Assembly: GCA_963281255.1 (NCBI GenBank)
Contig: OY725506.1
Location: forward strand, 1,779,001-1,843,000
DNA from: Aphrocallistes beatrix
Lineage: Eukaryota; Porifera; Hexactinellida; Sceptrulophora; Aphrocallistidae
Length of the DNA stretch: 64,000 bases
Reading direction: 5' to 3'
The translations under genes and the position numbers were made by a program. Each line of letters begins with the position of its first letter. Position 1 is the stretch's first letter. Below are positions 1 to 64,000 of the stretch, one piece after another. A model generated the notes under the pieces. That model was given only the letters and a program-made list of their open reading frames with translations, had not been told where the DNA came from and did no database searches.

Positions 1-1
1 T

Positions 2-190
2 TTTGACAATAGCACGACTGTCACAATAACTATGTCGAGGAATGACCTGTTAGCAATCAAATTCGACGAACATATTTGTAGATATCGAGGTAATTGTTAT
101 ATCTCCACCAACAGCTTCTTGGTTGAAGACTTTGCTGGGAATGAATTCTCCGTTCCATCGATTCCTCTAATTGTCTCCAATTTTATTTCT
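2..190 (+). repeat. Partial domain, C-terminal half of a slot-23 Cys-locked unit
   Basis: The window opens inside a domain. What remains holds the segment NDLLAIK, a C-x5-C loop reading ICRYRGNCY with Cys codons at 77 and 95, and a D-x-x-GN tail (EDFAGN). The RGNCY form matches the slot-23 domains that close each later super-repeat, so this is the end of an eighth super-repeat lying mostly upstream. By comparison with other slot-23 domains, its start should lie about 175 bp before the window. Confidence 0.9.
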
Positions 191-3100
191 GATAACCTCC
201 CTCCCCAATTGTTAAATTCGAGTCTCAATATGAACAATGGGACGCTCACACTAACCTTTAACGAACCAATAATACCACAAACATTCAATTTAAGTGGGAT
301 TTCGATCCAAAATCATCCAGTTGTCCCAACTGAAGTCTATCAACTGACATCTGGGATTGTGACTAACCCCAATTCTCTCGAAATCAAGATTGTCCTATCC
401 ACTTTGGACTTTAATTCAATCAAAAAAGCAAATCTTGCCTTTTCAACTTCAGATACTTACATCTCTCTCGCTTCAAACACGATCCGGGATAACTCGATAA
501 GCAAAATTGGCAATGACTTGACAACGACAGCTATTATTGTTTCGCAATATGTTCCAGACTCTACAAAACCACAACTTCTTGACTTCAAATTGGATCTTTT
601 TCAAGAAATTCTAACTCTCACCTTTAATGAACCTATTGTGTTACAATCTATCGAATTTGCTGGTTTTACGATTCGCTCGGACTGTCTGAAGAGCAGTTTA
701 AATCTTACTTTGTCTGGCGGTTTCATCGATACGAGTTCTGATTCTATTATTGTTCCCATTCGTCTTCTCTCTTCAGATATATTTTTTCTAGTTGGGACTA
801 TTGGCCTTGCTGATAATGAGAATAGCACTTATTTGGAGGTATTATCTAGTTCTTTCCGTGATTTCGCCAATAATAACGTCTCTAATATTCCATGTCTTAA
901 AACTGGCGTTCATATATCAGATACTGACAGAATGATTCTACTTGCATTCGTCCTCAATGTCAATTCCAGCACTCTAACTCTAACATTTGACGATGCTGCG
1001 AATAGTGCAACATTTGATGCTAGGGGAGTTACATTGCAAAATTCGATTACTCGAGTCCCTGGCAAATTTCATACACTCTCAAGCACTACTATTACGAATT
1101 CACCTTCAGGTTCAGTTGTGGTGGTTGATATTTCTGCTGCTGATCTATTTGCCATTAATACTATAGCAGACCTTGGCCTGTCAACCAACGATACTTTCCT
1201 TACTCTTCAAGCCTCCACCATTGATGATCTTTTTGGTATCGATGTTTTAGCAATCACCGATGGAAATGCTCTTCCAGCCTCACAAGTAATTCTTGATATG
1301 CAAATACCCGTAGCTCGTAGCTTCATTCTCAACTTGGATGATGGTTTGCTACAAATACTGTTCTCTGAACCTGTTAACCCTGAGAGTCTCATATTTGATG
1401 GTCCTAATGGGATGATAGCCCTGCGAAATGCTCTAAATCCTCCAATTTCACAACAACTTATTGTTACACCAACCTCTAACATATCGCGTGAAGAAGATGG
1501 TCTGACAATTACTTTCAACCTTATTCGCAGTGATTTAGATAACATTAAAATGAATGCTGATATTGGTACATCACTCTCAAATACTTTCTTATTCCTCCCT
1601 GAAAGAAGCATACAAGACTTTTCTCAAAATGGTATTCAGGAGTCAGTTCTCACATCTACACGGATTATTGATGATGATGAAAATCCCTCATTAGTATCTT
1701 TTACTTTTGATCTTAGTAACGAAGCATTGTTATCATTAACATTTTCTGAAGCCATCAATTCGACCACTCTCAATGTTAGCGCGATCATTTTAATGGATGA
1801 CCCAGGACGCATAGCCACGTTTCTTATGCTTGCAGCAGCCAAGAGTACGATTGCTCTTCAAAATGTCCTGAACATCACTTTGATTGATTCTGATAAATTC
1901 TTCATTCAGAAAGCACCTAACTTTGCCACTTCTACAGAAAATTTATACATCAGTTTTCCTTCTGAAATGGTTTTAGATTTTTCTGGAAATTACATAAATC
2001 CAGTTTCTATTAATGCCGCGATTCGTGTATCGGAATTTATTCCTGACTCTACTTCACCTAATTTGCTATCTTTTGCATTGAATCTTTCGAGTTCAATTTT
2101 AACCCTCTCTTTTGATGATGTTATAGAATTTTCTACGCTAAATTCTTCTGAAATTTCGCTACACTCAAATATCGCTGGTTTTCAAACATTCAGGTTGACA
2201 GGTGGCATTCCTATTGGTACAAACTCTGAAATAGTTAACGTATTGTTAGATTTTCCTGATGTGAACTATATCAAATCAAGCAGTAGTTTTAACCAGCCGA
2301 ACATTTTAATTTCTTTTCCTTCTACTCTTGCAAATGACACTAACTCGAATTCTGTCATTGCAGCAGCAAACTTTTCATCTTTCCTCTTCTCTTCCGATAC
2401 AATTCCCCCTCAGATTAGTTCTTTTAATTTAGATATCAACCGTACTCGAATATTTTTGTATTTTGATGAAATAATTAAACTGAACACCCTGAATCTCTCC
2501 ACATTAACGCTGAGATCTCAATCACAGGGCGGCGAATCTTACAGATTGCAAGAACTTTCGCTTATCACGACTAGCGATAGTCACATTGTAGAATTATTCA
2601 TTTCTCCAAATGACATTCTTTCGCTGTCAATGTTTAATTTCCTTGCAACTCAGAGAGACAACTCTTATTTAACTCTCGATGGTAGCCTTGTATTAGATTT
2701 CGATAACAACCCTTCTCTGCCTTCGACTACAGGCTTACAGGTGGATTTGTTTATTCGTGATACAACTAGACCTTATATTCAATCCTATGAATTAAACTTG
2801 TCTACGCGAGAGCTTACAATTTACTTCTCTGAGGCTGTCCAATTACACACTCTAAACATATCTAAAGTAACTATTCAAAGTTCTGCTATCAATGCTTCAG
2901 TGTCACAAAGGTTTACTGTAGCTAAGGCCATGGCATATGGTAATGCTTCTTCCCCTATAGTCACGATCATCGAAGAGGATTTCAACTACATTGCAGCTCA
3001 ATTAGCTCTAGCTGTATCATCCAACACTACTTTTCTCGTCGTAGATGATGCTGCAATCTTGGATGTGTTTGATAATCCATCTTTGCCACTAACCGAGCCA

Positions 3101-6100
3101 TCGTTTGAGCCACTTATATACACTCCTGATCTTGTTGCTCCTTCCCTCGTAGGATTTACCCTCAACCTTGACCAAGATAGACTGATGCTAACCTTCTCTG
3201 AGACGATAAATCTGTTTACTTTTAATGCTCGAGCCATTACTTTACTTAGCAATAAATCAGCTATTCCGGTTTCGTCATATCAATTCCAGCACCCTGGGGC
3301 GTTTGTAAACTTTTCAACGGTCTTAGATTTATATTTCGTTAGTCAAGATGTTAATGCACTTAAATCTGATTTTCAACTCGCTACAGATATTACTAACACA
3401 TTTATTTCTCATTCAAATATGCTTGTACGTGATATGAATGATAATTTCATTGCTGCCAGGAGTTTTTCTGAGGCTTTACAAGCATCGAATTTTATTCCTG
3501 ATAGAACTCCTCCTAGTCTTGTAAGATTCTCTATAGACCTCGAACAAGGAAATATATTACTTCTCTTTAATGAACCTGTACGATCTGCTTCTTCTCTCCC
3601 AGGAGAGTTAATTTTGCAAAATATGCAGCAGAGATCACTGTCAGGGTTTTCAAACTACGCTATATCACCTGGTACTTCTGTCGTCTTAATGAACAGTACA
3701 GAACTCATTTTGAATCTCCTACTCTCGGATATTCAAGGGGTATTTTTGTTACCTAATCTTTGCTTTAATCTATCTGATTGTTTTGTTTCTTTCTCACAGA
3801 ATTTGGTTGAAGATACTAATGGAAATCTGGTGATGGGTATTTCAAGTAGCACTGCTTTCCCTGCGAGCAACTTTACTGCAGATTCACTGAATCCTTCTCT
3901 TGCGCAATTCCTAAGTTTTGACTTCAATAGCGGCCAACTTTCCTTATCATTCTCTGAAATAATTGACGCATCATCAACCGAGGTTACTCAAATCAGTCTC
4001 AGGATTAATTCGAGAGAGAACGCTCAGGGAGTTACTCTCAGTGGAGGAAACTTTAGTTCAATTAATAGTGATGTTCTCAATATTACTCTCACTCAAGATG
4101 ATTTAAATAATGTGAAGAGGAACACAATTTTATGTAGGCAAGATGTGAATTGCTTTATCCGTATCAATTCCAGTTTTATTAAGGATATTTTTGGGAACCC
4201 AATTAATGAAGTGGCTACTGTCGCATTCTCACCAACTGAACATGCGTTTGAAATTATTAGCGACGTATCATCCCCTATGTTAACCAGCTTTTCTTTGGAT
4301 ATGGATAATCTTCTTTTGAAACTCACTTTTAACGAGATTGTGAACTCTCCCACACTGCGGGAGAATGCGATTACTTTTCAGAATGCAGCTGTTACTGATA
4401 ATCTCTATACCCTTACTGGTGGGAACAGACTCACTACGAGCCAAGATCTCGTTGTTTTATTGCGTTTGAGCAACTTCGATTCAATTCGTATTAAGGCCAT
4501 ATCAAATTTTGCCTCCAGCCTCAATGATACTTTTATTAGTTTCTCCTCTGATTTAATTATGGATGTTGGTGCCGGACCTATTGGCTCTCTAGCCAATAAT
4601 GTTCAACCTATCCTCAGTACTAATGCCTTTCAAGCTTCAAATTATACTCCCGATATCACACCTCCGTCTAATTTCATATTCAATAGTATCGATCTTGACC
4701 AAGGAACCCTTGTTTTCTCTTCTAATGAACCATTAAATAACCTGACTATAAATGCTTCCAATCTTCTTCTTTCTTCTTCTCAGATTGGTGGATCAATTCT
4801 TCGTCTCACTCCCACTACTGCTTCATATTTAGACCTGTCCACAAAGCAGCAACTCGAAATTACTCTTGATCCTAGGGATATACAATTTCTCAAGCTGGAT
4901 ACTGCCCTTGCTAATTCCCAGTCAAGTACCTTTTTAAAAATTGTATCTAATGCTATTCAAGATATCGCTGGTAACCCAAATAACATTACCTCAAACCTAC
5001 CTGTTGTGAACTATTTTGGTGATACAACTCCTCCTTCTCTTGTTGAATTTGAACTAGATGCAGATTCAGGAGTTGTTAAATTAACTTTTGACGATATTAT
5101 AATTCCATTTTCTTTCCAGCCGACTCGCATTAGTGTACAGAACAATGGTTCTGAGACCTCCACATTGCCATCCGAGCTAAAATACTCCCTAACAGGTGGA
5201 GTAACTGACAGTCCTAATGGATATGTAGTCAATTTTAATCTCACACAATTGGATTTTAATATCCTGAAAGCAAACCCTAACATAGCTTTGAACAAGGAGA
5301 ATACATATCTTTGTATTACAGCTGAAGTAATTTCAGATACTGCAGGATTAAATGCAATTGAGAGATGTTTGCAAGTTTCCAATTTTACTGCAGATGACAC
5401 CCTTCCAATACTGATTGCATTTACCTTGGATCTTGATATATATCGTTTGACTCTTAGCTTCTCAGAATCACTTGATCCGATTACATTTCGGCCTCAACTT
5501 CTGATGTTGTTAAATAATCGTCAGAATTCTCTAGCCACTGAAAGGATCTCCCTCACCTCCGGGATTCTTGAACCTACTTCTCAACCCAGTATTTATTTTG
5601 TTCAACTTTCCCAATCAGATATAAATAGAATCAATAGACTGCCGGATCTCGCTACAAAGTATTCTGATAATACTTACCTCATTGCAAATTTTAGCAACGT
5701 TTTGGATGTTAGCGGAAATCCTTTAATCGCTATCAACCCTGAGTCTGCATTAAACGCTAGTAGCTTCACATTCGATATGACTCCGCCGGATCTGATCAGT
5801 TTCACTATTGACCTCAATACAGGAATGGTCGTCATGTCCTTTTCAGAGGTTGTAATGGCTTCTAGTCTCATTCAATCGAAGATTATTTTACAGGAAACTG
5901 ACACTTCATCTATGCCATATTCTTTGATTGGCGGGGGGACATTATCAAATATCAATGACATTCTCCTTACGTTCACCCTGTCCAGGGATGACTTAGATCA
6001 AATAAAAATAAGAACCTATCTTGCTACTGGAGTTGCCAATGCTTTTATGAGGCTAGAATTGGCGGCTATTTACGATGTACACGATAATGCCATCATAGCT

Positions 6101-9100
6101 ATCCCTAACGGTTCTCCTTCTCCAGCCACCCTTGTCATTCCTGATATTACTACCCCCATTCTAGAAGATTTCTCTCTGAATTTGAACAATAGCATGCTTA
6201 TTCTAACATTTTCTGAAGCAATGAACGTATCGACTATCGACCTCTCTAATTTTATTATCCAGAACCAAAGACAATCTGTTCAACTCACTCTCATCCAACT
6301 GTCTTCACCTATGCTTCAACCTTCTGTTAATGAGAGGATTGTTTCCATCTATCTGAGTGACTTTGATACGAACAGATTGAAATCTACTCAAGGGATTGCC
6401 TCATCACTGACTAACACTTATCTATCGATCCTTCCTGGGGCTGCTACCGACATGTCTAATAATTCTCTCGAAACGATAAGTGGGTTTGATGGCAAGTTGG
6501 TCGACGAATTTACACCCGATGAGATGAATCCTCAAATTGGTGATTTTGAATTCAACCTCACATCTGGCATTCTTAGACTTACCTTTAATGAAGTGATTCA
6601 ACTCTCGACTCTAAACATCGAATCATTCTTTCTCACTAATTCTCCTCTTCCGGATATGGTTAACCTGACTGGAACAATTTCTAGTGAAGATAATATTGTT
6701 GTTGATATTAGTATAGCCCCAGTTATTCTTGACCTGGTTAAGGAATTTACTCAGTTGTGTACACCTACCCTCTCACTTTGTATACTCAATTTCCAGGATG
6801 ATTCTGTCTACGACTATGTCAACAACTCAATAAGTGCTGGTTCCATTGCTATCAACCCAAGTAATCTCACCCCCGATATCCGTGGTCCCATTCTTACTCA
6901 ATTCGAGATTACTACCAACCAGTTGAATGTAGGATTGATAGACCACTACGTTCTAACACTAATTTTCGACGAAGTGATTGATCCTTCAACTCTTGACATA
7001 ACTAAAGTTATCCTTCAGAGTGACGCTCTTAGCACAATCTCCTATCCGCTAACCAGCTCCAGCATAATTCGTGTTTCATCTTTTAGCAGATCTGTTCCTA
7101 TATCGATTAGTCCTTCAGATGTTCAACAGATCGTTCGTAGGGAGCCACTTGCAAACAATGTGTCTACAACATATATCAATCTGCAACCAAATGCAGTCAC
7201 CGACACCACTACTAATTCCAACTTGGATACTACGATACAGGTAACCAGTCACGCTGCAGACTTCATTCAACCTAGACTTATATACTTTTCGTACGATATG
7301 AATACTGCACTTATAACGTTTGAATTCAGTGAAAGGATAAATTCATCGACTGCGAATCTTAATCTACTCTCTCTGTTGGATGGTGTTAGCTCAACAAACA
7401 CTTACACTCTCCTTAGCAGCTCAATCCAAGATGAGAATGTTGTTATTAAAATCAACAATTCAGATCTTGTTCAGATACGCAGACTTTCTCCTCTCTTCTT
7501 TTCTCGAATCTCGACATTTGTAACTTTAGCTGAAGGATTTATTTTGGATCACAATGGCATCATTTCAGAGCCAATCTTGAACAGACAGGTAGATGAATAT
7601 ATTGTAGATGTTACTTCACCAAGTTTACTGCGATTTGACATCGTCTTCAATGAATCAAATGCTCAGCTTTCTCTGGAATTTTCTGAACCAATTAATTTTA
7701 CTAGTCTCAATTTGAGAGGTTTCTCTCTTCAAAATTCAAGGCTTAATAATTCTATTTCGTATACACTTAGTTCCGTTTATGTAACACAAGTGGTAGATAC
7801 TAAAATTCAGATTTCTCTAACAGAATATGATACTCAGAATATCCAAAGTATTGCCAATCTCGCGACACAAAGAAACAATACATTTGCTTCTGTGAACGGT
7901 AATTTAGTCCAAGATATTGATGGTAACCTCATCACGCCTATTTTTGATTTTGATGCACTACAGGTGACTAATTTTGGATTCGATAGTACTAGGCCAACGT
8001 TGCGAAACTTTGATTTAGATTTAAATACAAACCTTATTACTTTGCATTTCGACGAGTCTGTGTCTGTCGCTAGCTTGAACATCTCACTCCTCTACCTACA
8101 AGATTCATTGGCGTCAACAAATAGGGTTGCACTCGCAACTAGTATTCCCTTATCCGCAGACAGTGCAGACATACTTATACAACTAAGCGACTATGACCGT
8201 AACATTATTCTAAGTTCCCTCATTTGCAGAACTAAGTCAACCTGCTTTATCTCATTCAATGAATTGACAGTTACGGACGTAGTTGGAAATCTAGTTGATT
8301 CTATACCCAATGGCGCGGCTTTGATAGTTGATGCTTTTGCAATTGATGTGCAACCCGTTCGCTTATTAGAGTTTGTGGAATTTAATCTTGCGTCTGGTTA
8401 CCTGAGCCTAATGCTCTCAGAGACTATCAACGTCAATACTGTCAACGCAGCATACATTACACTTCAGACCCTGTTTGTTAATCCTTTACAATCATATAAC
8501 CTCACCGGCGGAAATGCCACTACCACTAATGGCACTTTCTTGCTAATTCAAATGAATACTATCGATCTTATCACGCTACAACGGAATGAACACCTTTGCA
8601 CTCAAAGAGGCAACTGCTATGTTTCATTGACTCCTCGCTTTATAATGGATATTTTTGGAAACGCAATTGAACAAGTACTGTCTAATTCTCCTGGCTTTAT
8701 CGTAACCAACTACGTAGAAGACCAACAGAATGCCTCATTGATCAAATTTGATTTTGATTTGAATAATGCTCAGCTCTCTCTTTCGTTCAGTGAACCTGTT
8801 AACCCTCTTACTCTCAAGACAACTTCTATCATACTGCAGTCCAGTGCATTTGTGGCCAACTCTAATCTATATTACCGATTAACTGGAGGAATCACGCAGA
8901 GTATTATTGGCTCTGTTATTTTGATACAGCTCACTAACAATGACCTAAATGAAATTAAAAGGCTCAATTTTTCAACAAATGAAAACGATACTTTTATTCG
9001 TGTAGATGGTGACGTTATTGAAGATATGGCTATTATTCCTAACATGGTGAATCCTTTGTTAAATGGAGCCGCTATTCGAGTTACAACTTACACTCCTGAC

Positions 9101-12100
9101 ACAACTAGTCCAGAATTACTAGATTATCAGCTCAACCTAAACACTGATAGTTTATCAGTTACATTTAATGAACCTATTCGACCGTCTACTCTCAATCTAT
9201 CACGTATTTCATTACTCATTGGCAGTACTAATCACTCTCTCACAGGTGGTGAGTTGACACCTATGAGTAGAATAGATGGCACCCAATTATTTACAATAAA
9301 TTTAGTGGCTGGTGACATATCTGCAATCAAATTAGCTGCTGCTGCGATCAGCTCCGTTGATCTTAGCATATATCACAACACAATCCTAGACATGTCTTAT
9401 GTACCAAATGCTGCACGATTTGGATTTTCAAAAGATGTCCTTTTCAGTGATATATCACCAGCTGTCTTGCTGGCTTTTACATTAGATCTGAATTCTAATC
9501 TTATCATTCTTACCTTCTCTGATGTTATTGATGCTTCATCTGGCGATGTGAAATTTATTCGTTTGCAAGATTCATCAGACAATGTATTCTACAATTTAGA
9601 AGACTCGAATATTGACTCTTTAGATAGTCATATTATATTCATTCGACTCTCTGACAATGATGTATACCGTGTGAACTCCATTGCAGGTCTAGCTACAAAT
9701 AGTAATGATAGCTACCTCACGATGCAAGCTTCGGCCTTTAATGACTATACAGGCAATGACATCCTTGCTGTCACAAACGATAACAAAATCGCTGCAACTC
9801 CTTTTATCCCAGATACTATTATTCCTATTCTTACTAACTTTTCTTTGGACATAAATATAGGTTTGCTCGTCCTTACATTTAATGAAGCTGTTAACACAAG
9901 TACTATTGACTTCTCAGATATTACTATTCAATCTAATTCTACTGGTGAAATACTTGTCTCTCTAACACAAGGTTCTATCAATGCTACTAACAATGGGATG
10001 AATATAAATATATATATCAGTCGAATTGATTTAGATAGTTTAAAAATAATACAGTCCTTAGCTACCTCTTCGGCTAATACCTATATACACCTGTCGCAAG
10101 GAAGCATTCTTGACTTTTTTGAGAATGAGATTGCTAACACGATCAAATTGGTTGAAACTATTAATCCGGACTCAATCAACCCAATGCTTTTAAGTTTTGA
10201 ATTGGCTCTTAACGCAACCCCATCTTTAACTTTTACTTTCTCAGAACCGATCGATTTCAGCTCTTTTAACTCTCAGGCAGTTTCAATTCAATCCCAATCG
10301 AACACCTCTACTTTTATTTCTCTCACTGGTGGTAATTTAACTTTGATTGCCAACAACATTGTGAGATTAGCACTAAGCACTCCAGATTTGATGAATATTC
10401 AATTGAATCGGAATTTGGCTTCATCTCGTGATACCACTTTTATTAGCTTTGAGTCTAATCTTGTGAATGATAGTATCGGGAATTTCAATGTGCCTGTTTC
10501 TTCAGACAATGCTCTGCCTGTCCTCCTCTTCACCCCTGACACAGAGCCACCTGTCCTTGTCTACTTCTCTCTGGACATGCAAGCTAGATCACTCACTCTG
10601 GTGTTCTCTGAAGTTGTGGACACTGATACAATCGTTGCTTCAGGATTTACACTGTCCGATGCTAGATCTCCAATTCAATCCTATACTCTTACAGGATTTA
10701 TGAACCTTCTCTCTCCAAACAATATTTTATCTCTACAAATAAATTATATTGACTTTAATTCTATCACTTCTCTAGATCAACTTGCTATTTCCAAAGAAAC
10801 TACTTTCCTTAGCTTTATTTATGCCGCTATCAGAGATATGAGTAATAATGCAATCATAGCTGTTCCAATCCCCATTTCTATACCTGTATTCATCTTCACT
10901 CCTGACGTAACTAATCCAACTTTTGTTAATTTCTCAATTTCTCTGGACAATCTTAGTCTAAGCTTGACATTTTCGGAAACGATTGATCCTTCAACATTTT
11001 TACTAGACTATCTTACTCTCTATAGTAGTAGTGATCTCTCTACTGCAACTTCATTTAATATTTCGACTAATACTACTCTCACCTTGTCCCTTTCAACTAT
11101 CACGGAGATATTTTTGACTCTTGAAGATGCCAATGCTCTCAAGAGGATTAGAGAACTAGGTTCTAACTCGAGCAACACCTTCCTCTTAATTCGTTCTGGC
11201 GCTATCAATGACACGTTTGCCAATCCTTTAATAGGTACGCCCCTGCCATTAAGACCATTCTCATATATTCCTGACTCTACGAAACCTGCTTTGGTTGCTA
11301 CCCACTTAGATATGAATACCGGCATATTGCTTCTAACATTCGCTGAAATTGTTGATGGTGATTCATTTAGAACTAATTTCATTACTCTCAAAAGCAATAG
11401 CACCGAATCCTTCCTAAACTATACGCTCCAATCTTCATCTAGCACGACAGACGATAGTCCCATCATCACTGTTACTTTAAGTGATTCTGATCTAAATCTT
11501 ATAAAGTCTATCCGTCCGTTGGCTATCAGTTCTGAGTCCTCTGTGGTTGAGATCTTGGGCGGAACGGTTCGTGACATTGCTGGAAACTTCAACGAATTAA
11601 TGCAAAGCAACTTCTCTGATTTTATCTCTGACTTTAGACCACCTTCCTTGTTAAATTTCGTACTTGATATGAACTTGGGGCAACTCAACATTACGCTCTC
11701 TGAGGCAATCGATCCTCTTACAGTTGATGTAACATTCCTTACTCTACAGAATTTTACATCTCAACAATCTTCTTTTTCGCTCACTGAAGGCCAATTTACA
11801 TTATATCAATCAACCAATTTATTAATATATATTAATTCTTCAGACCTCAATTCTATTAAGATTAACCGATATCTAGCTACAAGTTCGCTAACAACCTACC
11901 TCTCCTTTGGTATGTTGTTTCTAAGGGACACGTTTAGCAATCCAATTGAGGATATCCCCACTACAAATGGCAGAGCAGTATCTCTCTTCGTTCCTGATAT
12001 GACCGCTCCGACTTTAATTACATTTAATATGGACGCTGCCAATGGTTTGATCGTACTCATATTTGATGAAGCAGTAAATGTAATTGATTCATTTAACGTG

Positions 12101-15100
12101 AGTGACATTATATTACAGAATGAGTTAAATAATTCTACTATTTCCTACAGACTATCAAATAGCACCGTGCCACGCCTTGATACTGATAATATTGTTCTCA
12201 CTCTCAGTGTATTTGATAGAAACCAATTGGTTATTCGAGACCTGTGTCTTGTCATGGAGAAGTGTTTCCTATCTTTTACTCAGGATTTGGTTAGAGACAT
12301 GAATGCTAATAGAGTTACCTCTCGTACTATTGCAGAGGTTTCTACTATTTTTGTAAAAGATACCATTTCTCCAACTATTTCTCAATTTATTTCAATCGAT
12401 CTCAATACGGGCGTAATACAGCTGAGATTTTCTGAAACTGTCAATGCATCTTCTGTCAATATTTCCGCAATTACCTTCACTGCAGGCGTTTCAGCTACAT
12501 CCGGAGTAACGCTTACCGGGGGAGATGTTCTCTCTTCTGACAGCAACGTTTTGGATATCCAATTGAGTATATTGGATTTAGGTGAAATCAAGCGTACTCC
12601 TATACTGTGCTCAGACAGACAGTTATGTGCTCTCAAATTTTTGAATCCGTTTGTTAAGGATATCAGTCAAAATTTATTCACTAACCCACTAAACCCATTA
12701 ACTACTCTTCCTTTAGTTCTCTATCCTGACAATACGCCCCCGTTGTTACTTGCATTTTATCTCGATATGAACACAGGATTAATCATTATGGAATTCAATG
12801 AACCTATTTTTGGGCTTTCTTTAAAGTCTAATTTGGTCGCTTTTCAGGACAACACTTCAAGTCGAGTCTCCTATGATTTAACCGGATTGATAGCAGGAAC
12901 TCCCAGTGCCAATCAATTTAACATCAGTTTCACAATATCTCCCAATGACTTAATTGAATTGAAAGCGATTCCGAGGCTAGTAACCTCAGTCAATGACACA
13001 TATATCACATTTGAGAGCGACTTAATTTCTGATGTCACATTTAATTCTATTGACGCACTCAATGATGGTGAAGCACTACAAGCTACGAAATTCATGGCCG
13101 ACATTTCCCCTCCTGAATTGTTCAGTTTTCCTGCATTTGATCTAAACGTTGGAATTATGGTCATTTCTTTTAATGAACCTGTCGATCCTCTGAGTATAAA
13201 TTCTTCGCTATTTGTGTTGGAAAACTTTGCTGCGGATATTAACTACACATTCACTTCGCTCTCCGCATATTTTGGCACCAGCAATTCCTCCCTTAACTTT
13301 CAGCTCTCTAATGAAGATATCAGGCAAGTAAAATTGACCAGTGGCCTAGGAGACAGCAGAATCAATACATTCATTAAAGTTCTGTCCGGTTCTATATCTG
13401 ATGTATCAGGAAACAGATTGGTGGTAACCAGTGCCCGAGCTGGAGTATTAACCTATGACCCTGACGTCTCTAATCCTCAACTTATTTACTTCGACCTCGA
13501 TATGAATCAAGGTATTCTCTTATTCGAGTTTTCAGACGTTGTGAATAGTCAAACTGCGTCTCCTGGTCAGATAACATTACAAGATGCTTTGTTAAGTTCT
13601 AATTCATTCACTCTTACAGGTGGAATTGCGTCTGCTAGTCCAGATTACAATCTTTCTCTTGTACTATCCTTCTATGATCTGAATCAAATTAAGAGGCTAC
13701 CAAACTTGGCAACTAATCGTAATGATACTTTTATATCTGTTACTTCCCTCTTTCTTCAAGATTTAGATACTAGAAACATCCTCCCTGCGAATATTCAGGT
13801 TAGGCAGTTTATAATTGATTCCACTCCACCTAAAATTGAAAATTATACTCTCAACTTGGAATTCGGATATATCATAATTCAATTTTCAGAGGAGGTGAAT
13901 ATTACATCTCTCGTTATTAATCAATTGACTTTACAAAATAGTGCGAATATTTCTCAGTCTAGTGGGTCAGTAACTCTGTCTTCGGGACTAGTCACCCCAC
14001 CTGATTCCAGTCATATATTCAACCTGTCCCTAGTTCAATCAGACCTAAATTCTCTCAAGAGCATGATTCAGCTTGGAACTCTTGTGAACAATACTTATTT
14101 ATCGATAACAAACAGATTCATTAAAGACATGTTCGGTATTAATATTTTAGAAATATCTCCATACGATGCACTGATGGTGTCCGTTATTGATATTGACAAC
14201 ATTTCTCCTCGACTTGTTTCATTTGATTTTGACTTGGATTTAGGTACTCTAAAATTATATTTTGATGAGACTATTGTCCCATCCAGCCTTATAGTTCAAA
14301 ACATTTTGCTTTCGAATACTGTTTCTGGATCGATTCAATACATGCTGACTTCAGACACATCTCTCGTCAACAACACGTTTACCACTGTCACTCTTTCAAT
14401 TGGAAATAATGAGTTGAATGCAATTAAAATATTATCAGACCTTGCGAAATCTAACTCAACTACATTCTTACAAGTCAGAATGTCAGTAGTTGAAGATGCT
14501 AACCAGAATCCAGCCAGGCAATCTTCATTCATTCCCGTTTCAAATTATATCCCTGATACTACTCCTCCGAAGTTGCTCAGTTTTTCTTTGGATCTAAATT
14601 TAGATGAAATTTATTTAACTTTTTCAGAAGCTGTCAGATCAGATATCATCAATTCTTCTGCATTCTCTTTGGCTTTTGTTGATCCATCCCATTTTAATGC
14701 AACATCATTTTTGTTACCAGATAAATTTAAATCTGGAGTTGGAGCTGTTATTACTCTGAGAGATTTAAAAGACATCTTTGCTGGCTTTACTGATCTATTG
14801 GAGATTTTCCGTTCACTTTCTTTTCTCTCTCCTCAAACTTCGGTTTCAAATATTTTTAATTCATTCTTAAATAGAATTTCTCTTATCATGGAATCTAACA
14901 CTACATCTGATCACTCATTAAATCCCATAGTTAGCATTCCAATTAATGCTCCTCTCGTTGTTGCAAACGTTTATTCAGATGTTACACGTCCTTCACTTAC
15001 TTCTTTTGACCTCGATATGGATAGTGGCGTCATTTCTTTTTACTTCAATGACATTATTAATCATTACTCTTTGGAGATTAGGTCTGTACAGTTGGATTCT

Positions 15101-18100
15101 AACATGTCTTCTCTTGTGCTCAACACTGGCATTGTGATATCAAATACTACAACAAGTCTTGCCGTTCTTCTAAACAGAACAGATCTCAATCAATTGAAGA
15201 ATGATCGTTCTCTTGCTACTAGTGGAAATGATACAATGATTTCTTTCTCTGATACTTTTATTCAAGATCTCTTTGGAAACGCTATCAATAGTGAATCTCG
15301 CTCAAATTTAATTAATATTTATACTCCAGACAGTACAGGCCCCGTACTCATATCTTATACCTTCCAGATGAATGTATCTTCAGATGGAAATATCATTCTT
15401 CCATTATATCTAGTCCTTTCATTTGATGAAGTGGTAGAAATTTCTACCTTCAATGTTTCTAAATTAAATCTCTTTGATCGGAATGACTCGATCGCACAAA
15501 CCATTACTCTTAACTCGAGTTCCAGCAGTTTGGTTGCTCCTAATCTAGTTCTTGTTATTGTATCCAATGATGACCTTAATTCTATAATTGCTTCATCGCC
15601 AATAGGAATATCTTTAAATTATACCTATTTATCACCTAACTTCAATCTTGTTCATGATACAGCTGGCAATCCCCTGACAAGTACTCCAACGTATCCTTTC
15701 CAACCCTCACTCTATACTGCAGATTTATTGCGACCTCAGTTAATCTCTTTTGATTTGGACATGAATAGTGCTATGCTCAAAATAACGTTTTCAGAGAAAA
15801 TTAATCCTTCTTCCTTAAACACAACTTATATTATTATATCAGGCGGCCAGCATCCCTCCTCTCCTTCAGTGACACTTCAAAATTCATTATTTACCTCAAC
15901 TGATGATGTTGTTTCTATTACTTTGTCATCAGATGATTTCTCACAGCTCCAGCTCATCACTGACATCGCTCTAACTATAGAATCCACCTATCTATCTATC
16001 AACTCCACACTTGCTCGTGATTTCGCAGATAACCTAGTGGTTGCTATTCCCATTGACAATGCTATTCAGGTATCCGAACTGACACAGGATCACACCAGAC
16101 CTCGCCTCGATTCTTATTCTGTATTCCTGTCTGATAGTTTTATTGTTTTCTCATTTTCAGAACCAATTAATCTCACATCGTTTGATCCGAGATATCTTAA
16201 CTTCCAAAATGCTAGATCAAATCCAACAGCCTCTTTCTCTCCCACTGGTGGCGTTTATTCCACTCCTAATGGACTGGCAGTATTATTCAATTTAACATCT
16301 GAAGACCTGAATACTATTAAATCATATTCAAACCTTCTTGTTAATAGACAAACGACATTTTTATCTATTTCTTCTGATCTAATACTAGACAATAGTGGTA
16401 ATCCTATTTTTCCACTGCCTTCCTCAAACTCACTTCAAGTTTCTACTATATTGGCTGATGTTATACCACCCTTTTTGAGTAACTTCACACTTGACTTAGA
16501 CACGAATAATCTTCTTCTTCTAACATTTAGTGAATTCATTAATATTACATCTTTTGATGCGACTCAAATATCACTGCAGGATGCCGTTACTAGCAGCTTT
16601 AGCATTCCTCTCACTGGAGCTACAAAACTAGATCTGAATGCATTTTTACTCACAGTTACAGTGAAGTTAGAGGACATTAATAGCCTACGTTCACAACCCA
16701 TCTGTAATGATGAATCTAACTGCTTCATGACGTTAACGAATACTACCGTGTTAGATGCTTCTGGGCTTAATATTATTGAAAGAAGAAACGGAAATGCGCT
16801 GAAAGCTAGTCAGGTTATTCAAGACATTTCTTCACCTTCTCTTAACTTTTTCCAAATTCTTGATCTCCAGAAAGGTGTGATTGAATTGGTTTTTTCTGAA
16901 CCTGTCGATCTCACTTCTATCAATTTAACTGTTTTAGTGATCCAATCGTTTTTTGAGAACCCTCTCTATACATATAAACTCACTGGTGGTAATGCCAGCT
17001 TATCTTCTGATGAGCTCAATATTACAATAACCCTCAATACCGTTGATCTAATTGCTATTAAAAATGAAGAGAGACTCTGCAGAACTCGTGCAACTTGTTA
17101 TATTTCTGCCCCATCCCATTTTATTACCGACGTTTTCGGCAATGCGATTACATCTATTCTACCTGGTCCGCCCGGATTAGTTGTTCAACTAATAATTCAA
17201 GATACTCTTGCTCCTAACTTGTTATCTTTTGATCTTGACTTATCACTTGAAACAATTTCGTTATACTTCAATGAACCAGTAGATATTTCATCTCTCGATC
17301 CTACTTCGCTAACGCTTCAATCCCAATCTAATATCAGTTCAAGTGTATATCTCCAGCTCAGCGGAGGCATATCAAACTCCTCTGATTCCCCTTATGTTGT
17401 CATCAAACTTCTTCCTCAAGATCTAGCTAGTCTTGCTCGCAGCATTGTAGCTGATACTGTTAATTCCACCTACCTTTCGCACACATCAGGCTTAATAAAA
17501 GATAAAGCGATTGTGCAGAATAATGTAGCACCTATATCCTCTAAGAATGCTTTGCAGATATCTAACCTTACACTGGACAATGTTCCACCCTACATTCTTA
17601 GTTTTCTATTAGATCTTGCCCAAGATATCTTGACATTAACATTTAATGAACCCGTGATGTTCTCAAGCCTTAATTCTTCACTGATAACCTTCAATTCAAA
17701 TGGTTCTCTGCCATCCATATTTCACAAAGTTATATCTGGGGAGGTTCTAACGCAGAACGGATCTCAGATGGTTCAAATTTTGCTTAGCAATGCTGATATG
17801 CAGGTTCTGAAATTAAACCCCCTAATTGCGACTGAAATTTCTGATACATACATTACAGTGAGACCTAATCTAGTGCAGGATTTGTATTTCAATTTCAATC
17901 TTGAGCAAAATTCAATCTCTGCTTTTGCTGTTATTCGTGATACTATCAGGACTTCAATATCTTCATTTATTCTCAATCTCAATTCTTCCGAGCTAATCCT
18001 TACATTTTCTGATGTCGTGCGAACAACTTCACCTCTCTATGCCCCAGCTATTCGCATTCAGTCTAGTAAATACGCAATTGTAGGTGCCACCGCAACTCTT

Positions 18101-21100
18101 AGTTTAGACAGTTTTACGACAAGCAACAATTCGCATTATATCGTTATTAATCTCGATCCCATCGATGCTAATCTGATAAATGGTATGGCCAATCTAGGCA
18201 ATTCTGTGAATGATACATTTATCATTGTCAGAGCTGATTTAATTGATGACTACAATGGGATTGATATAATCGCAATTACTGATGGCAATGCTCTTCAAGC
18301 ATCTTTAGTAATCCCAGATCTAATTATCCCTTCCCTTGACAGTTTCAGTCTGGATATGAATCTCGGTCTGTTAAACTTAACATTCACCGATACCATTGAT
18401 GCCAACTCACTCATATTTTCAGGCATTACTATCTATGATCCGGTTACCCTAATCAATGTAGTTCTAACAACCTCCTCCATTAACACCTTCAACAAAACAT
18501 TTAGTTTGACTGTCTTCCTCAATATTAATGATTTAAATTCACTAAAGGAGAAACCTTTCCTTGCAACTACTTTGTCAAATACTTATTTAGCAATGCTGCC
18601 CGGGACAATCAAAGATTTTGCTGGAAACAATGTAACAGGGACCTCTATTTCAGACAACTTGATGGCCAATGATTTTATCTCAGACTCTACTTCTCCCCAA
18701 GTCATTCCTACTACTACTATTAATTTAGTATCAAATGTATTGGACATTCGCTTTACAGAAACAATAAATTTTCTTTCAGTATACCCTCCTTCTATTGTCA
18801 TCCTTGGAGAATCGGGAATACACAACAATTCAAGACAACTTGTAGACTCAATCGTTACCTCGACGATAAATAGTTCTTTTATAGAAATTGCTCTAAGTTT
18901 TAACGATCTCAATAGCATCAAACTAGCTCTCTATAATTCTAATCCCATTGTACCAACTCCTTACATCTCTCTATCTCCTACAGCTGCTAGTGATATGAAC
19001 AATAATTCTGTTCAGCAGATATTAATAGATTCTCCTCTACAAATTCGACTGTTACCTGATTCTATTTCTCCTACTTTAACAAACTATACTTTAGATCTCC
19101 AGACTCAAGCTATTATTTTGACATTCAACGAGCCCTGTTTAGTATCTTCTCTGAATGTAAATTATATTTCTATCATTCCATATGTGAACGCATTTACTCC
19201 TCTCGTCAACGTCAACTCTCCTTCATCCACTTCTAGCCCGGATGGTAATATCATTCGAATTGATCTCAGTTCGGACAATTTTGATTCTTTAAGCTTTCAT
19301 CAAAATTTAGCTACTAGTATCGATAATTCGTATATCTCTATTATAGATGGTGCGATAACTGATCTTTTTGGAAATGAAATAGCTGCGACTATGGTGCAGG
19401 CAAGCTTCTATGTTCCAGATAATACTGATCCACTTCTTATTGGTTTTGATCTTGATCTGAGTATTGAAATCCTGACAATCTATTTTAATGAAATAGTTGA
19501 AGGCAGCACATTTAATATTAGTGGTGTAATTCTACAATCTGATAAGACGGATTCTACTATATCCTATTCACTAACTAATAGTAATGTTTCTTTGAATCTA
19601 TCTAATACTCTTCGTGTTCATTTGAGTAGAGAAGATGCAGACTCGATTAAATTTAATACAGAACTTGCGATCAATGAATCAACTTCTTTTCTTCGTTTAC
19701 TTCCAAACACTGTATTAGATGCTAATAGTAATCCAATCCATATTAACCAATCAGCCTCTCCTGTAATATCTTTTATTCCTGATACACAAGCACCTTACCT
19801 GTTAGCTTTTTCAATTGATGTCAACACAATGACATTTAACCTTACCTTTAATGAAGCGGTTAACATTGATTCGATACACTTTCCTTCGTTGTCTCTTTCG
19901 CATTCCCGCACAACTCTCGACACAAGCAAGTCATTTGTGTTCAGTGGCAATTACACTACATTAGATATACAATCGAATCCAATTTGCCCTTCTTGTGAGA
20001 GCTATGTAGTCATTACTTTTACCCTAGTCCCTTACGAAGCCAATCTCATTCGCAGTATCCCTGAGTTAGCTCAATCGATTGAATCAACATACATTATTTT
20101 CAATCCTACTTTCATTAGTGACACAAATGGCAATCTTATAACAAGAATTAGTCACCCAAATGCTTTGCAAGCTTCCAGCTATATCGAAGATTTCACCCCA
20201 CCATTAATTTTATCGTGGACCCTCGACCTAGATGATGGAGAAATCACGATTTCATTTGATGAGTCAGTTAATATTTCTTCCCTTGATCCATCTCGACTCT
20301 CCTTCCTTAGTCTCAACAGTACTACCTCTCTTAGTTATTCTCTAAGTCAAAGCAACAATATAGTTTCTGGTAACCAGGATTTGATAAGAATTAGGTTAAG
20401 TATTTCCGACCTAAATGCTCTCAAGTCGCTAGATGGGTTAGCAGTTTCAGCCGAATCTACTTTCCTCCTCATTTCTCCTGGTGCTATCATGGATCTTTTT
20501 GGAAATCCTATCTCCCCCTTAAGTGATGCAAATGCAATACCTGTGACAGTATTTATTGAAGACAGCACCAGACCTGAAGTGATTGGTTTTGGGATTGATC
20601 TCAATACAGGGATAATTCGTTTAATCTTGAGCGAAACAATCAACGTATCAACAGTAATCTCAACCACTTTAACTCTACACAATTCCAGCTTTGTAATGAA
20701 TTCAAGATTCTCTCTTGCTCTCAAATCTGCAGTTATCATTGATATGGTCAATGCTCCCTCTATCTCAATTCAGCTCAACTCGACTGATTTGAATATTATT
20801 TATTTAAACAGAATTTGTACCTCTTTATCAGATTGCTATTTAAGCTTCCCCGCTTCCTTATTAGCTGACACCAATAACAACTCAGTGATCTCAAGAAGCG
20901 TTAACAATACGCTTCCAGTTTCCTTTTTTGGAGATGATATCAGTCCACCTAATGTAATAGCTTTTGTATTATTTGACCTTGATAATGGACGTATTGTACT
21001 TTCGTTTAATGAGTCGGTGATGACGAATTCTTTTAATCCTACAGGTTTAGTTCTTGATTCACAGAGTGGTTTTCTTTACCCAATCAATGAAGGATTAATT

Positions 21101-24100
21101 GATGATCCTAACGGACGGATGATTACCATCCAGCTAACTGAGAATGATCTCAATAGTATTAAATCCCAAAATCAGCTATGTACCTCGAGGCCTCTTTGCA
21201 GACTATATCTACCTCCTTCATTCATAATGGACATGGCAGGCAATCCTGTCCTCTCTGCTTTGCTTCTTCCAATTGATTTTATTACCGACAATTCCCAGCC
21301 TATGCTCTTAAGTTTTGCGTTGAATTTAGATAATGGTACTTTATTTCTTACATTCAATGAGCCTGTCACTCCTCTCAATACGGAACCATCTAGACTGACA
21401 CTCCAGAGCTCTTCTTTTATTGAGAATTCAACTGTATCCTTTCAGTTAACAGGAGCAAATGTACTGTCTGGCATAGATCCAAGTCTGGTATTCATTCTTC
21501 AGCTCCTACCCTCTGATATCAGTGCGATTAAATCCGAGTTCAACTTGGCTACTTCTATTAACAATACTTTTCTCACAATTCAGACCGCCTTTATATATGA
21601 TGCAAATATTGTTCCAAATCCTAACAGTAACCTATCTATTGGATTACAGGTGACGGCTTTTACTCCTGATATGACATCTCCTGTTCTTATAGAATTCACA
21701 AGGTTTGATTTGGACAGTGGAGAGATAGTTTTGAGTTTTAACGAACCAGTAGCTTTAAATTCGCTTGATTTCAGTTCTTTTACATTGCATTCCAATTCTT
21801 TTGGTGATTCTCCTTATACTCTTGGAGATGGAAGTCTGGAATACAATTCACAGGATCATCACACTATTCTAATGACACTCTCCCTCACAGACATTGAGAG
21901 AATTAAACTTATCTCTAATTTGGCTACCTCACTATCCTCTACTTATTTATCAGTAAAAAGTAGTGGTATTACTGATACTCAACTCAACCAATTAATTCCT
22001 ATTTCCAACACAACCCCAATCCGTACGATGAATTATATAGCAGACACAACTGAATCTACACTCACTTCCTTTTCCTTGGATCTGGACTCTGGTCTTATGA
22101 ATTTGACCTTTAATGATGTTGTGGATATACTATCACCTTTTAACCCCACTGAAATAACTATACTTAGTAACAATACTGTATCCTCATCATCTGAAATATA
22201 TCAGCTGACTGGAGGCATGCCTCTTACTGGAAATGGAATACTTGTTTCTGTTCAATTGTCCCCTATTGACCTTAATGCTCTTAAAATTAGGAGAAGTCTT
22301 GCAATTTCTCCATCTACTACTTTCATCACGATTACATCTGAGCTAGTTAAGGATGTTTCAAATATTCCGGTCCGTGCTATTGTTTCAACAGATGCTCTGC
22401 AAGTTTCTCAGTTTATCCCGGATATAACACCTCCTATTCTATTGCAATTTACATTAAATCTGACTTCAGAGAAGCTCACGTTCCTTTTTGATGAAGTAGT
22501 TAATATTTCTAGTTTTATCATCACGAATATAATTCTCCAGGATAAGGTTGCAAATCCAGTTGAAATATTACCTATTACAGGTGGGACACTGATTCCTCCT
22601 GATTCAGACCAGGTTGAATTGCAACTAACTACAGCCGATATTAATAATCTCAAAGTAATGCAGTTTCTCGGTACAAGTACCTCAAATACGTTCATTTCTA
22701 TACGTGCTAATTCTATTTTTGATTTGAATTACAATGCATTGCTTGAAATCCCTCTCAATGATTCTTTTATGTCAACTTTACACGTAGAAGATTTAACGAT
22801 TCCTTTTATTGTTGCTTTTTCACTTGATCAAAATACTGGCTATCTAAACTTGACTTTCTCAGAGGTCGTAATGACTAATACTCTTAATACCTCTTTGCTT
22901 TCTATTCAAAATGAAGCTATTCGAGCACTGGAAACTATATTTTATGATCTTCATACCACATCTAATCTGCGTTCTAACGATAATATCATTGTGACTGCTG
23001 TGTTAACTAATTCTGATATTCAATCGATCAAAGATAGCCTTTTCCTTGCTATCTCTGTAGAAACAACTTTCCTTGTAGCTCGTGAGGGAGCCATTATCGA
23101 CTTGAATAGCAGAAAATCCAGACCTATAGTATCAACTGATGCTTTACGTGCGACTTCGGTAAGCTTGGATAATGTTGGTCCCAGTTTAGTTAGTTTTACA
23201 TTAGATCTTTCAGCTGACATAGTTATTCTCACATTCTCAGAGACAGTCAATGTGAGTACATTAGTTGTTGATCAAATCCATCTATTTACATCCTCCCAGG
23301 ATACGCATGTTCTATCTTCTAATTCAGCTACCAATGATAGTTATTCTGGCGTAATTACAGTACACCTAAGTCTTCAGGATGTTAATGCTATTAAGCACTT
23401 GCCAAATATTAATAATTTTGTCTTCATATCTCTTTCAGAATCTTCTGTGTTCGATCTATTCAAAAATCCATCATTGCCTATCAATATTAGCGATAACCTT
23501 AGTGGAAATATTATTCCAGATACCTCTCAACCGCGAGTTATTGATTTTGATTTAGATATGAACATTGGTTTACTGACTTTAGAGCTGAATGAACCCGTTT
23601 TGGCCAATTCTGTAAATGTCAATTTTATCACCATAACTAATAATGTTTCTGGTGATTCCAGTGTACGCTTATCCTCAAGCATTGTTTTCCTAATGGATAG
23701 TCATATTATTTACATCAATATAAGCAACAATGACTTGAATGACATAAAGTTCAGAGAGTCTTTAGCTACCAATGAGGCCAATACCTTCCTTAGTCTATCA
23801 AGTCTCGCGATAACCGATCTTTTTTCGCAACTAGTCACTAATATTCCAGTTGATATGGCAATTGGTGTCCGTAGATTCACCATGGACACTACAAGGCCAA
23901 CACTTAATTATTTTTCATTTTCTTCTCCTGCTGGGGCACTAATCGGATTAACTATTCGCTTACAATTCTCTGAAGTCATTAATATCGCCACACTTAGGCT
24001 CGATGAAGTGACATTACAGCAATCTAAACGATCATTTGATTCGAATATATCTATTATCTTGAGCACTAATGGCTCACTCCCAGCATCTAATTCAGACTTG

Positions 24101-27100
24101 ATTGAATTTAATATTTCTTTGTCTGATTATGAACTGATTCAGGATTTGCATCCTTTCGCATCCCTACCGAATCTGACTTTTATTTCTTTATCACCCGAAT
24201 TTGTTCTAGACCTGAATAACAATCCTATCATTGCTATATCTGAAAATGATGCTTTACAAATTCTTGATCACACTGCTGATCTCACTAAACCATCTCTCCT
24301 CGAGTTCAGTCTTGACTTGGATATGGGAATTATTACCATGATTTTGTCTGAAAGAATTGTACTTGCTAGTGTAAATCTCTCAGTTTTAACGCTACAATCA
24401 AACGCCTTTTCTCTTGCAGCTCATTATACGCTTATTGGAGGAATTACTTATTTAGAAAACAATGTTCTCACAATTAGCATAATTCATGATGACCTCAACA
24501 ACATTAAAAATATCCTAGATCTCGCTACTCAGGTAAATAATACATTCTTATCCTTTCCTGGAAATTTTCTTCATGATCTAAAGAATAATTTAATTAATGA
24601 TGTGTCTGTGACTTCAGCTCTACAAGCACGCAGTGTCATTCCGGACACAACGCGTCCTACTCTTGAAAGATTTGATATTCATATTAACCGGAGTGAGTTA
24701 TCGCTCTATTTTTCAGAGACTGTTTCTGCACTTTCGCTAGATTTTACTCAAGCTTTATTCCAAAATTCCATATCGAATCCTACACAATCCTACACACTGA
24801 ACACAGGTACTATCCTATCATCAGATGGGCCCATTATAAAAGTTTTGTTGTCACTAGATGACCTCAATGGACTAAAAAATATGGATGATCTGGCAACTAA
24901 GATTGAAAATACTTTCATCAGCATTACTGACGATTTTATATCTGACGTCAGTGATAATTTGGTGATATCTATCAAACCAAGAGCTGCATTAAGGGCCTCT
25001 TCCTTTAATAACGATACATTGGAACCAATGCTGATTGCGTTTCATTTCGATCTAAATTCTGGTTTGTTGTCTTTGTTTTTTGATGAAAGTGTGAATGTAG
25101 CCATCATTAATGTTTCTGACTTAACTCTACAAATCTTTAACGCAAATGCTTCTCGTTCATTAAGCCTATCGCTTTTTAGTGAAGTTTTATCTCAAGTTGG
25201 GCCAGATATCCAGGTATTAATTCAAAATTCAGATTTGAATATGCTAAAAGAAATGGGTATTTGTATTTCTGCCAGTTCCTGCTATCTCACATTTCCTTCT
25301 ACTTTCATCCAGGATATGGTAGGATTAGCAGTACGAGAAATTCCGCCTCAGCGAGCCGTTCAGGTTTCCAACTACACAAGAGATTTAACTGGACCTGCTT
25401 TGGTACAATTCCCATTTATTGACTTACAAGTTGGTATCATCTCCCTTGCTTTTTCTGAAATTGTTAATTCTTCTACTTTTAATCTTTCTACTATCACTCT
25501 GCAGAGTCTATTTGAAAATCCAACTGATATTTTGCAATTAACAGGAGGTGAAGTGTCTTACTCGAGTGACTTCATAAACATTACAATGAACGAATTGGAC
25601 CTTTCAAATTTAAAACGAGACCCATACTTGTGTGCCCGTAGGAGTACTTGTTATGTTGCACTTAATTCTCGAGCGGTTAGCGACTTACTTGGCAACCCGA
25701 ACTTATCCGAAGGTCGTGGAATATTGGTTGATATTCTTTTTAAAGATACAACAGGCGTTGCACTTAGCTCTTTTAATTTAGACATCGACTCAGGTCTCTT
25801 ATCATTATTTTTCAGTGAAGCGATTAATACCGACACCCTTAATCTATCTTCTCTTGTCTTACAAAGATATAATATAGTTTCAGATAACTCAGATCGTTAT
25901 ACTCTCACCGTGGGGGAAATACTGAGTTTCTATTCCTCCAGGGTTGATGTAGTTCTATCTCCTCAAGATGTGATTAACCTTAAATACAGAAACATTGCAT
26001 TTAATTCCAGTGCGGCCTATATCTCTGCTTCGATGACTGCAGCTCAAGATTTAGCATTAATTCCTCAACCTTTGATCCCTGTTTCTGGTTTACTTGTTTC
26101 AAACTTTACTCCAGATAGTACGCCTCCTATGCTGTTAGAATCCACACTGAATCTGATTGACAACACTCTTCTACTCACTTTTGATGAACCAGTTAACCAA
26201 ACCAGCTTTAATATTTCTCAAATTTCTCTACATTCACAGTCAATTGGTGGAATTTCGATTGCATTGAAAGGTCAGTCGACCCAATTTACTTTGATGGACA
26301 CGATTATCACTATATATTTTTCAAACCAAGACCTTATTAATATTAAATTGAATAATTTAATTGGAAATTCAAATTCGGATACCTTTATCTCTATTTCGAA
26401 TGGTACTCTTAGCGACTTCAAAGATATTCCAAATATTGAGAGCCCAATCATGTCTGTAACCGTAATTCCGGATACTTTCAACGTTTCTTTGATTGCTTTT
26501 AGCATCGATATATACAATGGACTTTTAAACTTGACCTTTGATGACATCGTGAGATCACCTACCTTTAATGCCTCAGCTCTCTCAATTCAAAATGCTCCTA
26601 TTGCTTCAGTATTCTACACTCTAAATGACTCATTTGCTTTTGGCCCTGATAGCCGCTACATTACTATTCAGTTATCAGAATTGGATTTGTTCAATATTTT
26701 GTTAATCGAAAATATTGCTACAAGTTCTCTTGACACCTACCTCCAGTTAGATAGAACTTCGTTTTTAGACCATGCTAACCATTCTGTAAATCCTATACCT
26801 AATGACAATGCAATCCAAGCCTCTTCATTTGCTGAAGGAGTAGCAGATACATTATTGACACAATTTGCTTTAAATATGGATACTGCTACTTTAATTTTAA
26901 CTTTTTCACGATTTGTTAATGCGTCATCTTTCAATGGCTCATATTTCTCTTTACAATCTATTAGAAATAGTTCAGCCATGTCTGGTGTAGAAATCATCTC
27001 ACTTGATGGTTCATTTGTAGTTTCTGACATCTCCGATTTGATTATAACCTTGCAGCTTCATGATGATCTACTCAATTCCATTAAGCTCCTCAGGAACCTC

Positions 27101-30100
27101 GCTACGCAGCTAAATAATACTTATCTTAGCTTTAATGAAGGGGGTATCGTTGATATTGCAGGAAATAATGTTGTGCCTATCAGTTTTGAATCCGCACTAC
27201 CTGTCACAGGTTTTCTGCAAGACAATCGTAGCCCTGAACTTATTTCATTCCAGTTGGATGTAAATCAGGGCATAATCGTCTTATCTTTCACTGAAGCAGT
27301 GAATATCGATACATTATCAATTTCATCCATCAATCTACAGAGTGCCTTTCATTACTTGATCGCCACCGAAAGTTTCAACCTTAGCTCGAGCATCAACGCT
27401 ACACAATCTAGTTTCGGCAGCCAAATAACTGCTTATTTGATTCAGATGGATATAAATCAACTTAAATCTTTTGAACTTTTATCTTTAAAACGAGAGAATA
27501 CATACCTCAATACAATTATTGGTACAGATTTGATTGCAGATATGTTTGGAAATGTTGTTATCCCAATTTCGAATATTAATGCTCTACGTGTAACAAGTCT
27601 CATTGTTGATATGGTCCCTCCATCTCTCCAAAATTTTGATTTGGATATGGACCAGAACACCCTCTCATTAACCTTCTCTGAAGGTGTAATTGTGTCTAGT
27701 TTCAATATTACCTCAATTGTTTTGCAGTCCATGTTGAACACTAGCAATAATAGTATCCGGTTGTTTGCATCTAAAGTTATCATGGAACAAGACAGTGTTA
27801 GGTTAGATATTCTTCTGACTCCACCTGATCTTTTTCTTTTGCAGCTTAATTCTGAATTAGCGACGGAGAAGTTGAATACTTTCATCAGTATCGATCATTA
27901 TCTTGTACAAGATTTTGCCCTCAACGATATCGTAGTAATTCCCTCTCATAATGCATTGCAAGTTAACAATTATATTCCAGACACTTCACCCCCAATACTT
28001 ATTAACTTCACTTTGGACCTTTCAGATAATAGACTCAATCTAACATTTGACGAAATCATTGATGTTTCTACTGTGTTATTATCCAATGTTATCATTCAAA
28101 GCAATGCACTCTATTCTTCAACTGTACACGCAGTGTATCTAACAAACATAAGTATTGTGCTCTCTGTTAATAGCAATATATTAGAATTGTATATCGATCC
28201 TCTCGACTTTCAGTTAGTTCAAATCAATCCGAATTTGTCCACTACTTTAACTAATACTTTCATAAACTTAACATCGAATGCAGTTCGAGACATCGCTGGA
28301 TTACCAAATGTAGCATTACACCAAGCTATTCAAGTCAATCAACTTTTCCCTGATACATCACGTCCACAGCTGCTACGGTACTCTCTTGATAGGAGCAATG
28401 ACTTTCTATTCCTTTACTTCAGCGAAGCTGTTGATGTGATGTCTTTTAAGATTGATCAGGTACACATCACTAATTTATCTCTTAACACTGAATTTAACCT
28501 AACAACCAACAGTAAATTGATATCATCTTCTGGTCTGATGCTTGTCATACAAATATTACCGAATGACAGTTATATTTTCAAAGACATTCATAACTTTGCA
28601 CTGGATGCCAACCTTACGATTGTTGGTTTGAGAGTCGGTGCTGTTTCTGATTTTGGAGGGAATCTGATATCAGCATCTACAGCTACTCTTGAGCCAAACA
28701 TTATTTTAAGGGATTTGCTCAGACCTAACTTAACTTGCTTCTCATTGGATTTGAATAGGAACGAACTTTTACTCACTTTCTCTGAAACTGTCGATATAGA
28801 GTCTCTGTCAATATCTGCAATTACTCTCCAAGAATCCCCATCCGAAGCAATGGCCCTGATATCTCTAACACAAGCTTTAATTGTAAGAAGATCTCAATTT
28901 ATCTACGTTTCAATTAGTCTAGCCTCTGATGACGTGAATAGTGTGAATAGACATAATATACTTAGTACCAACATTAACAATTCTTATATTAGTGTAGCTG
29001 AATCTCTGGTTTCTGACACTGCTGGAAATCCAGTGTATCCAATTGATACAGAAAATGCCTTAAGAGCTTGTATGTTTACTACAGATTCTACCCCTCCCCA
29101 ACTACTTGTTGCCAGCTTGGATCTTAACAACACAGCTCTTGTATTAGTTTTTAATGAAGTGGTTGATCGTACTACTCTCAATATTTCAGATCTCATTTTC
29201 TATAATTCGTCTAACTCCAGAGATTCATTCTTCTTTAATACCACATCTTCTGTTACACCAAACGATGATCGAATCATAATACAACTCGTAAGTGATGAAT
29301 TTGACATTCTTACCAGCCATCTTTTCTGTAGACAAAATAATACCTGTTCTGTAAACTGGACGAGTAATCTGATCAAAGACGTTTTTGGTAACTATATTAC
29401 TCCAGATTCCTCCCTATCAGTATTTTTGTTCAGAGATCTTTCCAGACCTTTCTTTGAACAGTTCCTATATTTCGATTTTGTTTCTAATACTATTTCCTTA
29501 GAATTTAACGAAGCTATTGATCCTAATTCTGTAAATCTCACCTTTTTGTCCCTACAGGCCCGTGAAAACCCAAGTTTAATTCCATTTAGTTCTCACACAC
29601 TTAGCGGTGGGACCGTTCTTAGCAGCATCGATTCAAGACTTGTGATTCAACTTAGTGTCGTTGACATTAACATAATCAAATCTGACACAGAACTTTGTCT
29701 GAGAAATTTCCTCTGTTTTGTTCGATTTTCTGCTGAATTTATCCGAGATGTTGCTGGAAATCCAGTAGTCCCACTTGGCAACAACTTAGCTATCAGTGCT
29801 AGCAGTTACCCACAAGTGTTTATCACAGACACAACGGGTGCATTTATTTTAGATTTCCAACTTGACTTGAACAATGGGGAAATTTTACTTGTATTTGATG
29901 AACCTATCCTTGTATCATCTTTTCATTCAGAGGAACTTAGTATTCAAGATTCCTTTAATGCATCTATTCAATTCAATCTTTCTCCTGGAACTGTTGTATT
30001 TTCAAATGATACAGCCATTACTTTTGTTTTATCTGTTTCGGATTTGAACGCTATTAAGAGTAACTCTAACCTAGGTACATCAAGGAATAATACCTTCATC

Positions 30101-33100
30101 ACAAACACTCCTGATTTAATTGAGGATACTGACCGACAGTCTGCTGATGTTCGATTGAACATGATTAATCCCCTACAAGCCTCTCTACATATTCCAGATT
30201 CGACTGGTCCAATGATTACTCAATTTGTATCATTCAATCTTGAAAATGGAGAATTAACTATACAATCTTCTGAGCCACTCTCCACTACTTTTTTCAATTA
30301 TTCAGCTATTACTCTGCAGTCTTCTACTTCAGGAGGTATTTCCATTTCACTTAGTCAGGCAGAATCTCCATCGCGCGATACTAATGATCCTACGCTACTT
30401 TCTCTCAAACTCAATGTTGCCGACCTAGCATCAATTAAATCTACCACTGGAATTGCTGATGGTCTGGAAAGACTGCATTTTGCAATTCAAGCAGGAGCAG
30501 TGCTTGATTCATCTGAGAACTATAATTTGGAAGTCCCTACCATATCTGCTTTGCGCGTTGTCAGCCTCCTTGCCGACTTCATTAGGCCCCAGCTATTATG
30601 TTTCGGGCTCGACATTAATAGTATGACTTTAGCGCTCACATTTGATGATGTTGTTGATATATCTAACTACAATCCTTCTGGCATTAGTATAGTTAATGGA
30701 GCTCTCAGTTATACATTTTCTTCTGGAGTTGTTACTCGGGATGCCTTTGTAGTTAACATTATTTCTCGCCATGATGTCAGTGGAATCCAATCAATCCCAG
30801 GCTTAGCAATAAGCATTAACACTACTTATCTCACGATGAGCAACACTGCTTTTACTGATCTCAATGGTAATAGCATTGAAGCCGTATTACACTCATTCCC
30901 TGCGTGCCAATATGGTGTGGACAGTGCCAGGCCATATATTGAATCATTTTTCCTTGACCTTACTAACGACCTGATGATTTTCATTGCCAGTGAATATCTA
31001 AATATATCTTCATTCAATGCTAGTGCATTTATCTTACAAAATGCTTCCAGACTCACTAATACCACAGAATTTATTAATTTAGATGGTTCTATTATTTCTT
31101 CCAGTACAAATTCATTCGTGCAGTATGAGGTTGCTCTCCATCCAATTGATGCTAGCGCGATACGTCTTATGCAACATCTTGGTATCTCCTTAAATACTAC
31201 CTACTTGGCAGTTTTGAATAATTCTATATATGATAGTTCAGGATTTGAGCTAAGACCAATCTCAATTCAAGATGCTCTGCGCTCTACAAACCTTTCTCAA
31301 GATATTCGTGATCCCAGTCTTGTATCGTTTAGACTCAATCTTGCTCTAAATATAATTTCACTTTATTTCGACGAACCCATCAATCCTTTAACTTTTACTC
31401 CAGTATATCTATCTATACAATCTAGCCAGACTCTGGAATTGTCAACACTTCATGTAAATTTATTTGAATCCACATTAATAACAAGCAATTCCACTTACAC
31501 ATCAAAAATTGATATCATTTTGTCTCAAGATGAAAGATATTATCTTTCAAATGGTAATCTAGCCAGTTCTGTCAATAACACTTTCCTTGTTATCGGAGCA
31601 GGAAGTATTTCCGATATTTTTGGTAATCTTCTCACTGCGATTGTTAATACATCAGCTCTTCCAGCTACATCAGTAGTGATTGACACCCAAGCCCCTCGAA
31701 TTATTTCATACAGTCTAGATCTTGATGGTGCTCTGTTTAATCTCACCTTTTCAGAAGGTGTGTCTCTCTCCTCTCTAAACCTTACTGCGATCACTTTGTA
31801 TGATTCCAGGATTCTTTCAATAACCTCTTCTTATAGGTTCACCCCTAACGCAATACAAGATATATTCCAACCTTCAATAAATATATTTTCTATCAAATTA
31901 ACTCAAAATGAAATAAATCAACTTAATTCTGTATCCTCAAACTTCGCCAGAAACAACGACTCCGTTCTCTTTACTACCACAAGCAGCTTAACGACTGATG
32001 GAGCAGGCAATCCTCTAATGGCAATTACTTTTAATAATGCTTTATCCACCTCAGTTTTCGTTTTAGACACCACACTACCTCGTGTGACTAGCTTTGATTT
32101 TGACCTTAATATTGGGTTGCTTGTACTAAAATTCTCTGAAATTGTTACTATTTCCAATCTAAACCTCACTGCGATCACATTTTTATCCGATCCTTCTACT
32201 GTTTTTAATCGATATCAGCTTGAAAATCAAGGGTATTTGGTTTCATCAGGTGGTAACACGATAATGATTTCTCTTCACCGAGATGACATCAATTTTATCA
32301 AACAAGAAGGGACTATTGCTTCCTCAGCAAGCACTACCTATATTTCCGTTAACATGAATTTAATAACAGATACATTCTCTAACGCCATCTCTCCCATCAA
32401 TGAATCTAATCCTCTAAATGTAACTGTATATATTGGTGATGAATTTGGTGCGGAATTGGTTCAGTTTAGCCTAACATCTAATGGCCTCATTAATGTTTCC
32501 ATCACGTTCAATGAGCCAGTCAACGCATTAACATTTGATGTCACCACTCTCTTATTTTCTTCATCATCTATTCCTATTCAGAATAATTCTCGCGCACTGA
32601 CTAATTCTAGTCGTTCATACTTCCCATCGATTATAACAACTTTCATTATAGTAGAACTTTCATCTTCTGACTTAAGCCGTATCGTTGAAATTGATGATCT
32701 CTTTCAATCGCCAAACTCGACTTTCTTAAGAATAAGCAATCTTACTGTTTATGATATTCTTGATCATCCTTCCATTCAAACGATTCCTTCTATCAGAGCA
32801 AATACATTTATTGATGCTTACCCGCCGTCTCTTGTAGAATACGCTCTCGATTTTGATATGAAATCATTGATACTTGTTTTTTCTGAGCCGATCGACATAA
32901 GCACCTTCGATCCTACAGCAGTTACTTTACACTCTTCACAATCCCTAAACGGTTTTAACTTTACACTTAGTAGTTCTAATGGTGCTCCTTTTGCTTTCGA
33001 TTCAAGGATGATTGTTATTCCACTATTAGAATCGGACATCATAATAATCCAATCAAATGTAAACTTAGCTACTGCAATTCACAATACATATCTTTCCTTT

Positions 33101-36100
33101 ACCACTGGCCAGCTCAAGGATCTCAACAATATATTTGCATTACCAATTTCTGTAGAAAATGCAATTCCCGCTTCTAATTTTACGATCGACATGACTAGAC
33201 CTCAACTGATTGGATTCGATTTAGATCTAAATGTTAATCAACCCCTCACATTAACATTTTCTGAGGTCGTCAACTCATCTACTCTAGATATAACCAAATT
33301 TACAATTCAGAATCAGCAGTTAGATGTTCCGAGTCAATCTTACATGTTCCAATATGTAGCACTCGTAAGTTCACCACCTGGGCTTGTGGTTGAAGCAGTG
33401 GTTGATGAGCGAGACAGATCTACTCTGAAGAGTCTCGATGGAATTGCTTCTTCCCGCGTGAATACCTTTATTTCTGTTCAAGAAGGTGGGATATTGGACA
33501 TTGATGGCTCCGAACTAGTAGCTATTCCTCGCTCTAACGCCATTCAAGCCAGGTCAATAACAAACGATACAGACCCTCCTAACCTACGCTCTTTCATTGT
33601 TGATTTCACGAGCAATTTGATTATTTTTTCATTTGATGAACTCGTAAATCCTTCTACTATTAATGTTGATTCATTCATGCTCCAGAATCGCGTAACTAAT
33701 TCCACTGTATCTTATCAATTAACCTCTTCCATTTCACGATCAATGCTACAGAACTCGGACCTGGTAGATATTATGCTGGGTGATGTTGATGCAAATAATA
33801 TTAAATTACTTAGTCTCTGCATTTCTCCAATGAATTGCTATCTAACATTTACTTCTAGAGGCGTCCAGGATGTATCAGGAAATTTTATTCAAAATCAGTC
33901 ATTTGGACTTCAAGTTGAAAATATTATATATGATTCTCAAAGCCCCAAAATCATTGAATTTGTTAGCTTTGACCTCACTCAAGGTCTTCTAAATCTTAGT
34001 TTTAATGAACCAATATCCAGGTCTTCATTTAATGCCAGTTCGATTACCCTACAGACATTGTTTGATGATCAGCCCTTAGCTAAATATACTCTTACCTCTG
34101 GTACAGTTCTTCAGTCTATTTCTGCTAATCTACAGGAGGTCCGCATCTCACTCTCTGAAGTGGATCTTATCGCTATTGCTCGCAATTCACTCATTTGCAC
34201 ACACAGGGGCAATTGCTACGTTACTGCTACTCCCACCGCCTTCACAGATATTTCGAATAATACGGTTGAATCAACACCACTCCAATTTCCTGGATTACTT
34301 GTTTCACAATTCATTGCAGATAATGATCGACCTTACCTAGTTGGTTATGAGTTAGACATGAATGCTACTATATTGACTCTTGTGTTCTCCGAACCTATTG
34401 ATAATTTGTTAATTTACCCAACATCAATCACTCTTAGGAGTGGTGCCTCAGTTTCTACGCCTTATTACCAATTAACTGGTGGTGATACTTCATTATCTTC
34501 AGGACGTCAAATTGTACTTAAATTGTTATCATCTGATGCTAACTCAATTAAAAATACTAATGGATTGGCGATTGATAGAAATTCAACATATCTCTCATTT
34601 CTATCAACCCTCACAACTGACCTGGCTATACCTACTATGAATCCTGTTCAGGCTATTCCAGCATCTGAAGCAAGGATGGCAGATAGCTATATCCCAGATA
34701 TGACACCTCCTAATCTTGACTCTTTTAATTTAGATCTGAATCTCAATCAACTCATTCTTACTTTTGATGAACCAGTCAATATATCTCTTCTAGATACAAC
34801 CCGACTCACTTTTATTACTGAAACTTCTACATTTCCTCTTTCTCAATTCTCAGTTGGCGTTTTAACTAATGACCCCTCTATTATAAGAATTGACCTTGAC
34901 CCTGAAACAATACACTCTCTCAAATTGAATTCACCGCTTAGTCTAACTTCTCCAAATGTTAATTTGACATCAAATTCTGGGTTAATAGTTGATCTCGCTA
35001 ATAATTTGTTCATAATGCCATCTCTTGTTATACAAATATCTTATATTACCCCTGATACCTCCAGGGTTAGCATTCTCTCATGGTCACTTGACTTATCAAA
35101 CCAGTTTATCAACCTTACATTCAATGATGCTATCGATATTTCCACTTTCTATCCCCCTGGCCTAACTATTCAGAGTAGCCGAACACGTTCAGAAGGGACT
35201 TTTATCTCTCTTACCGGATTGAGCATGGCTTTGGATTTTATTGGTCTCACTCTTCGAGTGTCTCTGGGTGACGATGTTGCTCTTATAAGAAATGTCGATG
35301 GGCTAATTTCAGAGAATGGAATTGTTTACTTAACTGCAGATACTGCTACTATTTTGGATACTGCTGGAAATAACAATATTGGAATAGGTGATAGGTTTGC
35401 CCTTCAGGCTGGTGTTGTTTTCCTAAATACAATACGCCCTAATTTATTCGAATTCTCCTTGGACATTCAAAATGGTTTGCTCAATCTCACCTTTTCAGAT
35501 TTTATTGAAATAACTCGTTTCGACCTTTCAGAATTTGTTTTGCAGTCTAATACAACTGCTACACCTGGTCAAGTTTACAGAATTCGAAATGCTATATCTT
35601 TGAGATATAGACTCGTTATTGTTTCCACTCTTTCGATGGATGATCTTAATAGACTAAAGGCGGTCCCGATTCTTGCTTCATCTTTAAATACTACATTTAT
35701 ATCGGTTTCTAATATCGGTGCGAGGGATATCTCTGGAAATAGCATTAACCCGATCCTCGATGGTGCAGCATTGCAAGCATCCCGACTAATTCCAGATACC
35801 ACACCTCCTTCATTCACTGGGTTTGATCTAGATCTCAACCGTGGGGTTCTTGCTATCAGTTTTAATGAAATAATAGACATTTACAACATAAGATTAGATA
35901 TGGTTAGTTTGCAGAATCAACGTATTTTTTCTACAGCCGGTGGGGGCATTAAAGAACCCTTAACAAATAGCACATTACTGACATTAGTTGCACATATATC
36001 GTCCTCCATTGAGTTTCACCTCCCTAGTTCTACACTTTCTCGTATTCTGATGGCTCCAAGCCTCGCAACTCTTAGTACCAACACCTATATTATATTCACA

Positions 36101-39100
36101 GAAGGGGCTTTTAGAGATTATGTAGGGCTTCCGGTACCTGAGATCGCTGATGATAATGCAGCACAAGTTAACATTCTCATACCATTTGTTGGGCAAGCTG
36201 AATTAATAACCTATACACTTAATATGCGGGAGGAATTCCTAATTCTCACATTTAATCAACCAATTCTCAGTGAATTGACAATCCCAACTAATATTATTCT
36301 ACAGGACTTACCGCGTGCTACCTCTACTGCAACTCAGTACAGATTAACTGGTGGCGAAATAGTTACTCCTTCAACCTCTATCTCCAGTGTGATGATTAAA
36401 CTCACTAATGAAGACATACGCAATATTAAATCTCTCCAGACTACAGCTACTGAAGCTGGAAATACGTATCTAATTGGAACTGGATTTGCATTTGACGTCA
36501 ATAATGTAAGCGTAGCCACAATCTCTAACGGAAATGCTCTTTTAGTATTTACATATATTCCTGATGATATCGCTCCCCTTCTTCTGGATTGTTCAATTGA
36601 TTTAAATTTAATGATCCTAAATCTCACTTTTGATGAAGCTGTCGACCCTCTTAGCATCAAGATTGAACTTATTGGATTTTATGCTGAGAACGATACTTCT
36701 GTTAATATAGCATCTTATTTTCTAAAGTACAGTAATGTTATTGGTGGTATGAATTCTCTAATTCAAGTAATGCTCAGTGGCGATGATATTTCTGAGCTCT
36801 CTAAAATTCCAATTCTCTTTTCTGATATTAATTCTACCTTTGTCTCTCTTCTTATTAATTCTGTATCAGATACTAGTGGAAATCCAATTGCTCAACGATC
36901 ACAATTGTGCAAACCCAATTTATTTATTAAAGAATCAATATCACCGAATTTGATAGCTTTTTCTCTGGACTTGGAGGAAGATAAGCTGAGTCTAACATTT
37001 GACGAGGTTGTGAGTATTCCCTCGTTTGAATTCTCTTGTTTTTCAATCCAGAATGACGCTTTTGTCCCTACAAGTAAAGTTAGCTTATCTGCATCAAGTT
37101 TTATTAACAGCAATATCAACGATCGTTTCATCACTATAGAATTAATTGGTAATGATGCTAACGAACTAAAACTTTTGGATGTCTCCAATTCTGTAGACGA
37201 TACCTTTGCCTGTATTGAACCCTGTTTTGTTAGTGATGCCTTTGGAAATCCAATAAATTCAATATTGTGTTCAAATCCTCTTCAGGCTCTTTTCATTAGG
37301 AACGATAGTAGAGCTCCTCTCTTGAATCAATGTAAGATTGATCTCTCTTTTGGATTTATTCAACTTAATTTCTCGGAAGCAATTCAATTAAGTACTTTCG
37401 ATATTAACAAAGTCACTCTTTATTCTTCACAGCAGAGGGAAGGCGTCTACAACATCATGGGCGCTACTTATCCAAATATTAGTACAGCTTTCCTAAGACT
37501 CGATCTATCACAGTTTGATCTTATTCTACTCAAAAATTTATCAGCTCTTGGCCTGCTAGCTTCTAATTTTACGAACGGATTCATCACTCTAGATTCTGGT
37601 ATCACTGACATTGTTGGTTTACCCCTTTTGCCAATTTCCACTCCCACACCATGCATAGTTATTTCAGATGTTGTAGGTCCAAGAGTATTGGCGTTTGTAC
37701 TTGATATGGTTACTGGTAACTTTACTCTCCATTTTGATGAATTTCTTTCATCTACTTCTCTCAATTTGTCAACAATCTCCCTTATTACTTTCCCATCAGT
37801 TAATGCTAATTCTTTCACCCTTAGCAATTCATCATCTTATATTGTAAGTAATGATTCTCTCACCATTTATGTAGATCTCTCTGAACAGGACTTAAATGGG
37901 ATTAAAGGTCAGCAAATTTGTACGAATATTACCATTTGTTATCTTACTAATACTGAAGGTCTAATTCTTGACGAATATAATAACCCAACTCCTGAAAGAA
38001 CATTCTCGAATGCTCTTCCTGCTTCATCAGTTGGTGTGGATTTTGATTCCCCAAATTTTGAAAGGTTCATTTTCTTTGATTTGAATGAAGGGACTCTTAT
38101 TCTCTCGTTTTCAGAGACAATGTTAGGATCTTCTGTTAATTTTACTTCTATCTCATTAGCTGAAAGTTTTAGTCGAAGTACTGAAGTCGTATTAACAAGT
38201 AGTATTGTTGTAGATAGTATCTCGCCCAATCTAGAATTACAGATATCAAGAGATACTATTAATCAAATCAAGGGTAACGCTTTTCTATGTACATCTGCAT
38301 CTAATTGTCTGATATTTTTTAATGAAGATAGTTTCATAACAGATGTAGCAGGAAATAGAATTGAAAGATTTCTTATAAATTCCCTGGCTGATCTAGATAG
38401 AATCCGCCCACAAACCTTTATTAACGATCTATTTGGTCCTAATGTTACTCAGTTCAACCTAGATCTTGAGAATAGAACTCTATTTTTAAATTTCGATGAA
38501 GTTCTTTCATCCGGCTCACTTGATCCCAGCCAAATAACAATTCAAAACGCATTCAACTCATCCATTGAATACAAGCTTACTGGTCCAAGTTTGCCTTTGG
38601 TTAACATTTACGATACTTTCACTATCGATTTATTAGACTTAGATATCAACAATTTGAAGAGTACACCTGGTCTTGCTAAGAATGAAACCACTACATTCCT
38701 TACATATACTGCTTTACTAGCTCGAGGTACAGGCCCTTTTCCAGATTCGGCTATACCTAGAATCAATGGAATAAATGCTCTTCAAGCTAGCTTTGTTCGT
38801 AGGGATATTATGGGACCAGTACTCAATGCTTTCCTTCAGCTTGATTTGGATTCAGGAATAATGTCACTGTCTTTTGCTGAACCTGTGGATCCCTCTACTT
38901 ATCTGCCCTCTCTCGTAACTCTCCACTCTGCATCAATTGGCGGAGTTAATTTCAACCTTACAGGTGGCATCGCGCTTTTTGAACCAGGTGATAATTCCAG
39001 ACTTCTCTTAAATATTATACTCTCCGCCTTCGATTTACAAGCAATTCAGAGTGATGACGCTATTGGGACATCAGTTACCAACACATTTATTTCTGTACGT

Positions 39101-42100
39101 AGAGGAGCATTTGAAGATTATTCTGGGAATTTACTTGATGAAATTTCTCTTACTTTACCACTGCCTGTTACAAGTCATATCCCAGATACAAGCCCGGCTG
39201 CTCTTACTTCTTTCTCACTAGATATGAACACTGGATATATTACTCTCACCTTTTCTGACGTTGTAATTGCGAGTACACTAAATGCGGATAGACTTACTAT
39301 TATTAGTACATCTGATGTAACTTCTTCGTCTTCTTCTGTTCAGCTTAGATATTCTCTAACCGGTGGAACATCGAGCAGTGCTGATGGTTACATTATATCA
39401 GTCAGGTTGACTTCATCAGATCTCGATCAGCTCAGACTGAGACCTCTGGTTGCAACTACCCGAATGGATACTTTCTTGATTATGTCAGCGGAAATTATTT
39501 CCGACGCCAGTAATGTTGGAATTACTGCAATTCTTCAAACTGGCCTGCAAGTAGCCAATTTTACAGCTGATCAAACAAGGCCATCTGTTCTTGGATTTTC
39601 CTTTTCTCTCGAAATGGGTGTTATAATAATCTATTTTACAGAAGTTATGGATACGCGCGTATTCTATCCACCTGGATTTATTCTTTATGATATGGGCTCC
39701 TCAACACAGACAGGATTAAGCTATCAACTCACAGGTGGATCAGTATCCGTTGGAAACCACCCTGCATCTATCAACATTACTCTAAATACTTTTGACCTTA
39801 ACGCCATTAAACAACAGCGTTTGCTTGGTACGAATACCAACGATACTTTCCTATCAGTTGATGAAGGCGCAATGGTGGATTCGGCTGGAAATCCTGTTTT
39901 AGTGTTTCTACCTACTCAAGCTCTTAACTTTAGTAGGGACTTTACGCATCCTTTCTTGGAAGCTATACTATTTGACCTTAACACTGGCTTTTTACAACTT
40001 ACTTTTAGTGAGCCTGTAATTCCTGATAATATCATTGATTTGATTTCTCTTCAAAATACACCTAACACTACAAACATGACCTATTCTATCGATTTGTCTA
40101 ACTCGAAGGTAGTTGCCCCTCTCGGTTCTCCGATTATTTCATTTGAATTGCCGCCCGAAGATGTATTCACATTAAAAACTAATGCTTCTTTAGGCTTTCT
40201 TTCTAGCTCATTCATTATCTTGTCATCTGGAATTTTTGACTATAGTGGTTTGCCTCTTTTATTTCCAACAAACAACTCTTTAGTAATAGAGGTGATGCCT
40301 ATTCTTGACACCAATGGACCAGAACTTCGAAATTTTTCATTCGATCTGAATTTAGGATTAATTATAATCACCTTTTTTGAAGCGATACAACCAGGCTCTT
40401 TAGAACCTCAATCACTTACTCTGAATAATAACCAGAGTACTCAGTTGATGCTTTTCGATACTACCACACTTATTTCTACATCAGCAAGAGTTGGGGAGAT
40501 TCTATTATCTAATGATTTGCTTAATCAGCTCAAGAACACCCCAAAACTGGCTACCTCGATATCTGATACATTCCTAACTTACACATCTGGTTTAGCGATT
40601 GATATATTAGGAATGTCATCTTCTGAGATGTCCATTCCTATTCAAGCTGGATTGTACATTCCTGATAGCACCCCTCCAAATCTTCTCTCTTTTGATCTTA
40701 ATATCAACGGCTCTTTTACTTTATATTTTGATGAAATCATTAATGTATCAACAATCAATACTTTTGGTTTTTACCTACAATCACAAACAGCTGACATTAC
40801 TTACCAATTCAAAACATTTTCATCCGTAATCCCACTTAATACAACTGTCAAAATTGTTATTTCTAAATCTGACATTGATAATATTAAATCCATTACTAAC
40901 CTAGCGAATAATTCTACAAATACCAACTTGAGACTTTCTAGAATAGCAATTTCTGATACATCTGGGAATGAAGTGAACGAGACTGCCCCTATTCCTGTTT
41001 CAATCTTTACTCCAGATTCGGACATTCCTTTATTCGATACGTTTTATATTGATATTAGTGATGGGCAACCTTCGTTTGTTTTTAACTTTAGCGAGCCAAT
41101 CCAAGCTAACCTTGTGGACATTAATGAAATATCCTTCAGTAATACATCTACATTTCTTCCTGGCACAATTTTTCAATTAATGTCTAGCTTCCCTCAGGAA
41201 AATGCGAATCTCTTAAGAATTGTTCTAAGTGAACTCGATTTGCTTCGTTTAGTAAGCATCCGAAACTCCGGATTTGCTGTCAACGAATCTAAGACATATT
41301 TCCGATTTTCATCAAATGCTTTTCAGGATACCTCACAACATTATGTCATTGCAGTTTCAGGAATTGTCACTCCACCTGTTCCTTTTGACCTTATACCTCC
41401 TAATATTCAAAGTTATACCTTTGATTACGATAACGGTCAATTTGTCTTTGCTTTCTCGGAGGAAATATCAGCTAATTCTCTTGACTTTAGGTTGCTCACC
41501 CTTCAGTCCTCTGCTGGTAATGCTGCTATTTCATATTCACCTAGACAAAAAGGATTTGCCTCTAATCTCGCACCAAATACTCTTCTCGCTACATTAGCTC
41601 CTTCTGATATAGATGGGTTCAAGTCCGTTGCAGGTCTTGCAGCTACAGAAAATTCCACATTTATTTCAACACGTTTTGGATTTGCTCGAGATGTTTCAAA
41701 TGTTCCTTCTATTTCTATCAATACTACAAATGCGTTAAAAGCTCGAGAATTTATTGGAGATAGGTCTAGTCCACAGCTTTTGAGTTTCTTAGTTAATTTA
41801 AATCCAGGACAGCCTATTAGGTTTATTTTTTCTGAAACTATCGATGTTTCTTCATTGCTCTTATTTCAGTTTGTACTTCAGAGTGATAGCGTTAATCCTC
41901 AATACACAGCTGATTTCACTGATGCTACATTTATAATGGAAGATGCTGCTATTATTGATTTCTATCTTCCAAATCCAACACTCGATAAAATAAAGTTAAA
42001 CGATGAATTCGCTACTCGTATTAGTAACACTTTTATTTCTGTTTCACAAGGAGCAGCTCTGGACACTTCAGGCAAATTTCTGCAATCTGTTGTATTACCT

Positions 42101-45100
42101 GCTACCGAGGTAGTACGCGATCTCTCTCCTCCCAATGTAATTGGGTTTGATTTCGATGTAAATAGAGCTATGCTGACTCTCTCCTTTGACGAAACAGTAC
42201 ATATTTCAACCCTAAACCTGACCAAATTCTCACTTCATGATTCCAAATCCATTGGTTCATCTAATTTTACGTTTTTGAATGCTTTCACTACTACTGTTGA
42301 GAATGCTTCGACAATTCAGGTCTTTCTAAGTAGTGATATCGATGAAATTAAGGTTAATCGTATATGCATTGGAGATATTTCTTGTTTTTTGACATACGAT
42401 GAAGATGGAATTTCAGATCTAAATGGACGCTTTATACAGACTCTCGAGATAACCAATGCTCAAAGAGTTACTAATTTGATGCCAGATAATATTGGGCCAA
42501 ATTTAGTATTATTCAATTTCATCGATATTAATACTGGTATAATTGTGCTTCAATTTGATGAACCGATTGTAGAAAGTTCAATTGATCTCTCTGCCTTTAC
42601 TTTGAAATCTCTTTTTATTGGTGAAATCTCGAATTATACTCTAATGGATAGTGTTCTATTGAATAGCTCTGGCAGATTTATAACTTTCAAACTTGGTATC
42701 TTGGACTTGTTTGCTATCAAGAGTGACCTTCATCTTTGCACTTATAGAGGAGATTGCTATGCGAGTTTTACCAACCAATTAATTATCGATTTTAATGGTA
42801 ATCCAGCTACACCAGTTTCTCAAAACAGCCCCGGCTATATTGTGAATCGTTTTGTTATGGATAATTTAAGTCCAATTTTAATGACTTTCTCCTTAGACTT
42901 GAATGACAAATTCTTAAATCTGACTTTTAATGAACCTATCTCTCTCTCTAGTTTTAACCTGAATGGCATTTCTCTGCACTCATCACGAAATATCACTGAT
43001 TCATTTAGGTTAACATCTTATTCATCTCTTTCATTGATTTTTCCTAACATAATTTCTCTATCCCTGTCTAGTACAGATTTTAATCTGTTAAAAAATACTA
43101 GTATTGCTCGTTCCTCTCAAACCACGTTTCTCTCAGCAACTCCTTCGACTATTTTGGATACTGCCCTGTTTCCTAATTCACTAACCGATATCTCACCGAA
43201 TGAAGCGATTCTACCTGCGATTTTTGTACAAGATGATGTTCCCCCTTCTGTTCTTAATTTCGAACTCTCTCTTGAGCAAAATCAAATTATTATTACTTTC
43301 TCTGAACCAATCAATATTGCTTCCGCTATGTTTGTGGGATTTACTCTATTCGCGTCACAATTTAATTTTTCTTCCCGCTCCGTTAATCTTGATGGTTCTG
43401 TAATATCGGCCATACTAATTAACGAGTTTTATACTGTAACTCTCACACTTCCACCAACTACCATCATTATCCTCAAGACTTCGCAGGATTTCGCAACCAG
43501 TACTCTGGACACCTTCTTACATGTCGTTGCGGGGTCTGTTTCTGACAATGTACCAAATCCGATAGAAGAACTCAACTTTTTGATGGCTAGCCGTGTTAGT
43601 CCTGACATCGAACATGTAGTATTGTTGAGGTATTCTATTGATATGAACATTGGTATTCTAAATCTTACTTTTAGTGATGTCGTACTTTCAGACACTTTCA
43701 ATCCTCAATCATTTGTAATTCAATCTAGACCCTCTCGTTCTCAAGGTTCTTTCTATCGACTTACTAGTAATAGTGAGACCTCAAGTCCAAATGGTTATAC
43801 AATCAGTGTAGAGCTCAATGGTGATTTACAAGGAATCAAATCACAATCGAACCTAGTCACATCTATCAATACAACTTTTTTGACAATGGAGGCTGATGCA
43901 ATCGATGATCCATTTGCTGTAGATGTTACTGCGATTACAGATGGAAATGCTCTTCAAGCTCGCAATGTGATATCTGACACTCTGTCACCAGTTCTATTAG
44001 ATTATACTATAGATCTTGGTTTCAATATCATCAATCTCACTTTTTCTGATACTATTCTCTTATCAAGTATTAATGTCACCCAAATCACTCTACAAAACGG
44101 TGCCAATATCTCTAGTTTAAACCATACCTACAATTCTCTCACTTTATCTGGTGGTAACGTAAGACTTTTTTCTGATGGAACAATAGTCTCTGTTTCTCTT
44201 TTGAGTGATGATAGTGATCTTATCAAGTTTATTGGAAATTTATCATTTATCTCTTTCCCTGCCAACCTATTGATTGATATTTCTGCGAATCCTGTCGTCC
44301 CAATTCCTAGCACTGCTGCAATTCAAGTTAGAGCATCATTTCCCGACCGAGTTTCACCAACGCTTTCTTCCTTCTCATTGGATCTCAATACAGGATATCT
44401 TATTATTACCTTTGATGAAACACTGATACCTTACACTATTGATGGAAACTTTATTCGGTTACAATCCCATTCTAATTTGTCGGAGTCAGCGAACTCCGTA
44501 TTCGTTGGATCGGGTGTTGTTAGTTACTTTTCAGAATCCAACTTGAATCTTAATATATTTCAGATTAAATTGCGAAGCGAGATACTCAACATTCTGAAGT
44601 CAGATTTCTCATTTGCTACAACCTCTAGCAACACTTTCCTCTCATTAGAGGATATATTGGGGAGCCCTGGTCTTAGTGCAGTTGGGAGGGATCTCGGATT
44701 CAATCCTACTCTTTCCATTAGTCCTCAATTTGGTATTGCAGCTATTGATGTAATTAGTGATCGAATTGATATTCAATTACTTTCATTTGTCATCGATCTT
44801 GACAATGGAATTCTAAATCTAACATTTTCTGAATCGGTAAATCCAGAGACTTTCAATCCTCGAGTTCTAGTGCTTCGAGCTTCACAATCACAAAACTCCA
44901 CTAGCTACGCTCTTACAGACGCTAACGCATACGTCACTAATCACGTCGTACTCACAGTTGTTCTAGGATTTGCTGATCTTAACCGGATAAAAAATATATC
45001 AGATCTCGCGATCAGTGAAAACTCCACATATTTAACATTTAATTCATCCCTTGTTAACGACTTTAACGGCAATTCAGCTGTGGATGGAGTTGTTTTAAAA

Positions 45101-48100
45101 GCATCTATGTTTATACCGGACAGATCACAACCTGAGTTGGTCCAGTCTTCATTAGATCTCGATACTGGGACCCTTCAAGTACATTTCAATGAAATATTAA
45201 ACATTTCTACAATTCAACCTCATCTTATATATTTAGCTAATTCATCAAACAACGAATCAGATAGTGTCTCTCTAGCAGATTCTCCTGTCATGCAAGAACT
45301 CATCAATAATTCGATTATACTTATTTTTAGTATTTCCGATTTGAATCAAGTTAAAAGATCTATGATCGCTCGATCTCCCAACTCGACATTCCTTATCCTA
45401 GCTGATGGATCTCTTTCAGATCTCAATTATAATTCTATTTTAATGACTACTATGCCAGTCTATTCTATCACTGCAGACACAACACCTCCAACTTTACAGT
45501 TTTTCTATCTCAATTTAACTTCTGCCGTTTTAACGCTCGAATTTGATGAGGCAGTTGATTCGGATTCTTTTATTCTGACTGGTATATCCCTCCTTAGTGC
45601 ACCAAATGCATCTTCAGCCAGTACAATCTATTCGTTGACATTTAATAGTTCAGTTATATCTAATGATCAGCAAATTACACTCATTCGAATATCTCCCTTT
45701 GATCTCAATGAAATAAAATTAAGAGATATGCTAGCTACTTCGCCAGACGATGCCTATTTAGTTATTCAAAAAGATTCTTTGATGGATTTAAGGAATAATT
45801 CTGTAGAAGGTATTTCTTTAACAATTCCAACTCGAGTCACCACTTTTGTTGAAGATTTGATTTCACCTATCCTTACTTCTTTTAACCTAGACTTGGATCT
45901 CGGTTTGCTGACTTTATTTTTTTCTGAAACAGTAAACTCCTCTACCTTATCCCCTATCTCTATTAGTATCCAGTCTTCTGTGAGTTCTCCTTCTCAAATT
46001 TTCACTTTAACCGGTGGAAATTTTTCACCCAATCCTAGTACTTTTATTTTAATATATTTGTTAAAACAAGATGTCGATTCGATCAAATTTGCTACACTTC
46101 TTGCAACTTCAATTGAAGATACTTTCATATCCACACAAGGTTTCTCCATTGAAGATATGAATGGAAACGTGATGATTCCAATTTCTGGAAATGGAGCACT
46201 GAAAGCAGATAATCTTATTTTGGATACTACCAAACCTTCACTTGAGTATACTGTATTAAATCTTAATAGTAGTGAAATTATTCTATCATTTTCTGAAACC
46301 ATACTACCTTCACATGTATTCCCCGAATATTTTACCATCCAGCGCAGTTCTAATATTTCGCCAAATTCTACTTTTGCAACATTTACATTAACTACTGCGA
46401 TCACTCGTCAGATAACCCTAACTGAAATTTCAATTGTGATTAGTGAATCAGATTTGAATCTAATCAAAGGGCTCTCTATTGTGAACGCTACTGGATTACC
46501 TTATTTATCTTTCCCATCCGAATTTGTTTCTGACGTATTCAACAACTCGATAGACGCTGAACAATCTTCGCTTGCTAGACAGTTCGATATTTTGATTAGG
46601 GACGGCATTCAGCCTCGACTTATAAGTTTTGTATCTTTAGATTTGAACTTAGGCCTCCTAGAGCTAGAGTTCTCAGAAACCGTTTATTTTGACTCTTTCC
46701 AACCCACCGAGTTGAATTTCACTGATATATTTGGTCCAACTACATTTTCTACATCACTTACTAATGGGACCATATTATCAACTGGAATTACTAGTTCTCT
46801 GATAATTAGACTTACTAACAATGATATTAATGATTTGAAATCACAGCAATCTATATGTTCGTTGAGAACAAATTGTTATCTCCGTTTAGGGGAAATGTTT
46901 CTTACTGACCATGCTGGCAATAACCTAGTACCCGTACTTGATAGTGATACTGGGTTCTTTGTAGATACATATATTACTGATTTAATGCCACCGAATTCTC
47001 TCGAATTTAGTCTGGATTTGAATACCGGTGTCTTAGTATTAACTTTTGATGAAACCGTTCAATTATCTACTTTCCGTGCAAATCAAATTTCTCTTTCTTC
47101 TACTATTATTGGCTCAAATGCATTTCAACTGTCAGCCACTCCTCCTGATTCTCAAACTGACTCAACCACGATTCAGTTCACCTTACCCTTGTCTGATCTA
47201 ATCCAATTAAAGTGTAGGAGTATCGCGATATCACCTAATACAACTGTCCTGGCTCACACTGAGATGTTAGTTGCAGATATGGTATTCCCTATTCCCATTA
47301 ACATTAATCCCAGGAACTTTGGTTCAAATCATATTCTGGTTAAATCATACTACCGTGATTCAACTGCTCCCAATTTGATAGAATTTACTGAAATGAATAT
47401 TGACGAAGCTTCACTTACCTTTCGCTTTTCTGAACCTGTTGATCCAAGTTACTTTGATTTTAGTCAAATTTCAATACATTCCTCTCTACAAACCGGTGAG
47501 AGTTACCAGTTACATCCTGGAGTAGTTGAATTAGTTGATTGTACTACTGTCAAACTGTATCTGAGTGACCTTGATTTACTTAATATTAAGTTAAACCCTC
47601 TGTTAGCGATATCTCGTGAAACAAGTTATGCATCCATGCTAAGTAACTCTACGAGAGATGTATCTCGAAACCTCTTTGCTGGAAATGATTCACGTGTTCT
47701 AGCTTCGCTTTATGTCAGCCCTAACACTCATCCTACTTTAATTTCATTCAGCTTGGATATGGATTCGGGAGAACTAAGCCTCACTTTTGATGATGTAATG
47801 GATATCTCAAGTATCGTATACACAAGATTGACATTTGGACTCAACTCGACTATTACTCTCTTATCAAATCAGGAGAAATACACGCTAACACGAGGATCGA
47901 CACCAAGTAGCAATGGGTACATAGTGCTTATTCTCTTACATCCTAATGACTTCAATGCTTTGAAATTTCGTATCAATCTCGCAGTTAGCAGAAATTCAAC
48001 TTTTCTTCGATTGACAGCAGAGGCCATTGCAGATGTAGAATCTTTGCATGTTCGTGAACGAACTTTACAAGTTACGAACTTTATCGGAGATACAACTGCT

Positions 48101-51100
48101 CCTAATTTGTCACGATTTTCTCTAAACCTTACTACTGGAGAACTTGCTCTTCAATTTACTGAAATTGTCGATATACAGAGCTTGAATGTCACAGAACTAT
48201 ACATTCAAAATTCTCGAACTAACATGACATCAGATGTAGTTTATCGTTTGACTGGAGCTAGTTTTGTACCAGTAGAAGATGAAGTTGTGATTAGTATCAT
48301 TCTAAACGATTTCGATTTGAATCAATTGAAACGATATAGCAATATTGGTACTAACAGTAATGATACTTTTATATTCTTTGGTGATCGCTTAATTGCTGAC
48401 CTGAATTTAAACCGTGTTACCGCCATCTCTCCCAGTAATGCATTGCCTGCTTATATTCATTCAACAGACTTAGTAGATCCTGAACTTGTTGAATTTTTCT
48501 TTAATCTTAATAACGGTACAATTATTCTCACTTTTAGTGAAACAGTGAATCTGACTTCTTTCAATCCTAATTCACTAACTATCCAATGCTGTTCTAATGC
48601 TCTTAATCCTCTCCAGTCTTATACTCTTGTCTCTAGTCGTGCACAAGCCTTTAGCTCGCAAACTGATGGTGATCATATACTTTTTATTATTCTTAGTCTT
48701 TTCGATTTAAACAAGTTGAAAGAATTCACTACAATTGCGACCAGTAGAGATACAACTTATTTATCTGCTACTCCCAGCCTCATAAGCGATATGACTCAAA
48801 ATACCTTGCAACCTATCCCTAGCACATCTGCTCTTAGGGCAGCATTTTTTATTACTGATTCCACGGCTCCGGTACTTGTCTCCTTTTCACTTGACCTTGA
48901 TTCTGATATACTCAGCCTAACATTTTCTGAAACTATCCTAACGACATCTTTCTTACCAGATAAACTTACCATCAGCAATAATATGTCCTCTAATTATACG
49001 TTACTCACGAGTTATCCAGTACATAACAACAGTTTTATTCAAATAATACACCTCAGTTCAGAAGATATAAACGCGATTAAATCTAATCCTTCACTTGCTA
49101 GTTCTTTTCAGTCTACTTTTATTCTTCATCGCACAGGACTTGTGCAAGATATGAACAACAACACAGTTTTATCTTCGCTAATTATCCAAACCTCTAATTT
49201 TGTTCCAGATTCTACTCCTCCTCAGCTTGTGTGTTATACACTTGACATGGATACAGGAGAGCTTATTATGACTCTTAGCGAACCTGTTAATGCTTCCTCA
49301 ATCAATCCTACTTTCTTGACTTTCCAACCCAACTTTTTTACTTCTGATCCCCTGTTAAATGTTAAATTAACTTCTGTTCAAGTTTCTCCAATACCTACAT
49401 CCCTCCTCGTAGTTAATATAAGTAATTCAGATCTTAATAAAATAAAGCAACGAACCGAACTGGCAACTAATATGACTAACACCTACCTATCAATTGAAGA
49501 GATGTTCATTCAGGATATGAATAGAAACTTTATTGTTCCAATTAGCCAAACATTTGCTTTATTGGCTTGTGATTTTATTCCTGATTTAACTCGCCCAATT
49601 CTCATTGCTTTCAACTTAATAATGGAAGGTGGGAAAATTCCAGTGATGATCCACCTCCAATTCTCTGAAACGGTTAATTCAAGTACACTAATTATTCATC
49701 CCCTAATTACTCTCCATTCAGATGAATCATTTAATATAGGTTTAAGCCTCAATTTAACTGATGGTGATATTAAATTAGAGAATTCTGATATTCTTATTCT
49801 AAATATCACTGAGGCCGATCTCATTGCTATTCGAGATATGGATCCACTATTGCAAACAGCTAATACCTCTTACTTATCCATTTTAGATGATGCTGTCCAA
49901 GATATGAACTCTAATTACCTTTTGGCTTCGACAGGCATTCGCGTCTCTCTCTATATGCTAGATTTGACTACACCTGACATAGAAAGTTTCGAATTGGATC
50001 TTGATCAAAGCTATTTAATCATAACCTTCACATCACCGGTTGTTCTTTCTAGCTTTGATATTACTCGACTTACCCTTTCCAATTCTTCACTTACTTCTAC
50101 AGTATCACTTACACTTTTATTTGCTCCAAGTATTTCTATTGGCAATAGTGTAATCCGTTCAAAACTCAGCTCTGTAGATATCAATTTTATTAAATCGGAC
50201 TCAGATTTTGGTAATTCAATCAACAATACATATCTTTCAACACAAAGAAGTTTAGCTTTCAGTCCAAGTGGTAACCCCACCACTTTTATTTTACCTGAAA
50301 ATGCTCTACAAGCTAAGTCTATCCTCCCTGACAAAACCAGACCCAATCTTTTAAAATTCGACTTTGAATATGACGCAATGATTTTACGTCTATATTTTGA
50401 TGAACCAATGAGTGTTGATTCATTGTATGCACCGGGGTTTACATTGCAGAACTTAGTACGTTTTCCAACTGAATCATATTCACTAACAAATGTTACATCA
50501 AACTCGAGAGACGGCCTTACGATCAATGTAATTTTAAATCTCACTGATCAGAATTCGATTAAATCTCGTGACGATCTTTTAATTAACAATGCATCAACCT
50601 TTCTTTCAGTTTCGCCGCTAGCAATATCTGACACCAGCGGCAATCTTGTCAATGAAATTCCTGCTTCTGATGCTCAAGTTGTTGGATTCTTTGGATCGGA
50701 TATGTCTATTCCAGAACTAAATTCTTTTGGTTTTGATTCCAGTGACAATATACTCACCCTTTATTTTTCAGAAACTGTCAACATTACTACTCTAAATATA
50801 TCTGCTATTACTCTCCAAGATCAGAAGTTTAATATCTCCTTAAACATATCTTCCCACTCTCCCACAACTTCTCTGCGTTCCGACATTCAACCTAACTCTG
50901 TATTTAGCATACCTTTAAGCATTAGTGATCTAGCTACGATTAAGAGTAGTAGAATATGTACCACACAGTTTAGTTGTTATCTAAGCATCGCCAGCAATGC
51001 AGTATATGATATGGTGGGATTAGGATTGAAAGCTATCCAATCAGCTAATGCACTACGAGTCCTTTTCTTTAAAGATGATTCAGCACTACCTTTACTCACA

Positions 51101-54100
51101 AACTTTGTTCAATTTAATGCCAGTGAGTATACTCTCATACTTTCATTCAATGATGCAGTATTGTCCTCTACTTTTAATGCTTCAGCACTTTCGTTGTTAA
51201 CTTTAATCCCCGATCCTTTTGAAACAGTTACTTTGAATAGCAGTATCGCATACAATATTAATCCTTATACAATTAAGATTTTGATTTCGGCTACAGACAA
51301 GTATCTCCTACAAATTAATCTACAAATTTGTACATATCGAGGTAACTGCTACTTAAGACTTAGTGACTCACTCATTCAAGATCTCAGTTTTAATCCATCT
51401 TTGAGCTCTTCCGGTTTAATAGCTGAAGCATTCATAGATGATACGGTTATGCCTTACCTTAATTCTTTTCAATTGGACTTAGATTTAGGCATCTTGACTT
51501 TAACATTTACAGAGTCTATTAGAGCTAGCAGTTTCAGTTCTAATGGAATTATCATACAAAATGCTCGAAATGCTACTTTTACATCTCAATTAACAACAAG
51601 TACTACGGATAGTGTGGATGGACCAGTGATTAGAGTGAACATATCATCCAATGACTTAAATATAATTAAATCTACCTCCTATGCCAAGAGTGAGAATGAT
51701 ACGTATCTTAGCATTGGCAGCAGTGCTTTTACAGACACTGCACGTATTCCTAATAGTATATTTCCGATTCACATTAGCTCAGGGATCAAGGTTTCTAGTT
51801 ACACAGAAGATATCCGAAGACCTGCTCTTCAATCTTTCATTCTCAATCTTGACGATCGTATACTTCTTCTCACGTTTACTGAATCTATATTAGTAAGTTC
51901 CTTAAACTTGTCCTCCTTAATTATCCATTCATCTCCAGCTGGTGGAATCAGCCTCCCTCTCACTCTTTCTTCAGTTGACCCAGTCAGTCCACCTCTAATA
52001 GGAGCCAGGATCATTCCAATCCGTTTATCTCAACCTATTATTTCTTTTCTTAAACTAAATGATTCAATTGGCACATCTGTATTAAATACCTATTTCAGTT
52101 CAATAGAAAAATCATTTTATGATACAGCTGGTAATCCTAACAACCCCGTATCCCGCATTCAGGCTGAAAATGTCATTCAAGATCAGTTATTCCCCGTTCT
52201 AGAATCATTTTCTCTTGACATGGATGTAGGAGTACTTAACCTGACGTTCTCAGATGTAATTTCAATCAGTACGTTTGATATAACTGCTGTAATCATTCAG
52301 AATGCCGCCTATTCATCTCCTTCAAACCGGTTTCCACTTACTGAAGCTGATAGCTTTTACACATCTGATGGTTATGATGTAGTAATTGATCTTGGATTTT
52401 CTGATTTTATAAATATCAAAGCAGCCACAGGGGTTGCTGACAGTAATTCAACTTCTTATATTACTCTCCAAGCTCATGCTATCAATGATCACGAGAACAG
52501 AGACGTTCAAGCTTTGACCAATGGCAACGCACTTCCTGCTTCTAGTTTCATTTCTGATTTATCTAGACCTGAATTGCTAACCTATGAGCTTGATTTAAAT
52601 ATCGGGACCCTGACCTTAATCTTCAATGATGCAATAGAGACTTCCTCATTCAATCAATCTGAAATCATGCTTCAAAACGCACCTTTTGTAAATTTTAACA
52701 ATGCTACGCTGACCTTTTCTGGAGGATCTTTTGTTCGAACTCTCAATGCAAATACCATAGTGTTAACTATAACATCCAAAGATCTTAATGAAATCAAGAG
52801 AAATGTTCAATTAGCCACTGACTCAACTAATACTTATCTTGCTTTCTCTAATCGGAGTGTAAATGATATCGCTCTAAATCCTGTTTTTGAAGTCCTTAAT
52901 GGTAATGCTCGACAGGTTGATACTTTTATACCAGATATAACTGCTCCATTACTTCAACATTTTGATATCAATATGAATACTGGTTTGATCATGCTGCAAT
53001 TTAACGAAATTATTCGTACCGACTCTTTCAACTTTACAGGAATTATTATTCAGAACCATCAAAATATATCTTTCTCATCACACAGCCTTACACTAACTGG
53101 TGGGATGATAATCGGTGCTAATAGTGATCAAATCCTTCTTAGTATAAGTTCTTATGACCTCGATAGACTGAAGTCGCAATTCAATTTAGCAACCAGCATC
53201 AGTGATTCTTATATTTATCTTAACCGCGCTTTTACTGATATGAATGACAACACAGTACAAGCTAACCCGTTAGCATTAATGGTTCGTTCTTTTATCAAGG
53301 ATACTACACAACCTATCAAATTAGGTTTTGAACTTGATATGAATTCTAGGATTCTTATGATATACTTTTCAGAATTTGTTGACAGAACTACTGCTAGCCC
53401 ATCAAGATTAACCTTAACATCAGATCCGGTTGCATCAAAAAGTAATCATACTTTTACTGGAGGAATCTATAATATAACAAATTTCACAATACTGACTGTT
53501 CAATTATCAGATTTTGATTTTTACTCCTTACAATCACTCTCCGATCTAGCAACTTTACCACAAAATGTATATCTCATTCTAGATTCTGGATTCATCTTTG
53601 ATTCTGCAAGTAACCCCTTAAATTCTAGTTCAATGCCCATATCAATCAATACTTTTACTGCCGATTCCACATTGCCGAGCCTTATTAAATTCTCACTGGA
53701 TTTGAATTCAAATATACTTTCACTGGAATTTAACGATGTTATGAATGTTTCATCATTTTATCCTCCAGGAGTTCAAATTCTTAGTTTAATGAATGAATCT
53801 TTAGCCACTTTAATTCGACTTAACTCCTCTGTTGTATCCCAGGCTAATTTGCTCAACGTTCTTGATGTAATGCTTAGTAGAGCAGATAGAGAGTTAATCA
53901 CATCAAGACAAGAGTTAGCTGTTTCTTTCAACACGACTTTCTTGATGTTGAACGATAGTACCATCACTGATATAAACGGAAATTCAATTCTATCTACTCC
54001 AATCATTCCTACCTCTTCATACATCCCAGATGAAATGTCCCCTTCAGTTGAACTATTTTCGCTTGATCTCTCAAATGGAACTTTAATTTTGACCTTTTCA

Positions 54101-57100
54101 GAAGTTGTACCATTTCACTCTCTCAATGCTTCTAGTATTACAATTGCTTCTTCTACAGCGAATATCCCTGACCATTCCCACTCATTTGTCAATAGTTCGG
54201 TTTGCAATGCTGACGTAATTTCATCCATTATCAAAGTGCAAATTGGGCAAAATGATTTGAACATCATTAAGAATGAAAGAAATCTTGCTTCCAACCGTGG
54301 GAATACAGAACTCGTCTATTTTACTCATTCTTTTACTGATACATCTGGGAATTTTGCCTTTGTTAAATTTCCTGTTTTGGATACTTTTGTTCAAGATATT
54401 GTTAATCCACGATTTCTTTCCTTTGATTTAGATATGAACATTGGTATTATGTTTATCTCGTTTTCTGAAACTGTGGATATCACCAGCATTATGGCATCTG
54501 GTTTTATATTAAGAAATGATTCAACCCTAAACAATCAAGCATATTTTATGCTGAGAGTATTTACTTATATTGTTCCAATATCATTTTCTCGTATAAATGT
54601 CACTATTTCATTGGATGACATTTTAGAAATAAAGCGAAACAGATATTTAGCAACTTTATCTGACAACACATATCTTGATCTTTCTCCAAATGCGATATCT
54701 GATACAAATTCTAACTTACTTGAACGTTCTCTTTATCCTCTGAAGGTTAGCACTTACATTCTAGATTCTACTCCGCCCCTTCTTGTTGGATTTATTTTGG
54801 ATCTTAACACGAATGTTTTTACTTTGGAATTTGACGAACCGATCGATGTTTTGACCTTTAACTTTACTGAATGTATGCTCACGAACTCTTCTAACAACTC
54901 TTTATCTTTTCAATTTACATCTGGATTCTATCCACTGTTTGACGCTCAAGTTATTAATATATCGCTCGTCAAATCAGATATTGACTCACTTAATTTGCTT
55001 CCTGACTTATGTACTTCTACATCTAACTGCCTATTATTTCATACACAATACCTAGCTGAAGACATTGCTGGAAATAACGTCATTCCCATTCCTAGGTACA
55101 ATGCATTATCAGTGACACAATACATTCGAGATGTTACTTCCCCAATGCTACAACAGTTTCTTGAGTTTGATTTTAATACTGGTACCATTCTTCTACAATT
55201 TGATGAAGTAATTATCTTCTCTTCAATTAATCCAACTTCACTTAGATTAGCCCAAGAAAATGGGATATCTTCGCTATTTGTTGCTTTATCTGGATTTAAC
55301 ACAGTCCAAATAATAAATGGCACAATAGTTATGATAACTCTTACAAGTTCAGATCTAAATATTGTCAAGGTATCAAGTAATGCCTTTTGTCGTTCAAGAG
55401 TCTCATGTTTTGTTCGATATGACTCTACTTTTCTCACTGATCAAGCTGGTAATCCAGTTCTCCCTATATCTGGAAATGATCTAGTTATTAACATCAGCGA
55501 GAGACCAGAGAAGCTTGTACCCGATACTACACCACCCCTTCTCTTACAATTCTCTTTGAATCTTAATGATTCTATTTTAACTCTCTCTTTCAACGAAGCT
55601 ATTCTTACCTCTACTTTTGCACCTGGTGCTATTACACTCCTTGATTCCTTTTCAGCTAATAATTCCTATCAACTAACAGATGGCTCTGTAACCAAATTGG
55701 GTGATAACATAATCATGCTCTCTCTCCTTGATTCAGATATAGATAGAATTAAGATTAATTTAGAACTGGCCTATTCCATTAACACTACTTGGTTAAGTCA
55801 TACCGGTTCTCTTATTAGTGATATATTTTCAAATTTTATTGAACCTCGAATTACCAACATTTCAACGATTCAAGCTAACTCATTTACCTCTGATAGGATA
55901 CGCCCCATTCCAATTGAGTTTTCTGAATTAGATCTTGAAAAAGGAGAAATTGAATTGAGATATTCTGAACCTCTGTTACCCAATTCATTTGATTATACAC
56001 AAATTGCACTAGTTAATAATATTGGTGAAAAAATTTCGTTCACTGGAGGAACTGCTAAGAGAGATCCAACTGATCATGATCTAGTTATTATTACTCTCAC
56101 TGATAACGATCTTATTAGGCTTAAAGTTAACACAGCTATTGGCACAAGCATCGATAATTCTTTCATCGAGTTAGGTGACGCAGCATTCAAAGATACGAAT
56201 GGTAATAATGCATCTGGTGTGATGACTAATCTTCAAGTTAGCATCTTTATACCGGACCTGATTCCACCTAATTTTGTCAAGTTTGATATTAACATGAACA
56301 GTGGAGAATTGTTTCTATTGTTTGACGATGTGGTTGATACAAGTACATTGAATGCAGACGAGATAACTATTCATAATTCCAATTCTATTTCCACATCCTC
56401 GAATAACTTATTTACACTTACACGTGGTGGCACATCCAGTTTAAACAGCTTTTCTGTTTTAGTTAACATATTCTCTGGTGATTTAGATGAGTTAAAAATG
56501 AGAGAACAACTTGCCATTTCTCAGAATACTACATTTATTACTTTGAATGCTAATGCGATAACTGATACTGGTGGCTTGGGAATTAGAGCTGTTACTGTAC
56601 CTGTTCAAGTGCAGGTGTTTATTCAGGATACGATGAGGCCTGAATTGAGACGTTTTGCGATTGATGCTGATGCTGGTGCTATCACACTCTATTTTTCTGA
56701 GGCAATGAATGTAACATCATTACAACCTCAGAACATAACACTCCAGAATAATATGAATATTTCATTAGCTACCCAGACTTATACTCTAACAGGTGGTATG
56801 CCCATTCCTAATGTAACTGCAGTCCAATTTATTCTATATTTCAACATGTTCGACATGCATAACTTATTTGAATTACGGAACCTGGCTACACAGACTGAAG
56901 ACACTTTTATTTCTTTCCCAGATCAATTAATCACTGACATGAATGATAATCTCGTTATAGGAATTAATAATACATTCGCCGCGAACTCTTCTGGTCATAC
57001 TTCTGATATGATGCCCCCTTCTCTAATTTTTTTCAGTTTCGATTTAAATTTAGGAATATTATCCTTGACATTCGATGAACCTGTTGATACTAGCACATTA

Positions 57101-60100
57101 ATTCCTAATCGATTTTCTCTTCAGAGCCAGAATGCTCTTACTTCTGGACAGTTTGTTATGCTTACTGGAGGCCATTCTATTGTATATCCAAAAATAGATT
57201 CTGGGGTTGAACTATCTAACTCGAATGAGATTATTCAATTTTTCCTTACTAATCGAGATTTGAATGAGATAAAAAAATTGACCAATCTTGCTACCTACCG
57301 AGATAATACTTACCTAATCCTTAGTACTGGTTCAGTTTTAGACACATCTGGAAACCCTGCTGAAGCCGTTATGAATGGATCTGCTTTAAGAGCGACTTCA
57401 TATGTAATGGACACAACTTCACCCCAACTGCTTAATTTTTCAATTGACCTGAGCCAAGAAGTAGTCACTCTAACATTTTCTGAAACTGTAAATGTTCAAA
57501 CATTAAATTATTCTTCTATTTCTTTATATGGGAATATTTCTACTCTGCAACCAAGTTATACTTTGAGTAATGGTACTGTCACCTCGACTAATGACTTCCT
57601 CGTTTCCTTTTACTTTGATAGAACTGATTTGAACAGAATCAAATTGCTACGTGAATTAATTACGAGTGAAGAGAATTCCTTTTTACAGATAACTACTGGA
57701 GCCATACGTGATATGAATAATAATTCAGTCGTTCCAATTAACATTACTTATCTCCTTCGAATTGAGATATTCAAAGAGGATAGCAATCCACCCACCCTAG
57801 AGCACTATATATTTGACCTTGATGCTGGACTAATCCATTTATATTTTGATGAAACTATTGATACATCCACATTCGATCCTGCACAAATCGTTATTTCAAA
57901 TACTTCCTCTAATACTGGTAGAAGCATCTCCTTGAATGGAGGTAGTGTGAGTGAGAATAGTGAAAATGTTACAATTTTTATTACTTCTACGGATTTGAAT
58001 GTTATTAAGCGATATAGCGATTTAGTAATAGACGAAAATTCTACATTCTTATCATTTTCATCTGCTCTCGCAATGGACATGAATTTCAATTCTATCTCGC
58101 AGTTGGACATTAATAGTGCTATAAACCCAATTCAGTTCATCCCTGACACCACTAGACCAGAATTGATAGGTTTTAGCCTTGATATGACAGGAATAAATCG
58201 TGAATTACCTTTGCGGCTCTCGCTAACATTTTCAGAAACTATTGACATCTCTTCTTTTTCAGCATCTTCATTCACCTTTGTTGACAACTCATCATTACCT
58301 CGCATCACTTTTACCCTCCAGAGTGGCGTTATAATTCCTAATAGCGCGTCAAATTTAGAACTCGAAGTAATTATAGATAACCAAGATCTTGATCAGATCA
58401 AGTCATCACCTCCATTGCTACTATACCCAAATAGCTCTTTCTTATCTACTTTGGATGGCGGTTTCCTTGATACCAGTGATAATCCATTGAAATCTATATC
58501 TCTCACTGAGCCCCTCCCCATAACTGAATATCTCGCAGATCTCTCGACCCCTGTGCTTATTCGGTTTGAATTAGATATGGACACTTCGACACTCAGCCTA
58601 ACTTGGAGTGAGAGAATTATACTTACTTCTTTTAATTTTAGGGGTATCACTCTTCAATCAATGACAGATTTACTTAATTCTCAATCATATACCTTAACTG
58701 GAGCCACATTTCAATATGGATTACTTGAAACAATTTTGCAGATTCAATTATCGAAATTTGATGAAGATATCATAAAAGCTAATATATACCTGGCTATCTC
58801 TAGGGATAGTACATTTTTATCAATAACTCGTGGAATTGTATTTGATCCCGCAAACAACCCATCTCAACAAATAAATCCTGGCTCTGCCCTTCAGGCCGCC
58901 GAGTATGAAACCGAACGTATTCGCCCATTCCTAGTTGCATGGGATATCTTATTTGCTACTAAGACTGTAACCCTCCTATTCTCTGAAACAGTTAATGTGA
59001 CTTCGTTTTTACCAGATGAAATATCGTTTCAAAATAGAAGATCGAGTCCTACTCAAAAATATTCGCTCAGTGGTGGTGATACTCTATCTAATTTTGGTAC
59101 TATAGTTGAACTTATACTTACTAGCTCAGACCTGAATGCAATCAAAGCCCAGGAAGCTCTCCTGACAAATTTGAATAATTCATATATTACAGTTACAGAT
59201 GATGTAATCTATGATATGAGTTTAAATCCTATTCTACCGATATCTGCTGGAAATGCCTTGCAAGTTAGGAGTTTTAATCGGGATTCAATGAGACCATTCT
59301 TAGTAACCTCTTCTCTCAATCTTACTATCCGTTATCTAACTCTCACTTTCGATGAGACTGTTAACAAGTCCAGTCTAACTTTAGGTGGCATAACATTATC
59401 TTCTTTTGATGGACTCAATTATACACATTATTTCCCTGATTCTTCTATATGGGATCAAACCAATTCGCCTACTCTAATCATCCGATTATCTACTTCAGAT
59501 TTTAATGAAATCACTCGAAATCGTATATGCATTACTCAATCAAATTGTTTTATCTCGCTAAAGAACGCCACTATATTTGATATGAGCAATTTGGCTTCAA
59601 TTGGTTTAGTCACTAGATTAATCACAAACTTTTATCCAGATTTATCCCCACCAGTTGTAGTCGAATTCACCGAGTATGATAGTACATATGGCAGGATAAT
59701 CCTAACCTTGTCAGAAACTATTGAAGTTTCCTCTGTAAATTTTACTCAATTAACATTAGTTTCTTTATTTGAGAATCCCATTGAATCTTACACTCTAACT
59801 GATACCAGTTATGTTAACAATTCAGATAGTTCAATATTAGAAATAATTTTGAGCCCCCAAGATCTCTTACAAATCCAGACACGTAGTCAGCTATGTTTTT
59901 CACAAGGTTCCTGCTATATTACACTTTTAGCAAGTTTTCTAAATGATATACATGGAAATAAAATTGTCCCACACATTTTAGGGCAATGGCCTGGTCTTAT
60001 TGCAAAAAAATTCATCATTGACTCACGACGCCCGAAAATATGGTCATTCTCTTTAGATATGAATGCTGGAATATTTAATTTCACTTTTGACGAACCAATA

Positions 60101-63100
60101 GAACCCTCTCTTGTTAACCCTCAATATATCACGATTCATCCTGCCTCTAACACTTCTAATGGCTATCAGTTAACTGCTGCATCTTTTATTGAGGGACAAA
60201 GGAATTACATTTCACTTGGCATCACCCAAAATGATTTAGATGCTATTAAGTCTAGGGATTTTGTGAAATCTCAGAATGATACATTTGTTTCTTTTACTTC
60301 AAATGCTTTCGTTGATTCATCTCTTTCAAATAATCCTGTTTATCCTATCCTTTATACGTCTTCTATTTCACCATTCAGATATATTGAAGATTCTATCCCA
60401 CCTACTATAGAACAATTTTCCCTCAACCTTAACTCTGACCATTTAAATTTCACTTTCTCTGAACCAATTATAATATCTTCACTGAATTTATCACTTTTTA
60501 CTTTGCGATTGGTGTTTGAACAACACATAGAATATTTATCTCCTGATGGAGGCTTGATTCAAGCCTATCCCCTTCCTGGGTCAGCCAACATAGGGATTGA
60601 ACTATCAAAGGATGACTTAATGGTCCTTAAGAATATTTCCAATTTACCTTTATTAAATACTGTCATTGCCCTTGAGGCAGATGGGTTTTCTTTCTCGGAT
60701 ACAGCAAACAATTTTTTCACAGGCATGCTGCTTAACCTATCTCAGCTCATTACTGATATTACTCCTCCACTACTTACAGACTTTATGATTAACATGGATA
60801 TTGGTGAGATTATTTTGTCTTTTAATGATGTCCTTGATCTTTCTACATTTGATCCTCTTGCTCTTGTCTTACAAGATACTGTGAGATCTAATAATAGATT
60901 GGGATTGAGCAGTTTAAGTAGATCGTTTAGTGGGAATGGATACATTATTAATGTTAGTATACACAACTTGGACCTTATCAGACTGAAAGAAACATCCAAT
61001 CTGGTGACTAATATCAACACGAGCTTTATTACTTATGCTGCCTTCCTTGTAGACGACACATATGGCGTTGATGTAATTGCTGTAACAAATGGTAATGCTA
61101 TACAAGCAAGTCACTTTATAGCTGATTTGTCACGCCCTACGCTCCTTGGATTTGATTTAGACCTGAATTATGGGAGAATTATTTTTAACTTCTCAGAACC
61201 TGTCAACGCTAGCTCTTTAATTATTCATAATATACGGATCCAACGATATCAATCCTTCCTTACTAATGATACCTATAATCTTACTGGTGGTATTCCAATA
61301 CGTTTTGAAAATGGGAACTCAATTTCTCTTTACTTGATTGATGTTGAACTAAATATCATAAAACTAGATCTAAATCTTGGCATCCAAACTTCTAACACTT
61401 TTATCGTATTTCCAGACGCCACAATCTTGGATCTTGTTGGTAACGAAGTTATTGGTACCGGAGACAACCTAGCACTCGCAGCTTCAAGAGTGATTGAAGA
61501 CAAAATGGCACCAGAATTTGTCAGTTTCAACCTCGATATGAATAATGGAAAACTCAATATCACATTTAACGAAGCTGTTAACAGTATAAGCGCAAACCCT
61601 AACTTAATTGCGCTACAATCTCAGGCCAATGGCAGTGAAACGGTCAGTAAATACACTTTGTCTAGTAGTACAGCCTCCAATGATAACGGTACGGTTATTA
61701 CAATTTACATCTCAAGTAACGACCTAAATTCTATAAAACTCATAAGGAACCTGGCTCGAATGAAAACGAATACATACATTTCCTTCCCTAGCAATTTTGT
61801 TGTTGATATGAATGGAAATATTGCTCGAAATATTTCAATTGAAATGGGTCAAATAGTAAATAAACTTATTACTGATTCTACTCCTCCTCAACTGCTCTCT
61901 TTTAGTTTTGATAGAAATTTGGGTAACCTTTCCTTCACATTTAGTGAGGTCGTTGATGTAGAGACGTTTAATGTAAATGCATTAACCGCATTGGATAACA
62001 GCACAATTAATACAGATCGTTATCACACATTCAATAATGCCGATATCTCAACTGATGGATACTTCCCTTCTTACTATTTTATACTAAGCAATGCAGATCA
62101 GAACAGTATTAAGAGATTAAACAATTTTTGGACTTTTAGAAATACAACCTATTTAATTGTCAATTCCTCTTTTGTCCAAGATTTATTTTCTAATTATATA
62201 ATTCCTATTTTGGATGGTGAATCAATTCAAGTTACTAACGTATTTCCCGATACCTCTCCCCCAACTCTAGTCGATTTTGAACTTGATTTGAACATTGGTA
62301 AGCTCACACTTTCATTTAGCGAAGTTGTAAATGCTCAATCAGTTATTGAAACTCTAATTACTCTCCAGAATGGAATCACATCACTAATTAATTATACACT
62401 AACAACTAGCCAGGTAGAGCCAATCAATAACAACATAATCAACATTATCATTTCTAGATTCGACTTGGATAATATAAAAACTTTAACATCTCTTGCAATT
62501 TCACCTTCCACCACTTTTATATATCTTGCACCAATGTTTGTTGAAGACACCAGCTTGAATTCCTACCTCGGGATTGGGATTTCTGAAATGACTTCTCAAT
62601 ATAGACCCGATACTACAAGACCTACTTTAAACTCTTTTAACCTTTCGCTTACAACTGAACAATTAATTTTGAGTTTCTCTGAAGCAATGAATAGCATCTC
62701 CTTGAACACTCCACATATTACCATACAAAATTCAAAAATTTCGAGTTCAATTTCTTTTACACTCACCACTCTTTCCTCATCAATTTCAAGTAACGGAAGC
62801 ATCATTGCGATAGATTTAGCAACCGATGATTTAAATACAATTAAAGACGAGGAAAGGCTTGCTATTGATATTAATTCAACCTTCTTATCAATTACAGAAT
62901 TTTCTATATTCGATATGTCAGCTAATCGGATAATTGATATAGTTTTCACCTCTGCTCTCAGAGTTAATTCTTTCTCTGAAGACCTTGTAAATCCAATACT
63001 TCTTTCATTTACTCTTAATGTGGACGAATTTACATTGACATTACATTTCTCAGAAACAATGCATCCTAACATCTTTAATTCAACTGGCCTAAGATTGCAA

Positions 63101-64000
63101 AATTCACAAGTGAACTCAAATCAGCAAGTAGAGTTAACTAATTCTTCACTCTTTTATAGATTCAATGCGACATCTTTTATTATAACAATATCTGAAGAGG
63201 ACATGAACAAGATTAAGTTTTTTAGGGATCTAGCTACGAATACCAATAATACCTATCTTTCACTTTCTAATTACATTGCTTTTGATAGAAATCTTAATCC
63301 AAGTGTTATTATAGAGCCATTTGGTACACTTGAGGTATCACAACTTATAATTGACATGACACCACCTATCCTTCGAGAATTTAGTGTTGATCTGAATCAA
63401 TCTTTAATTTTATTCACTTTCTCAGAAACTGTTAACGTTTCTAGTATTAATTTATCTGCTCTTACTCTATATAATCTCAACTCCTCGAATTCTATCAGCT
63501 ATACACTGTCTGGTGGTAATAATCAAACAGATGATTCTAATATAATATCGATTCTATTTATCAAGAGAGACTTGGATGAATTGACTCGACTGCCTATTTG
63601 TACTGAAAGGGTGGATTGTTTTATTTCGCATACAGAATTGTTCATAACTGATATGATGGGTAACCGGATTGTTCCTATTGAATCCATTAGACCTTTACAG
63701 GCAGATACGTATATAACTGATGCAATACACGGCGAATTAGTGGATTTCCTATCTTTTGATATCAATACCGGTAGGATTATTCTTCTATTTTCCGAAACAA
63801 TGAATGCTTCTTCGGTTAATTTGACAGCTCTGTCCTTAAGCGATCTCGCTACAAGCCCAACCAATCGTATTTATCTAAGTGGAGGTCAAGTAATTTCAAC
63901 AGACAATACAACTATTGTAATTCAATTGAGTTTAATTGATCGAAATCGCCTTAAATCTCTTTATCCTTCTAGACTTTGTAGTATAGAGAACAATTGTTTT
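2..64000 (+). CDS. Giant Ig-like tandem-repeat protein, internal fragment open at both ends
   Basis: One reading frame is open from the first complete codon to the last base, 21,333 codons, with no start or stop of its own here. I located 172 domain starts and every one falls in the same frame, so there is no frameshift and no intron signature. The ~124-residue unit runs: PDTTPP linker, F-x-L-D-L-N-x-G, LTFSEPVN strand, LN-x-(S/T), ITLQ strand, Y-x-LTGG turn, DLN-x-IK segment, LATS-x-N-x-TFLS, D-x-x-GN, next linker. This suggests a beta-sandwich related to SbsA/Big_5-type Ig-like domains, which is a resemblance and not a database result. Sequons are frequent; Trp and Cys are rare, Cys being mostly in C-x5-C pairs. 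No membrane segment, catalytic motif or signal peptide is visible. A secreted or surface filament or adhesin is likely. I do not recognise a named gene. Confidence 0.97.
3500..4261 (+). repeat. Cys-locked domain pair, slots 10-11, copy 1
   Basis: Two successive domains in which the LATS-x-N-x-TFL loop is replaced by C-x5-C. Slot 10 reads LCFNLSDCF (Cys codons 3761, 3779); slot 11 reads LCRQDVNCF (4133, 4151). Slot 11 also carries the one-residue insertion in the first strand (QFLSFDFN). A disulfide bridging the two Cys of each loop is inferred. Confidence 0.88.
6875..7258 (+). repeat. Slot-19 domain with enlarged first hairpin, copy 1
   Basis: Between the opening strand and the LTLIF strand this domain has several extra residues (around LNVGLIDHYV). 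The usual Asp-Leu-Asn-x-Gly turn is expanded. The same enlargement recurs in slot 19 of every complete super-repeat. Confidence 0.8.
7982..8719 (+). repeat. Cys-locked domain pair, slots 22-23, copy 1
   Basis: Slot 22 reads ICRTKSTCF (Cys codons 8225, 8243); slot 23 reads LCTQRGNCY (8597, 8615). Slot 23 has its own signature: the first-strand insertion EFVEFNL, LFVNP after the ITLQ strand, and SPGFIV before the next linker. It closes super-repeat 1. Confidence 0.9.
11996..12727 (+). repeat. Cys-locked domain pair, slots 10-11, copy 2
   Basis: Slot 10 reads LCLVMEKCF (Cys codons 12245, 12263). Slot 11 reads LCSDRQLCA (12608, 12626), with the strand insertion QFISIDLN. Spacing to the slot-10 Cys of copy 1 is 8,484 bp. 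Confidence 0.88.
14555..14977 (+). repeat. Longest single domain, slot 17 of super-repeat 2, with insertion
   Basis: At 141 residues this domain is about 17 longer than average. The opening strands are normal (LLSFSLDLN, LTFSEAV). After the DLK segment comes a Phe- and Leu-rich stretch before the tail (about 14770-14900), which could form an added helix or loop. Slot 17 in other copies is 117 to 128 residues, so the insertion is specific to this copy. Confidence 0.8.
15329..15721 (+). repeat. Slot-19 domain with enlarged first hairpin, copy 2
   Basis: The turn before the LVLSF strand is enlarged (VSSDGNIILPLY). The total length of 131 residues is above the 124-residue average. Confidence 0.8.
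16457..17200 (+). repeat. Cys-locked domain pair, slots 22-23, copy 2
   Basis: Slot 22 reads ICNDESNCF (Cys codons 16703, 16721). Slot 23 reads LCRTRATCY (17078, 17096), with FFENP after the central strand and PPGLVV before the next linker. Confidence 0.9.
19781..20188 (+). repeat. Slot 8 of super-repeat 3 with insertion and CPSC motif
   Basis: This domain has 136 residues and an expanded loop between the central strand and the ITF strand. The loop contains NPICPSCES, with Cys codons 19985 and 19994. C-x2-C could be a vicinal disulfide or a metal site, but nothing else in the domain supports a metal site. The later loop has the N-free form IESTYIIF. Confidence 0.75.
20561..21286 (+). repeat. 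Cys-locked domain pair, slots 10-11, copy 3
   Basis: Slot 10 reads ICTSLSDCY (Cys codons 20816, 20834). Slot 11 reads LCTSRPLCR (21179, 21197), with the strand insertion AFVLFDLD. Both loops keep the T-S of the LATS form beside the first Cys, which shows that Cys replaces Ala at that position. Confidence 0.88.
23885..24277 (+). repeat. Slot-19 domain with enlarged first hairpin, copy 3
   Basis: The turn before the IRLQF strand is enlarged (SSPAGALIGLT). The domain is 131 residues long. Confidence 0.8.
25013..25744 (+). repeat. Cys-locked domain pair, slots 22-23, copy 3
   Basis: Slot 22 reads ICISASSCY (Cys codons 25262, 25280). Slot 23 reads LCARRSTCY (25631, 25649), with LFENP after the central strand and GRGILV before the next linker. 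Confidence 0.9.
29084..29827 (+). repeat. Cys-locked domain pair, slots 10-11, copy 4
   Basis: Slot 10 reads FCRQNNTCS (Cys codons 29327, 29345). It keeps an N-N-T motif inside the loop, so it has both a sequon and the cysteines. Slot 11 reads LCLRNFLCF (29696, 29714), with the strand insertion QFLYFDFV. Confidence 0.88.
32438..32812 (+). repeat. Slot-19 domain with enlarged first hairpin, copy 4
   Basis: The segment TSNGLINVSITF replaces the usual short turn and strand. The enlargement is smaller than in copies 1 to 3. The entering linker lacks its second proline (DEFGAEL). Confidence 0.72.
33566..34318 (+). repeat. Cys-locked domain pair, slots 22-23, copy 4
   Basis: Slot 22 reads LCISPMNCY (Cys codons 33818, 33836). 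Slot 23 reads ICTHRGNCY (34196, 34214), with LFDDQP after the central strand and FPGLLV before the next linker. Confidence 0.9.
37667..38425 (+). repeat. Cys-locked domain pair, slots 10-11, copy 5
   Basis: Slot 10 reads ICTNITICY (Cys codons 37919, 37937), with an N-I-T sequon inside the loop. Slot 11 reads LCTSASNCL (38288, 38306), with the strand insertion RFIFFDLN. Confidence 0.88.
41015..41386 (+). repeat. Slot-19 domain with enlarged first hairpin, copy 5
   Basis: The segment DISDGQPSFVFNF replaces the usual turn and strand. The enlargement is modest. The following strand reads FNFSEP. Confidence 0.7.
42119..42859 (+). repeat. Cys-locked domain pair, slots 22-23, copy 5
   Basis: Slot 22 reads ICIGDISCF (Cys codons 42365, 42383). 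Slot 23 reads LCTYRGDCY (42737, 42755), with LFIGE after the central strand and SPGYIV before the next linker. Confidence 0.9.
46223..46978 (+). repeat. Slots 10-11, copy 6: slot 10 unlocked, slot 11 Cys-locked
   Basis: Slot 11 is normal (ICSLRTNCY, Cys codons 46856 and 46874, strand insertion SFVSLDLN). Slot 10 is the only exception to the cysteine pattern in the window. Aligning its PYLSF to the usual CYLSF puts Val and Pro where the two Cys should be, and an N-A-T sequon lies in the loop (about 46470-46510). Confidence 0.85.
49583..49960 (+). repeat. Slot-19 domain with enlarged first hairpin, copy 6
   Basis: An enlarged turn (MEGGKIPVMI) precedes the HLQF strand. Confidence 0.8.
50699..51439 (+). 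repeat. Cys-locked domain pair, slots 22-23, copy 6
   Basis: Slot 22 reads ICTTQFSCY (Cys codons 50957, 50975). Slot 23 reads ICTYRGNCY (51329, 51347). This slot 23 lacks the LF-x-NP motif but keeps the first-strand insertion (NFVQFNA) and a Gly-hydrophobic tail (SSGLIA). Confidence 0.9.
54764..55522 (+). repeat. Cys-locked domain pair, slots 10-11, copy 7
   Basis: Slot 10 reads LCTSTSNCL (Cys codons 55010, 55028). Slot 11 reads FCRSRVSCF (55388, 55406), with the strand insertion QFLEFDFN. Slot 11 is extended at its end, where extra residues (SERPEKL) precede the next linker. Confidence 0.88.
58145..58537 (+). repeat. Slot-19 domain with enlarged first hairpin, copy 7
   Basis: An enlarged turn (MTGINRELPLRL) precedes the SLTF strand. 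The domain is 131 residues long. Confidence 0.8.
59282..60019 (+). repeat. Cys-locked domain pair, slots 22-23, copy 7
   Basis: Slot 22 reads ICITQSNCF (Cys codons 59528, 59546). Slot 23 reads LCFSQGSCY (59894, 59912), with LFENP after the central strand and WPGLIA before the next linker. Confidence 0.9.
60020..64000 (+). repeat. Super-repeat 8, slots 1-11 only, cut by window end
   Basis: Domain starts, slots 1 to 11: 60020, 60389, 60755, 61124, 61499, 61874, 62249, 62609, 62981, 63353, 63719. Register is kept: slot 3 ends in IAVTNGNAIQA, and slots 10 and 11 carry the expected C-x5-C loops (63599/63617 and 63977/63995). The window ends three bases after the second Cys codon of slot 11. The frame is open, so the protein continues beyond. 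Confidence 0.92.
63353..64000 (+). repeat. Cys-locked domain pair, slots 10-11, copy 8, partial
   Basis: Slot 10 reads ICTERVDCF (Cys codons 63599, 63617). Slot 11 reads LCSIENNCF (63977, 63995), with the strand insertion DFLSFDIN, and is cut by the window end. The linker entering slot 11 has Gly in place of the second Pro. Confidence 0.87.

What the first reader, a model, noticed from the sequence alone, without database searches (positions are those of the whole stretch)
191..60019. Exact 23-domain super-repeat, seven complete copies in register
Slot-specific features recur every 23 domains without exception. The copy lengths are 8529, 8481, 8544, 8574, 8541, 8580 and 8580 bp. Individual domains vary from 115 to 141 residues, yet the count of 23 never changes. 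This is a titin-like higher-order architecture in an apparently unrelated domain family, and it implies selection on a fixed length or a fixed pattern of binding sites.
Basis: seen in the sequence. Interest (0 to 1): 0.93.

Follow-up and report, generated by a model that had tools for sequence, protein, structure and literature searches.

The report
Conserved 23-domain super-repeat, giant sponge protein
This stretch is the middle of a single 147-kilobase exon that codes for a sponge protein larger than titin, a chain of some 394 similar beads whose order repeats every 23 beads, an order that other sponges share.

Summary
The window is one open frame; its 171 complete domains (115-141 aa) form seven 23-domain copies of exactly the stated lengths. 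Same-slot identity is 29.1% against 25.9% (z 21.7); 23 is the best period. The window is 43% of a 49,068-codon frame with 395 tandem domain matches: about 61 domains of period 5, then 14 units of 23 (each 12+11), then an 11-domain tail ending mid-domain. One sentence in the Aphrocallistes vastus genome paper reports a 49,014-aa protein from a single 147-kb exon; this is almost surely that gene. My searches found no description of its super-repeat.

The main new result is conservation. Corticium, Geodia and unnamed relatives keep the 23-slot order. In the best-resolved stretches domains match one to one without gain or loss, including odd cysteine pairs and the mid-domain C-terminus. In a few relatives only the slot order, not the unit, is resolved. 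The fold is an S-layer-like Ig domain. Most likely it is a secreted filament whose slots carry different surfaces. Selection on slot pattern is supported; a ruler function and a partner are inferred, not shown.

The parts
2..64000 (+). Part of one open frame (G000:C20:1708475-1855678, 49,068 codons): no stop, 171 complete and 2 cut domains in the window
191..8719 (+).
8720..17200 (+). 23-domain copy 2
17201..25744 (+). 23-domain copy 3
25745..34318 (+). 23-domain copy 4
34319..42859 (+). 23-domain copy 5
42860..51439 (+). 23-domain copy 6
51440..60019 (+). 23-domain copy 7
4262..12727 (+). Unit 7 of 14 in the phase suggested by the whole exon (slots 12-23 then 1-11 = 12+11 halves, each with an E25D domain third and a Cys doublet last). 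Units 8-12 follow at 12728, 21287, 29828, 38426 and 46979; unit 13 starts at 55523 and runs 108 bases past the window
3500..4261 (+). Cys-doublet domains, slots 10-11 (C85/C91 in both). Same in later copies at 11996, 20561, 29084, 37667, 46223 (slot 10 lacks it), 54764 and 63353 (runs past the window)
7982..8719 (+). Cys-doublet domains, slots 22-23 (C85/C91 in both); the stretch folded with AlphaFold2. Same in later copies at 16457, 25013, 33566, 42119, 50699 and 59282
920..1294 (+). Slot 3 domain: E25 replaced by D in 14 of 14 units, plus T94, A97, D107, A110, T112 and G114 in 11-12 of 14. Later copies at 9449, 17939, 26471, 35054, 43604, 52181 and 60755
6518..6874 (+). Exon domain 206 (slot 18): an extra C85/C91 pair outside the usual slots, also at that position in P0192, P0138, P0139, P0147 and Ephydatia P0226

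Best explanation
Shown: the window is the middle of one open frame coding for about 394.5 tandem ~124-aa Ig-like domains (5.35 MDa). They are arranged as about 61 N-terminal domains of period 5, fourteen 23-domain units (each a 12- and an 11-domain half of the same plan), and an 11-domain tail that stops mid-domain. Shown: the 23-slot order, slot-specific residues and, where resolvable, the position of single domains are shared with other sponges, so the units were laid down by block duplication before those lineages split and have been kept. Inferred: it is a secreted, N-glycosylated extracellular filament of the order of 1.6 micrometres (about 4 nm per domain, recalled). Inferred: firm domain-domain joints, perhaps braced by metal bound to the near-invariant acids D1, E25, D74 and D102, make it a rod or cable. 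Inferred: different slots carry different contact surfaces, so that partners or neighbouring chains are met about every 50 nm (half unit) and 100 nm (unit), as titin's super-repeats meet the thick filament.
Against: No signal peptide, membrane anchor or partner was found for this gene: no upstream exon was identified (not searched systematically), and the most hydrophobic 19-residue stretch averages 1.99. Sequon enrichment is weak (x1.21; D-x-S/T and Q-x-S/T are also 1.10 and 1.17). Calcium binding is not tested. Three of the 22 signature cells are kept in under half of homolog domains. In P0131, P0123 and P0189 the register is clear but no unit position is unique, and the later parts of P0134 and P0138 are ambiguous too, so a constant unit number in every lineage is not shown. 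P0145 needs a gap. Most relatives carry no species name, and that this genome is a glass sponge is inferred.
Confidence: 0.6

Rival explanations
1. Frozen history: a 23-domain block was amplified to 14 copies, after which diverged domains could no longer recombine. The count stays at 23 by lack of mutation, not by selection; the protein is a bulk extracellular coat whose exact order does not matter.
For: Same-slot identity (29%) is close to background (26%), no DNA-level tandem repeat is left, and neighbouring units are hardly more alike than distant ones (0.294 at lag 23, 0.281 at lag 230). Block duplication alone gives equal counts.
Against: Particular slot residues stay near 100% in 14 units while the rest decays (slot 3 D25 14 of 14; slots 22 and 23 both Cys 14 of 14) and most of them hold in homologs. 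Slot conservation is uneven, 0.265 to 0.359. A frame of 49,068 codons without a stop needs purifying selection.
Confidence: 0.27
2. Polyprotein: the chain is cut into units after secretion, so that the 23-domain block is the mature molecule.
For: Equal units in tandem are what a polyprotein would look like.
Against: One furin-type motif in 49,068 residues and dibasic pairs below expectation (79 against 90); no linkers between units, the largest gap between domain matches being 26 residues.
Confidence: 0.05
3. Assembly artefact or bacterial contamination.
For: Very long repetitive open frames are often artefacts or bacterial adhesins; some relatives score as Big_5, 'Bacterial Ig-like domain'.
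Against: It lies in a 2.84-Mb contig of a 100.5-Mb genome. A published glass-sponge genome reports a 49,014-aa protein from one 147-kb exon. Domains are at about 26% identity and no tandem repeat is found at DNA level, so repeat collapse or expansion is not plausible. Colinear relatives are in named sponges.
Confidence: 0.02

Closest known systems
Avas.s016.g412.i1 of Aphrocallistes vastus (PMC10282587; passages seen)
   Same: 49,014 aa, 5.34 MDa, single 147-kb exon; here 49,053 aa from the first ATG, 5.35 MDa, 147.2 kb
   Different: The gene name occurs once in the main text, with its size only; no domain, super-repeat or relatives there. This assembly is 100.5 Mb in 28 contigs against 80.3 Mb in 186 scaffolds, so another assembly or a close relative; identity was not tested
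Titin/connectin
   Same: Giant chain of Ig-like domains with zones of different super-repeat length (7 and 11 in titin, PMC3859903 passages; 5 and 23=12+11 here)
   Different: Titin is intracellular (recalled), of I-set/FnIII domains, 38,138 aa over 363 exons in human (PMC12198301 passage); here a different Ig-like domain, one exon, probably extracellular
SbsC S-layer Ig-like domains / Pfam Big_5 (PF13205)
   Different: About 10% sequence identity; bacterial lattice proteins with few such domains and no super-repeat of this kind known to me (recalled)
Sponge and choanoflagellate giant proteins of the same domain (e.g. Dysidea P0127, Ephydatia P0020, Salpingoeca rosetta P0158)
   Same: Same tandem domain
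   Different: Dysidea P0127 and P0079, Ephydatia P0020 and Corticium P0137 are colinear with the C7 paralog (period 18/9), not with the 23-family; S. rosetta P0158 shows no 23-slot order (z 0.7)

Membership tests
23-slot super-repeat family (this gene and orthologs) | Self-similarity at a lag of 23 domains | tested here: met
   window z 21.7, domains 62-383 z 42
23-slot super-repeat family (this gene and orthologs) | Cys85-Cys91 pair in slots 10, 11, 22, 23 | tested here: met
   52 of 56 in this exon; 169 of 186 in 29 chosen homologs, some near-duplicates
Avas.s016.g412 (A. vastus giant protein) | About 49,000 aa from one 147-kb exon | tested here: met
Avas.s016.g412 (A. vastus giant protein) | Sequence identity | not testable with these tools
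   I found no way to the published sequence here; the three protein searches listed no entry of that size or species (length limits exclude it)
Pfam Big_5 (PF13205) | Score above the curated cut-off | tested here: inconclusive
   27 of 140 pairs at E <= 0.05, best 1.2e-5 (bits not shown); not listed for a 4999-aa stretch at E <= 1; relative P0101 passes with 56.1 bits
S-layer (SbsC) Ig-like fold | Same fold over most of a domain | tested here: met
Titin/connectin | I-set and FnIII domains | tested here: not met
   no I-set or fn3 match for window 2-14998 or 140 window pairs
Titin/connectin | Zones of domain super-repeats | tested here: met
   period 5 and period 23 zones; architecture only, not kinship
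Calcium-braced rod | Metal at domain joints | not testable with these tools
   D1 100%, D102 99%, D74 86%, E25 85% conserved over 393 domains is suggestive only

The most novel reading that the evidence does not exclude
A molecular ruler as old as sponges: a chain of about 394 domains, laid out as some 12 x 5, then 14 x (12+11), then 11 domains, whose order and slot chemistry were fixed before the sponge classes split. It sets contacts about every 50 and 100 nm in the sponge matrix, and its conserved half-domain end is completed by strands from another molecule, joining chains end to end.
Probability: 0.25. Interest if true: 0.94.

Novelty: new variant of a known kind. Interest (0 to 1): 0.85.

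Why it matters
If right, this is one of the longest predicted animal proteins and a second case, independent of muscle titin, in which a super-repeat of Ig-like domains is kept in exact register. Unlike titin it lies in one exon, probably works outside the cell, and is present in a homoscleromorph and a demosponge as well as in this genome, which is probably a glass sponge. Because domains can be matched one to one between species over long stretches, it allows a direct test of whether the number and order of domains in giant proteins is selected. It also gives sponge matrix biology a defined, very large candidate component that, as far as my searches show, appears in print only as a size record.

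Tried and rejected
Chance or alignment bias: rejected by order shuffles, label permutations and a tree. Period other than 23 in the central zone: none above z 1.4 among 2-40. Grouping by neighbourhood: rejected. Register slip inside domains 61-384: none seen, except one block of 12 (169-180) that slightly prefers the half-repeat shift.

Truncated gene: I first thought the stop codon in mid-domain meant a lost 3' end or a splice site, because no domain match continues in the 24 kb downstream. Rejected when relatives aligned to the exon's end were found to stop at the same place. Of 163 entries, 19 end in a half-domain by my cut; of these P0002, P0064, P0121, P0122 and P0125 align to the exon's end, the others lie elsewhere and may be intron edges. 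P0167 and P0182 have longer loops and were added.

Paralogs sharing the 23-slot order: four C7 and C11 exons do not, or only weakly (z -0.9 to 2.8). Foldseek's list was topped by antibody chains with TM about 0.2 over both domains; discounted in favour of the single-domain match. PDB by sequence: nothing at E <= 1 for the first 3000 residues or E <= 5 for a profile. Literature: in the listed rows of searches only PMC10282587 concerns this gene and none describes its super-repeat; lists were capped, and the library lacks most subscription papers and bioRxiv.

Limits of my own counts: the unit tree (32 of 34 homolog units nearest the C20 unit at their position) used 20 chosen homologs placed beforehand by their best offset, so it is partly circular. 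P0131, P0123 and P0145 were placed by hand; a free alignment puts P0131 elsewhere with no unique place. Domain-level alignment with gaps allowed gave no gap in 38 of 48 listed rows of 163. For 30 chosen homologs it gave none in 29, 21 and 6 at gap costs 0.12, 0.05 and 0.02; at the lowest cost noise exceeds the penalty. P0138/P0139/P0147 and P0132/P0136 are near-duplicates and not independent. 'Same contig' is inferred from equal contig lengths. One search was a failed script (bad motif), repeated with another motif. It showed two things that I had missed: the C-terminus is shared by P0167 and P0182 too, and the period-5 zone has a relative in P0161.
Full report
The observation. The whole window is one frame without a stop, 21,333 codons. 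A profile built from motif-cut seeds finds domains head to tail. The identity matrix has stripes at every multiple of 23 up to 161, 0.284-0.299 against 0.259 +/- 0.0055 at other lags. Shuffling the order of domains 2000 times never came near (z 21.7). The tree groups by slot (105 changes against 143.5 +/- 2.8) and not by copy (126 against 118.7). The signal per domain is weak: in leave-one-out scoring 73 of 171 domains choose their own slot (chance 7.4), and 147 of 328 in domains 66-393 (chance 14.3). So 'without exception' holds for the count of domains, not for every feature.

Outside the window. The window is G000:C20:1779001-1843000 in an unnamed 100.5-Mb genome of 28 contigs. The frame runs from C20:1708475 to 1855678, 49,068 codons, and holds 395 domain matches with no gap over 26 residues; the first match is weak and the last is half a domain. 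Domains 1-61 repeat every 5 (z 32) and domains 62-383 every 23 (z 42; no other period above 1.4). Profiles trained on window domains alone pick the same register in 26 of 27 blocks between domains 61 and 384. Of the twelve blocks lying wholly outside the training domains eleven do so, and the other (169-180) slightly prefers a shift of 12. The last domains, 385-393, do not follow the register, and the frame ends in mid-domain at a TAA.

The unit is 12+11. A Cys85-Cys91 pair marks slots 10, 11, 22 and 23: 52 of 56 such places in domains 62-383 and one other domain, 206. Of the four misses, domain 129 has the two Cys one column off, and 313, 382 and 383 lack them. Slots 3 and 14 share an E-to-D change at column 25 (14 of 14 and 13 of 14). 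Each half therefore has an E25D domain third and a Cys doublet last, the first half with one domain more. Similarity between different slots is highest at a difference of 12 (0.273 against 0.262 overall). The period-5 zone has its own mark: Cys85 and Cys91 at 13 of 13 fifth places (domains 1, 6 ... 61), with a further Cys at column 57, 58 or 60 in 12 of 13.

Relatives. Three searches found 196, 39 and 122 proteins at E <= 1e-3, of which 120, 39 and 120 were listed. Named ones are sponges (Corticium, Geodia, Dysidea, Ephydatia, Amphimedon) and the choanoflagellate Salpingoeca; most have no name. Of 42 entries with at least 30 domains (39 proteins and 3 exons of this genome) fourteen carry the 23-slot order (z above 16), thirteen of them with 23 as their own strongest lag. 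They include Corticium candelabrum P0125, a homoscleromorph. Geodia barretti P0022, a demosponge, has the order at z 7.7 over 19 domains. The eukprot transcript P0123 has it too, but its species is not shown. In an earlier pass 34 of 124 had p < 0.01.

One-to-one matching. Sliding each relative along the exon often gives one best place. P0122 (65 domains) fits 330-394 at 0.361 against 0.310; P0125 (51) fits 344-394 at 0.352 against 0.313; P0124 (60) fits 126-185 at 0.344 against 0.307; P0126 (61) fits 60-120 at 0.339 against 0.307; P0167 (40) fits 355-394 at 0.380 against 0.310. These five need no domain insertion or loss at the main gap cost. P0132, P0134, P0138 and P0141 fit less sharply, 0.306-0.323 against 0.287-0.301. 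P0134 and P0122, apparently on one 263,480-base contig, meet inside the same domain 330 and together span 273-394, though the later part of P0134 alone is ambiguous. The exon's stop in mid-domain recurs at the same place in seven relatives, P0002, P0064, P0121, P0122, P0125, P0167 and P0182, so it is very likely the true C-terminus.

Peculiarities are shared too: the extra Cys pair at domain 206 in five relatives, and the absence at 382 and 383 in this exon and in all seven relatives that cover them. Of the 27 exceptions to the Cys rule in relatives these make 19; three more are Cys one column off, and five are not shared. In the five best-resolved relatives orthologous positions (0.34-0.38) are more alike than sister units in one gene (about 0.29), so the units are older than the split of these sponges. 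P0131, P0123 and P0189 keep the register but have no unique unit position.

The period-5 zone. It is not seen at a one-to-one place in other species (proteins P0161-P0260), but P0161, from an unnamed 387,822-base contig, has period 5 (z 9.4) inside a younger period of 15 (z 17.7, identity 0.515). Its six best offsets on this exon are all in one phase of 5, and Cys85/Cys91 domains with a Cys at 60 stand at places 1, 16 and 31. So that zone too has a relative elsewhere.

How it works. Slot features are held while the rest decays: 22 signature cells against none in 200 permutations, and the same residues in 824 of 1019 homolog cells of the right slot against 14% elsewhere; three of the 22 are kept in under half. 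This is what selection on slot-specific surfaces would give; shared ancestry alone would decay more evenly. I therefore favour a secreted filament with periodic contacts. Length (about 4 nm per domain, recalled), glycosylation, metal bracing and the partner are inferred. The rival that the count is merely frozen is the strongest and is not excluded for the count itself; it explains the slot chemistry poorly.

Paralogs. In the same genome C7 has an 89-domain exon with period 18/9 (z 10.7 and 8.5), which Dysidea P0127, Corticium P0137 and Ephydatia P0020 match best at one place each (0.357-0.377 against 0.317-0.331). C11 has frames of 44, 32, 25 and 7 domains, the first ending in a TIG domain, without a clear super-repeat. 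So at least two genes of this family have a fixed super-repeat of their own length.

Noticed in passing
G000:C7:2759787-2793503 (-), loci L022-L026: Paralogous 89-domain exon with an 18-domain (2 x 9) super-repeat, colinear with Dysidea avara P0127, Corticium P0137 and Ephydatia P0020; further small domain-bearing frames lie upstream
   Followed up: partly
G000:C11:435001-474999 (-), loci L029-L032: Second paralog in frames of 44, 32, 25 and 7 domains, the first followed by an IPT/TIG domain; no clear super-repeat
   Followed up: partly
C20 exon domains 1-61, loci L010-L013; P0161: N-terminal zone of period 5 (z 32), more alike (0.36) than the 23-zone, with a Cys-rich domain at every fifth place. 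P0161 from an unnamed contig shares the period and phase, with a younger 15-domain repeat on top
   Followed up: partly
C20:1855678, locus L019: Conserved end in mid-domain: the protein closes with the first 54 columns of a domain here and at the same place in seven relatives; a free half-domain is odd and might be completed by another chain
   Followed up: partly
C20 about 1858754-1859850, locus L019: Two pieces of what reads by eye as a Tc1/mariner-type transposase, about 3 kb downstream of the exon; no family search run
   Followed up: no
P0158 (Salpingoeca rosetta): 39 domains with identity 0.499 at lag 25, a much younger repeat of another length in a choanoflagellate protein
   Followed up: no
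P0226 and P0253 (Ephydatia EMCRGX_G018693, G018689): Gene models on one contig length fit exon domains 182-212 (0.317 against 0.308) and 274-292 (0.296 against 0.287) best, by small margins, so the Ephydatia gene may be annotated in fragments
   Followed up: no
P0123, P0131: A eukprot transcript of unknown species shares the 23-slot order and is colinear with P0131 (0.362 against 0.308); if from a choanoflagellate, the super-repeat is older than animals
   Followed up: partly
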